This document shows, piece by piece, positions 1 to 64,000 of a stretch of DNA of 64,000 nucleotides (within the stretch, counting starts at the first letter, position 1; every line of letters starts with the position of its first letter). Where the stretch lies: the NCBI RefSeq assembly GCF_001005825.1, contig NZ_LBHV01000002.1, positions 682,001 to 746,000 of the forward strand, given 5' to 3'. This DNA is from Rhizobium sp. LC145. Lineage in GTDB: Bacteria > Pseudomonadota > Alphaproteobacteria > Rhizobiales > Rhizobiaceae. Under the pieces are notes generated by a model. That model was not told the DNA's origin, made no database searches, and was given only the letters and a program-made list of their open reading frames with translations. Made by a program: the position numbers and the translations under genes.

Positions 1-587
1 CCGATTTCTGCGGCAAGGGCGGTTATGTCGATAACATGGGCTACGACCTTTCCCTCGTGCAGGCGCCGATCGAGCCCATCAAAGGGGTGTTGGCGGCGAT
101 GCGAACGAAGGGCTACCACATCATCCATACCCGCGAAGGCCACCGTCCCGATCTGTCCGACCTGCCGGCCAACAAGCGCTGGCGCTCCCAGCGCATCGGC
201 GCGGGTATCGGTGACGCCGGCCCCTGCGGCCGCATCCTCACCCGCGGCGAACCCGGCTGGGATATCATCCCCCAGCTCTATCCGATCGAGGGCGAGACGA
301 TCATCGACAAACCGGGTAAGGGCTCGTTCTACGCCACCGATCTAGAGCTCATCCTCCACCAGAAGCGCATCGAGAACATCGTTCTGACCGGCATCACAAC
401 CGATGTCTGCGTTTCGACCACCATGCGCGAGGCAAACGACCGCGGTTTTGAATGCCTCCTTCTGGAGGATTGCTGCGGCGCCACCGACTACGGCAATCAT
501 CTTGCTGCGATCAAGATGGTGAAGATGCAAGGTGGGGTCTTCGGCTCCGTCTCCTCGTCGGGTGCGCTGATCGGAGCGATCTCCTGA
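1..587 (+). CDS. biuH: Biuret hydrolase (partial, 5' end outside window)
   Basis: Cysteine hydrolase of the isochorismatase-like family that converts biuret to allophanate and ammonia in the cytoplasm. The reading frame is open from base 3 (DFCGKGGY...), so the start codon and the catalytic Asp of the family lie upstream of the window. Aligned to the Rhizobium leguminosarum enzyme as I remember it, the window begins at about residue 40. Lys142 (IIDKPGKG), Cys175 (TTDVC) and Gln215 (VKMQGG) fall exactly at their published positions. The stop overlaps the next start (ATGA), so it is translationally coupled to cyanuric acid hydrolase. That coupling fits cyanuric acid to carboxybiuret/biuret to allophanate. 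I am very confident of the family and confident of the substrate. Confidence 0.95.
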
Positions 588-1648
588 TGGCGTCCATGCG
601 TGCATCGGTTTATCGGGTACCGGCCGCCGGGCCCGATGATGTTTCCGGAGTCGAGGCCCTGTTTGCCGCCGGCCTTAATCCTACCAATATCGTTGCGGTG
701 CTCGGCAAGACAGAAGGCAACGGTTGCGTCAACGACTTCACCCGCGGCTATGCGACGCGAAGCTTCGAAACGCTGTTTGCCCGGCATGGTGTGAAGAACG
801 TGCCGCTTGTCATGTCCGGCGGCACTGAGGGAGCGCTGTCGCCGCACTGGACGATCTTTGCGCGCGAATCGAGCCATGCGCCGGCGTCGCGGGCACTCGC
901 CGTCGGGGTTGCCCGAACGCCGGACCTGCCGGCACAGCATCTCGGTCGTCGCGAGCAGGTACAGCAGGTCGCCGAAGGCGTCAGGATTGCGATGAAGGAT
1001 GCCGGTATCGACGATCCGGCCGATGTCCATTTCGTCCAGATCAAATGCCCGCTGTTGACGCTCGCTCGCATCCAAGCGACGCAGGAAGCCGGTCAAACGG
1101 TGGCGACCCGCGACACGTTGAAGTCGATGGGATTGTCGCGCGGGGCCTCCGCGCTTGGCGTTGCCGTAGCCCTTGGAGAAATTGCGACGGATGCAATCGC
1201 CGACGAGGATATCGGCACCCGCTTCGATCTCTTTTCGTCCTGTGCCTCAGCATCCGCCGGCGTCGAACTGCTCGACCACGAGATCGTCGTGCTGGGCATG
1301 AGCAACGCCTGGTCCGGGCCAATGGCGATCGATCATGCGGTGATGCAGGACGCAATCGACACCGCCTCCGTTCGTGATGCCCGCGAGCGTCTTCCCGCCG
1401 AAGCCAAGCTTGCCGCCGTTCTTGCCAAAGCCGAACCCGATCCGTCCGGCATGGTGGGAGGCTGCCGCCACACCATGCTCGACGATTCCGACATCTCCGC
1501 AACGCGCCACGCCCGCGCCTTCGTCGGCGGCGTCCTCGCCGGCCTCTTCGGAAGAACCGATCTTTATGTTTCGGGCGGCGCCGAGCATCAGGGGCCGTCG
1601 GGCGGCGGGCCCGTCGCCATCATCGTGGATAAGGGAAAACTGACGTGA
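587..1648 (+). CDS. atzD: Cyanuric acid amidohydrolase (AtzD/TrzD/barbiturase family)
   Basis: Opens the cyanuric acid ring to carboxybiuret, which decarboxylates to biuret. The 353-residue protein shows the three internal repeats of this family, each with a Ser-Lys pair: K41 with S77 (MSGGTEG), K153 (QIKCP) with the serine cluster near 217-223 (SSCASASAG), and K281 with S329 (VSGGAEHQG). The C-terminus carries the glycine-rich segment PSGGGPVA. The ATG at 587 overlaps the upstream TGA, and the 3' end overlaps the GTG of the ABC ATPase. Barbiturase is the only serious alternative in this family. The biuret and allophanate hydrolases on both sides make cyanuric acid the better choice. Confidence 0.93.
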   Translation: MASMRASVYRVPAAGPDDVSGVEALFAAGLNPTNIVAVLGKTEGNGCVNDFTRGYATRSFETLFARHGVKNVPLVMSGGTEGALSPHWTIFARESSHAPASRALAVGVARTPDLPAQHLGRREQVQQVAEGVRIAMKDAGIDDPADVHFVQIKCPLLTLARIQATQEAGQTVATRDTLKSMGLSRGASALGVAVALGEIATDAIADEDIGTRFDLFSSCASASAGVELLDHEIVVLGMSNAWSGPMAIDHAVMQDAIDTASVRDARERLPAEAKLAAVLAKAEPDPSGMVGGCRHTMLDDSDISATRHARAFVGGVLAGLFGRTDLYVSGGAEHQGPSGGGPVAIIVDKGKLT

Positions 1649-3195
1649 AGACGATACGCGATAGCGTCCTCCCGCAACCCGGCAAGGCCGTCGGCATCGA
1701 AACGATGGGGATGACCATGCGGTTTGGTGCCTTCACCGCGCTCGACGACGTGTCGATCAGCATACCCGCCGGGTCCTTCCACGCCCTGCTCGGTGAAAAC
1801 GGCGCCGGCAAGTCGACGCTGGTCAAGTGCATCATGGGTTTCTACAATGCATCTGGCGGATCGCTTTCGGTGGACGGTCGGGAAGTCGTGATCGATTCAC
1901 CCAAGGCTGCCGCCGACTACGGGCTCGGCATGGTCTACCAGCACTTCACGCTGGTTTCCTCGCTGACCGGCGCCGAAAACCTCGTCATCAGCCGCCGGGA
2001 GGTGCCGGGCGTCATCAACTGGGCCAAGGAACGCACCGATCTGGCTTCCTTCATGGAGCGGATGCCGTTCAGGATACCACTCGATCGTCCGGTGCGGGAG
2101 CTGGCCGCAGGCGAAAAGCAGAAGCTCGAGATCGTCAAGCAGCTCTATCTCGGCCGCTCCTTTCTCGTGCTCGACGAGCCGACATCGGTGCTGACACCGG
2201 CGGAGGCCGACGAGATGCTGGGGCTGGTGCGCGACCTCACCGAGCGCAAGGAACTGACGGTGCTGATGATCTCGCACAAGTTCCATGAGGTGATGAAGTT
2301 CGCCGACGCCGTCTCCATCCTGAGGCGCGGCAAGCTGGTCGGCGGCGGCAAGGTCGGCGAACTTTCCACCGCCGAGATGGCGGCAAAAATGATCGGCGAC
2401 GTCAAGCTCGCCCAGCTCGACAGCCGCTTGCCCGTTGCAAATGCGGCCAGACCGGTTCTGAAGGTCGAGCACCTCAAGGCTCCCGACCGGACAGGACTGA
2501 AGACGATCGAGATCGACGGGCTCACGGTATGCGCCGGCGAGATTGTCGGCATCGCCGGGATTTCCGGGAACGGGCAGAAGGAACTCACCGAGATCCTGGT
2601 TGGTCAACGGCCGAGCGAGACCGGCCGGGTCGTCGTCAACGGCGAGGTTTATGGAGCGACCCGTCAGGAGGCACGCACGAACAATGTCCGCTTCATTCCC
2701 GAGGAGCCGCTGCAGAACGCCTGCGCGCCCAAAATGACGGTCAGCGAGAACCTGGCCTTTCGGATGTTCGACCTCAAGATGGACGGCCGCAAATCAATCT
2801 GGCTGTCGCGGCGGCAAATGAAGAGCTGGGCAACCACGCTCATTTCCGACTTCAAGGTCAAGACGGCATCGACGGCCTCCCCGATCGCCGCACTTTCCGG
2901 CGGCAACGTGCAGCGTGCCGTGCTGGCGCGCGAGCTGACGGGAAAGGTCGACCTTCTTATCGTTTCCAATCCCTGTTTCGGTCTCGACTTTTCCGCGGTG
3001 GCGGAAATCCGGGCGCGCATCGTGCGGGCACGAAATTCCGGTGCCGCCGTCCTGCTCCTTTCGGAGGATCTCGACGAGCTCATGGAACTATCGGACCGCA
3101 TCCATGTGATGTCAGGGGGCCGGCTAGTCTATGAAACACCCGCACGAGGTGCCGATATCGGCATTATCGGCGCACATATGGCAGGGCATCACTGA
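1645..3195 (+). CDS. Double-NBD ABC transporter ATP-binding protein, sugar/nucleoside (BMP-type) importer
   Basis: A 516-residue cytoplasmic ATPase with two nucleotide-binding domains, the layout of RbsA and of the nucleoside-importer ATPase YufO. NBD1 has Walker A GENGAGKST, a signature LAAGEKQ and Walker B LVLDEPTSVLTP. NBD2 has the altered P-loop GISGNGQKE, signature LSGGNVQRA and a Walker B region ending NPCFGLDF, as is usual for the second half of such proteins. The start is a GTG overlapping the previous stop (GTGA). No permease or binding protein of this type is in the window, so they should lie upstream of base 1. Context says it energises uptake of cyanuric acid, biuret or a related ureide. 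Confidence 0.88.
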   Translation: MKTIRDSVLPQPGKAVGIETMGMTMRFGAFTALDDVSISIPAGSFHALLGENGAGKSTLVKCIMGFYNASGGSLSVDGREVVIDSPKAAADYGLGMVYQHFTLVSSLTGAENLVISRREVPGVINWAKERTDLASFMERMPFRIPLDRPVRELAAGEKQKLEIVKQLYLGRSFLVLDEPTSVLTPAEADEMLGLVRDLTERKELTVLMISHKFHEVMKFADAVSILRRGKLVGGGKVGELSTAEMAAKMIGDVKLAQLDSRLPVANAARPVLKVEHLKAPDRTGLKTIEIDGLTVCAGEIVGIAGISGNGQKELTEILVGQRPSETGRVVVNGEVYGATRQEARTNNVRFIPEEPLQNACAPKMTVSENLAFRMFDLKMDGRKSIWLSRRQMKSWATTLISDFKVKTASTASPIAALSGGNVQRAVLARELTGKVDLLIVSNPCFGLDFSAVAEIRARIVRARNSGAAVLLLSEDLDELMELSDRIHVMSGGRLVYETPARGADIGIIGAHMAGHH

Positions 3196-3863
3196 TGGCT
3201 GCGATCGAGGCACAGCCCTTCCCCTTCCCTGCGCGCCCGAACGAGCTGGCGCTGATCGTGATCGACATGCAGCGCGATTTTGCCGAAGCGGGCGGCTTCG
3301 GCGAAAGCCTCGGCAACGACGTCAGCCGCATCGGCAAGATCGTGCCGGACGTGAAGCGCCTGCTGGAGGGTTTTCGCGCGGCGAGCCTCCCCGTCATCCA
3401 CACGATGGAGTGCCACCGGCCGGACCTTTCGGATCTGCCGCCGGCCAAGCGCGACCGGGGCAACCCGACCCTTCGGATCGGAGACCAAGGCCCGATGGGC
3501 CGCGTCCTGATTGCCGGCGAGGCCGGAACCTCCATCATCGCCGAGCTTGCGCCGGTCGACGGCGAGATCGTGATCGAGAAGCCCGGCAAGGGTGCGTTCT
3601 ACGCTACCGGCCTCGGCCAAGCACTCGCGGAAAAGGGCATTACCCAGCTCGTCTTCGCGGGCGTCACCACGGAAGTCTGCGTGCAATCGACGATGCGCGA
3701 AGCCAACGATCGCGGCTTCGAATGCCTTCTTGCCGAGGAGGCGACGGAAAGCTACTTCCCGGAGTTCAAGGTGGCCGCGCTCTCGATGATCCGCGCCCAG
3801 GGCGCGATCGTCGGTTGGACCGCCCATGTCGACGACATCCTGAAAGGAATCTCCCATGCCTGA
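3195..3863 (+). CDS. Isochorismatase-family cysteine hydrolase, biuret/triuret hydrolase-like
   Basis: A 222-residue paralogue of the biuret hydrolase at the start of the window, sharing [21 protein letters not shown] and [15 protein letters not shown] blocks. The Asp-Lys-Cys triad is intact: D24 (VIDMQRDF), K129 (IEKPGKG) and C162 (TTEVC); Q202 matches the biuret-hydrolase Gln215. Residues after the KR motif (DRGNPTLRIGDQ) and after ECLL (AEEATESYFPEF) differ from biuret hydrolase, so the substrate probably differs. Triuret or another short ureide is plausible. It overlaps the ATPase stop by ATGA and is followed by a cupin with an 8-base overlap, so it belongs to the same transcript. Confidence 0.85.
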   Translation: MAAIEAQPFPFPARPNELALIVIDMQRDFAEAGGFGESLGNDVSRIGKIVPDVKRLLEGFRAASLPVIHTMECHRPDLSDLPPAKRDRGNPTLRIGDQGPMGRVLIAGEAGTSIIAELAPVDGEIVIEKPGKGAFYATGLGQALAEKGITQLVFAGVTTEVCVQSTMREANDRGFECLLAEEATESYFPEFKVAALSMIRAQGAIVGWTAHVDDILKGISHA

Positions 3864-4209
3864 GACCATCCGTGAACAACTGACGAGAGATGGATGGAAG
3901 CAACTCCCGTTCACTCCGTTTCGTGGCGACGTCACCATCCACTGGATCCGCCCGTTCGAGGGAGACCAACCCGGTGTGGCGCTCCTGAAATATCCTGCCG
4001 GCGCCTCCGTGCCGCGCCACCGCCATGAAGGGCTCGAGACCATACTCGTGCTCGACGGCGTCCAATCTGACGAAAGCGGCGACTACGGGCGCGGCAGCTA
4101 TATCGTCAACGCTTCCGGATCCCAGCACTCGGTCTGGAGCGAAAGCGGCTGCGTCGTCCTGATCCAGTGGGATCGGCCCGTGACCATTCTGGAAGAGGAA
4201 GTAGCATGA
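3856..4209 (+). CDS. Small single-domain cupin (ChrR-like)
   Basis: A 117-residue protein with one double-stranded beta-helix. The first cupin motif is visible as VPRHRHEGLETILVLDG (metal-binding His-x-His and Glu) and the second as GSQHSVW with a His. The sequence resembles the cupin half of ChrR anti-sigma factors, but there is no zinc-binding ASD domain. It overlaps the hydrolase before it by 8 bases and AtzF after it by ATGA, so it is made in step with ureide-degrading enzymes. It may be an accessory hydrolase, an isomerase or a metal sensor. The exact function cannot be read from sequence. Confidence 0.75.
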   Translation: MPETIREQLTRDGWKQLPFTPFRGDVTIHWIRPFEGDQPGVALLKYPAGASVPRHRHEGLETILVLDGVQSDESGDYGRGSYIVNASGSQHSVWSESGCVVLIQWDRPVTILEEEVA

Positions 4210-6026
4210 CCCCCACCCTGCCAGCGCTCGACATCGCATCACTTCACGACTTCTATCGCAAGGGCGGCAACGTCACCGACGTGATCGAGGCGGCCTACGC
4301 CCGTATCGAAGAGGTGAACGATCCAGGCATCTTCATCCATCTCGCGGACAAGCACAAAGTTCTGGCCGAAGCAAAAAAGCTTGGCGCCTTTGATGCGGCA
4401 AAGCCGCTTTTCGGCATCCCTTTTGCGGTCAAGGACAATATCAACGTTGCTGGCATGCCCACCACCGCAGCCTGCCCTGACTTCTCCTATCTGCCAGAAA
4501 AAAGCGCCACTGTCGTCACACTGCTGCAGCAGGCAGGCGCACTCGTCATCGGCAAGACCAATCTCGACCAGTTCGCCACCGGCCTGGTTGGCGTTCGCTC
4601 GCCCTATCCGATCCCCAAAAATGCCATCGAGTCGACCCTCGTACCGGGAGGCTCGTCCTCCGGTTCGGCGGTAGCTACCGCCCGCGGTATCGTTTCCTTC
4701 GCACTCGGAACGGATACGGCTGGCTCAGGCCGCATCCCTGCCGGCCTCAACAATATCGTCGGCCTGAAGCCCAGCCTTGGCGCACTATCCACCACAGGTG
4801 TCATCCCCGCCTGCAGGACGCTCGATTGCGTCTCGGTCTTCGCGCTGACCGTAGACGATGCCTGGCGCGTTTTTGAGACAGTCGCCCGGCCGGATGAGAC
4901 CGACGCCTATTCGAGGCCCATACCCGCCAAAGGCTTCGGGTCCGTCCCGCCTGTTCTGACGATTGGAGTTCCCGCGAATGCCGATCTCAGATTCTTCGGC
5001 GACACGGCAATGGAAGAAGCCTACGGGCAAGCCCTTGCGGCGCTGGAGAAGCTTGGCTATAGGCTCGTTGAAATCCCCTTCGCCGATTTCTATACGGTGG
5101 CCAACCTGCTCTATGAAGGCGCCTGGGTGGCAGAACGCTACGCAGCGGTGAAGGATTTCTTCGATGCTCAGGAAGATAAGTTCCACCCGGTGACCCGCAG
5201 GATCTACGGCGGGGCGAAGATGCTTTCTGCCGCGGATGCCTTCAACGGCCTCTACGCTCTTCAGGCATTGAAGAAAAAACTTGCACCGGTGATCGCTTCC
5301 GTCGACATCTTCTGCGTACCGACAGCGCCACGCCACTTTACGGTGGCAGAACTCGAGGCCGAACCGCTCCGAGAGAATTCTCGCCTCGGCACCTATACGA
5401 ATTTCGTCAACCTCATGGATATGTGCGGCGTTGCTGTACCGACCGGCACGAGGCGGGACGGCCTGCCTGCAAGTGTTACCCTGCTCGCCACGGCTGGCAA
5501 GGATGGTCTGGCAGCAACAATCGCACGCCAACTTCACGTGGCAAGCGGCCTGACACTCGGAGCGACACGCTGGCGACAACCAGCGCCTGCCCAGGTCGAG
5601 CCGTCGGATGTCGCCGACGACCTGATCGATCTCGTCGTCGTCGGTGCGCATCTCTCCGGCATGCCGCTCAACCATCAACTGGTCGAACTCGGCGGACACT
5701 TTTCCCGTATCGCCCGCACCTCTGGGGACTACAGGTTATACGCCCTCGCCGGCACCGTTCCTCCCAAGCCCGGTATGGTAAGGGTGCCTCAGGGACAGGG
5801 GGCTGCGATCGAGGTAGAGATCTGGCGCCTGTCGCCGGCCGCCTTCGGCCAGTTCGTAGCCGCCATCCCTTCTCCCTTGGGGATCGGCACGGTCTCGCTT
5901 TCGGATGGGACCTCGGCCAAGGGCTTCCTGTGCGAGCAGATTGCAATCGAGGCCGGCGGAAAAGACATTAGCAGCCTTGGGGGCTGGCGCGCTTACTGCT
6001 CTGCCGGTGAGGCCGTACTCGCTTAA
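4206..6026 (+). CDS. atzF: Allophanate hydrolase AtzF
   Basis: Hydrolyses allophanate to ammonia and carbon dioxide, the last step of cyanuric acid and biuret breakdown. The 606-residue protein has an N-terminal amidase-signature domain (about residues 1-440) with K76 (PFAVKDN), cis-Ser S150 (GGSSSGSA) and nucleophile S174 (TAGSGR), spaced like the AtzF triad. The C-terminal domain (about 480-606, VVVGAHLSGMPLNHQL...) is the AtzF-type decarboxylation domain. The length matches AtzF rather than the much larger urea-amidolyase fusions. I chose ATG 4206, which overlaps the cupin stop, over in-frame codons upstream. It is the last gene of the operon. Confidence 0.94.
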   Translation: MTPTLPALDIASLHDFYRKGGNVTDVIEAAYARIEEVNDPGIFIHLADKHKVLAEAKKLGAFDAAKPLFGIPFAVKDNINVAGMPTTAACPDFSYLPEKSATVVTLLQQAGALVIGKTNLDQFATGLVGVRSPYPIPKNAIESTLVPGGSSSGSAVATARGIVSFALGTDTAGSGRIPAGLNNIVGLKPSLGALSTTGVIPACRTLDCVSVFALTVDDAWRVFETVARPDETDAYSRPIPAKGFGSVPPVLTIGVPANADLRFFGDTAMEEAYGQALAALEKLGYRLVEIPFADFYTVANLLYEGAWVAERYAAVKDFFDAQEDKFHPVTRRIYGGAKMLSAADAFNGLYALQALKKKLAPVIASVDIFCVPTAPRHFTVAELEAEPLRENSRLGTYTNFVNLMDMCGVAVPTGTRRDGLPASVTLLATAGKDGLAATIARQLHVASGLTLGATRWRQPAPAQVEPSDVADDLIDLVVVGAHLSGMPLNHQLVELGGHFSRIARTSGDYRLYALAGTVPPKPGMVRVPQGQGAAIEVEIWRLSPAAFGQFVAAIPSPLGIGTVSLSDGTSAKGFLCEQIAIEAGGKDISSLGGWRAYCSAGEAVLA

Positions 6027-6295
6027 ATCCGACAAGCCAGCGCAACCATTTCGGCATCACATGTGCACGAAAACAGCAATAGCCCGCCCCACAGTCTGCA
6101 CCTAACGTTGCGCTGCTACCCAACCTGCCATCACAGGAACCGGGGCAGCCACCGCAACAGATGGTCCTTAGCGCGTCACCATTGGCAAGCCACAGATCGG
6201 ATAGGCGACTTCCGCCCGCATGATCGGCCTCGGCGAAGTCATGCACGCCTTGCGACGATGTTGAGGAAGACAAGACCTTCAGAATGGGAACAGAA

Positions 6296-7309
6296 ATGAG
6301 AAAACTCATCCGATCGCTGGTTATACCCGTACTTATGTTTGCCTCGCAGGCACAGGCCACAGATCTACCGATCAAGCTGACGCTCGACTGGAAAATCCAG
6401 GGCATCCACTCGTGGTTCTACATGGCCAGAGACAAGGGCTATTTCGCCGAGGAGGGACTGGATGTTCAGATCGATCAAGGCGAAGGCTCGGCGGTAACGG
6501 TCACCCGCATCATGTCAGGCGCCTATGATGCCGGCTTCGGCGACATGAATGCCATTATCCAGAACGCATTGTCAAAGCCCGACGAAGCACCCGTCATGGT
6601 CTACCAGATCTACAACCAGCCACCTTTTTCCGTGCTGGTCAAAAAGGATGGGCCTGTCAGTGACCTCCAGCAGCTCGCCGGCTTGAAGGTCGGCAGCCCG
6701 GCTGGTTCGGCTGCAGGCCGCCTCTTCCCCGCGCTCACATCCAAAGCCGGCATTGATCCGGCAAGCGTGGAGATCGTCAATGTCGCACCAAACCTCCAGG
6801 AGCAGATGCTGATCCGGGGGAATGTAGATGCGAGCCTGGTCTTCAACGTCACCAGCTATCTCAATCTTGTCGGCCTCGGCCTGGATCCCGATGAGGACTT
6901 CACCTGGTACAACTATGGCGACTGCGGTGTGGACATCTACTCGAATGGCCTCATGGTTTCCCGCAAATTGATAAACGAGCACCCGGAAGCCGTTCGGGGG
7001 TTGGTAAAAGCGGTCAATCGCGCCATGGTGGAGATCGTCGGTGATCCGGCGCTCGGTGCTGCCACGGTCAAGGCGATTGAGCCGCTCGTCGACGAAGCGT
7101 TGGAAAAGCGCCGGATCGAGTTCGCTATCAAGAACCTGATCGTCTCAGAAGAGACCGGCAAGGTGGGATTGGGCGGCATGGATATTCCCCGTCTTGCCCG
7201 GTCGATCGAGACCATCAAGGCAGCCTATGAGCTCCAAGGTGAGGTGGCGCCGGAACGGGTATTCTCAGCCGAATACCTGCCACCTGTCGCAGAACGAACC
7301 CTTAACTAA
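6296..7309 (+). CDS. NitT/TauT (SsuA/THI5)-type ABC substrate-binding protein
   Basis: A 337-residue periplasmic binding protein with a clear signal peptide (basic MRKLIRSL, hydrophobic stretch, cleavage near AQAT-D). The mature part starts with the family pattern IKLTLDWKIQG and has a central YNYGDCGVDIYSNG block. ATG 6296 is preferred over ATG 6284 because GGGAA lies 6-10 bases upstream. It is clearly paralogous to the binding protein at 9896-10945 (shared YNQPPF, NLxEQML, YNYGD/NYGD and DIYSN/DLYSN blocks). It has no ATPase or permease of its own nearby and may use the pair at 13247-14859. Members of this family bind small anionic or heterocyclic compounds. Confidence 0.85.
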   Translation: MRKLIRSLVIPVLMFASQAQATDLPIKLTLDWKIQGIHSWFYMARDKGYFAEEGLDVQIDQGEGSAVTVTRIMSGAYDAGFGDMNAIIQNALSKPDEAPVMVYQIYNQPPFSVLVKKDGPVSDLQQLAGLKVGSPAGSAAGRLFPALTSKAGIDPASVEIVNVAPNLQEQMLIRGNVDASLVFNVTSYLNLVGLGLDPDEDFTWYNYGDCGVDIYSNGLMVSRKLINEHPEAVRGLVKAVNRAMVEIVGDPALGAATVKAIEPLVDEALEKRRIEFAIKNLIVSEETGKVGLGGMDIPRLARSIETIKAAYELQGEVAPERVFSAEYLPPVAERTLN

Positions 7310-7364
7310 CCCTTTGGAGGCCTCGGAGCCGTCCGAGGCCGTCACCACCGATACCGGGATGATC

Positions 7365-8801
7365 ATGACCGACCGGCAAATCATAGTTTCGCAAGCCTTG
7401 ATCGGCCCCGATTACGAGCCGACAGGACCTGTTAAGCTTCGGATCGAAGCGGGACATGTTCGCGAAATCCGGCCCGTATCTCAGGAGGACACGGTACCGA
7501 GGCTTCTAGCAATCCCGGCTCTGGTCGACGGGCATAATCATGCAAGGCCTCTGTCGCCGACGTCGTTCGGGGGGGGTATGAAGCCACTCGAATCCTGGCT
7601 GCCCTCCCTCGCCGGTATCCCGTCCGTAGATCCGTACCTTGCTGCGGCCGCCTCATTCGGTCGATCCGCTCGGGGCGGCTGCGTCGGTGTTATGGTGCAT
7701 CTTATCCGTCCCATGGGGCGCGAGCCTTTGACGAAAGAGGTACACCACTATGCGCGCGCCGCATCTGACGCAGGCCTATCGATCGGCTTTGCGGTCGCCA
7801 TGCGGGACCGCAACCCGATCGTCTACGGCAGTCATTCGGCGATCGCTGCGAAACTGGCGGACCGATTTCGGATAGACGATATCTGGCGGGCCGAAACCAT
7901 GTCGCCGGAGGATCAGGTCCAGCGTGTCGCCGATGTAGCGGCGGAAATGCAAAGCCACTCCCACGTGGATGTGCAATTCGGTCCTAACGGCGTCCAATGG
8001 TGCTCCGATCGCCTCCTGCAAGCAATCGCTAATGCATCGGCGGAGACCGGGCGTCGGGTGCACATGCACTTCCTGGAAACCCGCGAACAGCGGAAATGGG
8101 CCGACCGCACCTATCCTGGGGGCATCGTCGAGCGTTTGCGCGAAATCGGCCTTTTGTCCCCACGCCTCACACTTGCTCACTGCGTTTGGGCGAGGCCGAT
8201 GGAGCTAGCTGTCCTGGCGCAACACGGAGTGACGGTCGCCGTCAATCCATCGTCGAATTTGCACCTGCGGTCGGGCATCGCAGGCGTCGGGCGAATGAAG
8301 GCTTCTGGCTTGCGGTTTGGACTGGGTTTGGACGGATGTGCCTTCGACGAGGATGACGACGCCCTGCGGGAGCTGCGCCTGTTCCGTCTGCTCAACGCCG
8401 GAATTGCCTTTGACGAGCAGATAACGCCCGCCGACGCGTTGGCCGCAGCCTGCGCGACCGGTCGGGAAATTATTGGCCTTGGCACCGGAGGACGGATCGA
8501 GGTCGGCATGCCTGCCGATCTACTCCTGCTCGATCTCGACAGGCTCGATAAAGACCGCGTTACAGACGTCGATCCGCGCCACTATCTCTTCGCCCGCGCC
8601 ACACAGGAGCACATCATCGAGGTCATCAATGGCGGGCGGACGATTGTTCGCGATGGACAGGTTGTCGGCTTCAACCTGGATGCCGCAGAGAACACTCTTC
8701 GCCAGCAATATCGGGTGGCGATGAGTTCGACGCGGCATGTCCGGGAGGCCTTTTCGGCGCTTGAGCCATTGATCGGTGAACATTACCGAGGCTGCTGCTA
8801 A
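7365..8801 (+). CDS. Amidohydrolase-superfamily deaminase (TrzA/AtzB/cytosine deaminase-like)
   Basis: A 478-residue metal-dependent hydrolase. Ligands and catalytic residues visible are H57-x-H59 (DGHNHARPL), H235 and E238 (HMHFLETREQ), H272 (LTLAHCVW), the NPSSNL strand, and D323 (GLDGCAFDED), the set seen in hydrolytic deaminases and dechlorinases. Beta-strands at both ends form the small composite domain. ATG 7365 is used because GGGA sits about 5 bases upstream; ATG 7359 is a near-equal alternative. It follows the binding protein by 55 bases and ends 54 bases before a convergent LysR gene. Possible substrates are amino-s-triazines feeding cyanuric acid, or a pyrimidine or purine; sequence alone does not decide. 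Confidence 0.82.
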   Translation: MTDRQIIVSQALIGPDYEPTGPVKLRIEAGHVREIRPVSQEDTVPRLLAIPALVDGHNHARPLSPTSFGGGMKPLESWLPSLAGIPSVDPYLAAAASFGRSARGGCVGVMVHLIRPMGREPLTKEVHHYARAASDAGLSIGFAVAMRDRNPIVYGSHSAIAAKLADRFRIDDIWRAETMSPEDQVQRVADVAAEMQSHSHVDVQFGPNGVQWCSDRLLQAIANASAETGRRVHMHFLETREQRKWADRTYPGGIVERLREIGLLSPRLTLAHCVWARPMELAVLAQHGVTVAVNPSSNLHLRSGIAGVGRMKASGLRFGLGLDGCAFDEDDDALRELRLFRLLNAGIAFDEQITPADALAAACATGREIIGLGTGGRIEVGMPADLLLLDLDRLDKDRVTDVDPRHYLFARATQEHIIEVINGGRTIVRDGQVVGFNLDAAENTLRQQYRVAMSSTRHVREAFSALEPLIGEHYRGCC

Positions 8802-8855
8802 GGGTGTCCGCTGGCCGCGGAGCGAAAGACCGGTTCGTCACGCAGGTTCCCGTTC

Positions 8856-9746
8856 CTACTTCATTGCCCTGATCAGCCTGTCCGCGAAGCTGGCTGCAGC
8901 GATCGGAAGAACCCGCCCTCGAAGCTGACAGAGTACAAGGTCCGAGCGGGGTATGTCGCGCTCGTCGATGGCGCGGCCGATGATCCCCATCCCGAAATCC
9001 TCGCGCGGCGCTCCAGCTTCGATCTGGAACGAGATCATGTTTCCACGAAGGGCTAGCCCTCTCAACATCTCGAACGAATTGGATTCAGCCATGATATCGA
9101 AACGAAAATCGCGGCGGGCGATGACTTCATCCAGAACTTGCCTGCCTCCGAGACTTTGATCGGGCAGTGCGAGCGGATAGCCGACGCAGTCCGACAGCCG
9201 CAGCATCTGTTTTGCAGCCAAAGGGTGATCGTCCCGCATGATCGCGACCAGCCTTTGCGGAACCGAGGTGAGGATGCGAACGGCAGGCCGCATGACGGCA
9301 CGATAAACGAGAGCGAGATCGACGTCGTACTCGATGAGCGCTGCGATCGCGGCGCCATGATCCATCACCTTAAGATCAAAGACGAGGCGTGGGTTATCTT
9401 TTCGGAAGTCGCCGATCTGAGAGGGCAGAAAATCAAGCGCCAGGGCCTGGCTGCAGGCGATCTTGACCGGACCACGCCGTAGTCCGCGCAAATCCTCCAC
9501 CTGTGAGCTGAGGCGCTCGGCATCGGCGATCTGGCTCCTGGCATAGCGAACGAACATCTCGCCGGCAGTGGTCAGCTTCACGCCTCGCGCACGTCTTTCG
9601 AAAATTGGAGTCCCTATCTCGGATTCGAGATCCTGAATCTTGCGGTTCATCGCCGAAGCCGTGATGTTCATCCGCTCCGCAGCCTGCCGGATCGAGCCTG
9701 CTTTGGCAATTTCAGAAACCTGCTGCAGCAATTTCAGGTGACGCAT
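8856..9746 (-). CDS. LysR-family transcriptional regulator
   Basis: A 296-residue regulator with an N-terminal winged HTH (residues 1-60: LLQQVSEIAKAGSIRQAAERMN...SAMNRKIQDLE) followed by a LysR substrate-binding domain. I start it at ATG 9746 (reverse strand), preceded by GGGAG, because the frame upstream looks non-coding and normal LysR proteins begin near MRHLKLL. It is transcribed away from the binding-protein operon at 9896 across a 149-base promoter region, the usual LysR arrangement, so it probably controls that operon in response to the imported compound. Confidence 0.9.
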   Translation of the reverse strand: MRHLKLLQQVSEIAKAGSIRQAAERMNITASAMNRKIQDLESEIGTPIFERRARGVKLTTAGEMFVRYARSQIADAERLSSQVEDLRGLRRGPVKIACSQALALDFLPSQIGDFRKDNPRLVFDLKVMDHGAAIAALIEYDVDLALVYRAVMRPAVRILTSVPQRLVAIMRDDHPLAAKQMLRLSDCVGYPLALPDQSLGGRQVLDEVIARRDFRFDIMAESNSFEMLRGLALRGNMISFQIEAGAPREDFGMGIIGRAIDERDIPRSDLVLCQLRGRVLPIAAASFADRLIRAMK

Positions 9747-9800
9747 CGCATACTCCCAGTGAGGCCTTTTTGGCACCGCTAATGAACGATAATTGCGGTT

Positions 9801-9827
9801 GAGATACACACTGGACCGTGTACTCTC
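9801..9827. promoter_or_regulatory. Candidate LysR operator (imperfect inverted repeat)
   Basis: Within the divergent region, GAGATACAC (9801-9809) and GTGTACTCTC (9818-9827) form an inverted repeat with a one-base offset around ACTGGACC. It lies about 70 bases before the start of the binding protein and 55 bases before the LysR start, where an activator or autorepressor site is expected. This is inference from position and symmetry. Confidence 0.4.
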
Positions 9828-9895
9828 GCATTGCAACATAAACGAATGAGCCGTCGTGAACGGCGGCCTCCACCGACCAGACAAGGGAACAAAAA

Positions 9896-10945
9896 ATGGC
9901 TGATCACCAGATGAAGACGCGCGCCCGCAGAACAATACTGGCCGCGATGGCGGCTTTTGCACCGCTCAGCGCAGCCCCTGCTGCGCAGGCCGAGACCGAC
10001 ATCAAGCTTGTCCTCAATTGGAAATACCAGGGCCCGCAGGGCCTGCTGTTCCTCGCCGAGGACAAGGGTTACTTCAAGGAAGAAGGCTTAAGCGTTACCA
10101 TGGACCAAGGCAACGGTTCCGGCGCAGCGGTTCCACTCGTTGCCAACGGCGCCTATGACATGGGTTTCGGGGATATCAATGCCCTCATCGAACTTGCCGC
10201 CAAGAAGCCTGAAGATGCGCCAGTCGGCATCTTCATGATGTACAATCAGCCCCCCTTCACCATCGCAGTCAAGGCCGACAGCCCGATCAAGTCGCCGAGT
10301 GATTTCCCCGGGCACACATTTGGTGGCGCTGCCAATGATGGCGCACTCAAGCTCTTCCCTGCTCTGTGCTCGATTTCCAAGACCGATTGCTCGAAGGTCG
10401 AAGTAACCAACATGCAGCCGAACTTGCGCGAGCAAATGCTGATGAAGGGCCAAGTCGATGGTGTATTCGGTTACGTCAACACCATCCGCTTCAGCGCTAA
10501 GCTGATCGGTGTCGATCCGGACAAGGAAATCCGCCTTATCAACTACGGCGACTACGGGATGGATCTTTATTCCAACGCCATCATCGTCGCCAAGAGCTTT
10601 GTGAAGGAAAACCCGGAAGCCGTGAAGGGATTTCTGCGCGCGCTCAACAAGAGCATCAAGGACGCCATCAAGGACCCCGATGCGGCCGTCGCGGCGGTAA
10701 AGGCGCGCGAACCGCTGATCAAGACCGACGTGGAGCGCGAACGTTTCGACGCAACGCTGGCCGACGAAATGGCGCATCCCGAAGTCGCCACGATCGGCCT
10801 TGGCGATGTCGATGAAGCACGCCTTGCAAAGTCCATCGACATCCTCGTCCAGGCAAACGGCCTGCCGCGCACGCCATCGGTCAACGAAGTGTTCGACCGC
10901 AGCTTTCTGCCGGCCAAGAGCGAGCTCCTGACCTCAGTCAAATAA
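9896..10945 (+). CDS. NitT/TauT (SsuA/THI5)-type ABC substrate-binding protein
   Basis: A 349-residue periplasmic binding protein, first gene of the LysR-linked operon. The signal peptide has a twin-arginine-like KTRARR start, a hydrophobic run and an APAAQA-E cleavage site. The mature protein has IKLVLNWKYQG, AYDMGFGDINA, MMYNQPPF and NYGDYGMDLYSN blocks and two cysteines (CSISKTDC) absent from the paralogue at 6296. The SDR, cyclic amidase, ATPase and permease follow it on the same strand. It probably captures the operon's substrate, a small ring compound judging by the enzymes encoded downstream. Confidence 0.88.
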   Translation: MADHQMKTRARRTILAAMAAFAPLSAAPAAQAETDIKLVLNWKYQGPQGLLFLAEDKGYFKEEGLSVTMDQGNGSGAAVPLVANGAYDMGFGDINALIELAAKKPEDAPVGIFMMYNQPPFTIAVKADSPIKSPSDFPGHTFGGAANDGALKLFPALCSISKTDCSKVEVTNMQPNLREQMLMKGQVDGVFGYVNTIRFSAKLIGVDPDKEIRLINYGDYGMDLYSNAIIVAKSFVKENPEAVKGFLRALNKSIKDAIKDPDAAVAAVKAREPLIKTDVERERFDATLADEMAHPEVATIGLGDVDEARLAKSIDILVQANGLPRTPSVNEVFDRSFLPAKSELLTSVK

Positions 10946-10947
10946 GA

Positions 10948-10968
10948 AACGGCGCGTAACGCGCCGTT
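10948..10968 (+). terminator. Stem-loop between binding protein and SDR
   Basis: Nine-base perfect arms AACGGCGCG / CGCGCCGTT with loop TAA, starting 3 bases after the stop codon. A C-rich stretch rather than a T run follows, so it is more likely an mRNA-stabilising or partially terminating hairpin than a full terminator. Such hairpins often raise the level of binding protein over downstream genes. Confidence 0.65.
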
Positions 10969-11003
10969 CCCCCTCCCCCAGACGATATGAACGGAACAAC
11001 ATC

Positions 11004-11795
11004 ATGGACTTGATGCTGAAGGATAAGGTCGTATTCATCACCGGCCCGGCAAAGGGCATGGGCGCCGCCATCACCGTTGCCTTCGCTAAGGAAGGCTGCA
11101 AGCTCGCGCTTGTCGGCCGTGATACGGCGGCCATGGAACCGGTGGCCGAAGAGGCTCAGTCCAAAGATTGCTCAGCTGTCGTCATTGGTTGCGATCTGAC
11201 GGATGCCGCACAATGCGACGCAGCTGCCAGCAAGACGGTTGAAACCTTCGGCCGCATCGACGTGCTGGTCAATGTTGCCGGCGGCTCCGGTCCCATGGGC
11301 AAGACCGGTGTCGAAACCACGCCGGAGGAATTCGACGAGATCGTCACACTTAACATGAACGGCTGCTTCCACACGATCCGCTCGGTCCTGCCGGCGATGA
11401 TCGAGAACCGATATGGCAAGATCGTCAATGTCGGCGGCACCTTCGGGATGAAGGGGCGCGCGGGACGTCTCGCCTACTCTGCCTCCAAATGGGGCCTGCG
11501 CGGCATCACCAAGAGCTTTGCGCTGGAAGTCGGACAGCACAATATCAACGTCAACTGCGTTGCCCCAGGCATGGTCGATGGGCCGCGTTTCCGTGACAAG
11601 GTCTGCAGGACCATGGCCCTTAAGCTCGGCATTTCCGAGGAAGAGGCCGCCATCCGCCACGCGGAAGACTACGCGCTGAAGCGCATCACCGTCGATGAGG
11701 ACGTCGCTAGTGCCTGCCTGTTCCTCGCCAGCGACGTCTCGCGCCAAATCACCGGCGTCGATCTGCCCGTCGATGGCGGATGGGCTGCCCTTTAA
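11004..11795 (+). CDS. Short-chain dehydrogenase/reductase (SDR)
   Basis: A 263-residue classical SDR with TGPAKGMG (13-20, dinucleotide binding), NVAGG (90-94), Y158-x3-K162 (YSASK) and a C-terminal PVDGG. The catalytic serine expected 13 residues before the tyrosine is G145 in NVGGTFG, with T146 next to it. This variant is unusual and may alter the reaction. Its place between a binding protein and a dihydroorotase-like enzyme suggests oxidation or reduction of a ring or side-chain hydroxyl or keto group before ring opening. The substrate is unknown. Confidence 0.85.
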   Translation: MDLMLKDKVVFITGPAKGMGAAITVAFAKEGCKLALVGRDTAAMEPVAEEAQSKDCSAVVIGCDLTDAAQCDAAASKTVETFGRIDVLVNVAGGSGPMGKTGVETTPEEFDEIVTLNMNGCFHTIRSVLPAMIENRYGKIVNVGGTFGMKGRAGRLAYSASKWGLRGITKSFALEVGQHNINVNCVAPGMVDGPRFRDKVCRTMALKLGISEEEAAIRHAEDYALKRITVDEDVASACLFLASDVSRQITGVDLPVDGGWAAL

Positions 11796-11807
11796 GGAGA
11801 TTTCAAC

Positions 11808-13241
11808 ATGACCAGCCAGATCATCGCGGACCTCGTCGTCAACGGCGGGACGATCGTCACCCCGGATACGCAATATCAGGCCAGCATCGCCATCAAAGGC
11901 GGCAAGATCCTCGCGATCGGCGATGAAGAAGCCATGCCCGAGGCGAAAGAGAGCCTGGATGCAACAGGCCTCCATATTTTGCCCGGCGCAATCGACGTGC
12001 ATGTTCATTTCCGCGATCCCGGCTATCCGCAGAAGGAAGATTTTGCCAGCGGCACGGCGGCAGCCGCTTTCGGCGGTGTGACCACCGTCTTCGACATGCC
12101 GAACACCCTGCCCGCGGTCGCCGATGCCAGGTCCTTGGCAGAGAAACATGCGCTTGCCGCCGCCAAGGCCCATGTTGATTACGGCCTCTACGCCGTGCTC
12201 GGCGAAGACAGTCTACCCAATATCGCAGCGTTGATCGAAGGCGGCATCATCGGCTTCAAATGCTACATGGGCAATACGTTCGGCCGCATTCCGTCTCCGA
12301 CGACCGGTGCCATGCTCGAACTTTTCGAGATCGTGGCCCCGACCGGCAAACGCATCTCACTGCATGCCGAAACAAACTCGATCATGGAACGCCGTGAGGC
12401 GCGTCTGCGCGCCATGGGCCGCACCGACCCGCTTGCACACCTCGCCGCCCGCCCAGCAATCGTCGCCACCGAAGCCGTAGAACGCGCGGCAACGCTTGCG
12501 GAATGGACCGGAGCCCGCATCCATATCCTGCACATCTCGTCAGCGGCTGAACTTCGGCCTTTGGCGGAGGCCAAGGCCCGGGGTGTCGACATCACCGGCG
12601 AGACCTGCCCCCAATATCTGCTTCTCTCGACCAACGATTACGAGGAAAAGAGCGGCGTCATCCGCGTCAACCCGCCGGTGCGCGAGATCGAGAACCAAGG
12701 CCCTATCTGGCAGGCGCTCGTCGGCGGCACGATCGACATGATCGCCACCGACCATGCTCCCCATTCCGTCGAAGAGAAAACGCGTGAAGATATCTGGACC
12801 GTCGATTGCGGCTTCCCCGGTGTCGAAACACAGATGCCGCTGATGTTGACCGAGGTTGCCCGCCGGCAGGCGAGCCTGTCAGACTACGTTCGCTGGAGTG
12901 CAGAAAGGCCAGCAAAGTGCTGGGGTCTGTACCCGACCAAGGGCGCGCTGATGGTCGGCTCCGACGCAGATCTTGCCATCGTCGATACCAATCGCGAGTG
13001 GACGATCGACGATGCCAAGACCCAATCGACGGCCAAAATCTCGCCATGGCACGGCATGAAGGCCACCGCACTGCCGGTCCATACCATCGTGCGGGGCCGC
13101 TTCGCGATGAAGCACCGTACGCTGCAGAACGAAGCGAAGGGCTGGGGCCGTTCGGTTCATGCGATCCAGCAAATGCCGACACCCGACATCCGTAACGCCG
13201 ACCAGACAATGGCAGCCGTCACTGCTCCCCGGAAGGGTTGA
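11808..13241 (+). CDS. Dihydroorotase-like cyclic amidohydrolase (DHOase/allantoinase family)
   Basis: A 477-residue amidohydrolase. It shows H65-x-H67 with R69 (DVHVHFRDPG), N99 (FDMPNT), the carbamylated lysine K151 (GFKCYMG), H186 and H242 as metal ligands, and D315 (ATDHAPH). HxHxR plus MPN is the dihydroorotase signature: in known DHOases the Arg and Asn hold the substrate carboxylate. D-hydantoinases and many allantoinases differ there. It is about 50 residues longer than typical type I PyrC. It begins 12 bases after the SDR in a transporter operon, so a catabolic role, hydrolysing a dihydro-ring to an N-carbamoyl acid, is more likely than biosynthesis. Confidence 0.85.
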   Translation: MTSQIIADLVVNGGTIVTPDTQYQASIAIKGGKILAIGDEEAMPEAKESLDATGLHILPGAIDVHVHFRDPGYPQKEDFASGTAAAAFGGVTTVFDMPNTLPAVADARSLAEKHALAAAKAHVDYGLYAVLGEDSLPNIAALIEGGIIGFKCYMGNTFGRIPSPTTGAMLELFEIVAPTGKRISLHAETNSIMERREARLRAMGRTDPLAHLAARPAIVATEAVERAATLAEWTGARIHILHISSAAELRPLAEAKARGVDITGETCPQYLLLSTNDYEEKSGVIRVNPPVREIENQGPIWQALVGGTIDMIATDHAPHSVEEKTREDIWTVDCGFPGVETQMPLMLTEVARRQASLSDYVRWSAERPAKCWGLYPTKGALMVGSDADLAIVDTNREWTIDDAKTQSTAKISPWHGMKATALPVHTIVRGRFAMKHRTLQNEAKGWGRSVHAIQQMPTPDIRNADQTMAAVTAPRKG

Positions 13242-13246
13242 TCGCC

Positions 13247-14086
13247 ATGAACCAAGCTCTCGCGACTGGGGTCGCGCCCCGTAATCCTGTGATCGATCTG
13301 GAACGAGTAAACGTCACCTTTGGGGGCGAAAAGAACAAAACGGTGGCCCTGGCGGAGACGTCGCTGCGGATTGAGAAGGGGGAGTTCGTCGCCTTGGTCG
13401 GGCCATCCGGCTGCGGCAAGTCGACGATCCTGAAGCTCGTAGCCGGCACGCTCTCGCCGTCCGAAGGCCACATCTTCGTCACCGGGCGAGAGATCGGTGC
13501 CAACGAGGTGCGGATCGGCATGGCGTTCCAGAATCCGACCCTGCTGCCGTGGCTCAACATCCGCGACAACGTGATGATGCCGCTGAAGATCGTTCCGCCC
13601 TTCAAGCATGGCTATGCGAAGAAAAAGAAGGGCGAGTACCGGGAACGCGCTGAGGCGCTTCTCGCCAAGGTCGGGCTGTCCGGTTTCGGTGAAAAATTCC
13701 CCTGGCAGCTCTCAGGCGGCATGCAGCAGCGCGCCTCCCTATGCCGCGCACTGATCCACGATCCGACCCTGCTCCTGCTTGATGAACCATTCGGCGCGCT
13801 CGATCAGTTTACCCGCGAGGAACTCTGGGAAATCATGCAGAATCTCTGGATCGAGAAGAAGCCGACAGTTCTCCTGGTGACCCATGACCTCAAGGAGGCA
13901 GCCTACCTTGCCTCGCGTATTTGCGTCATGCAGGCGCGGCCGGGACGCATCATAGAAGACAGTACCGTGCCTTTCGCCCGGCCACGTACAATCGATGTGT
14001 CCTTCGAACCCGATTTCGTTTCCCTCACGCAGAGGCTCCGCGAGCGCATCGTCGCGGTCCGAGCCGTCAAGGAGCAACAGCCATGA
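13247..14086 (+). CDS. ABC transporter ATP-binding protein, NitT/TauT (SsuB-like) type
   Basis: A 279-residue single ATPase with Walker A GPSGCGKST, Q-loop FQNPTLLPW, signature LSGGMQQRA, Walker B LLLLDEPFGALD and the H-loop LLVTHDLKEA. The ATG at 13247 has GGAAGGG 9-15 bases upstream; the in-frame TTG at 13238 sits over the previous stop and is rejected. It overlaps the permease start by ATGA. It energises uptake for the binding protein at 9896 and possibly also for the orphan binding protein at 6296. Confidence 0.9.
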   Translation: MNQALATGVAPRNPVIDLERVNVTFGGEKNKTVALAETSLRIEKGEFVALVGPSGCGKSTILKLVAGTLSPSEGHIFVTGREIGANEVRIGMAFQNPTLLPWLNIRDNVMMPLKIVPPFKHGYAKKKKGEYRERAEALLAKVGLSGFGEKFPWQLSGGMQQRASLCRALIHDPTLLLLDEPFGALDQFTREELWEIMQNLWIEKKPTVLLVTHDLKEAAYLASRICVMQARPGRIIEDSTVPFARPRTIDVSFEPDFVSLTQRLRERIVAVRAVKEQQP

Positions 14087-14859
14087 AGCCGGACACCAGA
14101 CGCCGCGTTCTCTCCGCCTGCTGCATTCTCGGCTCCTTCGTTGCCTGGGAAGCCATCTGCCTTGCATTCGGCGTTTCGGATATGGTTCTGCCAAGGCCGA
14201 CGCAAGCGGTCTACACGCTGGTCTCGCAGTTTCCCGCGATCTGGCCGCACGCGTTCCAGACCATTTATACGACTTTGGTCGGGCTGGGGCTCGGCATCTT
14301 GATCGGTGTCCTTCTCGGCATGTTGATCGGCTCCTCGAGGCTTGCCTATGACGTCGCCTATCCAATGTTGGTCGGCTTTTCCTCGATCCCCAAGGTCGCC
14401 ATCGTGCCGATTCTCGTGCTCTGGTTTGGCGCTGGAACGGTACCGGCCATTCTCACGGCGATGGTCATGTGTGTCTTCCCGATCGTGGTCAACGTCGCAA
14501 CAGGGCTTGCTTCGACGGAGCCCGAACTACAGGATGTCATGCGAACGCTGAAGGCCACGAAGCTCGAGATCCTCTGGAATATCGGCCTGCCGCGGACGAT
14601 GCCTTATTTCTTCGCATCGCTTAAGGTCGCCGCGACCCTCGCCTTCGTCGGCACGGTCATTGCCGAAACAGTCGCCTCGAACCGGGGCATCGGCAACCTG
14701 ATGATGATTGCGAGCTCCAGTTTCGACGTGCCGCTCGTCTTTGCCGGACTGTTCATTCTCGCCGGCCTCGGCGTCACCCTCTACATCGTATTCTCCGCCA
14801 TCGAAGCCCGCGTGACCGGCTGGGCAGTGCGCAGCGACGATTTCGTCTCCAACGGCTGA
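14083..14859 (+). CDS. ABC transporter permease, NitT/TauT type
   Basis: A 258-residue inner-membrane protein with about six hydrophobic segments. The coupling EAA loop is visible around ELQDVMRTLKATKLEILWNIGLPRTMPY. The sequence MVLPRPTQAVYTL near the N-terminus is typical of SsuC/TauC permeases. The ATG at 14083 overlaps the ATPase stop, showing translational coupling. With the ATPase and binding protein it completes one importer. Confidence 0.9.
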   Translation: MKPDTRRRVLSACCILGSFVAWEAICLAFGVSDMVLPRPTQAVYTLVSQFPAIWPHAFQTIYTTLVGLGLGILIGVLLGMLIGSSRLAYDVAYPMLVGFSSIPKVAIVPILVLWFGAGTVPAILTAMVMCVFPIVVNVATGLASTEPELQDVMRTLKATKLEILWNIGLPRTMPYFFASLKVAATLAFVGTVIAETVASNRGIGNLMMIASSSFDVPLVFAGLFILAGLGVTLYIVFSAIEARVTGWAVRSDDFVSNG

Positions 14860-14886
14860 TCTCTTTAAACCCACTCTCGCAGTATC

Positions 14887-14903
14887 CCTCTCGTCGAGAG
14901 AGG
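14887..14903 (+). terminator. Small stem-loop after permease
   Basis: CCTCTC / GAGAGG arms around GTCGA, 28 bases after the permease stop and 21 bases before the next start. It is short and lacks a T run, so probably a processing or attenuation element separating transporter from enzyme genes. Weakly supported. Confidence 0.35.
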
Positions 14904-14923
14904 CCACATTCACAGGAACCGTC

Positions 14924-15337
14924 ATGACAAAGCTCAAGATCACCGCCGACCCCTTCACCTTCGATGCCCGACTGGAAACTCAGGATGCGCCGAAGACCTG
15001 CGCTTCCTTCCTCAAGCGCCTCCCGTACGAAAGCAAGATCGTTCACGTCCGTTGGAGCGGTGAAGGCGTCTGGGTCCCGCTCGGCGACGAAGACTTCGAA
15101 GTCACCTATGAGAACCACACGAGCCATCCGGCCCCCGGCCACATCATCCTTTACCCGGGCGGTATCAGCGAGACGGAAATACTGCTTGCATATGGCGGCG
15201 TCGACTTCTCCTCCAAGATGGGGCAACTGGCCGGCAATCACTTCATCACCCTGACCTCAGGGCTCGACAACCTGAAGGCACTCGGCAATATGACACTCTG
15301 GGAAGGTGCCCAGCCCATCCGCTTCGAACTAGCCTGA
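14924..15337 (+). CDS. DUF3830-like (cyclophilin-fold) protein
   Basis: A 137-residue protein that I recognise as DUF3830-like from its NHTSHPAPGHIILYPGGISETEILLAYG core and C-terminal GQLAGNHFITL segment. Such proteins are predicted to have a cyclophilin-like beta-barrel and are found beside amidases and amidohydrolases. AGGAA precedes the ATG by 6 bases. It sits between the importer and an acetamidase/formamidase 6 bases downstream, so it is probably a partner or small enzyme of the same pathway. No catalytic role is established. Confidence 0.7.
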   Translation: MTKLKITADPFTFDARLETQDAPKTCASFLKRLPYESKIVHVRWSGEGVWVPLGDEDFEVTYENHTSHPAPGHIILYPGGISETEILLAYGGVDFSSKMGQLAGNHFITLTSGLDNLKALGNMTLWEGAQPIRFELA

Positions 15338-15342
15338 TCGGT

Positions 15343-16299
15343 ATGCCTCATCACGACGTCTTCCCCACACCCAGAACCGTGCATTGGGGCAGCCTCGATG
15401 CCAGCCTGCCAGCAGTTCTCGAGATCGAGCAGGGAGACACGGTGACGATTCACAGTGTCAGCGGCGCGCCTGGAGAGATCTCCAACGATCCAGCGTATTC
15501 GGTGAGGCCGGAACTGCGGGCGATCCATGAGACCCAGGTTCCGTCGCCGGGCCCTCATATCCTGACAGGTCCCGTCCATGTTCGTGGAGCGGAGCCTGGC
15601 GACATGCTGCGCGTCGAGATCCTCGACATACAGCTGCGCGACGATTGGGGCTTCAATATCATCAGGCCAGGCAAGGGCGCGCTGCCGGACGATTTCACCG
15701 AAGACCAGATTGTGCATCTGGGCATCGACCGTGAAGCCGGAACAATTGACACACCCTGGGGCATGGTCCTGCCGGCTCGGCCCTTTTTCGGGGTCATGGC
15801 GACGGCGCCACGCACCGAAGACGGCCCTCTGACATCAATCATTCCGGGTTACTTCGGTGGCAACATGGATAACCGGGAACTGACTGCCGGCTCCGTGCTC
15901 TATCTACCCGTCTCCGTCGAAGGCGCCTTGTTTTCCGCCGGCGACGGGCATGCGTCGCAAGGTGATGGCGAAGTCTGCTTGACCGCCGTGGAGACCGGAC
16001 TGAGCGGCACGTTCAGGTTCGACCTCATCAAGAACGCGACATTCTCAATACCCTATGCGGAAACGCCCGATCACCTGATTGCCATGGCTTTCGATGAGGA
16101 TCTGCAGCAGGCGATGCAGGCCGCTTTACGTGCCGCGATCCGGATGATCGTCCACCGGTGCGCGATAACATCGGCGCAAGCCTACAGCCTCTGCAGCATG
16201 GCTGCCGATGTCCGCATCACTCAAGTCGTCAACATCAAGAAGGGTGTGCATGTGATGATCCCCAGAACCCTTCTGCTCCAGAAGGCCAGGGAGGCCTGA
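15343..16299 (+). CDS. Acetamidase/formamidase family protein (FmdA/AmdA)
   Basis: A 318-residue enzyme of the FmdA_AmdA family, which hydrolyses formamide, acetamide and related short or N-acyl amides. Family features visible are the N-terminal WGSLDASLPAV, GPVHVRGAEPGDMLRVEI, FGGNMDNRELTAGSVLYLPV and SAGDGHASQGDGEV. The GDGH histidine belongs to the zinc site of the family. It lies 6 bases after the DUF3830-like gene and 2 bases before an HD gene. It likely releases ammonia or formate from an acyclic amide made after ring opening. Confidence 0.87.
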   Translation: MPHHDVFPTPRTVHWGSLDASLPAVLEIEQGDTVTIHSVSGAPGEISNDPAYSVRPELRAIHETQVPSPGPHILTGPVHVRGAEPGDMLRVEILDIQLRDDWGFNIIRPGKGALPDDFTEDQIVHLGIDREAGTIDTPWGMVLPARPFFGVMATAPRTEDGPLTSIIPGYFGGNMDNRELTAGSVLYLPVSVEGALFSAGDGHASQGDGEVCLTAVETGLSGTFRFDLIKNATFSIPYAETPDHLIAMAFDEDLQQAMQAALRAAIRMIVHRCAITSAQAYSLCSMAADVRITQVVNIKKGVHVMIPRTLLLQKAREA

Positions 16300-16300
16300 C

Positions 16301-16966
16301 ATGCTGGAACATACCACTGCAGCCCGTCTCGAAAGCCTGTTTGGCAACAAACGCCTGATGCAGCAACTAACTTTCATTCTTGAAGTGGAGAAGCTGAAGA
16401 CCGTCTTGCGAAGAACCTCACTCCTCGACCGCTCCCGCGTCGAAAACGATGCAGAACATACGTGGCAACTGGCCTTGATGGCTATGGTACTGTCAGAGCA
16501 TTCGCGAGAACCCGTCGATCTCCTGCGTGTCATCAAGATGCTGCTCATCCATGACGTTGTTGAGATCGATGCCGGCGACACCTTCGCCTATGACCATGTT
16601 GCCCAGGTCAGCCAAGCCGAGCGGGAGATCAAGGCCGCCGACCGGATATTTGCGATTCTGCCCGAGGGGCAGGCAAAGGAGTTTCGGGAGCTCTGGGATG
16701 AATTCGAGTTGAAGGCGACGAAAGAATCTCGCTTCGCCAATGCCATGGACCGGCTGCAGCCTACGCTCCATAATTTCCTCACCGAGGGCGGCACCTGGAA
16801 TACCAATGGCGTGACCTCCATCGACGTCGAACATCGGACGGCGCCGATCGCCCTTGCATCCGAGAGTCTCGGCCAACTCTGCGAGACGCTGATCGCCATC
16901 GCGATCGAACAGGGCATTCTTACCCCGGGGCCTAATGCCCAGCGCCTTTCCACCACCCAGCGGTAA
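16301..16966 (+). CDS. HD-domain phosphohydrolase (YfbR/HDDC2-like 5'-nucleotidase family)
   Basis: A 221-residue HD protein: histidine in ENDAEHTW, the HD pair in MLLIHDVVEIDAGDTF and the distal Asp in FANAMDRLQP. This pattern is that of the YfbR/HDDC2 group, some of whose members are 5'-deoxynucleotidases. The ATG follows the formamidase stop by one base. If it is a nucleotidase, it would connect nucleotide or nucleoside metabolism to the pathway, in line with the nucleoside genes on the opposite strand. Other phosphomonoester substrates are possible. Confidence 0.8.
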   Translation: MLEHTTAARLESLFGNKRLMQQLTFILEVEKLKTVLRRTSLLDRSRVENDAEHTWQLALMAMVLSEHSREPVDLLRVIKMLLIHDVVEIDAGDTFAYDHVAQVSQAEREIKAADRIFAILPEGQAKEFRELWDEFELKATKESRFANAMDRLQPTLHNFLTEGGTWNTNGVTSIDVEHRTAPIALASESLGQLCETLIAIAIEQGILTPGPNAQRLSTTQR

Positions 16967-16985
16967 TAGCAGCAGGAGTTCCACC

Positions 16986-17420
16986 ATGTTGACGATTAAG
17001 CGGCTCAGTCTTGCCGACGCCCGTATCCTGATTGAAGGCGCCAGCGCCAAAGCCGTCGAAATCGGCGTGCCGATGTGCATCGCAATCTCGGATGAATCCG
17101 GTCAGTTGATTGCCTTCGAGCGGATGGATGGCGGTAAGATCACCAGTTCGATTATTGCCCAGGACAAGGCCTATACTGCGGCCGGCGCCAAGCGGACAAC
17201 TGAGAGCTACGGGACAGCCAGTCAGCCCGGAAGCCCTGCCTACGGGATCAACTCTGCGATCGGCGGTCGGCTCCTCGTAGTTGGCGGCGGCCTGCCTGTT
17301 GTGGTCGATGGCGAGGTAGTTGGCGCAATCGGGGTAAGCTCGGGTACACCCGCGCAGGACATCGAGTGTGCGCAGTCAGGAATTGACCGTTTTATGACTT
17401 GGATGAAGTCAAAAGAATGA
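16986..17420 (+). CDS. HbpS/GlcG (heme-degrading HbpS-like) family protein
   Basis: A 144-residue protein of the GlcG/HbpS family, with the conserved SLADARILIEGA start, VPMCIAISDESGQLIAFERMDG strand pair and the GLPVVVDGEVVGAIGVSSGTPAQDIECAQSGI C-terminal block. AGGAG stands 7-11 bases before the chosen ATG. Members occur next to many catabolic operons; a binding or chaperone-like role is usual speculation and no reaction is firmly assigned. It is the last plus-strand gene before the convergent deoB. Confidence 0.82.
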   Translation: MLTIKRLSLADARILIEGASAKAVEIGVPMCIAISDESGQLIAFERMDGGKITSSIIAQDKAYTAAGAKRTTESYGTASQPGSPAYGINSAIGGRLLVVGGGLPVVVDGEVVGAIGVSSGTPAQDIECAQSGIDRFMTWMKSKE

Positions 17421-17495
17421 GCATGTCGGGCTGCAACACACACCTGAGGTCTTGATGGGATCAGGGTCGGTGACAAGCTAACGCCTCTTTCCTCA

Positions 17496-18689
17496 CTAGA
17501 ATGAGGTTTGTACCTGCAACCCAAGATGTGAGGCGGTCAAGTGCGCGATCGCGGCAAAGGGAATAATGCCTAGCGATTGTCCAATTATTCCTGGACCGGT
17601 TGCCAGCACAGGTACACGCTCGCGGGTGTGATCGGTTCCCGCCCAAGTCGGGTCGTTGCCGTGATCGGCGGTGATGATCAACAGGTCTCCCTCACGCAGC
17701 CGCCTCGTCAGCTCCGGCAGGCGGGCGTCAAAAGTTTCGAGCGCGCGAGCATATCCGGAAACGTTGCGGCGGTGGCCCCACAAGCTGTCGAATTCGATGA
17801 AATTCGCAAAGACGAGATCGCCCGCGGCGGCTTTTTGGGTCCAGTCAAGAACATGGTCAAAAAGTGCCATATCGTCCTTGCCCTTGGAAACGTCGGTAAT
17901 GCTCTTCATCGCGAAGATATCGCCGATCTTTCCCACGGCATGGACCGCTCCGCCAGCTTCGACAACCCGGTCGCAGATCGTCCCGTCCGGGGGCGAAATG
18001 GCGAAATCCTTGCGGTTGGCGGTGCGGGTGAACCCGCCCGGTGCCTCACCGACAAAAGGCCGGGCGATGATGCGCCCGACGTTCAACGGATGAAAGATCT
18101 CGGCGGCGATGCGGCAGGTGTCCAGTAGCCGGTCGAGCCCGTAATGGGTCTCGTGCGCAGCGATCTGTACGACGCTGTCGGCCGACGTATAGACGATCGG
18201 CTTGCCGGTCGCGATATGCTCCAGACCGAAAGCATCGATGATCTCCGTGCCGGAGGCGTGATTGTTGGCAAGCGTGCCGGAAAGACCAGCCCGTGAAACC
18301 AGTTCCGCCATCGGTTTGGCCGGGAAAGCCGGAACGGTGCGCGGAAAATAATGCCAGTCACGTTCCACCGGAGCGCCCGCAAGCTCCCAATGGCCGGACT
18401 GGGTGTCCTTGCCAGCAGAGATTTCCTGAGCCGCGCCATAACGACCGGAGGCAACGGCCGAGAGACCCGGTGCAACCATACCCGACGCAAGAGTGATCGC
18501 CGCGCCCAGGCCAAGCGCATCCATGTGAGGCACCTTGAGCGGTCCGCTTCTGCCGGTCTCGGCGCGACCTTCGGCGCAAGCTTGCGCGATGTGCAAGAGA
18601 GTATTCGCCCCCTCATCGCCATAGTGAGAGGCATCGGGTGCGCCGCCGCAGCCGACGGAATCGAGAACGCACAGGAAGACGCGTGCCAT
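17496..18689 (-). CDS. deoB: Phosphopentomutase
   Basis: Interconverts ribose 1-phosphate (or deoxyribose 1-phosphate) and ribose 5-phosphate. The 397-residue length matches DeoB. Alkaline-phosphatase-fold metal sites are seen in [15 protein letters not shown] at the N-terminus, DTQSGHWE (phosphoacceptor Thr), ADHGNDPTW and [10 protein letters not shown]. It is the last gene of the minus-strand operon and receives ribose 1-phosphate from the nucleoside phosphorylase encoded upstream. This links the importer of that operon to nucleosides. Confidence 0.94.
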
Positions 18690-18697
18690 GACCTATC

Positions 18698-19441
18698 TCA
18701 CGAAAGCTGAAACCGGCCGAGCGAACGCCGGCGGATCAACTCGATGACCTCGTAGAAAGCCCAGCCGATCAATGACAGCAGGATGACCATGCCGATGACA
18801 ACCGAAGTATCGCTGTTTTCCTGACCCGAAGACAGAAGATAGCCAATGCCTTGGTTGGCGCCGATCAGTTCGCCGATGACAGCGGCGGTCATGGCAAGCG
18901 TTGTGGCAACTGCCATGCCGGCGAGCACCGAAGGTAGCGCGGACGGCAGTTCGATATGGGCGAAGCGCTGCCATGAGCTGAGCTTCAGTACTGCTGCAAG
19001 GTCGCGGAAACTGCCCTCGCCGTAGCGCAGGCCCGTCACCATACCGGCCATAACCGGGAAGAAGGTAACGATTGCGATCAGTACGATCTTCGGCATCGGC
19101 CCAATGCCGAGCCACAGAAGCAGAAGCGGTGCAATCGCGATCTTCGGGGCAGTCTGCAGAAGCAGGATGAGCGGCGTGGCAAAGCGTTCGATGCGGGGGA
19201 AGCGCGCGAAGACAACACCGGCGACAATACCGGCGATGGTCCCGGACGCGAAGCCCGCGATGATCTCCGACAAGGTCACCCAGACATGCTGTGTAAGATC
19301 GGCGTTCTTGAACAGGAAAACGACGCGGTCGAACACTTCAATGGGGCCCGGCAAGAGATATGCCGGGACGTCGAAGATGAAGACGATCGCCGTCCAAAGG
19401 ACGAAGGTCGCGATCAGACCCGCTATGCCACGCAAGATCAT
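18698..19441 (-). CDS. ABC transporter permease, NitT/TauT type
   Basis: A 247-residue membrane protein with about six transmembrane stretches, the YLLPGPIEVFDRV N-terminal motif and an EAA-type loop (GSFRDLAAVLKLSSWQRFAHIELPSALPSVL). It ends 8 bases before deoB and starts 3 bases after the binding protein stop. A second permease of the same type (21234-21998) lies in the same operon, so the importer may be a heterodimeric channel. Confidence 0.9.
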   Translation of the reverse strand: MILRGIAGLIATFVLWTAIVFIFDVPAYLLPGPIEVFDRVVFLFKNADLTQHVWVTLSEIIAGFASGTIAGIVAGVVFARFPRIERFATPLILLLQTAPKIAIAPLLLLWLGIGPMPKIVLIAIVTFFPVMAGMVTGLRYGEGSFRDLAAVLKLSSWQRFAHIELPSALPSVLAGMAVATTLAMTAAVIGELIGANQGIGYLLSSGQENSDTSVVIGMVILLSLIGWAFYEVIELIRRRSLGRFQLS

Positions 19442-19444
19442 GAT

Positions 19445-20449
19445 TTATTGACCTATCGTGGACGGGTCGACGACGAAGTCCGCAGCCTGCGGCGCGGCGT
19501 CGATCACCTTGTACTGCGCCAGAATATCGGCATTCTTCTGCCAACCGGCGATATCCGCAGCACCGAGGCCCTTCTCCCTGGTCAAAGCACTCTGCCAAAC
19601 GGAGGGTACGAAAGTCTGCTCGAAGGCGGTGGTGAGGATCGACTTCTGGTCCTTCGGCCAGGTCGGAGCATAATTCTCGAGCGCGATGTCCAACGCTTCG
19701 GACACGTGGCCGTCGATAACCCACTCATAGGACTGGGTTATGGCGGTGGTGAAGCGCTTGACGACGTCGGCGTCTTCCGCAAGCTTGGCCTCGCTGGTGA
19801 CGACGACATTGCCGAAGGACGGCAGAAAGTCGTTCGACAGGATCATCGTGACCTTCGTGCCGTCGGCCTCGAGGTTGTACTTGCGCAATTCGGAGAAGAC
19901 GATCGCATCGACCTGATCGGCCTGCAGGGACTGGATGATCGCACCGGTGGCAACGACTTCGACATTGACGTCGTCGATCGTCAGGCCCGCCTGCTGCAAG
20001 CCAACCTGTAGTTGGAGATAATTCGGGCTAGCCAGGCTGGTAACGGCGACCTTCTTGCCCTTCAGGTCGGCATAGGTCTTGATGCCGCTCGATTCCTTGG
20101 CCAACAGCGCGCCGATCCCACGCTGGTAGGTCGTGTGAACCACCTTCACCGGCAGCCCGTTAGCGGCTGCGGCAACCACGGCGTCACCGTTCGGGAAACC
20201 GAAATCGACATTGCCGGCGGCAATGTTGGTCAGGATGTCGGCGGCTGCGGCATAGATGAATTCGACCTCGATGCCGTTCTTTTCAAAAATGCCCTGTTCG
20301 ACGCCGGCATAAAGCGGCGCGTAGAACGGCGCGGCGGCGCCGTCGATCTGCAGGATCACCTTGTCGGCTGCTTCGGCAGTCATGGCGTAGAACGGCGACA
20401 TCAGCAGAGCGGCAAGGCTTGCTGCCGTGGAAACGCGGAACTTGAACAT
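19445..20449 (-). CDS. SsuA/THI5-type ABC substrate-binding protein (nucleoside/pyrimidine candidate)
   Basis: A 334-residue periplasmic protein with signal peptide MFKFRVSTAASLAALL...AEA and the family opening ILQIDGAAAPFYAPLYAGVEQGIFEKNGIEVEF. I prefer ATG at 20449 with AGGGGA about 9 bases upstream; ATG at 20473 overlaps the phosphorylase stop and is possible. The family includes THI5-like proteins that bind pyrimidine compounds. Its position between a nucleoside phosphorylase and deoB makes a nucleoside or pyrimidine base the likely ligand. Confidence 0.87.
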   Translation of the reverse strand: MFKFRVSTAASLAALLMSPFYAMTAEAADKVILQIDGAAAPFYAPLYAGVEQGIFEKNGIEVEFIYAAAADILTNIAAGNVDFGFPNGDAVVAAAANGLPVKVVHTTYQRGIGALLAKESSGIKTYADLKGKKVAVTSLASPNYLQLQVGLQQAGLTIDDVNVEVVATGAIIQSLQADQVDAIVFSELRKYNLEADGTKVTMILSNDFLPSFGNVVVTSEAKLAEDADVVKRFTTAITQSYEWVIDGHVSEALDIALENYAPTWPKDQKSILTTAFEQTFVPSVWQSALTREKGLGAADIAGWQKNADILAQYKVIDAAPQAADFVVDPSTIGQ

Positions 20450-20469
20450 TGTTTTGATCCCCTGATTGT

Positions 20470-21237
20470 TCATTGTTTCGAGAAGGCACGTCCTGCAATG
20501 CGCAGGAGATTTCGTTGGGTGGCGTCGTAATCGTCGAGCCACTCATCCGTGGCGCGATTTCCGTGAATTCCAAGCAAGCAGCCGGTTTCGAGCCCGATGG
20601 CGCTCCCGACCGTCATGATGATCTCGCTTTCCATCTCCACGCCGATCGCGCCCTGAGCCTGGAAACGGCCGATGAACCCGGCGGCCAGATCCCGGCCGTC
20701 ATCGAGCGGACGATAACGGCGATCCTGGCCGAAATAATAGCTGTCCGTGGAGGCGACCATACCTGTACGGCAGGTAAGCCCGAGATCGGCCGCAGCATTG
20801 ACTAGTCCTGCCACGATCGCAGGCGAAGCCTTTGCGCCGCCGCCGGCTGCGCGATAGGTACGCGCCGTACCGGTATCGCCGATGGCGCGGTCGACGGCGA
20901 CGAACGATCCAGTCGCATAGCCCGCCACCAGCGCCGACATGCCGCCGATGCGAACAACGCGCTTTGCGCCGAGCATAGCAAGCTCGACCAGCGCTATCTC
21001 GGTCGATGGTCCACCAATGCCGGTGGAGCAGATCGTCAGCCGCTGTCCTTCGTACGTGCCGGTGATGATCGCGAATTCGCGCTTGCGGCCGAAATCCGTC
21101 ACATCCTCTAGCATATCGGCAAGCAGGCTCACGCGATCGGGATCGCCGGGCGTCAGGACGTTCTCGGCGATATCGCCCGGACCACAAGGCAGATGTGGTG
21201 GACGGCCGTTCTTCCAGGGGAACGCTGCGCTCGTCAC
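20470..21237 (-). CDS. Nucleoside phosphorylase, uridine phosphorylase-like
   Basis: A 255-residue member of the PNP/UDP family: GDPDRV phosphate loop, STGIGGPSTEIALVEL, the ribose-binding GVEMESEI and a preceding strand with RIGGMSALV. It starts at GTG 21237, which overlaps the stop of the upstream permease (GTGA). It cleaves a nucleoside with phosphate to a base and ribose 1-phosphate, which DeoB then isomerises. UDP-like length and motifs favour a pyrimidine nucleoside, but the exact base cannot be fixed by eye. Confidence 0.87.
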   Translation of the reverse strand: MTSAAFPWKNGRPPHLPCGPGDIAENVLTPGDPDRVSLLADMLEDVTDFGRKREFAIITGTYEGQRLTICSTGIGGPSTEIALVELAMLGAKRVVRIGGMSALVAGYATGSFVAVDRAIGDTGTARTYRAAGGGAKASPAIVAGLVNAAADLGLTCRTGMVASTDSYYFGQDRRYRPLDDGRDLAAGFIGRFQAQGAIGVEMESEIIMTVGSAIGLETGCLLGIHGNRATDEWLDDYDATQRNLLRIAGRAFSKQ

Positions 21238-21998
21238 CGCTTGGCTCCCTTCCACGAGAGAAGCCGGTTTTCCAGCAGGGTCAGGACGACATGCATGAGG
21301 AGACCGAGCACGGCCGTCAGCAGGACGGCGGCAAATAGAAGCGGCGTCTTGTAGGTCGCACCGGCAAAGGTCATCAGGTAGCCGAGGCCGAGCTTGCCGG
21401 CCATCCATTCGGCCAGAACCGCGCCGACCAGCGCCTGAACAGCACCGATCTTCAGGCCGACGAAGATTTCAGGCATGGCGGACGGCAGCTCGATCTGGCG
21501 GAAGCGCTGGATATTGCCCAAGCCGAGAAGCTTTGAAAGATCCTTCATCTTGGGATCGAGCGTGCGGAAGCCGGCCACCGCGCCGATGAAGACCGGAAAG
21601 AACACCAACGAAAAGATCAGGATGATCTTCGACAGGATGCCGAAGCCGAACCAAACGACGAAAAGTGGCGCCAGCGCGATCTTCGGTGCGGTCTGCAGGA
21701 TGACGAGGGGCCCGTCGAGCCAGATGGCAAGTTTCGGAAAGCGCGTCATCACATAGGCGAGCGCGATGCCGGCAACAAGGCCGAAAATCAGGCCCAGCAC
21801 GATGTTCTGCATGGTGAAGCCGAGATGCAGCCAGAGCTCGCCGCTCATGGCAATGCCCGCAAGCGCATTCCAGGTGCGCGCCGGCGACGGCAGAAGATAA
21901 GTCGGCATCGCCATCGGACCGGTGGCGAACCACCAGGCGCCGAGAAGCACGGCAAGCGCCAGCGCATAATCGATCCAAGCGGTGACGCGCTTGATCAT
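21234..21998 (-). CDS. ABC transporter permease, NitT/TauT type
   Basis: A 254-residue inner-membrane permease with six hydrophobic segments, PTYLLPSPARTWNAL near the N-terminus and the EAA-like loop KMKDLSKLLGLGNIQRFRQIELPSAMPEIF. It overlaps the ATPase stop upstream by one base and the phosphorylase GTG downstream by four. It pairs with the permease at 18698-19441 in the same importer. Confidence 0.9.
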   Translation of the reverse strand: MIKRVTAWIDYALALAVLLGAWWFATGPMAMPTYLLPSPARTWNALAGIAMSGELWLHLGFTMQNIVLGLIFGLVAGIALAYVMTRFPKLAIWLDGPLVILQTAPKIALAPLFVVWFGFGILSKIILIFSLVFFPVFIGAVAGFRTLDPKMKDLSKLLGLGNIQRFRQIELPSAMPEIFVGLKIGAVQALVGAVLAEWMAGKLGLGYLMTFAGATYKTPLLFAAVLLTAVLGLLMHVVLTLLENRLLSWKGAKR

Positions 21999-22762
21999 CA
22001 GTGCGTCCCCTCATCGGAACCGCCCGACGTACGCAGATCGCGGCGAAGCTGGGCAACGAGTGCGTGATAGGCCATATCGAGCTTGGTTTCCTCGCCGCGC
22101 GGACGGGCAAGATCGACGTCGTGAACGCATTTCAGCTTGCCGGGGCGTGCGGTCATCACCATGACGCGGTCTGCAAGATAGGCTGCCTCCTCGACGCTAT
22201 GGGTGACGAGCAGGATCGTCTTGCCGGTCGACTGCCAGATACGCAGCAGTTCGTCGTTGAGTGTGTCGCGGGTCAGAAGGTCGACGGCAGAGAAGGGCTC
22301 GTCCATTAGCAGGATCGGCGGATCGTCCGACAGCGAGCGGGCGATGGCCGCGCGCTGGCGCATACCGCCGGAAAGCTGGCGCGGCAAGGCCTTTTCGAAG
22401 CCGGCAAGGCCGACCATTTTGATCAGGTCGAGAGCAGTCCTATCGGCCTCGGCGCGGGATACGCCGGCGGTATCGAGCGGGAAGCGAACGTTTTCGAGGA
22501 CCGTCTTCCACGGCAGGAGCACCGGCTCCTGAAAGACGAAGCCGACGGGGCGCTTGCGGCCGGCGGTATCGAGCGTGATCGTGCCGCCGCTGGCATGGTC
22601 GAGACCGGAAATGAGTCGCAGAAGTGTCGACTTGCCACAGCCAGACGGACCGACGATCGATATGAATTCGCCTTCCTTGATGGTGATGGTCACCGGCTCC
22701 AATGCCGTTACCGTTCCGTGGTCAGCGACGAATGTCTTGTGAACACCCGCAATATCGATCAT
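21998..22762 (-). CDS. ABC transporter ATP-binding protein, NitT/TauT type
   Basis: A 254-residue ATPase with Walker A GPSGCGKST, Q-loop FQEPVLLPW, signature LSGGMRQRA, Walker B ILLMDEPFSAVD and H-loop LLVTHSVEEA. I start it at ATG 22762 (reverse strand), giving the normal family N-terminus MIDIAGVHKTF; an in-frame GTG about 18 bases upstream is possible. It is the first gene of the minus-strand nucleoside operon; an operator-like inverted repeat lies about 140 bases upstream. Confidence 0.9.
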   Translation of the reverse strand: MIDIAGVHKTFVADHGTVTALEPVTITIKEGEFISIVGPSGCGKSTLLRLISGLDHASGGTITLDTAGRKRPVGFVFQEPVLLPWKTVLENVRFPLDTAGVSRAEADRTALDLIKMVGLAGFEKALPRQLSGGMRQRAAIARSLSDDPPILLMDEPFSAVDLLTRDTLNDELLRIWQSTGKTILLVTHSVEEAAYLADRVMVMTARPGKLKCVHDVDLARPRGEETKLDMAYHALVAQLRRDLRTSGGSDEGTH

Positions 22763-22900
22763 CCGCTCAGACTGTGCCACCCAAAAACTCCGTACGTAAG
22801 AAACGGGAATGCAACGCGGTCTTGAAGGCTCCGCCTCTCGCACCACCAGTCTCCCCGGGAAGGCCGCAAGCTTTCACAAAATATCCGCCCACGCAACCGA

Positions 22901-22918
22901 ATTCTCAAAGTTGAGATT
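22901..22918. promoter_or_regulatory. Candidate XRE operator, copy A
   Basis: ATTCTCA-AAGT-TGAGATT, an inverted repeat (one mismatch in the outer bases), in the 184-base gap between the XRE gene's stop and the start of the importer ATPase. The same pattern with perfect arms recurs at 23941 on the other side of the XRE gene. Likely the site by which the XRE protein controls the nucleoside operon. Confidence 0.6.
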
Positions 22919-22946
22919 TGTGTCAAAAAAGAATACAACTGAAATT

Positions 22947-23852
22947 CTAATGTGAGGATCGGCCAGCCCCACGGTGTAAAACGTTCTCTTCGATGAAGTC
23001 CGCCGCCTGATCGCCCTTGAGGCTGCGGCGCCAGAGTTGGTCGGTCACGCTGCCGTAAAGCTGTACGGCTTCGGCCGCCGCGGTGATGGTGGCGACGCCG
23101 ACGCGGATATTGGCGAACGAGCCGAGCCGGAAGGGACTGACGGCGACCTGCGCACGGTCGGCCCGCTTGAACACCTGAAAACTCGCACCCGGCATGGAAT
23201 CGATCACGACGCCGATCTGCACGCCGATCGGCTGCTCGCGCAGCATGCGGACGATATTGCGGATTTCTTCATGTGCCGCCGCCTGCCGCTCCATCAGATC
23301 GACACCGGGCGGATTATGGGCACCGACGAAGCCGACGCGGCCGAAGTCTTCGAGCTCGGCAGCCGAAACGAGGCTGACGATACTAGGACTGCGACGGCGA
23401 AAGGTTTCCTTGCGCGTCTTGAGGATTTCAATCAACGCGCCGATTTCGCGAATGGCCACCGCGCGGTCTCTGACATCCTGCGGGATGCTCTCGTCAAGGA
23501 TCTTCGGCAGCAGTTCATCGTAGCGATCGGTGGTGAGCAGGTAGGAGATCGGCCCGAACATGACAGTGATCTGATCGACATCCTCTTCCATCTGCCGCAT
23601 GCGCTCGAAGAAGCTGATGGCCGACGCGATATATTCCACCCCGACGCCGAGCAGCGTCGGCAGCGAGACGCCTAAGAGATCGGCGATCTTGCCGAGCGTA
23701 TCGACCTTCGGCGGCTTGCCGGATTCGTAGCGGTAAATGGCCGCGCGCGAGACGCCAGCCTTAATTGCCAGCTCTTCCGGGGTGAGCCCCGCGCCCATAC
23801 GGAAAGCGCGGAGACGACGCCCAACATCCTCAGTGGAACTTACAAAGTCCAA
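22947..23852 (-). CDS. XRE-family transcriptional regulator with large C-terminal sensor region
   Basis: A 301-residue protein with an N-terminal HTH (about residues 8-65: LRAFRMGAGLTPEELAIKAGVSRAAIYRYESGK) and a long C-terminal region of unrecognised fold, probably a ligand sensor. It sits between the nucleoside-import operon (same strand, downstream) and the PyrK/PyrD/carbamoylase operon (divergent). Paired inverted repeats flank it. I infer that it coordinates both operons in response to a pyrimidine or its product. Confidence 0.85.
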   Translation of the reverse strand: MDFVSSTEDVGRRLRAFRMGAGLTPEELAIKAGVSRAAIYRYESGKPPKVDTLGKIADLLGVSLPTLLGVGVEYIASAISFFERMRQMEEDVDQITVMFGPISYLLTTDRYDELLPKILDESIPQDVRDRAVAIREIGALIEILKTRKETFRRRSPSIVSLVSAAELEDFGRVGFVGAHNPPGVDLMERQAAAHEEIRNIVRMLREQPIGVQIGVVIDSMPGASFQVFKRADRAQVAVSPFRLGSFANIRVGVATITAAAEAVQLYGSVTDQLWRRSLKGDQAADFIEENVLHRGAGRSSH

Positions 23853-23940
23853 GGCTCTTCCCCTGTTGGCTGACGATAAATCTTCGAATCCCTAAACAAA
23901 ACCGCGACAATTCGCAATGAAGATGTTGCTGGCGGCGAAA

Positions 23941-23958
23941 ATTCTCATTTTTGAGAAT
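23941..23958. promoter_or_regulatory. Candidate XRE operator, copy B
   Basis: Perfect inverted repeat ATTCTCA-TTTT-TGAGAAT, 89 bases upstream of the XRE start and 232 bases upstream of the chosen PyrK-like start. It lies directly before a TTGACA element at 23963, so a bound regulator could block or recruit polymerase. Spacing (7-4-7) equals copy A at 22901. Confidence 0.65.
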
Positions 23959-23962
23959 AATC

Positions 23963-23991
23963 TTGACAGTATCCATATTTTCAAAATAGGC
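23963..23991 (+). promoter_or_regulatory. Candidate promoter of the PyrK/PyrD operon
   Basis: TTGACA (23963-23968) with a 17-base gap to AATAGG (23986-23991). The -35 is perfect; the -10 is weak, as is common for alphaproteobacterial promoters. It lies 5 bases downstream of the candidate XRE operator. A start near 23998 would leave a ~190-base leader before the chosen reading frame. Confidence 0.4.
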
Positions 23992-24189
23992 TCTGTTTTT
24001 GAACGCAGGGAGAGCCCTATGACGTCCGATCGCCCTTTCGCCCGACGCTGACTTTCAGCAACCGGCCGCATGCGATGACGGACACGCGTTAGTCGTCGCC
24101 AGCCCTTTTCCAAGACCGACATGAGCCTCGCCTGGCGGCCAAACCGCTGCGGGGATCGCTTTTTTCATTTCTCTCTTCCGGAAACTCTC

Positions 24190-25044
24190 ATGCCAGCCAG
24201 TCCCTGTGTCGTTCCCGATACCACATCCGCCCCCCTCACTTTGGGGCGCCAGCGCTCCATCCATGAGGTTGAGGCACGCATCAAAAGCCATGACTGGGTC
24301 AACGGCCAGTACCGCCTGATAGTGCTTGCCGCGCCCGACACGGTACTTGATTGCCGACCGGGCCAATTTTTCCATCTTCTGTGCCCGCAGACGGATCGCT
24401 TCCAGCCCTATTTCCGCCGGCCGATGAGCATCTATTCCTATGATCGCGAAAAGGGCGAGCTTGCCTTTCTCTACAAGGTTGCAGGCGCCGGCACCAGCGC
24501 GATGGCCGAGTTGGAAACAGGCGACACGCTGAATATCGTCGGGCCAATCGGACAGGCTTTCGAAATCAAACCGGAATGGCAGCGCCCACTGCTTCTTGCC
24601 CGTGGCGTCGGGCTGGCAACGCTTGCGCCACTGGCCAGGGAATGCGCGAGCCTCGGTCGGTCGCTGACGGTGATCTGCAGCGCCCGGTCCCCAGAGCTTC
24701 TCATGTCGACCGAACTTTTTCGCCACTATGGCGCGGAGGTCATCACCGTCACCGATGCAGAGGGCAATTCCGGTGTCGAGAGCCTGACGGGTCTGATCGA
24801 GGGATTGATCGCAAGCCGCGGCATCGACGCCTTCTTCACGTGCGGCTCGGCCCGCCTGACGCGCATGCTGCAGGATATCGGCAGCCGCCACGGAATTGGC
24901 GGACAGGTGGCGCTGGAACAGCACATGGCCTGCGGCATTGGCATGTGCCATGCCTGCGTGTGGCCCTTCCGGCGCGCCGATGGCGCGGTCAACCTGCGCG
25001 TCTGCCGCGAGGGCCCGGTCTTCGATCTGCAGGAGGCAATGTGA
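24190..25044 (+). CDS. Dihydroorotate dehydrogenase electron-transfer subunit-like (PyrK) flavo-iron-sulfur reductase
   Basis: A 284-residue ferredoxin-reductase-type protein with the PyrK layout: FAD-binding barrel (RRPMSIYS at 77-83), NAD-binding domain (GVGLATLAPLA at 139-149) and a C-terminal [2Fe-2S] site C248-x4-C253-x2-C256-x15-C272. It would pass electrons between NAD(H) and the flavin of the PyrD-like subunit encoded next (ATGA overlap). I chose ATG 24190, with CCGGAA upstream, over ATG 24121, which has no visible ribosome site. PyrK partners are typical of Gram-positive bacteria and uncommon in proteobacterial pyrimidine synthesis, which suggests a special catabolic use here. Confidence 0.85.
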   Translation: MPASPCVVPDTTSAPLTLGRQRSIHEVEARIKSHDWVNGQYRLIVLAAPDTVLDCRPGQFFHLLCPQTDRFQPYFRRPMSIYSYDREKGELAFLYKVAGAGTSAMAELETGDTLNIVGPIGQAFEIKPEWQRPLLLARGVGLATLAPLARECASLGRSLTVICSARSPELLMSTELFRHYGAEVITVTDAEGNSGVESLTGLIEGLIASRGIDAFFTCGSARLTRMLQDIGSRHGIGGQVALEQHMACGIGMCHACVWPFRRADGAVNLRVCREGPVFDLQEAM

Positions 25045-25979
25045 TGGCCGACCTTTCCACCCGGGTCGGCGCGCTGACCCTGAAGAACCCGATCATGCCA
25101 GCGTCCGGCACATTTTCAGAGGAACTCGCCGACGTCTTCGACCTCGATTGCCTCGGCGCGCATGTGACGAAGACGATCACCCGCGAAAGGCGCTCCGGCA
25201 ATCCGGTCCCGCGCGTCTGCGAACTCAATGGCGCGATGCTGAATTCGATCGGCATTCCCAGCAAGGGCGCCGGCTGGTTCGTAAAGAACACCATCCCCTT
25301 CTATGCCGATTACGATGCGCCGCTGGTCATCAGCATCTCGGCCAGCACGGCGGACGACTTTGCCCGCTTTGCCGAAGAGGTGAGCGTGCCAGGCGTGGCG
25401 GCAATCGAGGTCAACATTTCCTGCCCGAATATCGAGGATCACGGGAAGGCTTTTGCCATGCGACCCGGCTCGACCGAGGACGTCATCAGGAAAATTCGCT
25501 CCGCCACAGACGTGCCGATCTGGGCAAAGCTGTCCCCCAATACCGGGGAAGTTGTGGAAGTGGCGCAGGCCTCAGAAACGGCAGGCGCCGACGCGCTGGT
25601 GACGGCGAACACGATGCTCGCCATGGCAATCGACAGCCGCAGCGGCGAAATCCGCCTCGGAAACGTCATGGGCGGGCTCTCCGGCCCTGCGCTGAAGCCG
25701 ATCACACTGCGCATGACCTATCAATGCGCAAAGGCCGTTGCCATTCCGGTGATCGGCTGCGGCGGCATTTCCACCATCGATGACGTCATCGAATACCTGA
25801 TGGCCGGCGCACGCGCCGTGCAGGTGGGCACCGCCACATTCATCAGCCCCAACACCATGCCGCGCCTTGTCGGCGAGCTGGACGCAACGCTTGCCGCCCG
25901 TGGGCTTGCCTCCGTCGAGGCATTGATCGGCACGGCGAGGCTCAGCGGCGAAACGACCACCCTTGCGGAGTATACCTGA
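25044..25979 (+). CDS. Class 1B dihydroorotate dehydrogenase-like flavoprotein (PyrD)
   Basis: A 311-residue FMN TIM-barrel. Class 1 features are the catalytic Cys C127 in VNISCPN, the lysine in HVTKTIT, the orotate-contacting loop MLNSIG, and NTMLAMAID plus NVMGGLSGPALKPI of class 1B. There is no added ferredoxin domain, so it is not a PreA/DPD-type dihydropyrimidine dehydrogenase by architecture. Conserved orotate contacts favour orotate/dihydroorotate, though uracil/dihydrouracil is an alternative because of the neighbouring nucleoside genes. With an NADH-linked partner subunit it could run in the reductive direction, as in the classical clostridial orotate fermentation. It overlaps the carbamoylase start by one base. 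Confidence 0.87.
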   Translation: MADLSTRVGALTLKNPIMPASGTFSEELADVFDLDCLGAHVTKTITRERRSGNPVPRVCELNGAMLNSIGIPSKGAGWFVKNTIPFYADYDAPLVISISASTADDFARFAEEVSVPGVAAIEVNISCPNIEDHGKAFAMRPGSTEDVIRKIRSATDVPIWAKLSPNTGEVVEVAQASETAGADALVTANTMLAMAIDSRSGEIRLGNVMGGLSGPALKPITLRMTYQCAKAVAIPVIGCGGISTIDDVIEYLMAGARAVQVGTATFISPNTMPRLVGELDATLAARGLASVEALIGTARLSGETTTLAEYT

Positions 25980-27646
25980 TGTCCGTTGCCGTTCTGAAGA
26001 CGACTGAGACCTACGACCTGACCGGCGAGGCCGCACGCCTGTTTGCGGAGATCGCAGCCTGTACCGCAGATGTCGAAGGCGTCAGCCGACCGGCCTTTTC
26101 CGCAATCGAAACGAAAACGCTGGAGTTCCTGATCGATTTTGCCCACTCGGAAGGCCTGGTGGCGGAATGGGATGCCGGCCGCAACGTCGTCTTTTCGCTG
26201 CCGGAACACCGGACGGCCGAGCGCTATGTGCTGATCGGCTCGCATGTCGACAGCGTGCCGCGCGGCGGCAATTTCGACGGGCTGGCCGGTATCCTCTCCG
26301 GCCTTCTCTGCCTTGCGCGCGCACGGCGGCAAAGCGTTCACTTCCCTGAGCCGGTAAAAGTCATAGCCATGCGCGGCGAGGAAAGCGCCTGGTTCGGCCC
26401 CTGCTATATCGGCTCCAAGGCACTACTCGGTGCTCTTTCGGCCGATGAACTTGCCGCACAGCATCGGGTGGATGGCCGCAGCCTCGACGTACATATGGAA
26501 GCGATTGGCATCGATATGGCGCCGATCCGGGCCGGCAAGCCGCTTCTCGACGGAGCAAGCGTCAGCGCCTATCTCGAAGTGCATATCGAACAGGGCCCAG
26601 TCCTCGTCGAGCGCCAGCTGCCGGCGGCGATCGTCTCCGGCATCCGCGGCAATTTCCGCTATAGGAAGATAGCCTGCCATGGCGAAGCCGGCCATTCGGG
26701 CGCCGTTCCCCTCGCCTACCGACACGACCCGGTGCTGGCAATGGTAGAGCTTTTGAATGTGCTCGATGCCGCCTGGCACGATTTCGTCGCTAAGGGGCGC
26801 GACCTTGTCGTCACCAGCGGCATGGTCTCGACCGACCAGCAGAAACACGCGCTGTCGCGGATTCCCGACAGTGTCGAGTTCAGCCTCGATATCCGCAGCC
26901 AGGACAGCGAGATGCTCGAGTCGATGCATGCGCTGGTTCTCTCCAACGTCGCCCGCATAGAGCGTGAACGTGCAGTCCGGTTTGATCTCGGCACGGCACT
27001 GTGGACGAGCCCGGCGCCCTGCGACGAGACGCTGATCGGCATGCTCGGCGAAGCATCACAGGCAGTCGGCAATCCGTTCACGCAAATCCCCTCGGGCGGC
27101 GGGCATGATGCCGCCGTCTTCTCCAAAGCGGGGATTCCCTCCGCGATGATCTTCATCCGCAATCGCAACGGCTCTCACAATCCGGACGAGGCGATGGAGA
27201 TCGCCGACTTTGGCATCGCGACCGACATCCTCTACCATTTGCTGGTCGACTTCGCTGAAGCCGCTGTCAGGGCGAAACCGTCAAATCAGACAGGAAAGGC
27301 GAACGTTTCCATGTTCCGCAGGATTACCGACATCATCCGCGCGAAGGGCAATGGCGCTCGTGCCTATCACGCCGCTGCTGCCGCCGCCCGACAGGCCGCG
27401 CTTGCCGAACCGCAGCGCGCCGCCGGCTATTTCATTCTTGCTGCAGCCGCACAGGAATTCGGTGACATGCACTACGGCGAGGCGTCGCACGGTGACATTT
27501 TCGGATTGGAACTCAAGCGGTTCGACGCGTATGTCAAACTACTGGATGAGGCATTCGAAGACATTGATGTCGAGCAGCAACTGAAAGCTGTGTCCACCAT
27601 CGCCACAAGTTTGATTAGCAACAAGATGGCTGACCGGCAGCCCTGA
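25979..27646 (+). CDS. N-carbamoyl amino acid amidohydrolase (AllC/HyuC/beta-ureidopropionase-like) with C-terminal extension
   Basis: A 555-residue protein. Residues 1-432 are an M20-family carbamoylase with metal ligands H89 (GSHVDS), D100 (NFDG), E134/E135 (RGEES), H202 (VHIEQGP) and H400 (GSHNPDEA). Such enzymes hydrolyse N-carbamoyl amino acids or allantoate to amino acid, ammonia and carbon dioxide. Relatives end near residue 415-430; here another ~120 mostly helical residues follow (from MFRRITDII) which I do not recognise. Placed after PyrK/PyrD-like genes, N-carbamoyl-aspartate (ureidosuccinase activity) or N-carbamoyl-beta-alanine are the best substrate guesses. Confidence 0.85.
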   Translation: MSVAVLKTTETYDLTGEAARLFAEIAACTADVEGVSRPAFSAIETKTLEFLIDFAHSEGLVAEWDAGRNVVFSLPEHRTAERYVLIGSHVDSVPRGGNFDGLAGILSGLLCLARARRQSVHFPEPVKVIAMRGEESAWFGPCYIGSKALLGALSADELAAQHRVDGRSLDVHMEAIGIDMAPIRAGKPLLDGASVSAYLEVHIEQGPVLVERQLPAAIVSGIRGNFRYRKIACHGEAGHSGAVPLAYRHDPVLAMVELLNVLDAAWHDFVAKGRDLVVTSGMVSTDQQKHALSRIPDSVEFSLDIRSQDSEMLESMHALVLSNVARIERERAVRFDLGTALWTSPAPCDETLIGMLGEASQAVGNPFTQIPSGGGHDAAVFSKAGIPSAMIFIRNRNGSHNPDEAMEIADFGIATDILYHLLVDFAEAAVRAKPSNQTGKANVSMFRRITDIIRAKGNGARAYHAAAAAARQAALAEPQRAAGYFILAAAAQEFGDMHYGEASHGDIFGLELKRFDAYVKLLDEAFEDIDVEQQLKAVSTIATSLISNKMADRQP

Positions 27647-27954
27647 TATTGTCAATCACCTGCAGCGGGGACGGTCTTATATCCTCTATCAGGACCGGCG
27701 AGATCTAGATCTCACGCGAAGGTGGCCTCGAGTTCCTGGCATGGTGTGAGGCTCGAGACGCCTGATTGCTGAAGGTTACCACGGCGACCGCATTGCCGGC
27801 TGGATCGAGGAATGACCGGCACAATTCAGCGCCGACGACCAAACACTACCTGGCGGCGACACACCATTCGTGCGACTGGCTGGTGCCTGGTCACACTTCA
27901 CGCCACGCAACCCGATCCATTAGGTCCGGGGCCAAACATCTCCGCCGGCGAGAC
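27647..27954. other. Intergenic stretch with gene debris
   Basis: No intact gene seen. On the minus strand, about 27705-27840, a short frame reads like the end of a glyoxalase/VOC-type protein (ELCRSFLDPAGNAVAVVT), but it has no start or upstream domain. It looks like decayed sequence between the carbamoylase and the ParD gene. Confidence 0.35.
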
Positions 27955-27996
27955 CTACACAAGATCGCGGATGTTCTCTTCCGCTTCGACAGAAAG
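27955..27996 (-). pseudogene. Possible parE toxin vestige
   Basis: Directly after the ParD stop, the same minus-strand frame reads LSVEAEENIRDLV then TAG. LS-x-EAE-x-xI resembles the conserved N-terminus of ParE toxins. No complete toxin frame follows, so if this is parE it is reduced to a fragment. Low confidence: 13 residues are few. Confidence 0.3.
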
Positions 27997-28248
27997 CTAA
28001 AGCGCGTTATTTGCTGCCGCGCGTGCGACCGCGGCAGCAAAGAGTTCGTCCTTCGACCGACTGCCAACACCACTTCCGAAACCCTCCTCGACGAAGTGTT
28101 GCGTGGTGGTAGTCTTATCACTGCGCGCCTGATCCCTCGCGATCAGATCGCGAACGTAGTCACTAGCATTAGAATATCGCCCGGTCCTCACTTGCGCCTC
28201 GACCCAATCCTTCATTGGGTTCGGCAAAGATATATTCATCGTCGCCAT
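27997..28248 (-). CDS. parD: ParD-type ribbon-helix-helix antitoxin (orphan)
   Basis: An 83-residue protein with the ParD N-terminal DNA-binding ribbon and helices (MNISLPNPMKDWVEAQVRTGRYSNASDYVRDLIARDQ) and a toxin-binding tail. GGAGG lies 6-10 bases before ATG 28248; an ATG 12 bases further upstream is less likely. Normally parD is followed by overlapping parE, but no intact toxin is present on the downstream side. It may be a relic or may neutralise a toxin encoded elsewhere. Confidence 0.8.
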   Translation of the reverse strand: MATMNISLPNPMKDWVEAQVRTGRYSNASDYVRDLIARDQARSDKTTTTQHFVEEGFGSGVGSRSKDELFAAAVARAAANNAL

Positions 28249-28428
28249 TCGAGCCTCCATATGCCCTTGATTTAATCGAACTTGGCAACGTCTGTCGAAC
28301 TCGATTCTTTAGACCACGGAAACATAGCCCAATAGGTTCATTCACCACCTAAGAGGCGGAGGTTGGAATAGACAACTCAAAATACCGCTTCCAAGATATT
28401 ACAGAAATTGGCGAGATTTGAGCTTGCC

Positions 28429-29415
28429 TCAGGTATAGCGGATGCGGGGGTCGAGCCAGGCGAGCAACAGGTCCGAAAGAAGCGTTCCAATCACCGTGAG
28501 TGCGCTCAGCATCATGATGAAACTGCCGGCGAGGTACATATCCTGCGAAATCAAAGCCTGCAGCAGGAGCGGACCTGTCATCGGCAAGTTGAGCACAACC
28601 GCAGTGATCGTTGCACCCGAGACCAGGGTCGGCAACACCCAGCCGACCGTCGAGACGAAAGGATTGAGCGCTATGCGAACGGGATACTTCAGGAGCAGCC
28701 TGCGTTCGGAAAGTCCGTAGGCGCGAGCGGTGACGACATAGGGCTTGTTCAGCTCGTCGAGCAGGTTGGCGCGCAGAAGCCTGATCAGCGCCGCCGTACC
28801 ATGAAGCCCGAGCACGATGGTGGGAATGATCAGGTGCATAAGAAGATCGGCGACCTTGCCCAAACTCCAGGGCGCCGTTTCGTATTCCGGCGAGAAAAGT
28901 CCGCCGATGCCGGCGCCGAAATAGCGGAAGGCGACATACATCAGTACAAGCGCGAAGAGGAAATTCGGGATGGCGAGGCCGATGACGCCAAAGAAGGTGG
29001 CGACATAATCGCCCACCGTATTCCGACGTACCGCCGTGTAGATGCCGATCGGTAGCGACACGGCCCAGATGAAGAGCAGGCTGCAGAGCGCCAGCACGAA
29101 CGTGAGACCGAGGCGATTCCACAGGAGATCGGCGACCGGGCGGCGCCATTCGAGAGAATAGCCGAAATCGCCGCGTAGCAAGATGCCGGACATCCATTTC
29201 CAGTATTGCACATACATCGGGTCGTCGAGACCGTAGCGCTCGCGCATCACGGCCATGGCGCCGGCATCGACGGTCGTGCCCTGCAGATTCAGCTGGGCGA
29301 CCATTGAGGTAACGAAATCCCCCGGCGGGAGCTGGATGATGATGAAGGTCATCACCGAGATCGCAAACAAAGTAACCAGCATGTACAGAACGCGGCGTGC
29401 GATGAAGGCTGCCAT
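28429..29415 (-). CDS. Dpp/Opp-type ABC transporter permease (DppB-like), module 1
   Basis: A 328-residue inner-membrane permease of the DppB/OppB class: N-terminal membrane anchor (MAAFIARRVLYMLVTLFAISV), IQLPPGDFV, a periplasmic loop and five further helices, ending AWLDPRIRYT. GGAGAG stands upstream of ATG 29415. It is the last gene of the module 1 operon (36839 down to 28429), 77 bases after the binding protein. Its length and ending are the same as those of the module 2 permease at 43180-44166. Confidence 0.92.
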   Translation of the reverse strand: MAAFIARRVLYMLVTLFAISVMTFIIIQLPPGDFVTSMVAQLNLQGTTVDAGAMAVMRERYGLDDPMYVQYWKWMSGILLRGDFGYSLEWRRPVADLLWNRLGLTFVLALCSLLFIWAVSLPIGIYTAVRRNTVGDYVATFFGVIGLAIPNFLFALVLMYVAFRYFGAGIGGLFSPEYETAPWSLGKVADLLMHLIIPTIVLGLHGTAALIRLLRANLLDELNKPYVVTARAYGLSERRLLLKYPVRIALNPFVSTVGWVLPTLVSGATITAVVLNLPMTGPLLLQALISQDMYLAGSFIMMLSALTVIGTLLSDLLLAWLDPRIRYT

Positions 29416-29492
29416 GAAACTCTCCGAAGTTGATGCCGGCTGCAGGCCGATGGCCCCCGCCCTCATCAAGAGCGGGCGCCAATCTTCGCGCG

Positions 29493-31451
29493 CTATTTTT
29501 GCGCGAAGTAGAACTGCTCGGGATTGGCGGCGCCGGGATGCGTGTATTCGGTGCTGGCGAGCAGCGTCTTCGGCACGTTGCGCAGTTGTTTGTTGATGAT
29601 GCCGTAATCCGTTGTCGGTTGCATGATGCCGATCGTGTAGAACTGTTCCTTGGCGATCTGCATCACCTGTTTCATCAGGTCGAGACGCTTGCCGACGTCG
29701 ACGGTGGCGAAGAGCTCGTCGTAGAGTGCCATTTGCTTCTTGACGACCTCCGGCGGCTCCTCGGCATTGCTGTCCTTGGCATACCACTGGCCCCAAGCCG
29801 TAGCGTAGAAGGATGCCCAGGAGGACGGCAGGAAATATTTCGGATCGAACAGCGTATCGGCGCCGCCCGAGGCGGACCAGACCGCCGCATCGTGATCATT
29901 GGATTCGACACGCTGGTTAAGCGCCGTCGTGTCGGTCGTGTTGATCAGGAGGTCGATACCGACATTGCGCCAATATTTCTTGATGAGCTCGGCGGTATCG
30001 ATCCACGGCTGGCGCAGCACGGAAATGTCGATGGTGAACTGGATCGGCTTGCCGTCCGGACCGAGCCGGATGCCGTTGCCGTCCTTCTTGGCGAAGCCGG
30101 CTTCGTCGAGCATCTTGTTGGCCAGGACAGGATCGAACTTGGTAAACTGTGTCGCCATTTCCTCGTCGAAAAGAGGTGACTCGGGACGTTCGACGGTCTG
30201 GTACGGCAGACCCTGGCCGAGCCAGACCACCTCGATGATCTCGTCTCGGTTGATCGCTGTCGATAGGGCCTCACGGAAAACCCTGTTGCCGAAGATCTCA
30301 CGCTTGACCGGGTTCTTGTTCGTCAGGTTGAGCGACACGATCATCAGGTTGGCGCGGTTCGGCAGAACCTCGTAGAAGTCGTAGTTGCCGCGCTCCTGGT
30401 TATCGAAGAAGGTTCCCTTGTTCTCCGGCGTGGTGACGAAACCGATATAACTGTCGACCATGTCGAAGTCGCCGTTAGCCGCCTTGAGCAGCGTTACCTG
30501 CGGATCAGAGATGATGTCGATCGTCGACTGATCCATGTAAGGCAGCTGATTGCCCTCCGTATCAACCTTGAAATAGTAGGGATTGCGTTTTGCCACGACC
30601 TGGCTGCCATTGCCCTGGCCGATGCCGCTGGACACGATCCAGGGATTGAGCCGCGGCAGGTCGGGGTTGCGCCAGGCATCTGCCTTGGCATTGAAGTTCG
30701 ACACCCAGTTCTGACCGCCGGAGGCCTTCGCCTCGGCATCGGCATTCTCGTTGTATTTGGCGTGGAACTTCTCGAGATAGTGCTTCGGATAGGCTGTCGG
30801 CACGTTCGGTTCAGGATCGTTCGCCGGCGTTGCGAGCGCCTGCAGAAGCAAGCCATTCGGCGCGGCGAATTTGAACTTCACCGTGTAGTCGTCAATCTTC
30901 TCGACGACGAGCGGCTTGCCACCGCGTACGGACCAGGTCGGTTTTGTCGGCATGACCTCGGTATTGGAATAAACGTCCTCGTACCAGAACATCACGTCGT
31001 CGGCCGTATAGGGCTGGCCATCCGACCATTTCATGCCTTCCCGTAGCTTGAAGGTATATTCCGTACCGTCGGTATTGATGTCGACCGACTTGGCGACGTT
31101 CATGACGACGCCGGGAACGATATCCTTCTGCTCCATGCCGGGCTGCCATGTTTCCCAGCGGGTGAAGTTCTCGTAGCCGATCGTGCGCACCAACGAGGAA
31201 ATGTCGCTCGCCGAAGCCATAGTCAGACGCCAGGTTCCGCCATACTGTCCGACGCTTTCGAAGGGTTTGACGACTAGCGGCTCCTTTGGCAGCCGTTCGG
31301 TCACCGGCGGCAGCTTGCCGGCTGCGACCTCCTGGGCAAGGATCGGCGCTTCCTTGTAGTCCTGCGCGAGGGCAGTACCCGCCGTCAGCGCCAGCAAGGC
31401 GGCAGCCGTCGAAATCCGTCGCAGTAGTTTCATTCCGGTATTCACGTCCAT
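29493..31451 (-). CDS. ABC substrate-binding protein, family 5 (large oligosaccharide/peptide type), module 1
   Basis: A 652-residue periplasmic protein with a signal peptide (MKLLRRISTAAALLALTAGTALA-Q). Family 5 features are LREGMKWSDGQPYTADDVMFWYED, NPYYFKVDTEGNQLPYMDQ and a REALSTAINRDEIIEVV segment. It is about 100 residues longer than dipeptide-binding DppA and resembles the large family-5 proteins used for sugars in rhizobia and Thermotoga. AGGAGG precedes ATG 31451. The putative glycosidase gene lies 64 bases upstream in the same operon. Paralogue of the protein at 45305-47254. Confidence 0.92.
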   Translation of the reverse strand: MDVNTGMKLLRRISTAAALLALTAGTALAQDYKEAPILAQEVAAGKLPPVTERLPKEPLVVKPFESVGQYGGTWRLTMASASDISSLVRTIGYENFTRWETWQPGMEQKDIVPGVVMNVAKSVDINTDGTEYTFKLREGMKWSDGQPYTADDVMFWYEDVYSNTEVMPTKPTWSVRGGKPLVVEKIDDYTVKFKFAAPNGLLLQALATPANDPEPNVPTAYPKHYLEKFHAKYNENADAEAKASGGQNWVSNFNAKADAWRNPDLPRLNPWIVSSGIGQGNGSQVVAKRNPYYFKVDTEGNQLPYMDQSTIDIISDPQVTLLKAANGDFDMVDSYIGFVTTPENKGTFFDNQERGNYDFYEVLPNRANLMIVSLNLTNKNPVKREIFGNRVFREALSTAINRDEIIEVVWLGQGLPYQTVERPESPLFDEEMATQFTKFDPVLANKMLDEAGFAKKDGNGIRLGPDGKPIQFTIDISVLRQPWIDTAELIKKYWRNVGIDLLINTTDTTALNQRVESNDHDAAVWSASGGADTLFDPKYFLPSSWASFYATAWGQWYAKDSNAEEPPEVVKKQMALYDELFATVDVGKRLDLMKQVMQIAKEQFYTIGIMQPTTDYGIINKQLRNVPKTLLASTEYTHPGAANPEQFYFAQK

Positions 31452-31515
31452 AAGCTCTTCCTCCTCAAGGCAGGACGGTCATTGCCGAGCTGCCTGCTCC
31501 TCCATTCCTTGCGCG

Positions 31516-33600
31516 TCAGCGCTTCCCCTCCACGGAAAGCGCCTCGAATGCATCAACCGGTGGCAGGTCGAACCAGGTGTAGCCGTCGCCGTCAGGCCCG
31601 GACGCCGCAACCAGCGACCGACCGGAGACGAGCGCCTGTGCGTTGTCCCCTGCGTTGCGGATCCCGAGCCGCAGCCCGTGCACGGCAGGCGCATCTTCGT
31701 AGAGATTGTTGCGCTGGCCGCCGAAATTGACGACGTGCACGAGCATGCGTCCGGTCGACGACTGGTGTTGGATCGTCACCTCCAGCGAACCGCGGCCATC
31801 AAGCTTCACCGGCGCTGGCGCAATATTGCGGTTGAGCAGGTCTGACACCAGCAGGCGGTGGTTGGGCAGGCTGTCGCGGAAGTACTGCCATTCCGGATTC
31901 CACGGGATGTAGACCACCTTGCCCTTCCCGTAACCGCCGGTGATGACGCCGGGCAAGTCGCTCTCGATATCGGGAAAGCACAGTTCAGGCGGGCCGAAGC
32001 GCTGGGGAGGCAGAAGCGTCAACAGCGTCTCGGCGCCGTCCTTCGGATGGGCGACGAAATAGCGGCCATCGAGCATCAGCAACGTGCTGAGCGGCGTCGG
32101 CAGCTCGCCTTCCGCAATCCGGAAGTAAGATCCGCGCATATGCATGCGGACGGAGGGTCTGTCCTTGACGGGCAAACTGTCGAGCGCCGGCATGTCGCGT
32201 ACGATGCCGCGCTCGTCGTAAAAGCCGGTATCGCCGGTGACAAGCAGAACGCCGCCCCCCTTGACATAGTCATCGAGGCGCCTTGCCTCCTCATCGCCGA
32301 GGCAGGAAACGTTGGCAAGCACGATGGCATCGTAGCCCGCGAGTATATCCTTGCCGTTCTCCGCCTTGACCAGATCGTCGCTGACGAAATCGAAGGGCAG
32401 CCGCGCCTCGACAAGGGCGCGGTAGGCCCCGCGAAAGGCCGTGTCGCCCAGGGCTGCACTGCCTGTTCGCTTGCGGAAAACGCCATTGCTGTGGGAGTGA
32501 TAGAGACCAATGCGGGCGCCGGAGCGCAAGCCGGTGTAGTGCGCCTCGTTGTCCCGGTGCCAGCGAAAGAGTTTCGAAATGTCGGAAAAGGGCGTCTTGT
32601 CGTCCTGATCCATGACACCGAGCAGGTAATAGTCGAGCGTGGCGCCGCTGGCGAGTTGCTGGGCGAAGCGCAGCATGTGATAGCCGCTGGTTTCGGAGTG
32701 GAAGCGCCAGGCGAAATCAACAAAATTGGTCGAGGTCGAGGAGAAGGTTTTGCCCTGTCCATAGGCAGCCGCCCACCGGGCCTGCTCGCCGGCCTGGTAG
32801 GGCCATTCCGGCTGCGGCCGGTCCACAGCGCGCTGTACCTCCATGCGGATCAAGTCGGAATCGCCGCGATGGCCTGTCATCGCCACCTTAGGATTGACCT
32901 GCTTGATATGTTTGTAGACCTTGCTGCGCAGCTCAAGCGAGGTGCGCTCCTTAAAGCTCAGATAGTCGGCATAGGACGGATCGGAAAAATCCTCCTTGAG
33001 CGGCAATTCCTTCTTGTACATGGCGCGGAAGCGTCTGCGGCAATTATCGCAGACGCAGATGCCGAAATAGTCGCCGGAATAGGTGAAGTTGGTATAGCCG
33101 AACATGTTGAAGAACACGCCGTCGACATCGTACTTGCCGAGCGATTCCGAAATGATTTCCAGCGCGTAGTCCTGATACCAGCCGCCGTTGACGCAAGCTT
33201 GGTAGGTGCCGTTGTATTCGAGCGCATCGCCCTTGATGTTGTGCACAAACCAGTCGGGATGGGCCTCGTAGGCGATCCGGGTAGCCTTCGACATGTCGAA
33301 CCGGCCGACCAGGGAGAGGCCTTCCGCATGTGCCGCCTCGATGGCATCGCCCAGAGCGTCACCCTTCATGAAAGGGTTGATGGCATGAAGCGGCAGCTTG
33401 GTTGGATAGAAGGCGAAAATGCCGCCGATATTGTAAAGCAACACGTCGGCGCCGAATTCACGGACCTCCTTCGCGAGCTTCTTTTGATCGTAGAGCGCGT
33501 CGGGCTGGCGCAGATTGGTCTGCACCATGCGGTAGGGCCGCCTCCACCAGACCGGCTGCGCCGCGGCCGCGGCCTTGTTCTCAACAGCATCAAGCAGCAT
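31516..33600 (-). CDS. Putative cytoplasmic glycoside hydrolase (GHL6-type TIM barrel plus beta-galactosidase-trimerisation-like domain), copy 1
   Basis: A 694-residue protein without a signal peptide. The first half is a TIM-barrel-like domain with NGTYQACVNGGWYQDYAL, DGVFFNMFGYTNF and a Cys cluster (CVCDNCRRRF). The middle (about 370-600) looks like the class I glutamine amidotransferase-like trimerisation domain of GH42 enzymes (YDAIVLANVSCLGDEEARRLDDYV, GGGVLLVTGD). A beta-sandwich tail follows. Lack of export plus its place inside a transporter operon suggests cleavage of an imported glycoside. It overlaps the upstream ATPase by 11 bases. Catalytic residues are not established for this family. 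Confidence 0.78.
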   Translation of the reverse strand: MLLDAVENKAAAAAQPVWWRRPYRMVQTNLRQPDALYDQKKLAKEVREFGADVLLYNIGGIFAFYPTKLPLHAINPFMKGDALGDAIEAAHAEGLSLVGRFDMSKATRIAYEAHPDWFVHNIKGDALEYNGTYQACVNGGWYQDYALEIISESLGKYDVDGVFFNMFGYTNFTYSGDYFGICVCDNCRRRFRAMYKKELPLKEDFSDPSYADYLSFKERTSLELRSKVYKHIKQVNPKVAMTGHRGDSDLIRMEVQRAVDRPQPEWPYQAGEQARWAAAYGQGKTFSSTSTNFVDFAWRFHSETSGYHMLRFAQQLASGATLDYYLLGVMDQDDKTPFSDISKLFRWHRDNEAHYTGLRSGARIGLYHSHSNGVFRKRTGSAALGDTAFRGAYRALVEARLPFDFVSDDLVKAENGKDILAGYDAIVLANVSCLGDEEARRLDDYVKGGGVLLVTGDTGFYDERGIVRDMPALDSLPVKDRPSVRMHMRGSYFRIAEGELPTPLSTLLMLDGRYFVAHPKDGAETLLTLLPPQRFGPPELCFPDIESDLPGVITGGYGKGKVVYIPWNPEWQYFRDSLPNHRLLVSDLLNRNIAPAPVKLDGRGSLEVTIQHQSSTGRMLVHVVNFGGQRNNLYEDAPAVHGLRLGIRNAGDNAQALVSGRSLVAASGPDGDGYTWFDLPPVDAFEALSVEGKR

Positions 33601-34651
33601 TCTCGGTTACTCCCTTCAAATCGAGATTTTCGGCGTGGTGGCAGGCGACCTGCGTTCCGTTAACGTCCTTGGCCGCCGGATCCTCCGTCCGGCAGAGGTC
33701 GGTCGCGAACGGACACCGCGGATGGAAGGCGCAGCCGACCGGGCGGTTGGCCGGATCGGCAACCTCGCCCTTCAGCCGCATGCGCTTTTGGCTGCGTGCA
33801 AGGCGCGGATCGGGACGCGGCACCGAAGCAAGAAGTGCGGCCGTATAGGGATGGCGGGGGCGCGAGAAGAGCTGGTCAGTCGTCGCCAACTCCACCACCC
33901 TGCCCGCATACATAACGGCGACGCGGTCGGAAATGTATTCGACGACGCCCAGATCATGCGAGATGAAGAGGTAGGTCAGGTCGAACTCTTCCTGCAGGTC
34001 CTGCAACAGGTTGAGCGTCTGCGCCTGGATGGAGACGTCGAGCGCCGAGACGCATTCGTCGGCGACGACGATCTTCGGACGCACCGACAGGGCGCGGGCA
34101 ATGCCGATGCGCTGCCGTTCGCCGCCTGAAAAGGCATAGGGATAGCGTGCCATATATTCCGGGCGAAGTCCGACGCGACGCATCAGGTCGGCGACCCGGC
34201 TCTCGACTTCCGCCTGGTCGGTCACCCCAAAATTGCGCAGAGGCTCGGCGATGATGTCGATGACCCTCCGGCGCGGGTTGAGTGAGGCGAAGGGATCCTG
34301 AAAGATCATCCTGATGTCGGCACGGTAGGGCCGCATCTCGATAGGCGTCAGATGCGAAAGGTCGACCGTCTCACCATCCTTCCGGTAGAGGATACGGCCG
34401 TCGGTCGGTTCCAGTACTCGCACCAGCGCCTGTCCGAAGGTGGTCTTGCCGCAACCGGATTCCCCGACCAGGCTCAGCGTCTCGCCGGCCCGGATGGCAA
34501 GCGTAACGCCATCCACCGCCTTGATATGGCGCACCGTGCGCCTGAGGAAGCCCGACGTCACCGGGAAGTGCACCTTGACATTCTCGGCCCGGATCAGCGG
34601 TTCCCCGGCAGAAAGCTCGTTTCTGGTATGGCCGGTATGGATCATGTTCAT
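33590..34651 (-). CDS. Dpp/Opp ABC ATP-binding protein (DppF/OppF-like), module 1
   Basis: A 353-residue ATPase with Walker [11 protein letters not shown]-loop [13 protein letters not shown], signature [15 protein letters not shown], Walker [12 protein letters not shown] and the C-terminal oligopeptide/dipeptide-type Cys-rich domain ([15 protein letters not shown]). ATG 34651 overlaps the stop of the DppD-like gene; residues read upstream of it in the same frame are the neighbour's region. It pairs with the DppD-like ATPase. Confidence 0.92.
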
Positions 34652-35700
34652 ACTCCCGCTTCCACCGGATTTCTGCTCTTGATATGCTGCGGGTCGCGAA
34701 GGTGGCAGGCGCCGAAATGGTTGGGCCGCAGTTCCTTCAGCGCGGGATCCGCCCGGTCGCAAAGGCCGGCCACGGCCTCCGGACAGCGCGTGTTGAACGG
34801 ACAGCCGGTCGGCCGGTTCAGCGGATGCGGCACCATGCCCTCGATCGCCGTGAGGCGCTTGCCGGTCGAATGCCGCGCGCCAAGCTTGGGGATGGAGGCG
34901 AGCAGCGCCAGCGTGTAAGGGTGCTGCGGCTCGTAGAAGATGTCTTCGACGCTGCCACGCTCGACGACTTGGCCGAGATACATCACCGCCACCTCGTCGG
35001 CGATCTCCGCGACCACGCCGAGATCATGGGTGATGAACATGACCGCCATGCCGGTTTCGTCCTGAAGCGTGCGCATGAGCTCGAGGATGTTTGCCTGTGT
35101 GGTGACGTCGAGCGCCGTTGTCGGCTCATCGGCGATCAGCATGGCCGGCCGGCAGGCAAGCGCCATCGCGATCATCACGCGCTGCCGCATGCCGCCAGAC
35201 AACTCGAAGGGATAGGCGGCGAGCCGCCGGCGCGGATCGGGTATGCCGACGCGATCGAGCGCCTCGACCGTTCGCTCGATCGCCGCTTTGGTGCCGATCT
35301 TGTGGTGCAGCAGGATCTTTTCCACCAGCTGGTCGCCAACCGTGTGCACGGGACTGAGCGAATTCATCGGCTCCTGGAAGATCATCGCGATGTCGCGCCC
35401 GCGGATCGCGCGGATCTCCTTGCCCGTCGGGTCGAGCGCCGCGATGTCGACACTGCCGCCGCCGTCACGGCTGAACATCATGCTGCCGTCGACGACGCGG
35501 CCGGGCGGCGTGACGATCTGCAGCACAGAACGCGCCATCATCGACTTACCGGAACCGGATTCGCCGACGACGCAAAGGGTCTTGCCGCGGCGGACGTCAA
35601 GATCAACGCCATCGACCGCCTTGATCAGGCCCTCGCGAAGATGGAAGTGGGTCTTCAGTCCGCGAACCGAAAGGACGGGTGTCTCGGATGTCGTGCTCAT
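34648..35700 (-). CDS. Dpp/Opp ABC ATP-binding protein (DppD/OppD-like), module 1
   Basis: A 350-residue ATPase: Walker [11 protein letters not shown]-loop [17 protein letters not shown], signature [15 protein letters not shown], Walker [14 protein letters not shown]-loop [13 protein letters not shown], and the C-terminal motif [20 protein letters not shown]. It starts inside the end of the DppC-like gene (ATGA) and ends inside the DppF-like start, so the three genes are coupled. Confidence 0.93.
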
Positions 35701-36839
35701 GAGTATGGATCCGCAGCATCACGGAGGCCGTCGCCGAGGAAATTCAGGGACAGCACCGTCACGATGACAAGGACGCCCGGCGCCAGAAGCCAGGGCGCCT
35801 CTGCCAGCGAGCGGATGTTCTGGGCTTCCTGCAGCAGCACGCCCCAGCTGACGACGGGAGGGCGAAGGCCGATGCCGAGGAAGGAGAGCGAAGTCTCGGC
35901 GATGATCATCGCCGGGATTGCAAGCGTCGTCGCCGCGATGATGTGGCTGACAAAGCCCGGTACGAGATGGCGGGTGATGATCTTCATCTCCGACGTGCCG
36001 TCCAGGCGGGCGGCGACGACGAAGACCTCGTTGCGCCACGACATGAAACGCCCCCTCACCTCGCGGGCAAGCGAAGTCCAGCCGATCAGTGAGATGATCA
36101 TGGTGATGATGAAATAGACGAGGATCGGCGACCAGGTCACCGGGATTGCCGCGGCGAGACCCATCCACAACGGGATCGTCGGCACCGACATGATGAATTC
36201 GATGACCCGCTGAATGGCATTGTCCACCACGCCGCCGACATAGCCGGAGATACCGCCGAGAAGGACGCCCAGTATGAGGCTGATCGCCACGCCGATCAGG
36301 CCGACCGAGGTCGAGACGCGCGTGCCGTAGATCAGACGACTGAGCACATCGCGCCCGAGCCTGTCCGAACCCAGGAGGTAGAAGGGCTGTGTGGGATCCT
36401 TCGGCCCGATCAGGTGGATGTTGGAGGGAAACAGGCCCCAGAGCTTATAGGGCTCCCCGCGCACGAACAGGCCGACAGGTATCCGCACATTGGGATCGGC
36501 CGCAAAGACCTTGCGCAGTGTCTTCGGATCACGCTTGGAGCTGAACCCGGTCACATGCGGCTCGAAGTGATAGGAGCCGGCCTCGTCCACGAAGAACAGC
36601 TTGATCCCCTGCGGCGCCAGCATCGTATAGGCGGAATCATAATAGTCAGGAGTGCGCGGCGCCAGGAACTCTGCGAAGACGGCAACGAGATAGATCAGAA
36701 GGATAACGATCCCGCTCCAATAGGCGAGCTTGTGCTCCTTGAACTTGAGCCATATCAGCTGGCGCTGGCTGGCAAGACCGATGGCCGCGGCAGCGGCTAC
36801 AGTCTGCGGCGGCGCAGGAGCATCCGCGATCACCGCCAT
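35697..36839 (-). CDS. Dpp/Opp ABC transporter permease (DppC-like), module 1
   Basis: A 380-residue permease, first gene of module 1. It has an N-terminal cytoplasmic stretch rich in Ala, a first helix (YWSGIVILLIYLVAVFAEFL), a ~100-residue periplasmic insert (DEAGSYHFEPHV...NIHLIGP) longer than in DppC of enteric bacteria, then five helices and the ending [16 protein letters not shown]. The insert also occurs in the module 2 partner and seems characteristic of this transporter subgroup. Confidence 0.92.
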   Translation of the reverse strand: MAVIADAPAPPQTVAAAAAIGLASQRQLIWLKFKEHKLAYWSGIVILLIYLVAVFAEFLAPRTPDYYDSAYTMLAPQGIKLFFVDEAGSYHFEPHVTGFSSKRDPKTLRKVFAADPNVRIPVGLFVRGEPYKLWGLFPSNIHLIGPKDPTQPFYLLGSDRLGRDVLSRLIYGTRVSTSVGLIGVAISLILGVLLGGISGYVGGVVDNAIQRVIEFIMSVPTIPLWMGLAAAIPVTWSPILVYFIITMIISLIGWTSLAREVRGRFMSWRNEVFVVAARLDGTSEMKIITRHLVPGFVSHIIAATTLAIPAMIIAETSLSFLGIGLRPPVVSWGVLLQEAQNIRSLAEAPWLLAPGVLVIVTVLSLNFLGDGLRDAADPYS

Positions 36840-37250
36840 TTCGGTGCACTCCGGCTGGCACCTCCGGCCGGGCTGTTGATCCTATCGTAAGGCAACGCAG
36901 ACATGGCCATAGGCTCCTCCCTTAGCCGCAACTCCCCACTCAAACTGGAGCATTGTTTGCTTGTTGTTAGCCTAAATTGATGACAAAAAACCCATGCGTC
37001 AAGCGGATTGTTTGCGCGCCGCGATCAAAACAGCAGATAGAAAGAGCCTTGCTGCGTCTGCAAGAACGTCAGTATTGCAGGAAATCCATAGACATATCTT
37101 CCGGAAAATGATGATTTCTGCAGGAAACCTCGCATGGCGTGGTGCATCGCACTACGTGTTTTGGTTGACAGGCGCCGCAACACTAACATAACAAATACAA
37201 AAATTGCGCTTCTTGCCTTGCCGCAATTTGCCCCATTGGAAAAGAACACC
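36840..37250. promoter_or_regulatory. Divergent promoter region of module 1 and LacI regulator
   Basis: A 411-base gap with no gene. It must hold promoters for both directions. ATTGTTTGC occurs twice as a direct repeat (36952-36960 and 37007-37015), and the second copy is followed by an imperfect palindrome (TGTTTGCGCG...CGCGATCAAAACA, about 37009-37031) that could be a LacI-type operator. The assignment is positional. Confidence 0.4.
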
Positions 37251-38270
37251 ATGAGCCGCGTCACTTTGCAGGAAATCGCCGATCATCTCGGAATTTCGAA
37301 ATTCGCCGTCTCCAGAGCGCTGACCGGCAAACCGGGCGTCAGCGAGGATACGCGGCGCAGCGTACTTTCCATCGCCGAACAGTTTGGGTACATCGCAAGG
37401 CGCACGAAAGTGACTTCGCAATCGATCGAGGTGATCTTTCATGACCGGACCGTCGCCAATCGGGAGCTCTGGATCGACGTCCAGCACGGCATCGAGATGG
37501 AGGCGACGCGTTTCGGCTGTTCGATGGCGGTGCGCTGGACGAACGATCACCGCATCATAGAGCGGCTGGAGGATGCTTCGGTCGGCTTCATCATGGTCGG
37601 CCCGCAGGAACAGAAGATGTTCAACGCCGCCCGCGACAGTTCAGTTCCGGCCGTCGTCGTCGCCCATATCGTCCCCGAACTCTATACGATGGACCAGATT
37701 ACCGCGACAGACGTCGAGGCCGGCGTCTTCGTGGCGAAATTCCTCTACGACCTGGGGCATCGACGCATGGTCTATGCACACGGACAGCTCGGCTATCCCG
37801 GACGCTATGCGCGTCTTCGAGGCTTCTCCGAGGCGATCGCCGAACTTGAAGGCGCCGAGCTGCGGGAGATCGCGTTCAAGGAGGACTACATGGCAGCCGA
37901 CCTTCGCGAGGCGGTGGTGAAGATGGCCAATGAGGGCTTCGAGCCCACAGCGGTCTTCTGCGGCAGCGACGGCGTTGCCGTCACGGTCGTTTCCGAGTTG
38001 ATGCGCATGGGCATTTCCGTGCCTGAGGATATTTCGGTGGTCGGCCATGCGGATTATCCGATCGCCACCCAGGTCTCACCCAACCTGACGACGATCCACA
38101 TGCCCCACAAGCAGATGGGGATCGCCGCCGTGCGCCAGCTTCTGTCGCGCATCGGCCTCAACGGACAGTTGAACGACCTGCCGCCCCAGCGCTTGAGCCT
38201 CGTTCCGCACCTGGTCGAGCGGCAGTCGACGGCGCCGGCAACGACGAAATCCTGGAAATCCAAGCTTTGA
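37251..38270 (+). CDS. LacI-family transcriptional regulator 1
   Basis: A 339-residue repressor: N-terminal HTH TLQEIADHLGISKFAVSRALTGKPGVSEDTRR with the LacI hinge helix, then a periplasmic-binding-like effector domain (TATDVEAGVFVAKFLYDLGHRRMVYAHG, AVFCGSDGVAVTVVSELMRMGISVPEDISVVGHAD). It is divergent from the module 1 transporter operon and 28 bases upstream of the dehydrogenase gene. Probably represses the transporter in response to its sugar. Close paralogue of the LacI protein at 39211. Confidence 0.92.
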   Translation: MSRVTLQEIADHLGISKFAVSRALTGKPGVSEDTRRSVLSIAEQFGYIARRTKVTSQSIEVIFHDRTVANRELWIDVQHGIEMEATRFGCSMAVRWTNDHRIIERLEDASVGFIMVGPQEQKMFNAARDSSVPAVVVAHIVPELYTMDQITATDVEAGVFVAKFLYDLGHRRMVYAHGQLGYPGRYARLRGFSEAIAELEGAELREIAFKEDYMAADLREAVVKMANEGFEPTAVFCGSDGVAVTVVSELMRMGISVPEDISVVGHADYPIATQVSPNLTTIHMPHKQMGIAAVRQLLSRIGLNGQLNDLPPQRLSLVPHLVERQSTAPATTKSWKSKL

Positions 38271-38298
38271 CGACGAGAGAACATGTGAGGAGACATTC

Positions 38299-39177
38299 AT
38301 GAACATCGGATTTGTCGGGCTTGGCGTCATGGGGAGGCCAATGGCCGGGCACCTGATCGACGCAGGCCATGCGCTGTCGCTCCACCGGGTCAAGGAAGCT
38401 TCACGCGATCTCGTCGAGAAAGGCGCCTGCGCGGCAGAAAGCGCAGCGCAGGTTGCCGCGCAGTCCGATGTGGTGATCCTCATGCTGCCCGACACGCTCG
38501 ATGTCGAGGCTGTTCTTTTCGGTGCAGAGGGCCTCGCCGGGGCCCTGTCGCCAGGCAAGCTGGTGATCGACATGAGCTCGATCTCGCCGATCGCCACCAA
38601 GGATTTTGCCGCCAGGATCGGCAAGCTCGGCTGCGCCTATCTGGACGCGCCTGTTTCCGGCGGTGAGGTTGGCGCCCGCAACGCCGCGCTGACGATCATG
38701 GTCGGCGGCGAGGAGGAGGCGTTCCGGCGCGCGCTGCCGCTCTTCGAGAAGATGGGCAAGAACATCACGCTGGTTGGCGGCGTCGGCGACGGCCAGACCG
38801 CGAAGGTCGCCAACCAGATCATCGTCGGGCTGACGATAGAAGCAGTAGCGGAAGCATTGCTCTTTGCCAGGAAAGCCGGTGCCGATCCTGCGAAGGTCAG
38901 GCAGGCCCTGATGGGCGGGTTTGCCGCCTCGCGCATTCTGGAGCTGCATGGCGAACGCATGATCAACCGCACTTTCAATCCGGGCTTCCGCATCGCTCTG
39001 CACCGCAAGGATATGACGCTGGCGGTCGACAGCGCCCGAGCGCTGGATCTGGCCCTACCGAATGTCGCCATGGTGCAGCAGATGATGAATGCCGCAATTG
39101 CGCTCGGCGACGGCGACAAGGACCATTCGGCGCTGATCCGCACGCTGGAGACGCTCGCAGGCCTCCCCGACGCCTAG
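38299..39177 (+). CDS. NAD(P)-dependent beta-hydroxyacid dehydrogenase (3-hydroxyisobutyrate/tartronate-semialdehyde reductase family)
   Basis: A 292-residue dehydrogenase: Rossmann motif GFVGLGVMGRPMAGHL at the N-terminus, substrate-binding DAPVSGGEVGARNAALTIMVGG, and the catalytic lysine region GQTAKVANQIIVG. AGGAGA stands 6-11 bases before the ATG. It lies between two paralogous LacI genes on the same strand. Its likely role is reduction or oxidation of a small hydroxyacid produced from the sugar handled by modules 1 and 2. Confidence 0.9.
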   Translation: MNIGFVGLGVMGRPMAGHLIDAGHALSLHRVKEASRDLVEKGACAAESAAQVAAQSDVVILMLPDTLDVEAVLFGAEGLAGALSPGKLVIDMSSISPIATKDFAARIGKLGCAYLDAPVSGGEVGARNAALTIMVGGEEEAFRRALPLFEKMGKNITLVGGVGDGQTAKVANQIIVGLTIEAVAEALLFARKAGADPAKVRQALMGGFAASRILELHGERMINRTFNPGFRIALHRKDMTLAVDSARALDLALPNVAMVQQMMNAAIALGDGDKDHSALIRTLETLAGLPDA

Positions 39178-39210
39178 CGCCGCCACCGGAGGACGAGAAA
39201 TCGGACCACG

Positions 39211-40239
39211 ATGAGCAACGTCACTCTCGACATGATCGCCACGCAGCTCGGCGTCTCGAAATTTGCTGTCTCGCGCGCCCTCTCCGGCAAGCCGGGCGTC
39301 AGCGAAAAGACGCGACGCAGCATCATCGCGGTCGCCGAGCAGCTTGGCTACCGCATACCGCGCCTGAAGAGCGGCGATGGCCGGTCGATCGACGTGATCC
39401 TTCACGATCGCAACGTCGCAAATCGTGAACTTTGGGGTGACGTGCAGCACGGCATCGAGGCCGAAGCGAGCCGATGGGGCCTTGCGATGGCGGTGCGCTG
39501 GACCGGGGATCACAGGATCGTTTCCCGGGTCGAAAGATCGACGATCGGCTTTGTTCTCGTCGGTCCTCACGACGCCGAGATGCACAAGGCGGTTCGCTGC
39601 AGCCGCCGGCCAGCCGTCACAGTCAACCACCGCGTTCCGCCGCTCGACGGCATGGACCAGGTCACGGCGACCGATGTCGAGGCTGGTGAGTTCGTCGCCG
39701 ATTTCCTCCTCGGCCTCGGCCATCGCCGTATGGTCTATGTGCACGGACAGGCCGACTATCCCGATCGCGAGGCGCGCTTGTACGGTTTTGCCCGTACGGT
39801 CGCCGGTCGTGATGATGCAAGCGCTCGCGAGATGATCTTCGAATATGACGAGGAGACCTCGGCCTTCCGCTCGTCGCTGATCACCATGGTCGATGACGGT
39901 TTCGTGCCGACGGCCTTCTTCTGCGGCAGCGACGGCGTGGCCGTCACCGTCGTCTCGGAGCTTGTCCGAATGGGGCTGAGGGTTCCCGATGATGTCAGCG
40001 TCGTCGGCCATGCCGACGATCCGATCGCATCGCAGATATCGCCGAAACTCACCACACTTCACACGCCGTACAGGCAGATGGGGCTGACCGCAGTGCGGCT
40101 GCTGCTCTCAAGGGCAGGCCTCATTTTGCCTGTCGCCGACCCGACGCCGGTGCGCGTCAGTCTTGTCCCGCATCTGGTGGCCCGCCAGACGTCAGGGCCG
40201 CCAGGCCCGGGATCGTGGCATTCACGGCTCCGTCGCTAA
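39211..40239 (+). CDS. LacI-family transcriptional regulator 2
   Basis: A 342-residue paralogue of the regulator at 37251; the HTH (MIATQLGVSKFAVSRALSGKPGVSEKTRR) and effector domain (ATDVEAGEFVADFLLGLGHRRMVYVHG, FFCGSDGVAVTVVSELVRMG) align without large gaps. The recognition helices are nearly identical, so the two may bind overlapping operators. It ends 13 bases before the convergent ATPase of module 2. The ribosome site is not ideally placed (GGAGGA about 18 bases upstream). Confidence 0.92.
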   Translation: MSNVTLDMIATQLGVSKFAVSRALSGKPGVSEKTRRSIIAVAEQLGYRIPRLKSGDGRSIDVILHDRNVANRELWGDVQHGIEAEASRWGLAMAVRWTGDHRIVSRVERSTIGFVLVGPHDAEMHKAVRCSRRPAVTVNHRVPPLDGMDQVTATDVEAGEFVADFLLGLGHRRMVYVHGQADYPDREARLYGFARTVAGRDDASAREMIFEYDEETSAFRSSLITMVDDGFVPTAFFCGSDGVAVTVVSELVRMGLRVPDDVSVVGHADDPIASQISPKLTTLHTPYRQMGLTAVRLLLSRAGLILPVADPTPVRVSLVPHLVARQTSGPPGPGSWHSRLRR

Positions 40240-40252
40240 ACCCGTCGTCCGG

Positions 40253-41971
40253 TCACGCGTCGGCGATCTCGGGCGCGAAACGGACGCGATGCATCATGCG
40301 CTTTTGACGCGGATCGGGACTGGGCACGGCCGAGATCAGGGCCCTGGTATAGGGCTCGTCGGGGCTGGTGCAGATCTTTTGCGAGGATCCGACCTCCACG
40401 ATCCTGCCCTTGTACATCACCGCGACGCGGTCGCAGAAATAGCGGATGACCGATATGTCGTGCGAAATGAAGATGAAGCTCAAGTCGAGACGCGTCTGGA
40501 TGTCGAGCAGCAGATCAAGGATCTGGGAGCGGATCGAGACGTCGAGAGCCGACGTCGCCTCGTCGGCGACGATGACCCGCGGATCGAGCGCCAGCGCCCG
40601 CGCGATGCCGATGCGCTGCCGCTGGCCACCCGAAAAGGCGTGCGGATAGCGGTCCATCGTGTCCGGCGACAGGCCGACCATACGCAGCAGTTCCGCGACC
40701 CGGCCGTCGCGCGCTCTGCCGCGCGCCATGCCGGCGATCCGAAGCGGGTCACCAACGATCTGTTTCACGGTCATGCGCGGGTTGAGCGAGGCGAAGGGAT
40801 CCTGAAAGATCAATCGCACCTGCGCGTGATAGGCGCGCAAGGCGGCGCCGCGCATATCCAGGACGTCGCTAGTGACGCCATCGGCCTGGCGGTAGCTAAT
40901 CGATCCCATCGTCGGCTCGGTGATCCGCATGATCAGCCGGCCGAGCGTCGTCTTGCCGGAACCGCTTTCGCCGACGATACCGAGGTTCTCGCCGGGATAG
41001 AGATCGAGGCTGACATCGTCGACGGCACGCAGGCCGCCGCTCCAGCTGCCGTCCGCAGCCTGCTTCGATCCGTAATATTTGCTGAGGTTGCGGACAGACA
41101 GCACCGGTTCGATCCTGCTTGCGGTGCGATCGTCGCGCTCCCGAGAATTGTGCTCGAGCTTGCGCGTGGCCTCCAGCAGGTGACGGGTATAGGAGTGCTG
41201 AGGGTCGTGGAAGATCGCTTCTACAGGCCCTTTCTCGACGATCTCGCCGTTGCGCATCACCGCGACCTCGTCTGCCACCTCGGCCACCACGCCCATGTCG
41301 TGGGTTATCAGCAGAACCGCCATGCCGCGGCGCTGCTGCAGCCGCTTGATCAGGTCGAGAATCTCGGCTTGCGTTGTGACGTCCAGTGCCGTTGTCGGTT
41401 CGTCGGCGATCAGCACATCGGGATCGCACGCAAGCGCCATGGCGATGCAGACACGCTGGCGCATGCCCCCGGAATACTCAAAGGAATAGCGGTTGGCCAT
41501 TTCCGCCGGATTCTTGATCTCGACCTGGCGCAGCAGTTCGATGGTGCGCCTGCGCGCCTCGGCCTTCTCAAGATGCAGATGGATCTGTAGAACCTCGTCT
41601 ATCTGGTCGCCGATCGTGTGGAAGGGCGACAGCGCCGACATCGGCTCCTGGAAGATCAGCCCGACCTTGCCGCCGCGCACGGCACGGATCTGCGGCCCAT
41701 TGGCCTTCAAGGTGGTGATGTCGATCACCTCGGCCTCGCGCGTCAACACGATCCTGCCGGAGGTGATGCGGCCAGGCTTGTCGACGATCTGTAGCAGCGA
41801 GCGTGCCGTCACCGACTTGCCCGAGCCGCTTTCGCCCACGAGGCAGAGCGTGCCGCCCCGCTTGATCGAGAAGCTGACATCCTTGACCGCCTTGAACACC
41901 GAGGTCCGCAGTTGGAATTCGATGGAGAGCTTTTCCACCTTGAGAACGTCTGCCGTCATGGGTTCGCTCAT
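40253..41971 (-). CDS. Fused double ABC ATPase (DppD-DppF), module 2
   Basis: A 572-residue protein that joins both ATPases of a Dpp/Opp importer in one chain. NBD1: [55 protein letters not shown]2: [49 protein letters not shown]. Module 1 encodes these as two proteins. AGGAGA is about 7 bases before ATG 41971. It is the last gene of the module 2 operon. Confidence 0.93.
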
Positions 41972-41981
41972 CGACAGTCTC

Positions 41982-43169
41982 CTAATCGGAATAGGGATCG
42001 GCAGCGTCGCGAAGACCATCGCCGAGGAAGTTGAGGGCCAGAACTGTCGTGATCACGGCGACGCCGGGCAGAAGCAGCCAAGGCGCAGTGGCGACGGTGC
42101 GGATGTTCTGTGCCTCCTGCAGGAGCACGCCCCAGCTGACGACAGGCGGGCGCAGACCGACACCCAGGAAGGAAAGCGCCGTTTCGCTGAGGATCATCAC
42201 CGGGATCGCAAGCGTCACCGCAGCAATGATGTGGCTGGCAAAGGAAGGCAGCATGTGGCGGAAGATGACGCTCATCTCGCGGGCGCCGTCGAGACGTGCT
42301 GCCGTGACGAAGTCCTCGTTCTTCATCGCCAAGAATCGCCCCCGCACCACCCGCGCCAGGCCCGTCCAGCCAACGAGCGAAAGGATGATGGTGATCATGA
42401 AATAGACCTGCAGCGGCGGCAGGGTCGGCGGGATCGCCGCGGCAAGTCCCATCCACAGCGGGATGGTCGGGATGGCGAGCAGAAATTCGATGACGCGCTG
42501 GATCGCCGTATCGATGCCGCCGCCATAATAGCCGGAGAGACCGCCGAGAATGATGCCGAAGACGAGGCTGAGCGACACGCCGACCAGACCGACCGTCATC
42601 GAAACCCGCGTGCCATGGATGACGCGGCTCAGCATGTCGCGACCCAGCCGATCCGCGCCCCACAGATACATGGGCTGGCCGGCCTTCACCGGACCGATCA
42701 GATGGATGTTGGAAGGAATGAAGTTCCAGAGCTTGTAAGGCGCGCCACGCACGAACAGGCCGACGGGAATTTTTGTCTCCGGGTCGATGACGAATTCGCG
42801 GGCGAAGCTCTCGGGATTGACGCGCACCTTGTAGCCGTGGACGTAGAGGCCGAATTCGCCATTGTCCCATATATGCAGCTGCTGTGGCGGCGCATAGGTA
42901 TAGCGTGCCGAATAGTCCCCGGCTCCCTGCGGCGCCAGGAATTCGGCGAAGGCGGCCACGAGATAGATGCAGATCACCACGATGCCGCTCGCCACGGCGA
43001 GCCGGTGCTTCCTGAATTTCCACCAGGCCAGTTGCCAGGCGCCGGCATGTTCGGCGTCCTTGATATGCGTGACCTCCTCGGCTACGCCCGCACCAGTGGC
43101 AGCCGTCGACTTGGCGGTCTTGTTCCGGGTCCAGGTGAACAAAGGTCTTACTCCGTCAGTTCGTGCCAT
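41982..43169 (-). CDS. Dpp/Opp ABC transporter permease (DppC-like), module 2
   Basis: A 395-residue permease homologous to the module 1 DppC-like protein, sharing the long periplasmic insert (NIHLIGPVKAGQPMYLWGADRLGRDMLSR) and the ending [17 protein letters not shown]. The longer soluble N-terminus (about 60 residues before the first helix) is Thr/Ala rich. ATG 43169 follows the DppB-like stop by 10 bases. Confidence 0.91.
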   Translation of the reverse strand: MARTDGVRPLFTWTRNKTAKSTAATGAGVAEEVTHIKDAEHAGAWQLAWWKFRKHRLAVASGIVVICIYLVAAFAEFLAPQGAGDYSARYTYAPPQQLHIWDNGEFGLYVHGYKVRVNPESFAREFVIDPETKIPVGLFVRGAPYKLWNFIPSNIHLIGPVKAGQPMYLWGADRLGRDMLSRVIHGTRVSMTVGLVGVSLSLVFGIILGGLSGYYGGGIDTAIQRVIEFLLAIPTIPLWMGLAAAIPPTLPPLQVYFMITIILSLVGWTGLARVVRGRFLAMKNEDFVTAARLDGAREMSVIFRHMLPSFASHIIAAVTLAIPVMILSETALSFLGVGLRPPVVSWGVLLQEAQNIRTVATAPWLLLPGVAVITTVLALNFLGDGLRDAADPYSD

Positions 43170-43179
43170 CGCCCGTGCC

Positions 43180-44166
43180 TCACTTGTAGCGAATGCGGGG
43201 ATCGAGCCACGCAAGCAATAAATCCGAGATCAGTGTGCCGATGACGGTCAGCACCGAGAGCATCAGGATCATCGCGCCGGCGAGATAGACATCCTGCGCG
43301 ATCAGCGCCCGCAGTAAGAGCGGGCCAGTCGTGGGCAGGTTGAGGACGATCGCGGTCACCGTTGCACCCGATACCAGTTCCGGCAGCGTCCAACCGAGTG
43401 TCGAAACAAAGGGGTTGAGGGCGGCGCGCACCGGGTATTTCAGGATCAGGCGCCATTCCGAAAGGCCCTTGGCCCGGGCGGTCGTCACATAGGGCTTGTA
43501 GAGCTCATCGAGCAGGTTGGCGCGCATGATGCGCACCAGCGCTGCCGTGCCGGAGCAACCAAGCACGATGACCGGCACGATCAGGTGCTGTGCGAGATCG
43601 ACAAATTTGCCCCAGCTCCAGGGCGCATCGACATATTCGCGGGAGAAGAGCCCGTCGATACTGATGCCGAGGAAACGGAGCGCCGCATACATGAGGATCA
43701 GGGCGAGCAGGAAGTTTGGGACCGCCAGGCCGACAAAGGCAAAGAAGGTAGCGGCATAGTCGCCGATCGAATATTTGCGAACCGCCGAGTAAATGCCGAT
43801 CGGCAGCGAGATCACCCAAGTGAAGACCAGCGCCGTCAATGACAGGACCACGGTCAGGCCGAGGCGATTCCACAGGAGATCGGAAACGGGCGCGTCCCAG
43901 TCGAAGGACCGGCCGAAGTCGCCGTAGAGCACGATGTTGGAGATCCAGATCCAGTACTGCACCCAGATCGGCTGGTCGAGCCCATACTGGCGCCGCAGCA
44001 TGGCCAGCGTGTTCGGATCGACCGTATCGCCGGCCTGCGACATCTGCGCCGCCAGTGTGGTGACGAAGTCGCCGGGTGGCAACTGGATCAGCGCGAAGGC
44101 GACGATGGAGATCGCGACCAGTGTCGGGATCATGTAGAGCAGGCGTTTCAAGACGTAGCGTGGCAT
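43180..44166 (-). CDS. Dpp/Opp ABC transporter permease (DppB-like), module 2
   Basis: A 328-residue permease with N-terminal helix MPRYVLKRLLYMIPTLVAISI, IQLPPGDFVTTL and the ending AWLDPRIRYK, closely matching the module 1 DppB-like protein in length and sequence. GGGGAGGA lies 5-12 bases before the ATG. It follows the D-2-hydroxyacid dehydrogenase gene by 23 bases. Confidence 0.92.
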   Translation of the reverse strand: MPRYVLKRLLYMIPTLVAISIVAFALIQLPPGDFVTTLAAQMSQAGDTVDPNTLAMLRRQYGLDQPIWVQYWIWISNIVLYGDFGRSFDWDAPVSDLLWNRLGLTVVLSLTALVFTWVISLPIGIYSAVRKYSIGDYAATFFAFVGLAVPNFLLALILMYAALRFLGISIDGLFSREYVDAPWSWGKFVDLAQHLIVPVIVLGCSGTAALVRIMRANLLDELYKPYVTTARAKGLSEWRLILKYPVRAALNPFVSTLGWTLPELVSGATVTAIVLNLPTTGPLLLRALIAQDVYLAGAMILMLSVLTVIGTLISDLLLAWLDPRIRYK

Positions 44167-44189
44167 GGCAGTCCTCCCCTCAATCCTGC

Positions 44190-45185
44190 TCAAGCATCCC
44201 TGGTCCAAAGATCTTCCTTCGTCATCCGGTTGAGCATCGGTTCCCCTGCCCGATAGCGACGGAAATTCTCGGTGATCACGTCGACTGACCGGTCGACCTT
44301 GTCGGGCAGGGCCGCAGTGAAATGAGGGGTAATCAGCACGTTCGGCGTATCCCACAGCGGATGATCGGCCGGCAGCGGTTCCGGGCTCGTGACGTCGAGA
44401 CCGGCGCCTGCGAGCCGCCCGTCCTTCAGCGCCTCGATCAGAGCGTCCTGGTCGATGACACCGCCGCGGGACAGGTTGACGATGATCGCCGACCGCTTCA
44501 TGCGGGCGATCTGCTCGCGTCCAATCATTCGGTAGGTCGCATCCGAAAGGTTGAGCACCAGCGCCAGAATGTCAGCCTGTTCGAGGATCTCGTCGATGGT
44601 TTCTTTCCTGTCGGCGCTGTACATGCGGTCGACACCTGGAGGCGGCGGGAGATCGCGGCGACGATAGCCGAGAACGCGCATGTTGAAGGCCTTCGCCCGG
44701 CTCGCCAGTGCAATGCCGGTATGCCCCATGCCGAGAATGCCGATCGTGCGGCCGTAGAGCGCGCGGATATCCATCATCTCGGGCGTGCGGCGCCATTCAT
44801 GGCGCTTCTGCGCATCATAGAAATCCGGGTAGCGCGAGCAGAGCATCAACGAGAACATCAACACATGTTCGGCAAGCGCTGGACCCGATCGGCCCGCAGA
44901 GCCGGTGACTACAAGGCCGCGCTCGAAGACTTCGGGCCTTGCGGATTTCGTCAGTCCGGCATGGTCACAATGGACCCATTTCAGATTCGGAGCGGCGACG
45001 TGGCGATCGTCGAGGTCGCCGGAAAGGATGGCGATTTCCGCTTGTTCAAGCGCAGCCGAAACCGCAGCCGGATCCCTAGTATCCACGAGTAGCATACGGC
45101 CGGAGCCGATCGCTTCCTCCAACCGCTGCCAGTGCCCGGCGTCGAAAGGGAGGTCACGTGCGACGAAGACAATAGGTTGCGACAT
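44190..45185 (-). CDS. D-2-hydroxyacid dehydrogenase family protein
   Basis: A 331-residue NAD-dependent dehydrogenase. The Rossmann motif is GILGMGHTGIALASRA; the catalytic set is visible as the Arg in NLSRGGVIDQDALIEAL, the Glu in TSPEPLPADHPLW and His in ITPHFTAA. It lies between the binding protein and the permeases of module 2. Likely substrates are glyoxylate, hydroxypyruvate or another 2-keto acid from the imported compound. An odd aspect is a metabolic enzyme placed inside the transporter gene set. Confidence 0.9.
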   Translation of the reverse strand: MSQPIVFVARDLPFDAGHWQRLEEAIGSGRMLLVDTRDPAAVSAALEQAEIAILSGDLDDRHVAAPNLKWVHCDHAGLTKSARPEVFERGLVVTGSAGRSGPALAEHVLMFSLMLCSRYPDFYDAQKRHEWRRTPEMMDIRALYGRTIGILGMGHTGIALASRAKAFNMRVLGYRRRDLPPPPGVDRMYSADRKETIDEILEQADILALVLNLSDATYRMIGREQIARMKRSAIIVNLSRGGVIDQDALIEALKDGRLAGAGLDVTSPEPLPADHPLWDTPNVLITPHFTAALPDKVDRSVDVITENFRRYRAGEPMLNRMTKEDLWTRDA

Positions 45186-45304
45186 CGATCATTGGTCCTG
45201 GAGTACTGTTTGACGGGGTTGCGGGCAACTGCGCCTGCCCGAAGGGCAAGGCGTCTGGAAGGCCCGCCCCGGGCGGAGGAGACCACGGGGCGGACCAACG
45301 GGCC

Positions 45305-47254
45305 TTACGGCCTGGTCATGAAGTATTGCTCGGGATTGGTCGGACCTGGCGTCGGATAGATCCAGGAAGCAGGCATGGAAGCCGGCACGTTGTGGAAGTT
45401 CGTCTTCTTGACGCCGTAGCCGCTCGCCTCCCAGGCAATGCCCATGGTCCAGAACTCTTCGGCAGCGATGTCGAGAATCTGGTTCATCAGCTTGATTTGT
45501 TCGTCGGCGCTCGCGGAGGCCTGCAGCTGGCCATAGAGTTCCATCTGCTTGAGGGCGGCCGGCACGGGCTTTTCGGGCTTGACCTGTGCGGAATCCGGAT
45601 TAACGCCCAGGAAGTAGGCAGCCCAGGCCGGCGCCCAATAATAGCTGTCGGTGTTGGACGGGAACCACCAGCGCGGATCGAGCACGACCTCCTGGCCGGA
45701 ACCGCCGCCGCGCTCCCAGGCAACGCCTTCGAGTTCACCGGCATCCTGACGTGTCTGGATCAGCGTACGGTCGAGCGGCGTCGGTGTCATCGCGATGCCG
45801 ACCTTTGCCCATTGCGCGGCCACCAGTTCCAACGCGTCGCCGAAGACGGGATTGGCGGCGCTGTAGGCGAAGGTGAAGGCGAAGGGCCTGCCGTCGGGGC
45901 GCAGGCGCATGCCGTCCGATCCCTTGTTCGGCAGCACCTTGTCAAGGAAGCTGTTGGCCTTTTCGACGTCATACTCGGTGTACTGCTTGGCAAGGCGCTC
46001 ATTGTAGTAAACCGAGCCCGGCGTCACCGAGCTCTGGGCGATTTCGCCCTGCCCCAGCCACACCACGTCGAGCACTTCCTGGCGGTCCATGCCGTAGGAC
46101 AGGCCGACACGGAAATCCTTGCTCTGGAAGATCGCCCTCGTGTCGGGATCCTTGTGGTTGAGATTGAACATCATGACCATCAGGTTCGGGCTCGCCGGCT
46201 TTTCCTCGAAGAATTCGAAGCCGCCCTTTTCGCGGCCCTCGAAGAGCACAGGCTTGTTGGCGGCGACGGCCAGATTGCGATCCTGGAAGTCGATATCGCC
46301 AGCCAGCGTCTTCGCCACCAGGACCTGGGGGTCGGAGAGCACGTCGAAATGGCGAATGTCGATGTAGGGCAGCTGGTTACCCTCCGTATCGACCTTCCAG
46401 TAATAGGGATTGCGCTCGGCGATCGCCTGTGTTGCCGAACCGCTGCCGTAGCCGGTCTTGAAGATCCATGGATTGATCGTCGGCACGTCAACATTGGACC
46501 AGAAGTTCGACCGGTTGACCATCAGGCCCACCCAGTCGGACTGCCCGGAGGCGGAGATCTCCTTCTGAATGTCTGGATTGTACTTCGGATGGAATTTTTC
46601 CAGATAATGCCGGGGATAACGGACCGTTGCATTGTCGAGCGGCCGCGCCGTGGCGAGATACTGCAGGAAGATGCCCTTCGGGTTCTTGAAGTTGAACTGG
46701 AAGGTGGTCTTGTCCACCATCTTGAAGTCGACCGGCGATCCATCGGTATTGATGAAGGGTTCCGAAGGCGTCGGCGTGAACTGCTTGTTGGTGAAAAGAT
46801 CCTCGTACCAGAAGCGCACATCGTCAGCAGTGAAGGGCGCACCGTCCGACCATTTCATGCCGTCGCGAAGATGGACGGTGAAACTCTTGGCGTCGTCGCT
46901 GACATCGATCGATTCGGCGATGTTCGGCACGACTTCCTTCCAGTCGGGAGACCAGCGCATCAGATTTTCGTAGGAGACTGTCCTCAGGATCCAGCCGTCG
47001 TCGGAGCCGCCGACCAGGGCCGAGCGCCACGTCCCGCCATATTCGCCGACGCGTTCGACCGGCCTGACCACCAGCGGGTTCTTCGGCAGGCGCTCTTCAA
47101 GCGGCGGCAGGCTCTTGGCTTCGACCAGCTTGGCCAACATCGGCGATTCGCCGGCTGCCGCGGGAAGCGCGGCGCCCAAGGCAAAGGCAAGGCCGCAGGC
47201 GAGCGACATCCGCCGTGCCGCCGCAGCCACAAACATTTTCGCAAGCATGTTCAT
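45305..47254 (-). CDS. ABC substrate-binding protein, family 5 (large type), module 2
   Basis: A 649-residue periplasmic protein, paralogue of that at 29493. The signal peptide is long (basic region, then MSLACGLAFALGAALPAAAG). Shared blocks are SLPPLEERLPKNPLVV, HLRDGMKWSDGAPFTADDVRFWYED, PRHYLEKFHPKYNPD and NPYYWKVDTEGNQLPY. It is the first gene of module 2; shared promoter motifs lie upstream at 47371-47398. Probably binds an oligosaccharide or glycoconjugate. Confidence 0.92.
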   Translation of the reverse strand: MNMLAKMFVAAAARRMSLACGLAFALGAALPAAAGESPMLAKLVEAKSLPPLEERLPKNPLVVRPVERVGEYGGTWRSALVGGSDDGWILRTVSYENLMRWSPDWKEVVPNIAESIDVSDDAKSFTVHLRDGMKWSDGAPFTADDVRFWYEDLFTNKQFTPTPSEPFINTDGSPVDFKMVDKTTFQFNFKNPKGIFLQYLATARPLDNATVRYPRHYLEKFHPKYNPDIQKEISASGQSDWVGLMVNRSNFWSNVDVPTINPWIFKTGYGSGSATQAIAERNPYYWKVDTEGNQLPYIDIRHFDVLSDPQVLVAKTLAGDIDFQDRNLAVAANKPVLFEGREKGGFEFFEEKPASPNLMVMMFNLNHKDPDTRAIFQSKDFRVGLSYGMDRQEVLDVVWLGQGEIAQSSVTPGSVYYNERLAKQYTEYDVEKANSFLDKVLPNKGSDGMRLRPDGRPFAFTFAYSAANPVFGDALELVAAQWAKVGIAMTPTPLDRTLIQTRQDAGELEGVAWERGGGSGQEVVLDPRWWFPSNTDSYYWAPAWAAYFLGVNPDSAQVKPEKPVPAALKQMELYGQLQASASADEQIKLMNQILDIAAEEFWTMGIAWEASGYGVKKTNFHNVPASMPASWIYPTPGPTNPEQYFMTRP

Positions 47255-47370
47255 CCGACCCCTCCCAAAGTCTGCGTACAGGAAGCGACCGCGTTACGAC
47301 CCGACAGTCCTCCGTCTATTCAGAGGATCACCGGAGCCACGCAGATGTTCGCTTCATGGGGATGATATCG

Positions 47371-47398
47371 GATAGTGTGCGATTTTTGTACAAAAATC
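47371..47398. promoter_or_regulatory. Candidate regulator site: 18-bp palindrome plus shared motif upstream of module 2
   Basis: GATTTTTGT/ACAAAAATC (47381-47398) is a perfect 18-base palindrome 127 bases before the binding-protein start. Abutting it, GATAGTGTGCGAT (47371-47383) is, on the reverse strand, ATCGCACACTATC, nearly identical to ATCACACACTATC at 48335-48347 upstream of the second glycosidase gene. The GntR gene stands between the two sites and is the likely binding protein. Confidence 0.55.
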
Positions 47399-47473
47399 CA
47401 CAATGTTGCGAAAGTTAGGTAATTTAATGTGTTATTTCAGCCAAATAGGGGGCGCACCACTGCCCCTTGCAGT

Positions 47474-48214
47474 TTACATCGCCTCTTCGCCCGCATCCCG
47501 CAGGCGATCGCGCCGCATGTTGGCAAGGAACACTGCGCGCGAGTTGCGCATATGCCGCTCTATGACCTCGACGGCCTTGTCGGGGTCGCCCTTTTCCACC
47601 GCTTCAATCAACTCCCAGTGCTCGCTACTCGAGCGCCGCATGTGAGCGAGTGTGAGCGGATTCTTGCGCGACAAGGCCCGCAGCCAGCCATTGTGCTGCT
47701 TCATGATCCGTACTGCCTCGACATTGAAATGCCGCTCGATAATGAAATCATGGAAGGCGAGATTGTTCTGATGGAAACTCGGATAGTCGGCCGCATCAGC
47801 CGCCGCCTGGCAGCCCTCCTGGTAACGCCTCAAAACCGCGACATCCTCAGGTGTCGCGTATTCAACGAAAGCCCTGACGAAGTAAGGTTCCAGGAGGCCG
47901 CGGATATCGAAGATGTTCTGGACGAGGTCCTCGTTGATCAGCCGTACGCGGGCGCCGCGGTTATGCATGATGACGACGAGCCCCTCGCCTTCCAGGGCCT
48001 GCAATGCCTCACGGGCCGGGTTGGTACTCGTTTGGTAGCGCTCGACGATTTCCGATACTTTCAGCCGCGCGCCGGCCGGGATGCGGCCCTCGAGAATATC
48101 GTCGCGAAGCAGCTGCTGCAGACGCCCGTAACCCGGCTCGCGCACCTCCCGGACCTCGGTGGCCTTGCCGCGTGCTGCGGATGACTGTCGTTGCCTGACG
48201 GCGCGCTGCTCCAT
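47474..48214 (-). CDS. GntR-family (FCD) transcriptional regulator
   Basis: A 246-residue regulator: winged HTH (about 30-95: YGRLQQLLRDDILEGRIPAGARLKVSEIVERYQTSTNPAREALQALEGEGLV) and an FCD effector domain with metal-type histidines (FHQNNLAFHDFIIERH, SEHWELIEAV). GGGAGAG precedes ATG 48214. Its gene lies between module 2 and the second glycosidase gene, which are transcribed away from it on either side. It probably controls both. Confidence 0.9.
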   Translation of the reverse strand: MEQRAVRQRQSSAARGKATEVREVREPGYGRLQQLLRDDILEGRIPAGARLKVSEIVERYQTSTNPAREALQALEGEGLVVIMHNRGARVRLINEDLVQNIFDIRGLLEPYFVRAFVEYATPEDVAVLRRYQEGCQAAADAADYPSFHQNNLAFHDFIIERHFNVEAVRIMKQHNGWLRALSRKNPLTLAHMRRSSSEHWELIEAVEKGDPDKAVEVIERHMRNSRAVFLANMRRDRLRDAGEEAM

Positions 48215-48332
48215 GATCTCTCCCTTGGTGGTAGGGCAACTGTTCTCCAAGCCTAGCATCAATCTTAGGATACAGATCAAGAATTTTACACGTTTCCCCT
48301 AAAATCCGGCACTCGTCTGGCTGGATATTGAC

Positions 48333-48369
48333 ATATCACACACTATCGTGGACGTTTTATGTGTTATTT
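48333..48369 (+). promoter_or_regulatory. Candidate GntR site upstream of second glycosidase
   Basis: ATATCACACACTATCG (48333-48348) matches the motif upstream of module 2 at 12 of 13 core bases. Downstream, TTTTATGTGTTATTT (48355-48369) matches TTTAATGTGTTATTT at 47423-47437 in 14 of 15 bases. TTGACA at 48328 overlaps the first motif. Positions suit repression of the glycosidase promoter. Confidence 0.5.
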
Positions 48370-48442
48370 GTTGATGCCGCATGCTGGAAAAGGGCCGGTG
48401 CCGTGACTGCGCCTGCAAAAATCCGCAAATCGGGAGGAAATC

Positions 48443-50485
48443 ATGACGGAGTGGTGGCGCCGCACGCAGCGCATTGTCCAGACCAATCTACGGCTGATCG
48501 ATGGCACCCTAGATCCCGAACGGCTGGCGGCCGATGTCGCAGCCTTCGGCGCGACGGCTATGCTGTTCAATGTCGGCGGCATCTTCGCCTGGTATCCAAC
48601 CGAACTTGGTCTGCAGGCGAAGAATCCGATGCTTGAGGGTGACCTGCTCGGCCGCATGGTCGATGCCGCGCATCGCCACGACATCCGCTTCATAGGCCGG
48701 TACGACCTGTCGAAGGCAACACGGATCGCCTACGAGGCACGCCCGGAATGGTTCTGCCGCGACCGCGACGGCCGCCCCTTCGAATATAACGGCACCTATC
48801 AGGCCTGCGTCAACGGCGGCTGGTATCACCATCAGGGCGTCCAGGTGCTCAAGGAATCCCTCGGGCGCTACGATATCGACGGGCTGTTCTTCAACATGTT
48901 CGGCTATCTCAGCACCGATTACAGCTACCGCCAGTACGGACTTTGCCACTGCAACAACTGCCGGCGCGAATTTCGCACCTTCTCGGGCGAGGACCTGCCT
49001 CATCGCGCCAATGTCTCCGACAGGCTCTACCGCACCTATCTGCGTTTCCAGGAGGTCACCAGCCGGGCCCTTTCCGAAGAGATCTATGACGTCGTCAAAT
49101 CCGTCCGGCCGGGCGTTGCCGTCTCGAACATGGGCCGCAGAAGCGACTTCTTCCGCGGCGAGGTAAACCGCCGGCTGGACCGTCCGCATCCCGAATGGGC
49201 GCATCTCTCCGGAGAAGAGGCCCGCAACTTCCGTTCATTTGGCGGCGACCAAACCCGCTATTCCAGCGCGTTGACGCATTTTGTCGACTTTCCTTGGCGT
49301 TACAGCGCCGAGACGGGCGCAGCGCAGGCATTACGTCTCGCCCAGCAGCTCGCCAACGGAGCCGATCCGCATTACTATTTCATGGGTACACTCGATCAGG
49401 CCGACCGCAAACCGCTAGCCGCCGTGCGGGCGATTTTCGACTACCACCGTCACAATGAGACGCTCTACGGCGATCTCGAATCCGCCGCCCGCATTGCGCT
49501 CTACACGTCCCACAAGTCGCGCCGCTACCACCCGCGCCGCGGCGCGTCCGTCGCCGCCTTTCGCGGTGCCTATCGGGCGCTGGTCGATGCCGGCATCGCC
49601 TTCGACACGATCCATGATCTGCGGGCTGACGATGCGGATTTCGCCGAAGCGCACCGCCGCTACGAAACGATCATCCTGGCCGGTGCCGGCTGCATGAGCC
49701 AGGCCGAGGCGACGTCGCTGGACGCCTTTGTCGAGGCGGGCGGCACGCTGCTGATGATCGGCGATGCGGGCAACTATGACGAAACAGGCGATCCGCTGCC
49801 GCAGAACCGATTGAACTGCCGCCCGTTCACCAGGGTTGAGGAGGTTTTCGAGGAGATGCGCGGCGGCTATGTCAGGACGGACGCCGGCACGATCGGTGGG
49901 CTCGATTCCGATCTCATTCTGTTGGACGGCTCCTACTGGCGTGTCACCCCCAAGCCCGACGCCCGGACACTCTATTCGATCCTTCTGCCGCAGCGCTTCG
50001 GGCCGCCGGAACTCTGCTATCCGGATCCGGAACTCGACTCCGATCTGCCAGGTGTGTTGCTTGCAGATCACGGGAAGGGACAGGTGATCTATATCCCGTG
50101 GAACGTAGACATGCTCTATCACGAGCACGGGCTGCTCGAGCACCGTGCGCTGCTCGCACAATTGGCGTTGAAGTTCGCACCGGCGAAAATATCCCTCTCC
50201 GCGCCGCGGCGGCTGGAAATGACCGTGCAGCGCCATCGCGAAAGCGGCGATCTCGTTGTGCATCTGGTGAATTACTCCGGCCAGAATGACAATTGCTACG
50301 ACGAGCCTATCGCCATTCACGACATGGACCTCCTGCTTGACCTGCCGGTTGTCAGCTGCCGTGCGCTGGTGGCAGGCAAGGCTCTCACAGTTGAAAACGA
50401 TGGCAACGGCCGCCAGAAAGTGAGACTTCCGCCGATCGGCTATTTCGAGGCAATCCGCATCAGGTGGACCGGAACTGATGCTTGA
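48443..50485 (+). CDS. Putative cytoplasmic glycoside hydrolase (GHL6-type), copy 2
   Basis: A 680-residue paralogue of the protein at 31516, with the same opening (WWRRTQRIVQTNLRLIDG vs WWRRPYRMVQTNLRQPDA), NGTYQACVNGGWYHH, DGLFFNMFGY and the CHCNNCRREF cysteine cluster. No signal peptide. The trimerisation-like region (YETIILAGAGCMSQAEATSLDAFV, GGTLLMIGD) follows, then a beta-rich tail. GGAGGA stands 6-11 bases before the ATG. It is monocistronic, unlike copy 1, and probably acts on the substrate brought in by module 2. Confidence 0.78.
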   Translation: MTEWWRRTQRIVQTNLRLIDGTLDPERLAADVAAFGATAMLFNVGGIFAWYPTELGLQAKNPMLEGDLLGRMVDAAHRHDIRFIGRYDLSKATRIAYEARPEWFCRDRDGRPFEYNGTYQACVNGGWYHHQGVQVLKESLGRYDIDGLFFNMFGYLSTDYSYRQYGLCHCNNCRREFRTFSGEDLPHRANVSDRLYRTYLRFQEVTSRALSEEIYDVVKSVRPGVAVSNMGRRSDFFRGEVNRRLDRPHPEWAHLSGEEARNFRSFGGDQTRYSSALTHFVDFPWRYSAETGAAQALRLAQQLANGADPHYYFMGTLDQADRKPLAAVRAIFDYHRHNETLYGDLESAARIALYTSHKSRRYHPRRGASVAAFRGAYRALVDAGIAFDTIHDLRADDADFAEAHRRYETIILAGAGCMSQAEATSLDAFVEAGGTLLMIGDAGNYDETGDPLPQNRLNCRPFTRVEEVFEEMRGGYVRTDAGTIGGLDSDLILLDGSYWRVTPKPDARTLYSILLPQRFGPPELCYPDPELDSDLPGVLLADHGKGQVIYIPWNVDMLYHEHGLLEHRALLAQLALKFAPAKISLSAPRRLEMTVQRHRESGDLVVHLVNYSGQNDNCYDEPIAIHDMDLLLDLPVVSCRALVAGKALTVENDGNGRQKVRLPPIGYFEAIRIRWTGTDA

Positions 50486-51003
50486 AATCGCGTGACGGCC
50501 GTCTCCGAATTTTAGATAAAAGAGGCATGGTCAAGATGCGAGCGGGACACCGCTTACGTCTCTTCCGCTGAAAATGCGCTTTCGTCCGACATTGATGTGG
50601 GCGGCAAGACATAGATATCGTAAGCTGGTACGACATGACTGATGGCGATGCTTGCTATCGCCAGCTGGCTGTTCCTTATCTCCATCATCTGAATAGACTA
50701 CATATGGGGACTAGCTTAACTGCGATGAAATCAATGACGTCGGTCGCTATAATAGTCTTGTCTACTGTAAACGCCCCTTATGGGACGAGGCTTTCGGCTG
50801 AGCAGCTGGCGTCAAAGCTTGCCGACCCGGCTAGCGCCGACCATTGTGATGTATTTGCATTTGCGTTTTTTTCGGACGTTGGAGAAGCCCTTCAGCTTTC
50901 GTTCCTGGACGAGATGCATATCAGCCTGGCGGATGCATCTATCGTTGCGCAGAAGTTTTCCGGCATGGCTGGATACCAGTTACCGCTGGCCCGGGCATCC
51001 TAG
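50486..51003. other. Low-confidence coding remnant / intergenic
   Basis: The codon use and base composition differ from the neighbours (more A+T). An open frame 50635-51003 encodes 122 residues without a recognisable domain; the tail FSGMAGYQLPLARAS runs in the same frame into the AbiEii-like pseudogene after a TAG stop at 51001-51003. It may be the front of that decayed gene or chance. No ribosome site is evident. Confidence 0.35.
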
Positions 51004-51588
51004 TGGCACAGCCGCAAATTAGCCACTGGGGCAATCTTTGATCAAGCCCAGAAGATAATCAGCCACGCCAATTCAAAGTTCACCTTGCTCGACAGGTGGA
51101 GCTTCGGCGGAGGCACCTCACTAATGCTTCAGATCGATCATCGGGAGAGCTTCGACGCCTATAGTTCCGACGGAACGCACGCGCTCAAGATTGTGTTTAA
51201 AGATATCGGCGAAATCGACTTCATCGTGGCGCCAGCTCTCACACCGGAGCCATATAGGGAAAAAGAGGTACGCGGACAAATAGTTAACCTCGAAACCCCT
51301 GCCGAAATTATTGCAAAGAAGATATTCTACCGCGGAGCCTCGATGCAGCCGCGCGATATGTTTGATATTGCGTGTGTCCGCAAGAGTGAGGGTGATGCCC
51401 GCCTTATCGATGCGCTCACCCCGTTTAAAGATGCATGCTCACAAGCCCTGAACGCAGCACGTAAGATGAATCCTCGGCTCGCGGAAACGGTTATGTCCAA
51501 GCTACTCTATAGGCCGAACTATTCAGAGATTCCGTCCCAAGCGCAGCAGAGAACAATAGAGCTTCTAGAGGAAGTTTGCGCCCATTAG
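51004..51588 (+). pseudogene. Nucleotidyltransferase AbiEii/AbiGii-type toxin, decayed
   Basis: The frame is open from 51004; a TTG at 51085 could start it. RWSFGGGTSLMLQIDHRESF is the family's substrate-binding front, and IGEIDFIVAPALTP..VNLETPAEIIAKKIFYRGASMQPRDMFDIACV is its usual back. In between, about 30 residues including the Asp-x-Asp catalytic motif expected after HRxSxD are missing. An in-frame TAG precedes the region. I conclude a deletion and a nonsense change inactivated an abortive-infection or toxin-type transferase. Confidence 0.65.
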
Positions 51589-51808
51589 CCAAGGATCAAC
51601 GAACAAGCCGCTATAAGGTATTGATCCGAGGCAAACCGCCTGCATTTTATCCAAAGCAGCATAATTTTTGCCTACTCAGGTTTTTGAACACCTCCATCCT
51701 GTGACTTTACGGTGATTAACATCACCCACAGCGCCTTGAATCTGGCTAGCGAGTGCCTCTTGCGCTATTGTACGACATAGTACCAATACTTCGACGTGAG
51801 GGAGCTAA
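51589..51808. promoter_or_regulatory. Promoter region of GntR regulator (51809) with imperfect palindrome
   Basis: No gene. ATTGTAC-GACATA-GTACCAAT (51767-51787) is an inverted repeat with one inserted base, 22 bases before the regulator's ATG. CTATTGT at 51765-51771 recurs at 52523-52529, upstream of the TRAP genes. Both may be contacts for the GntR protein encoded between them. Confidence 0.4.
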
Positions 51809-52510
51809 ATGAGACGAAGACGCGACAGTCTGGCCAGCGTTGTGGCGAAAGATATCGCCCAACGCATCGACACGGGTGAGTACGCGGTGGGAGCCAGAAT
51901 TCCCATCGAGACTGAGCTCTGTGAGATCTACAATGTCAGTAGAACGGTCGTTCGCGAAGCGATCGCCTATCTGCGTTCCGAAGGACTGGTCGACTCTCGT
52001 CAAGGAATCGGCGCCTTTGTTACCGGCCGGGGGAACGTAACCCTGAAGATACCGCCTGAGGCGGCGGAGGAGCTGTCCGAAATCATCGACATTCTGGAGC
52101 TTCGAATTGGCGTCGAAGTCGAATCTGCGGGCCTTGCGGCGCAGCGTGCGAACGAAACCGAGCTAGCCAAAATATTGGAGTGCCTTGAGAAAACGGCGGA
52201 CCCGGACGCCTTCAATCAGAATCCGCGTCAGCTTGATTTCAATTTTCACAAGGCAATCGCCATCGCCTCGGGCAATGCCTACATGCCCCGCTTCATGGAT
52301 TTTGTTGGGCCGGTGATCATACCACGCAGCCAACTGATCCACTCAACCGTGCCTAAGATCACTCGCGAGTATCTTGCAAAGATGACGGAGGAGCACCGGC
52401 GCATCGCTGTGGCAATCAAACGGAAAGATGTGCTCGGTGCGCGCGAAGCAATGCGGTTCCATCTCGCCGGGAGCCTGGAACGCTACCGAGAGCTCCAACT
52501 CGAAAAGTGA
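51809..52510 (+). CDS. GntR-family (FadR/FCD) regulator of the TRAP operon
   Basis: A 233-residue regulator: HTH (SLASVVAKDIAQRIDTGEYAVGARIPIETELCEIYNVSRTVVREAIAYLRSEGLV) and all-helical FCD domain (ILELRIGVEVESAGLAA, FNFHKAIAIASGN, EEHRRIAVAIKRKD). GGGAGC precedes the ATG. It resembles the regulator at 58212 (shared VSRTVxREAIAxLRxEGLVDxRxGxGxFV). It lies 202 bases upstream of the TRAP operon on the same strand. Ligands of this subgroup are usually sugar acids or organic acids. Confidence 0.92.
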   Translation: MRRRRDSLASVVAKDIAQRIDTGEYAVGARIPIETELCEIYNVSRTVVREAIAYLRSEGLVDSRQGIGAFVTGRGNVTLKIPPEAAEELSEIIDILELRIGVEVESAGLAAQRANETELAKILECLEKTADPDAFNQNPRQLDFNFHKAIAIASGNAYMPRFMDFVGPVIIPRSQLIHSTVPKITREYLAKMTEEHRRIAVAIKRKDVLGAREAMRFHLAGSLERYRELQLEK

Positions 52511-52532
52511 GTCTCTGGCCCACTATTGTCTG

Positions 52533-52561
52533 TTGACAGTCATCATACAATTGAAATAGGA
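52533..52561 (+). promoter_or_regulatory. Candidate promoter of the TRAP operon
   Basis: TTGACA (52533-52538), 17 bases, ATAGGA (52556-52561), in the gap between the GntR gene and the TRAP small permease. CTATTGT, shared with the GntR upstream region, lies just before the -35. The -10 is weak. Confidence 0.35.
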
Positions 52562-52712
52562 AAACAGCCATCGACTGGGAGCGAGGGTTTGGGAGCCTTC
52601 GGCGAAAGCCGGAGGGAGGCCGATGTTTTTCGACGGCGCCGACCGAGGCGCCGATTGAGGGGAAGGCCCAACCTGGCTGGCAATTTGGCATTCACTGCCA
52701 ATGGGAGGAGCG

Positions 52713-53288
52713 ATGGGACATCTAGCGAAATTATATCTGCGACTGCTTGAGTGGGTGGTTATCACCAGCATCCTCGCAATCCTTTTTCTTATCTTCGCGA
52801 ATGTTTTCCTGCGCTATGTATTCAACTCGGGCATCTTTCTGGCCGAGGGCATCGCTGGATTACTATTCGTATGGATGACGTTCATCGGTGCGCTTCTCGT
52901 TCTTTATGATCGGGGACATATCGGCGTCGACATGGCAGTTCGCAGGCTGCCGTTGCGGTTGCGTCGTGTGTGCTTCGTGCTGACCCACGGGATCATGATC
53001 TATGCCACGTGGCTGTTGCTAAAAGGCAGCTGGGCGCAAGCGCTTATCAATCTTCATGTCCTCTCCACTGCAACACGGCTTCCAATCGCCCTGCTCTATC
53101 TGGCCGGGGTGGTCTTCGCAGCCGCAAGCGGGCTTTTCCTGGTATCCCAGCTTCTCCTGATGCTCACGGGCAAGCTCAACGACGAAGATCTGGTCGTGAG
53201 TGTCGGAGAGGATGAAGCCGAAGCCGATCGAATGGCGTCCGAACTTCAGCGCGATGACCTTGCCGATGCCAGGGGTGTGTTCAAATGA
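52713..53288 (+). CDS. dctQ: TRAP transporter small permease (DctQ)
   Basis: A 191-residue inner-membrane protein with four hydrophobic helices and the DctQ-type WMTFIGALLVLYDRGHIGVD motif. GGGAGGAG lies 4-9 bases before ATG 52713, so this start is taken over ATG 52701, which would place its own ribosome site inside the coding part. The C-terminal 30 residues are acidic and cytoplasmic. The stop overlaps the DctM start by ATGA. Confidence 0.92.
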   Translation: MGHLAKLYLRLLEWVVITSILAILFLIFANVFLRYVFNSGIFLAEGIAGLLFVWMTFIGALLVLYDRGHIGVDMAVRRLPLRLRRVCFVLTHGIMIYATWLLLKGSWAQALINLHVLSTATRLPIALLYLAGVVFAAASGLFLVSQLLLMLTGKLNDEDLVVSVGEDEAEADRMASELQRDDLADARGVFK

Positions 53289-54565
53289 CGATCGCGATCT
53301 TCACCGGAACGCTGCTCCTCGCAATCGCCGTCGGTGCGCCCATCGCGTACGCCCTTATCATCACAGGCGCGGCACTGATGTGGCAGCAGGGGCTGTTTGA
53401 CGGCCAGATCCTGGCGCAGAACATCCTGAATTCCGTCGACAGTTTCGCGATGATTGCCGTCCCGCTATTCATATTCGCGGGAGAGGTCATGAATACCGGC
53501 GGCCTTTCTCGCCGCATCATCGCCCTGGCCCGAGCCCTCGTCGGCCATAGGCGAGGCGGATTAGGCTATGTGGCGATCTTCGCGGGCGTGTTGCTCTCGA
53601 GTCTGTCAGGCAGCGCGCTCGCCGATGCTGCGTCTCTCTCAGCTCTCCTTCTGCCGATGATGGTTGCGGCCGGGCACGACAAGGCGCGCGCCGGTGGTCT
53701 CATTGCCTCATCCTCCATAATCGGGCCGATCATCCCCCCAAGCATCGGGTTCATTGTATTTGGTGTTGCCACGAACCTGTCCATCAGCAAATTGTTCCTG
53801 GCCGGAATTGCCCCAGGCCTGATGATCGCCGCGGCGCTCGCCGTGACATGGTTTTTCGTGGCCAGACGAGAGGATGTGGAGGCAGCGCCGAAAGCGACCG
53901 CAGCCGAGCGTCTTTCGGCATTCGTCGACAGCCTGTGGGCCCTTATGCTGCCGATCATCATCGTCGTGGGGCTCCGTTTCGGTATTGTCACACCGACCGA
54001 AGCCGCGGCCCTGGCGGCTGCCTATTCGTTGTTCGTAGCGCTGTTTGTCTACCGCGAACTCAAGATCTCGGATCTTCCTGACCTTGCGCTGCGCGCCGGT
54101 AAAGTAGCGGCGGGCGTGATGTTTCTGGTAGGGGCCGCAGCCATACCGGCCTGGATGATCACCATCGCCGACATTCCTGGCCAGATCGTCGATATGATCG
54201 GTCCATTCATGGACTATCCCAGATTACTCGTCTTCGTTCTCATGCTTGTCATCATCGTCGTGGGCACGGCGATGGACCTTACGCCGACGATTCTACTTCT
54301 CGGGCCGATCCTTGTGCCGGTTGTCGCTCAAGCGGGTGTGGATCCGATCTACTTCGGCGTCCTGTTCATGATCAACGGTGCAATCGGGCTCATTACGCCG
54401 CCCGTGGGAACCGTGCTGAACGTGGTCTGCTCGATCGGCGGTATGAAGTACGAGTCGTTGCTCAAGGGTACGTTGCCGTTCTTCCTGGCGCAGCTGCTGG
54501 TGCTTTTCCTCCTGGTTCTGTTTCCGGAACTCGTCACGGAGCCAGCGCGCTGGATCGCGCACTGA
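53285..54565 (+). CDS. dctM: TRAP transporter large permease (DctM)
   Basis: A 426-residue membrane protein with about twelve hydrophobic segments, the usual DctM size. Signature stretches are SGSALADAASLSALLLPMM, SSSIIGPIIPPSIGFIVFG and LFMINGAIGLITPPVGTVLNVVCSIG. It forms the transport channel with DctQ, driven by a sodium or proton gradient. Confidence 0.95.
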   Translation: MTIAIFTGTLLLAIAVGAPIAYALIITGAALMWQQGLFDGQILAQNILNSVDSFAMIAVPLFIFAGEVMNTGGLSRRIIALARALVGHRRGGLGYVAIFAGVLLSSLSGSALADAASLSALLLPMMVAAGHDKARAGGLIASSSIIGPIIPPSIGFIVFGVATNLSISKLFLAGIAPGLMIAAALAVTWFFVARREDVEAAPKATAAERLSAFVDSLWALMLPIIIVVGLRFGIVTPTEAAALAAAYSLFVALFVYRELKISDLPDLALRAGKVAAGVMFLVGAAAIPAWMITIADIPGQIVDMIGPFMDYPRLLVFVLMLVIIVVGTAMDLTPTILLLGPILVPVVAQAGVDPIYFGVLFMINGAIGLITPPVGTVLNVVCSIGGMKYESLLKGTLPFFLAQLLVLFLLVLFPELVTEPARWIAH

Positions 54566-54610
54566 CCAAGCCACGAAACCTTCAATCTCAACCAACAAAA
54601 GGGGAGTAAA

Positions 54611-55609
54611 ATGAAACGATTTGTTGGAATGGCCATCGCCTTTGCGTTGCTGGTCGGCGGCGCCGAGGCACAGGAGTACCAAACTCGCACGATCAAGTTT
54701 GCGGCGACCGGGCAGGAAGGCACGCCTCCGGTCATGGGGATGCATATCTTCGCCGAGAAGCTCGCCGAACGCAGCGGCGGCAAGCTCAAAGCGCGCGTCT
54801 TTTCGAACGGCGTATTGGGAGGTGACGTGCAGGTGCTCTCGGCACTCCAGGGTGGCGTCGTGGAGATGATGGTCTGGAATGCCGGTAACATGATCGCCCA
54901 GGAGAAGGATTTCGGGATCTTCGATCTACCCTTCATCTATCAGGACGTGGACGTCATGGATCGCCTGCTCGACGGAGATTTGGGTAAGCAGCTGATCGAC
55001 AAGCTGCCCGCCCACGGCGTCGTTGGTCTCGCCTTCTGGGAGCAAGGCTTCCGTCTTCTGTCGAACAACCGGCATGAAGTGCATGATCTCTCCGACATAT
55101 CCGGCCTGAAGATTCGGGTGCAGCAGAATCCATTGCTGGCGGACATGTGGGCGGCTCTCGGGGCGAACCCGACGCCACTGGCAATCACCGAGCTCTACAC
55201 TGCGCTCGAGACCGGAGCTGTTGACGGCCAGGAGACCACCGCACCCTTCATGCTCGGTTCGAAGTATTATGAGGTGCAGAAATATATCACTGTTACTCGC
55301 CACAACTACAACCCTCAGATCGTGCTGATCGGGAAGCCGTTCTGGGATCAGCTTAACGACGACGAAAAGGCGCTGATCATCGACGTTGCACGAGAGACCG
55401 CCGTTGAACAGCGCAAGATCTCGCGCGATGCGCAGACCACGGCACTCGACAAGATACGCGCTGCCGGCAACGTCGTGACCGAGCCTGACCCGACCGCCCT
55501 GGCCGAGATGCAGAAGGCGGTTAAGCCCGTCATCGAGAAATACGCCAAAACCTTCGATCCGCAGCTCACCAAGACTGTATTCGAGGCAGTTGGCTTCTCC
55601 CTTAACTGA
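54611..55609 (+). CDS. dctP: TRAP transporter substrate-binding protein (DctP family)
   Basis: A 332-residue periplasmic protein with signal peptide MKRFVGMAIAFALLVGGAEA-Q. DctP features include the GGDVQVLSALQGGVVEMMVW segment, LKIRVQQNPLLADMWAALGANPTPLAITELYTALETGAVDGQE and the carboxylate-binding Arg in this block (KIRVQ). Downstream sugar-acid enzymes point to an aldonate, aldarate or similar acid. A strong stem-loop follows 8 bases after the stop. Confidence 0.94.
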   Translation: MKRFVGMAIAFALLVGGAEAQEYQTRTIKFAATGQEGTPPVMGMHIFAEKLAERSGGKLKARVFSNGVLGGDVQVLSALQGGVVEMMVWNAGNMIAQEKDFGIFDLPFIYQDVDVMDRLLDGDLGKQLIDKLPAHGVVGLAFWEQGFRLLSNNRHEVHDLSDISGLKIRVQQNPLLADMWAALGANPTPLAITELYTALETGAVDGQETTAPFMLGSKYYEVQKYITVTRHNYNPQIVLIGKPFWDQLNDDEKALIIDVARETAVEQRKISRDAQTTALDKIRAAGNVVTEPDPTALAEMQKAVKPVIEKYAKTFDPQLTKTVFEAVGFSLN

Positions 55610-55617
55610 AAGACCAA

Positions 55618-55643
55618 GCCGCACACGGCGTGCCGTGTGCGGC
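55618..55643 (+). terminator. Strong stem-loop after dctP
   Basis: Perfect 11-base arms GCCGCACACGG / CCGTGTGCGGC with loop CGTG. No T run follows, so it probably stabilises the upstream mRNA or reduces read-through into the enzyme genes. Confidence 0.7.
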
Positions 55644-55665
55644 TCCAACCTGACCGGATTTGCTC

Positions 55666-56496
55666 ATGAAGATTTCCTTTGCCCAATTTCCACCGATCCA
55701 TGGCGATACCGTCGCCACAACGCGCCTTGTTGCGCAGAAGGTCCGCGAGGCGGCAGCGGACGGCGCACAGCTTATTGCGTTTCCCGAATGCTTCCTGACC
55801 GGCGGCTCTTTCGATGATCGCCAAAGCCTGCTTGACGCGGCCATCAATATCGAGCGCGGCGATCTGGAGCCGATCCTGGCCGCAGCACGTGAGACAGGAA
55901 TATTGGTCGTGGTGGGTTTCTATCAGGCCAAAGGCGACCAGGCGCTCAATACGGCGGCTGTCATCGGCCCTGAAGGCATAATTGGATTGCATCATAAAAT
56001 GCACCTGCCTTTCATGATCGGCGACCGGTTCGCGGAAATTCCCGAAGTCGAAGGGCCCTCGGTATTCGATACGCCCATCGGACGGATCGGCGTCGCCATT
56101 TGTTACGAAATCCGGTTTCCGGAGGTTGCGCGGACACTGGCGCTGGAAGGTGCCGATCTTATCGTACTTCCGGCAGCCTGGCCTGAAGCGGCGCGCATCT
56201 TGCCAGATCTGTTCACGACAGTGAGGGCTGCCGAGAACTTCGTGTTCCTGTTGGCGGTGAACCGCAATGACGTAGACGAGGGGATGGCCTTCATGGGATC
56301 CAGCCATGTCATTTCGCCCGATGGTCGCGAAATCATCAATGCAGGCATGGAGGATGGCATCTTCTCGGTCGATATAGATATCGAGAGTGCCCGCGTTAAG
56401 TCGATCATCCGAGAGCCCGGCGTTTACGAGGTCCACCCTTTCCGAGACAGGAGGCCGCAGGACTACCGGATCTGCGCGATGCCCAGTGCGGTCTGA
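55666..56496 (+). CDS. Nitrilase-superfamily amidohydrolase (carbon-nitrogen hydrolase)
   Basis: A 276-residue cytoplasmic hydrolase with the Glu-Lys-Cys triad E41 (AFPECFLTG), K111 (LHHKMHLP) and C146 (VAICYEIRFPE). The C-terminal strand (GSSHVISPDGREIIN) is standard. This size and sequence fit amidases such as omega-amidase or N-carbamoyl-type members rather than true nitrilases. It lies between a TRAP transporter and an aldolase, so it may deamidate the imported acid or an amide made from it. Confidence 0.87.
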   Translation: MKISFAQFPPIHGDTVATTRLVAQKVREAAADGAQLIAFPECFLTGGSFDDRQSLLDAAINIERGDLEPILAAARETGILVVVGFYQAKGDQALNTAAVIGPEGIIGLHHKMHLPFMIGDRFAEIPEVEGPSVFDTPIGRIGVAICYEIRFPEVARTLALEGADLIVLPAAWPEAARILPDLFTTVRAAENFVFLLAVNRNDVDEGMAFMGSSHVISPDGREIINAGMEDGIFSVDIDIESARVKSIIREPGVYEVHPFRDRRPQDYRICAMPSAV

Positions 56497-56500
56497 TGCA

Positions 56501-57304
56501 ATGTTCGACAACTCGGCCTTGAAACAGAAACTCCAGGCAAACGAAGTCGTTTTTGGAATTAACGTCTATTCCGGGGCGCCCGCTGCGGTCGAAATCGCGG
56601 GACGGATGGGGCTTGATTTCGTATTCATCGATGCCGAGCATACGGTGCTGGGCCTCGATTTGCCCATGGAGCGCATGGTCCTCGCGGCACGGCTTGCAAA
56701 CATCTCTCCCCTGGTCCGCGTGCCCGACAGCGGTGCGGTGGGATTGCGCAAGGCGCTCGAACTTGGGGCGGCAGGTGTCATCGTTCCCCAGGTCCATACT
56801 GCAGAGCAAATGCGGGCAATCATTGCCGCGACCAAATTTCCCCCGCTCGGACGGCGCGGTGGGGATAGTTCCGTCCGTTCCGCCGGCTATGGAGGACCCG
56901 GTTTTAACTGGTCCTCCTATACCGAGCAGGCGAACCGCGAAACGCTGATCATTCCGATGGCCGAAAGCTTCGAATTCTTCGAGGAGATCGAGGACATACT
57001 CGATGTTCCGGGGATCGATGCGGTCCATTTCGGTCCAGCGGATTATGCCCTCTCCCGCGGAATCGAAGTGGACTACGCGATGAACCATCCGCAGGTGCGG
57101 GCGGCAATGCGTGAGCTCGTTGCCAAATGCCGTTCACGCGGAATCAAAGTGATGCTGCCCTGCTTTCCAGCCGAGAGCGCCAAGGCACAGGAACTGATTT
57201 CCGAAGGCGGAGACATGCTTCTTCTCGGCAATGATCTGGGCTTTCTGCATCAAGGTTGCGAACACGCGGCTAACATCGCCCTCAATACGCGGAGGCAAGC
57301 ATGA
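56501..57304 (+). CDS. HpcH/HpaI-family class II aldolase (2-keto-3-deoxy acid aldolase)
   Basis: A 267-residue aldolase: FVFIDAEHTVLGLDLPMERM, PLVRVPDSGAVGLRKALELGAAGVIVPQV (with the metal-binding acidic residues of the family further on, MAESFEFFEEIEDIL and HFGPADYALSRG). Relatives (GarL, RhmA, HpaI) split 2-keto-3-deoxy or 5-keto-4-deoxy sugar acids into pyruvate plus an aldehyde such as tartronate semialdehyde. It begins 4 bases after the amidase stop and overlaps the RraA-like gene. Confidence 0.9.
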   Translation: MFDNSALKQKLQANEVVFGINVYSGAPAAVEIAGRMGLDFVFIDAEHTVLGLDLPMERMVLAARLANISPLVRVPDSGAVGLRKALELGAAGVIVPQVHTAEQMRAIIAATKFPPLGRRGGDSSVRSAGYGGPGFNWSSYTEQANRETLIIPMAESFEFFEEIEDILDVPGIDAVHFGPADYALSRGIEVDYAMNHPQVRAAMRELVAKCRSRGIKVMLPCFPAESAKAQELISEGGDMLLLGNDLGFLHQGCEHAANIALNTRRQA

Positions 57305-57990
57305 TGATTTTGCATCCGCGCGCAGCAGTGTCCGATGACGCCGACCTGTTCAACAGACTAGCGCAGGTGCAGCCTGCTTCTCTCGGTCATTATCTTGCTT
57401 CCGGTTCCATATCATCGGGAATCCGTGCGCTCGTACCCGTGCAGCGTATGGTCGGACGCGCCTTGACGGTCAAGCAACCACTCCCGGATGGCGTGCCGGT
57501 TCATCTCGCGCTCGATGAGCTTCGTGAGGGTGATATCCTCGTCATCGATCGACAGGGCGATCATCAGGTCGCATGTGTCGGTGAGATGGTCGCACGTGCC
57601 GCGTTTCACGCCGGGGCGGCAGGCATCGTGGTGGATGGGGTCGTCACGGATATTGAGGAACTCGCGACGATTGGGTTGCCGATCTATGCTCGAGGCACGA
57701 GCGTGATCACGACGCGAGCACTTGGCCTGCCCGGCGCAGAACTATTTGGAACTATCTCGCTCGGAGGGGTCGCCATTTCGACCGGCGACATTCTTTTCGG
57801 AGACATGAATGGTGTTCTTCGGCTCGACGTCTCCGGCGTCGACATCCAAAACTTGATCGAACTCGCATTAGCCGATGAACGGAGGGAGGTGGAATGGCGA
57901 CAAAGGTTGGCTTCCGGCGAATCCCTGGCTGAATTGAACGGAGCCCGGCAACGTGCAGCGAGTGTACGCTCTGTAGCGGACACGCCTTGA
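57301..57990 (+). CDS. RraA-like protein (HMG/CHA aldolase or regulator family)
   Basis: A 229-residue member of the RraA fold, which includes 4-hydroxy-4-methyl-2-oxoglutarate aldolases and the RNase E inhibitor RraA. The family motif DGxxRD appears as D112-GVVT-D117: the metal-linked Asp is kept but the usual Arg is T116. The flanking GLPIYARG and GDILFGDMNGVLRLD strands are normal. The changed Arg casts doubt on aldolase activity. The ATG overlaps the previous stop; an additional ATG directly follows it. Confidence 0.82.
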   Translation: MMILHPRAAVSDDADLFNRLAQVQPASLGHYLASGSISSGIRALVPVQRMVGRALTVKQPLPDGVPVHLALDELREGDILVIDRQGDHQVACVGEMVARAAFHAGAAGIVVDGVVTDIEELATIGLPIYARGTSVITTRALGLPGAELFGTISLGGVAISTGDILFGDMNGVLRLDVSGVDIQNLIELALADERREVEWRQRLASGESLAELNGARQRAASVRSVADTP

Positions 57991-58082
57991 TATGGAATCT
58001 GCCGCAAGGTTAAGGTCGCTCGGGTCCGCACTATCCAGACCCTCGAGGTGAGCACCAGCAGTCAGCGACTGGCAGAGCCGGC

Positions 58083-58125
58083 TTGACATCCTGTCCACGA
58101 TACCGCTCTACGTATCATCATAACT
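58083..58125 (+). promoter_or_regulatory. Promoter and candidate operator of GntR regulator 58212
   Basis: TTGACA (58083-58088) followed by CTCTAC near the -10 position, and ACGTATCATCATAACT (58110-58125) over the expected start of transcription. The latter matches ACTTATCATAATAACT at 58936-58951 in 14 of 16 bases, which precedes the next operon. Probably an autoregulatory site. Confidence 0.55.
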
Positions 58126-58211
58126 TTCCGAACCTCAAAAGTCGCGAGTATAGCTCATATCGTGTGTCATCGAGGTAGGAGAGAGGTGGTAAATAAGAAC
58201 GGTCACCGAGC

Positions 58212-58946
58212 ATGGAAAGAATATCAGGCGACAACATTCGTCGGCGTTACGGGACGCTAACACGTCATGTCCACGACACGCTCAAAGAGGGCATACTCGG
58301 CGGCAATCCGGCGCCTGGCGAGAAACTGCCAAGTGAAGCCCAGTTGATCGAGCGTTTCAGTGTGAGCCGGACTGTCATCCGCGAGGCTATTGCCCATCTG
58401 CGTGAGGAAGGCCTGGTCGATCCGCGCCGAGGAGCCGGCGTGTTTGTAGTAGAACCAGCCGCTGCGATTGATCCGGTGTCGGGCGGAATAGACGCTAGTC
58501 GGATTTCCTCGGTTGTCGAAGGTTTGGAGCTCCGTACGGCGATTGAGGTGGAAGCAGCTTATCTCGCCGCAGCGCGGTGCTCGCCTCTTCAGGAAGAAGC
58601 GATCATCCGCTGCCATCAGGAAATCGGAAAGCGCATCAGAGAAAGAAAGCCGACCATTGATGCCGACCTCGCTTTCCATCTCGCGATCGCGGAAGCGAGC
58701 AACAACCGTCGCTTCATCGAAATACTGAAATCACTGGGAGCCGAGATGATCCCACGTGCCGCTCTTGAGGGACCGGGCGCCGCCTCTCCTGCTTATCTCG
58801 AGCGTCTCCACGAGGAGCATCGCCTGATTGTCAAAGCCATCACGGATCGTGATCAGATGGCAGCAAGGGAAGCGATGCGCGCTCATCTCGCAGGAAGTCA
58901 ACAGCGCTACCGCTCCTATCTGAACGACGATACAAACTTATCATAA
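58212..58946 (+). CDS. GntR-family (FadR/FCD) regulator of the ketoglutarate-forming operon
   Basis: A 244-residue regulator: HTH (LTRHVHDTLKEGILGGNPAPGEKLPSEAQLIERFSVSRTVIREAIAHLREEGLVDPRRGAGVFV) and FCD domain (LELRTAIEVEAAYLAA, DADLAFHLAIAEASNN, EEHRLIVKAITDRD). It stands upstream of the dehydratase and semialdehyde dehydrogenase genes on the same strand. UxuR/GudR-like regulators of aldarate and hexuronate use have this layout. Confidence 0.92.
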   Translation: MERISGDNIRRRYGTLTRHVHDTLKEGILGGNPAPGEKLPSEAQLIERFSVSRTVIREAIAHLREEGLVDPRRGAGVFVVEPAAAIDPVSGGIDASRISSVVEGLELRTAIEVEAAYLAAARCSPLQEEAIIRCHQEIGKRIRERKPTIDADLAFHLAIAEASNNRRFIEILKSLGAEMIPRAALEGPGAASPAYLERLHEEHRLIVKAITDRDQMAAREAMRAHLAGSQQRYRSYLNDDTNLS

Positions 58947-58983
58947 TAACTCTATTGACATGTATCCTCAAAGAGGCATAACC
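58936..58983 (+). promoter_or_regulatory. Candidate operator and promoter of the dehydratase/dehydrogenase operon
   Basis: ACTTATCATAATAACT (58936-58951) overlaps the last codons and stop of the GntR gene and ends 3 bases before TTGACA (58955-58960). ATAACC at 58978-58983 is a weak -10 at 17 bases. A regulator bound to the first element would sit beside the -35. Confidence 0.55.
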
Positions 58984-58992
58984 GGGCTGTAA

Positions 58993-59925
<933 letters not shown>

Positions 59926-59940
59926 CGTGGTATAAGCGGC

Positions 59941-59969
59941 GCGTCGCCTCGGCCAAGATGGGGCGACGC
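59941..59969 (+). terminator. Stem-loop between kdgD and the dehydrogenase
   Basis: Eight-base arms GCGTCGCC (59941-59948) and GGCGACGC (59962-59969) with a 13-base loop. No T run. It may tune expression of the downstream gene. Confidence 0.5.
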
Positions 59970-60036
59970 TCTCTGTGAGGGGCAGAGATTGCCTCCCGTC
60001 GCATAGGAACCTCCCCACGATAAAGGAACGGAAACG

Positions 60037-61545
60037 ATGACGTTTGTCCCTCATGGAATGCACCTGATTGCTGGCGAATGGGTCCAAGGCAAAAGCATCT
60101 TCCAGTCGGCGCCCGCTCACGGGATGTCCCACAGTTTCTCGGTCGGATCACCTGCTCATGTCGAGAAGGCCTGTGAGGCCGCAGAAGAAGCGTTTTGGAT
60201 CTATGGCTATACGTTGCGCGACGAACGCGCTGCGTTTCTCGACGCAATCGCCGATGAAATCGAAACGCGCGCTGCCGATATCACTGAAATCTGCACCCAG
60301 GAAACCGGCTTGCCTGCCGCTCGGATCGAAGGCGAACGCGGACGAACTACCGGCCAGTTGCGGCTCTTCGCCAATCATATCCGCAAGGGCGACTATCTCG
60401 ATCGTCGCGTTGACGAGGCCCTGCCTGATCGTAAGCCGGCACCGCGTCCGGAAATCCGCCTGATGCAGCGTCCGATCGGCCCGGTCGCGGTCTTCGGCGC
60501 TTCCAATTTTCCCCTTGCCTTCTCCACGGCCGGAGGCGACACGGCGGCCGCGCTTGCCGCGGGCTGCCCTGTGGTGGTGAAAGGTCATTCGGCGCATCCG
60601 GGAACCGGCGAGATCGTAGCTGAAGCCATTCATGCCGCCATCGCCAGGACCGGCATGCCAAAGGGGGTGTTCAGCCTCATTCAGGGCGGCGATCGCAAGG
60701 TCGGCGAAGCGCTTGTCACCCATCCGCTCATCAAGGCTGTCGGCTTTACCGGTTCGCTTGGCGGTGGCCGCGCCCTGTTCAATCTTTGTGCACAGCGTCC
60801 CGAGCCTATTCCGTTCTTCGGCGAACTGGGTTCGGTAAATCCAATGTTCCTGCTGCCGGAAGCCATGAAGGCACGTGCAACGTCGCTCGGTGAGGGCTGG
60901 GCCGGATCGCTGACCATGGGAGCAGGCCAGTTCTGCACCAATCCTGGCATCGCGGTGGTGATTGCCGGTCCGGATGCCGACAGTTTCGTGCGATCCACCC
61001 GCAGTGCATTGGAAAAGGTTTCGCCGCAGGTCATGCTGACCGACGGCATCGCCAAGGCCTATCAGGACGGCAAGACCCGTTTCGACAGCCGCAATTCCGT
61101 CAGCCCTATCCTTACGACCGAAAGCAAGGGACGCGAGGCTTCGCCCAATCTTTACGAGACAACGGGCGAAGCCTTCCTCAGCGACCATACGCTTGGTGAA
61201 GAAGTGTTCGGCCCGCTCGGGGTCGTCGTTCGGGTGAAATCGGTTGACGATATGGTGCATCTGGCAAAGGGTCTTGAGGGGCAGCTCACCGTCACCCTGC
61301 ATGTGGACAAGGACGATGTCGCCGATGCCCGTAAGCTGATGCCGGTTCTGGAACGCAAGGCCGGACGCGTACTGGCCAATGGCTTTCCCACCGGCGTTGA
61401 GGTGGTCGATTCGATGGTTCATGGCGGCCCCTACCCGGCCAGCACCAACTTCGGCGCGACGAGCGTCGGGACCATGTCCATCCGTCGGTTCCTGCGTCCG
61501 GTCAGCTATCAGAATATCCCTTCAGACCTCCTGCCTGTGGACTGA
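60037..61545 (+). CDS. Alpha-ketoglutarate semialdehyde dehydrogenase (2,5-dioxovalerate dehydrogenase)
   Basis: A 502-residue aldehyde dehydrogenase. NAD(P) site and catalytic residues visible: FGASNFPLAFSTAGGDTAAALAAGCPVVVKGHSAHPGT, GFTGSLGGG, E263 (FFGELGSVNP) and C300 (GAGQFCTNPG). The FGELGSVNP and KGHSAHPGT variants are characteristic of KGSADH enzymes. It oxidises the kdgD product to alpha-ketoglutarate, which enters the TCA cycle. Confidence 0.92.
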   Translation: MTFVPHGMHLIAGEWVQGKSIFQSAPAHGMSHSFSVGSPAHVEKACEAAEEAFWIYGYTLRDERAAFLDAIADEIETRAADITEICTQETGLPAARIEGERGRTTGQLRLFANHIRKGDYLDRRVDEALPDRKPAPRPEIRLMQRPIGPVAVFGASNFPLAFSTAGGDTAAALAAGCPVVVKGHSAHPGTGEIVAEAIHAAIARTGMPKGVFSLIQGGDRKVGEALVTHPLIKAVGFTGSLGGGRALFNLCAQRPEPIPFFGELGSVNPMFLLPEAMKARATSLGEGWAGSLTMGAGQFCTNPGIAVVIAGPDADSFVRSTRSALEKVSPQVMLTDGIAKAYQDGKTRFDSRNSVSPILTTESKGREASPNLYETTGEAFLSDHTLGEEVFGPLGVVVRVKSVDDMVHLAKGLEGQLTVTLHVDKDDVADARKLMPVLERKAGRVLANGFPTGVEVVDSMVHGGPYPASTNFGATSVGTMSIRRFLRPVSYQNIPSDLLPVD

Positions 61546-62386
61546 GAAGGCGCGGCGCGAGATGGCATGGCGAAGCGCCTCGAAGTCTTCGCCATACCGA
61601 GTTAGACGGTTGCGAAACTGCGACGTCCTCGATGAGGATCCGTGCGCCATCGACAGGCGAGACAACTCCGCCTGAAGCCTCCGTCGAAAGATCGCAGGAG
61701 ACAGGCCGCCCCGCCGCCGCCAGATAGGCGAACAACGCGCTCCCGTCGCTGTCAGGCCCGAGAAGAGACCCGTGTCGAAGCGGTGATCCTTCGTTTGGTT
61801 TGACTATGATCACGTTCAGGCCCATGGCCGCTGGAAGTTTTCGGACATAGGCGGCGGCGCCGGTCGAGCATTTCACGCACCATATGCTGGCAAGAGGACG
61901 CACTGTCTTCATCATCCGCTTCTCCCTTGGTTGCCGCACGACCGGAAGCTCTAGATCGGCGTTCCCACCGTTGAAATGTTCGGATGCGCTCGCCCGCCAC
62001 CCGCTCCGGGTTGCGAAGCAAATGTCTCCGAGCTTCATCGCCACCTTGAACACTACGCCATGGTTGCGGCTGCGACCACAACCGACGAGGAAGCCCATCA
62101 TGTCCACCCGCAAGCACGGCTGAGTGGATGCCAGCCTTTAAAAAAAACGCTGTAAAAAATATTTCGTCTTGCGGCATTTTCTTCTAAGTCTCCCAGGCAA
62201 TAGCACAGCTCGTTATGCCAATTATTTCTGATAATTATCGCCTTCGACCGATAAAACTCATGAAAGAAAGGCCGCTCCGGGCCTGAATTTTTTTACAGCC
62301 CTCCTGCGATGCGATTTTCCTTTCATGAAATATTTATTGCAAAGACTGGCCGATGCGCTCTTAATTGAAAAAAAGGAACCATATGA
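61546..62386. other. 841-base stretch with no supported gene
   Basis: A minus-strand frame (61502-62113) stays open but shows no known domain, has no convincing start and overlaps the end of the dehydrogenase gene. I do not call it. From about 62130 the sequence turns A/T-rich and contains the inverted pair described at 62149-62299, probably the control region of the next operon. Confidence 0.5.
62149..62299. promoter_or_regulatory. Widely spaced inverted pair GCTGTAAAAAA
   Basis: GCTGTAAAAAAT (62149-62160) and the reverse-complement form ATTTTTTTACAGC (62287-62299) lie about 125 bases apart upstream of the M24-fold gene. They differ by one A. Could be paired regulator sites allowing looping, or decayed repeat ends. 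Confidence 0.4.
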
Positions 62387-63805
62387 ATGCTCACAAGGTC
62401 CGATTACGCTCTCGCATCACTTTCCCCCGAAACCCTTCTCGACGGGTTCCGGCCAAGCTTCGAATTCGAGCCCGTCAATCCGTTGCCGGAGGAGGAATTC
62501 GCCGAACGTCTGCGTCATATCCGGCGCGAGGCCACCATGGCCGGCCATGACCTCATCCTCGTCCATGCCGACTCCATCGGCTCCTACCGTGTGTCGAATT
62601 CATACCTGCGCTACATCTGCGACTGGATGCGCGAGGGTGTGCTCGTCATTCCGACGGACGAAGACCTGCCGATGACGCTGTTCTCCTTCTTCAGCAGTTC
62701 CGTTCTGTTGCCCCCTGCCGGCGAACCCGTGCTCGTCGACGACATCTGGCAGATCGGCACCTGGGGGCGCGAAACCTATAATCGGCCCGGCCGCGCCGTC
62801 GACCGTGTCGTCGAGGCGGTCGCCACGCATCTGGAAGGACGGGGATTTGCCTGCAGCCAGATCGGCCTCTTCGGCGACGCCACCTCCTCCTCCTACTGGG
62901 AGGGCCTTAAAACCCGGCTGCCACGCAGCCGTTTCGTTCCCGATGCCGGCATCATCGAGCGAATGCAGCGGCGGCGGAGCAAGCGCGAGCAGGCCATCGT
63001 CCGGGCGGCAGCACAGCTTGCCGACATCGGCATACAGGCCGCCTATCACGTGACCCGTCCCGGCATCACCGATCATCAGATCTACGCAGCCTTCACCTAT
63101 GCCCAAATGGCCCGGGGCGGCGAATGGGGGGATGGTTACCAGATCGGAGTCAATCGCTTCGGCACCCATTGCGGCAAGCCCTATGGACATGTCGTCAGCC
63201 CCGGTGATCTCGTCAATCTCTATATCTCCAGCGTTAGCTATCACGGCTACTCCGCCCAGATCGCCCGCATGATCGCAGTCGGCGACATCACCGACGAACA
63301 GGAAGAAGTCCTGCAGATGTGCGTCGAAGGCGTCGAGGCCGCGGCATCGCGCGTGCGCCCGGGCGTGCTGGTCTCCGAAGTCGCCAACGCATCGTTCGAG
63401 CCCTATATCCGCCGCGGATACCTGAAATCGGCCGACAGTCGAACGATGCCTTACAACTGGCAATCGAATGAAGACGGATCGCCCCGCCAGATCCCGCGCA
63501 GCTATGTGGCTGACCCCGATTGGGAGCGGCAGGGACGCCGGCTGATGCATGTCTATCCGGCGACCAAAGGCCCGCATAATCCCAATGTCGGCCACTCCGT
63601 CTCGATGGCCAAGTTCACACCCTACAACATCGCCTCCAACAATCATGACCGGCTAGAGGAAGGGATGACCTTCGTCCTGCATTCGCAGTGGCTGGATCCG
63701 CTGGTGGCGGGCTGCAATGTCGGCGACTGCTATCTCGTCACCGACGACGGCTGCGAGAACCTCAGCTGCAACACGCCCCTGACGCCATACCGCGTCAAGG
63801 CATGA
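62387..63805 (+). CDS. M24 (pita-bread) family hydrolase lacking metal ligands, creatinase-like
   Basis: A 472-residue protein with an N-terminal creatinase/prolidase-like domain (about 30-190) and a C-terminal pita-bread domain (195-460). Metal ligands of M24 peptidases are replaced: Asp to Y279 (LVNLYISS), Asp to Q291 (GYSAQIAR), Glu to H432 (FVLHSQ) and Glu to G446 (NVGDCYLV); only H403 (GHSVS) is kept. H261 (GTHCG) aligns with the catalytic His of metal-free creatinase. It therefore probably hydrolyses a small C-N compound without metal, or is a pseudoenzyme. AAGGAA precedes the ATG. Confidence 0.78.
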   Translation: MLTRSDYALASLSPETLLDGFRPSFEFEPVNPLPEEEFAERLRHIRREATMAGHDLILVHADSIGSYRVSNSYLRYICDWMREGVLVIPTDEDLPMTLFSFFSSSVLLPPAGEPVLVDDIWQIGTWGRETYNRPGRAVDRVVEAVATHLEGRGFACSQIGLFGDATSSSYWEGLKTRLPRSRFVPDAGIIERMQRRRSKREQAIVRAAAQLADIGIQAAYHVTRPGITDHQIYAAFTYAQMARGGEWGDGYQIGVNRFGTHCGKPYGHVVSPGDLVNLYISSVSYHGYSAQIARMIAVGDITDEQEEVLQMCVEGVEAAASRVRPGVLVSEVANASFEPYIRRGYLKSADSRTMPYNWQSNEDGSPRQIPRSYVADPDWERQGRRLMHVYPATKGPHNPNVGHSVSMAKFTPYNIASNNHDRLEEGMTFVLHSQWLDPLVAGCNVGDCYLVTDDGCENLSCNTPLTPYRVKA

Positions 63806-63864
63806 TCCAAGAACCACGATAAATCGAACAAAAACAAATAAATAAACAAAAGAGGTGAACGAAA

Positions 63865-64000
63865 ATGAACAGAATTTCCCGGCTAACCGGCGCTTGCGCC
63901 ATCATCATGGCATTCGCCGCGGCAGCACCTGCCGCGACGCAGGGCAAGGTGACCCTCGTCGTCTCGAATTCCCAATGGCTCGACGCCTTGCGCGGCGACG
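63865..64000 (+). CDS. ABC substrate-binding protein (partial, 3' end outside window)
   Basis: The first 45 codons are present. MNRISRLTGACAIIMAFAAAAPAA is a signal peptide, followed by GKVTLVVSNSQWLDALRGD, the typical first strand of an extracellular sugar- or amine-type binding protein. AGAGGTGA lies 7-14 bases before ATG 63865. It follows the M24-fold gene by 59 bases, probably in one operon. Confidence 0.7.
   Translation, partial: MNRISRLTGACAIIMAFAAAAPAATQGKVTLVVSNSQWLDALRGD

Follow-up and report, generated by a model that had tools for sequence, protein, structure and literature searches.

Within the window, the whole 64,000-nt stretch of Rhizobium sp. LC145 DNA analysed here, the interval 9896–27646 had been predicted to encode a single orotate or pyrimidine-nucleoside catabolic pathway. 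Profile scores and motifs confirmed that the named genes (DHOase-like enzyme, PyrK, PyrD, carbamoylase, phosphorylase, DeoB and transporters) are all present (Table 1), but the interval did not hold together as one pathway unit, as conservation and the operator each split it into two separate systems, 9896–14859 and 17496–27646. Two NMT1-type ABC systems lie in the interval. The second system comprises a core (+) half encoding PyrK, PyrD and the carbamoylase (24121–27646) and a divergent (-) half (17496–23852) in the order regulator, ABC, phosphorylase, binding protein, permease and DeoB. The true ATG of the ABC ATPase probably lies downstream, near 22765, and PyrK may start at a later ATG, at 24190. 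Rfam (gathering) and tRNA scans gave no match.

Table 1. Genes and sites of the two systems, with the basis of each assignment.
Feature	Coordinates	Strand	Basis
DHOase-like gene	11808–13241	+	TIGR00857 324.8 bits, cut-off 279
DeoB phosphopentomutase (ribose-1-P to ribose-5-P)	17496–18689	-	NF003766 485 bits, cut-off 256
Second ABC permease	18698–19441	-	PF00528
NMT1/THI5-type substrate-binding protein	19445–20542	-	PF09084
Nucleoside phosphorylase, uridine phosphorylase group, G94/Y162/H220; candidate orotidine phosphorylase	about 20470–21237	-	PF01048
ABC permease	21234–21998	-	PF00528
ABC ATPase	21998–22846	-	PF00005
Operator TTCTCAAAGTTGAGAT	22902–22917		Ahead of ABC/phosphorylase operon
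XRE-type regulator, divergent to PyrK	22947–23852	-	HTH_31/HTH_3 above cut-off
Operator TTCTCATTTTTGAGAA	23942–23957		Between regulator and PyrK
PyrK-like FAD/[2Fe-2S] NADH reductase	24121–25044	+	PF10418; Cys pattern in line with DHODB PyrK (PDB 1EP3)
Class 1B PyrD-like protein, proposed NADH:orotate reductase	25044–25979	+	NF005574, TIGR01037; aligned to DHODB PyrD of 1EP1
M20 carbamoylase with C-terminal helical extension, candidate N-carbamoyl-L-aspartate amidohydrolase	25979–27646	+	TIGR01879; shared residues; model with M20 fold
Carbamoylase C-terminal domain, ~110 residues	27311–27643	+	Separate small protein at other loci

The prediction of a PyrK-like and a class 1B PyrD-like protein coupled to a carbamoylase was borne out by profile scores and the cysteine alignment. 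PyrK exceeded the PF10418 cut-off (52.1 versus 23.9 bits), and all four of its [2Fe-2S] cysteines aligned with those of the DHODB PyrK of PDB 1EP1/1EP3; it scored under the curated PyrK equivalogs (best NF000797, 125.6 of 270 bits), and we therefore call the gene PyrK-like only. PyrD, searched with queries that started at 25038, two codons ahead of the ATG at 25044, scored above cut-off for both NF005574 (331.5 versus 269 bits) and TIGR01037 (293.7 versus 270 bits) and was assigned to class 1B, its best PDB relatives being the L. lactis DHODB PyrD entries 5UE9, 5KSW and 1EP1. The DHODB motifs (loop LNSIG, ISCPN, KLSPN and the NT pair) are retained in PyrD, whereas PreA of the same genome has NNIEL, and PyrD failed the PreA model NF006183 (116.7 of 335 bits; the genome's own PreA, at C30, 737.5). 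Like DHODB (PDB 1EP1–1EP3), the pair would form a two-protein FMN and FAD/[2Fe-2S] enzyme, and the active-site motifs are kept; unlike DHODB, it is proposed to work reductively, among genes for import and hydrolysis instead of synthesis. TGATG overlaps join the PyrK and PyrD genes and likewise the PyrD and carbamoylase genes.

The carbamoylase scored 250 bits against the TIGR01879 cut-off of 204, and what we take to be its metal-ligand positions were present in the alignment. R223, N225, R227 and R294 were common to all 18 alphaproteobacterial-type cluster carbamoylases compared (the window and 17 chosen loci); three Bacilli carbamoylases lacked R223, N225 and R294 with R227 in common, and in the PydC comparison R223, N225 and R294 were not found. 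The predicted model combined an M20 fold with a helical C-terminal domain, and the best 50 structure matches listed were carbamoylases and other M20-type hydrolases, among which this domain had no evident counterpart. Nor did Pfam, NCBIfam or PDB yield anything convincing for the domain, which belongs to no known family and occurs at other loci as a stand-alone small protein, mostly adjoining PyrE or a carbamoylase. The enzyme shares fold and metal-ligand positions with L-N-carbamoylase/beta-ureidopropionase (M20; PDB 3N5F, 8C46) but differs from it in R223, N225, R294 and the helical C-terminal domain. By its context, it is a candidate ureidosuccinase that would convert N-carbamoyl-L-aspartate to L-aspartate, an activity for which we know of no earlier gene-level candidate.

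Aligned with E. coli Udp, the phosphorylase retains the uracil-binding Gln166 and Arg168 and also Arg30/48/91, residues whose roles we assume to be those in uridine phosphorylase, but it missed the uridine phosphorylase equivalog TIGR01718 (148 of 280.3 bits). It also differs from Udp at three positions: Gly94, Tyr162 and His220 were present in 11 of 11 PyrKD-linked phosphorylases aligned (the window and ten chosen from 20 loci), among them a Bacilli enzyme of 31% identity, against Thr, Phe and Ile in E. coli Udp and four PDB sequences. Eleven unlinked phosphorylases (L168–L178) came from 8 other genomes with a match at E up to 1e-20, among 385 class genomes; L168 alone carried the linked signature, and the other ten, which have Thr or Ser in place of Gly94, Phe in place of Tyr162 and a residue other than His at 220, are weak controls because none of them combines Gln166 with Arg168. 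The importer and this same phosphorylase also occur in a genome, G326, that lacks a PyrKD orthologue. Three further PF01048 matches were found in the Rhizobium genome, with no other uridine-phosphorylase-like gene seen among them; the set includes two weaker matches, and the one on C23 is, by eye, purine nucleoside phosphorylase-like and lacks Gln166/Arg168. Among the PDB relatives of the binding protein are 3IX1, a pyrimidine binder, and THI5/THI13. The ABC, phosphorylase and DeoB genes predicted beside PyrKD are in place, and gene context suggests that the ABC system imports nucleosides. Residues and context together make the phosphorylase a candidate orotidine phosphorylase; to our knowledge, no gene is known for that activity.

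A palindrome, TCTCA-N4-TGAGA, lies upstream of each half of the module, and the 5.88-Mb genome has no third exact copy, at the uracil genes or elsewhere. It was found in 26 of the 30 promoter regions taken from the regulator side of related loci, while each of 29 permuted half-sites scored 0. These regions, which come only from loci where the regulator adjoins a divergent gene, were 35 extracted minus near-duplicates (L054, L055, L064 and two L065 regions). The operator occurred at TRAP, PyrK and ABC promoters, and in L087 the two modules stand in a different order, each with its own copy; it was not found, even allowing one mismatch, at L088, L089, L091, L096, L097 or the Bacilli loci. Regulator relatives lay within the fetched stretch at 36 of 47 related loci, and the structure predicted for the regulator was of low confidence (mean pLDDT 47). 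At the level of sequence, conservation shows that the palindrome is an operator, which the XRE regulator would bind.

The 47 related loci comprised 16 of 19 family-genome loci (L054, L055 and L064 were dropped as duplicates of named records) and 31 of 36 named loci (L105–L109 were dropped as distant PyrD matches), with the window itself outside the set; many are close relatives, so counts among them are not independent. PyrK-PyrD stood with the dihydroorotase PyrC and/or PyrE at 24 of 47 loci, which points to orotate, not uracil. PyrC lay inside the stretch at 19 loci and a TRAP transporter accompanied PyrKD at 26; the window variant has neither PyrC nor PyrE in its cluster, its own PyrC being elsewhere in the genome. 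In 6 genomes (one 76% complete) no full-length type II PyrC was found besides the cluster copy, which may therefore serve biosynthesis there. A carbamoylase of 40% identity or more was found at 43 of 47 loci, with homologues at 30–31% at three Bacilli loci and no match at L096. The phosphorylase shared the fetched stretch with PyrKD (at most about 10 kb to either side) at 20 of 47 loci, and these are spread over several distinct parts of the PyrD tree.

Elsewhere in the genome, on C23, lie PyrD2, a type II PyrC and PyrE, so PyrK/PyrD are surplus to biosynthesis, and we rejected the reading that they are the biosynthetic copies. The classical uracil route (PreA-type/PydB/PydC) occupies a separate locus. 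A PyrC-like protein on C1 no longer has the HxH motif; its neighbour resembles, by eye, an ATCase.

Based on these results, we consider it likely that the two operons form a regulated orotate-catabolic module, from orotate to aspartate, with a nucleoside front end; it probably imports an orotate-bearing nucleoside and degrades the orotate to aspartate and ammonia. The ABC importer would take up a pyrimidine nucleoside, most likely orotidine, which the phosphorylase would split with phosphate into orotate and ribose-1-phosphate, and DeoB, by its family, would convert the latter to ribose-5-phosphate. Electrons from NADH would pass through the FAD and [2Fe-2S] cluster of PyrK to PyrD, which, on family, residues and context, would reduce orotate to L-dihydroorotate, against the biosynthetic direction. 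The dihydroorotase reaction is reversible, so the genome's ordinary PyrC could open L-dihydroorotate to N-carbamoyl-L-aspartate, from which the M20 carbamoylase would release L-aspartate, CO2 and NH3. Both operons would be controlled by the XRE regulator and the palindrome. Since neither quinone-linked PyrD2 nor the aspartate carbamoyltransferase step runs in the breakdown direction, the module would add those two steps. Of the catabolic system originally proposed, PyrD/PyrK, the carbamoylase, the phosphorylase, DeoB and the ABC genes are supported by context as members; the DHOase-like gene, as ring-opening enzyme, is not.

That enzyme does have the predicted dihydroorotase signature (HVHFRDPG, MPN, the Lys in GFKCYMG, TDHAPH), together with Arg, Asn and His residues presumed to bind substrate, although it fell under every DHOase equivalog cut-off among 25 of 60 families listed. 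Its place beside the PyrKD module might suggest a shared pathway, as might a close relative (L074) in which the operon-A permease end (23 residues, at the stretch edge) and the FmdA and HD genes are neighbours as well, and the presence of a DHOase-like gene in the stretch at 5 of 47 loci (within the PyrKD operon in Bacilli L099–L101, nearby in L094 and L095). However, its operon (operon A) is kept without PyrKD in G079, a sample of 198 other family genomes contained two with orthologues (at least 53% identity, E up to 1e-100), both of them lacking PyrKD, no operator copy nearer than 3 mismatches lies beside the gene, and cyanuric-acid genes lie upstream. Membership of the enzyme and its transporter operon in the same pathway is therefore improbable, and we rejected the DHOase-like protein as the ring-opening enzyme on conservation and operator.

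The reductase-carbamoylase arrangement also matches that of a Pyd system, and a non-orthologous reductive route for uracil or thymine had been the main alternative. PreT-PreA/PydB/PydC likewise reduces the ring, opens it and removes the carbamoyl group, but it has its own locus in this genome and uses another reductase family and substrate; that separate locus, the orotate-type loop, the missed PreA model and the PyrC and PyrE partners in homologous clusters disfavour this alternative, which we rejected and place marginally below membership of operon A. Class 1B enzymes are biosynthetic in lactic bacteria, and this, with the cluster PyrC that is alone of its type in 6 genomes, could suit an accessory DHODH for low-oxygen pyrimidine synthesis; the carbamoylase would destroy its precursor, PyrD2 is present and the neighbouring genes encode importers and a phosphorylase, making this very improbable. 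A stronger competitor, though still rather unlikely, accepts the orotate half and assigns the phosphorylase and importer to uridine or related nucleosides, with uracil passing to the PreA route and the regulator sensing pyrimidines generally. It draws on the uridine phosphorylase grouping with Gln166 and Arg168, the lack of a second such gene among the PF01048 matches, the G326 arrangement and the weak unlinked controls, which leave E. coli Udp and four PDB sequences as the canonical comparison; it is opposed by the TIGR01718 shortfall, the signature common to all linked enzymes and operators that tie the phosphorylase to PyrKD, not to the uracil genes.

The route from orotate down to aspartate was established decades ago in a clostridium and is known mainly from old enzyme work, with an NADH orotate reductase, dihydroorotase and ureidosuccinase. 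The chemistry proposed for the orotate module is the same (orotate, dihydroorotate, N-carbamoyl-aspartate, aspartate), but here it would operate in alphaproteobacteria, with a nucleoside front end, a dihydroorotase outside the window's cluster, and proposed genes, regulator, operator and importer. Among the open-access papers listed, judged by title and abstract, we found no gene-level description of this breakdown; PMC10041152 is not about orotate use, and PMC7332683 deals with uracil reduction. E. coli is described as excreting orotate, which reached at most 1.82 mM in a pyrE mutant (PMC10087573).

More tentatively, and with somewhat less than even confidence, we propose that an orotidine phosphorylase with its own ABC importer, a ureidosuccinase and a small helical partner constitute an orotidine/orotate-to-aspartate regulon across alphaproteobacteria, and that a counterpart in Bacilli was assembled separately. 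The carbamoylase carries a fused form of that small protein of no known family. Bacteria release orotate, and the module provides candidate genes for the whole breakdown route, a testable operator and a nucleoside phosphorylase whose specificity may be new and for which residues can be named.

All genes named in the original prediction were found in the window (C12:682001-746000), which belongs to a 5.88 Mb genome. The starts of PyrD and of the carbamoylase each use the last base of the preceding stop codon (TGATG overlaps), which suggests a single transcript for PyrK, PyrD and the carbamoylase. Of the named records in the collection searched, which may omit those very near the window, Rhizobium sp. 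LCM 4573 was the closest relative, with a PyrD 96% identical. Among the titles and abstracts listed from the open literature there was no gene-level account of orotate catabolism, which is weak evidence of absence.

Features of the window and of compared loci (window positions unless a locus is named)
Feature	Coordinates	Strand
Predicted cyanurate-type nitrogen cluster	452-6026	
Block kept in locus L151	6284-14859	
LysR gene, divergent from operon A	8856-9962	
Operon A: NMT1 binding protein, short-chain dehydrogenase, dihydroorotase-like enzyme, ABC genes	9896-14859	+
FmdA, HD, HbpS genes	15343-17420	
DeoB, permease, NMT1 binding protein, nucleoside phosphorylase, permease, ATPase, XRE regulator (left to right)	17496-23852	-
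Palindrome copies	22903-22916; 23943-23956	
PyrK, PyrD, carbamoylase	24121-27646	+
C-terminal domain of carbamoylase	27311-27643	
Free-standing helical protein	L059:13100-13438; L102:12915-13232; L056:6104-6442	
Leclercia cluster	L103:9220-14346	
Dihydroorotase-like gene and neighbours, G131	L152:8996-10432; 11951-12832	

PyrD orthologues (at least 60% identity) occurred in 19 of 198 other family genomes sampled, and the species collection gave 36 named loci, five of them distant. Among the 47 non-duplicate loci retained, PyrK was present in all, a carbamoylase (at least 40% identity) in 43, an XRE regulator in 36 and a TRAP transporter of the DctPQM type in 26, while PyrC was found in 19, PyrE in 21 and one or both in 24. 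The phosphorylase occurred in 20/47, together with the TRAP transporter in four; five loci had neither. DeoB was present in 13/47 and a dihydroorotase-like gene in 5/47. TRAP-type loci shared, wholly or in part, a recurrent order of regulator, then TRAP, PyrK, PyrD, carbamoylase, PyrC and PyrE. Because PyrC and PyrE use dihydroorotate and orotate as substrates, orotate is most likely the metabolite of these clusters. DctP-type TRAP systems usually import organic acids, and this partner fits orotate as the imported compound. Three Bacilli loci were assembled differently, with a PucR-type regulator (by Pfam in L099, by visual likeness in L100 and L101) followed by carbamoylase, PyrK, PyrD and a dihydroorotase-like gene; one of them (L100) also carried a phosphorylase. 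In the PyrD tree, the window fell inside a clade of phosphorylase-type loci that was itself nested among TRAP-type loci. The Leclercia (Enterobacteriaceae) locus held kin of PyrK, PyrD, carbamoylase and PyrC, whereas its regulator and some genes matched in fragments, possibly a case of transfer followed by decay.

PyrD aligned over nearly its full length with the DHODB PyrD of PDB 1EP1 (223 bits) and retained the lysine of the KTIT/KATT stretch, NISCPN, KLSPN and the NT pair, with LNSIG where 1EP1 has LNAIG; we take these motifs to contact orotate or FMN, or to hold the catalytic cysteine. The LNxIG loop is replaced by NNIEL in the PreA of the same genome. PyrK scored below the curated PyrK cut-offs and retained its four cluster cysteines.

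The carbamoylase was modelled with an M20 carbamoylase fold (best structural match 3N5F), and its metal-ligand positions were retained. R223, N225, R227 and R294 were invariant in all 18 cluster carbamoylases compared; the corresponding residues were Q, L, W and V in the genome's PydC, A, P, R and V or I in the three Bacilli enzymes, and V, I, R and V in the second carbamoylase of locus L095. The extra arginines of the cluster enzymes would be consistent with a substrate that bears a second carboxylate. In the model (overall mean pLDDT 79.6), residues 447-552 folded into a helical part of their own, which gave no convincing match in Pfam, NCBIfam or PDB. Several other loci encoded this domain on its own, as a protein of about 105-112 residues that mostly followed the carbamoylase or PyrE, and several of these copies carried a YDDQPL motif. 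Fusion and neighbourhood together suggest that the domain may act with the carbamoylase.

A palindrome, TCTCA-N4-TGAGA, lay between the regulator and the divergent gene in 26 of 30 regions (regulator/PyrK 13/13, regulator/TRAP 12/15, regulator/ABC 1/2), compared with none for each of 29 permuted half-sites. The four remaining regions (L059, the second region of L063, L066 and L086) each had a one-mismatch site; some other loci, including L088, L089, L091, L096, L097 and the Bacilli loci, had neither an exact nor a one-mismatch palindrome. The two window copies were the only exact palindromes in the genome (reversed control, 0) and the only window sites with at most one mismatch; at up to three mismatches the count was at chance level (23 found, 17.8 expected). 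A weak promoter scan placed promoter-like sites over both. The two modules of L087, which are arranged differently, each had an exact palindrome of their own. The two halves of the module are thus read as one predicted regulon.

The dihydroorotase-like gene, assigned the ring-opening step in the original prediction, is left out of the proposed pathway: orthologues occurred in 2 of 198 other family genomes, and operon A, together with the second NMT1 protein (6284) and the TRZ/ATZ-type hydrolase (7194), was conserved as a block in G079, which lacks PyrK and PyrD. The block as a whole (LysR, two NMT1 proteins, SDR, dihydroorotase-like enzyme, TRZ/ATZ-type hydrolase and ABC genes) was kept in one other genome (locus L151). 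Genome G131 had a dihydroorotase-like gene (53% identical) beside an MFS-like transporter (by eye) and a reading frame resembling the XRE regulator at 44%, with no PyrK or PyrD in that stretch. Upstream in the window, cyanuric acid amidohydrolase (NF052395, 543 bits, cut-off 360) and allophanate hydrolase (TIGR02713, above cut-off), with an ABC ATPase between them, mark a predicted cyanurate-type nitrogen cluster, which makes a heterocycle-nitrogen function likelier for operon A. Since the LCM 4573 locus (L074) keeps FmdA and HD beside the module, along with the permease's final 23 residues at the stretch's edge, a loose link between operon A and the module may still exist.

Elsewhere in the genome, contig C23 carries a class 2 PyrD (379.5 bits, cut-off 200), a type II PyrC (C23:446957; 405.9 bits, cut-off 293) and a PyrE (C23:449407; 109.5 bits, cut-off 106.8), so the module is surplus to biosynthesis; a lack of other pyrC and pyrD genes, which would have spoken against the original prediction, is not what the genome shows. 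A further PyrC-like protein (G000:C1:693983, L004, in the same genome) has lost the HxH metal motif, like inactive PyrC' partners, and its neighbour resembles ATCase by eye. Uracil reduction, put forward as the main alternative substrate route, lost ground because uracil is already served: contig C30 encodes PreA (737.5 bits, cut-off 335), a carbamoylase and a dihydropyrimidinase (TIGR02033, above cut-off), with a PreT-like protein assigned by position and below every curated cut-off among the families shown; together these form the classical uracil route.

The phosphorylase belongs to the uridine phosphorylase group, yet falls under the equivalog cut-off. All 11 aligned phosphorylases from loci with PyrK and PyrD retained the E. 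coli Udp residues Arg30, Arg48, Arg91, Gln166, Arg168, Met197, Glu198 and Arg223; all 11 also had Gly94, Tyr162 and His220, versus Thr, Phe and Ile in E. coli Udp and in the four PDB uridine phosphorylases compared. Among 11 unlinked homologues from eight genomes, ten carried Thr or Ser at position 94 and Phe at position 162 and lacked His220, but none of these ten retained both Gln166 and Arg168, which makes them weak controls. The eleventh (G326, 56% identical) had the linked signature and the same importer in a genome without a PyrK-PyrD orthologue, where orotate could be routed via PyrE. That orotate is right for the other half while the phosphorylase acts on uridine and the importer serves uridine or related nucleosides is, as a joint reading, less likely. 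Position 220 borders the base pocket on its C5/C6 side, and a pocket with His220 and less bulk at position 94 would be a good fit for the orotidine 6-carboxylate.
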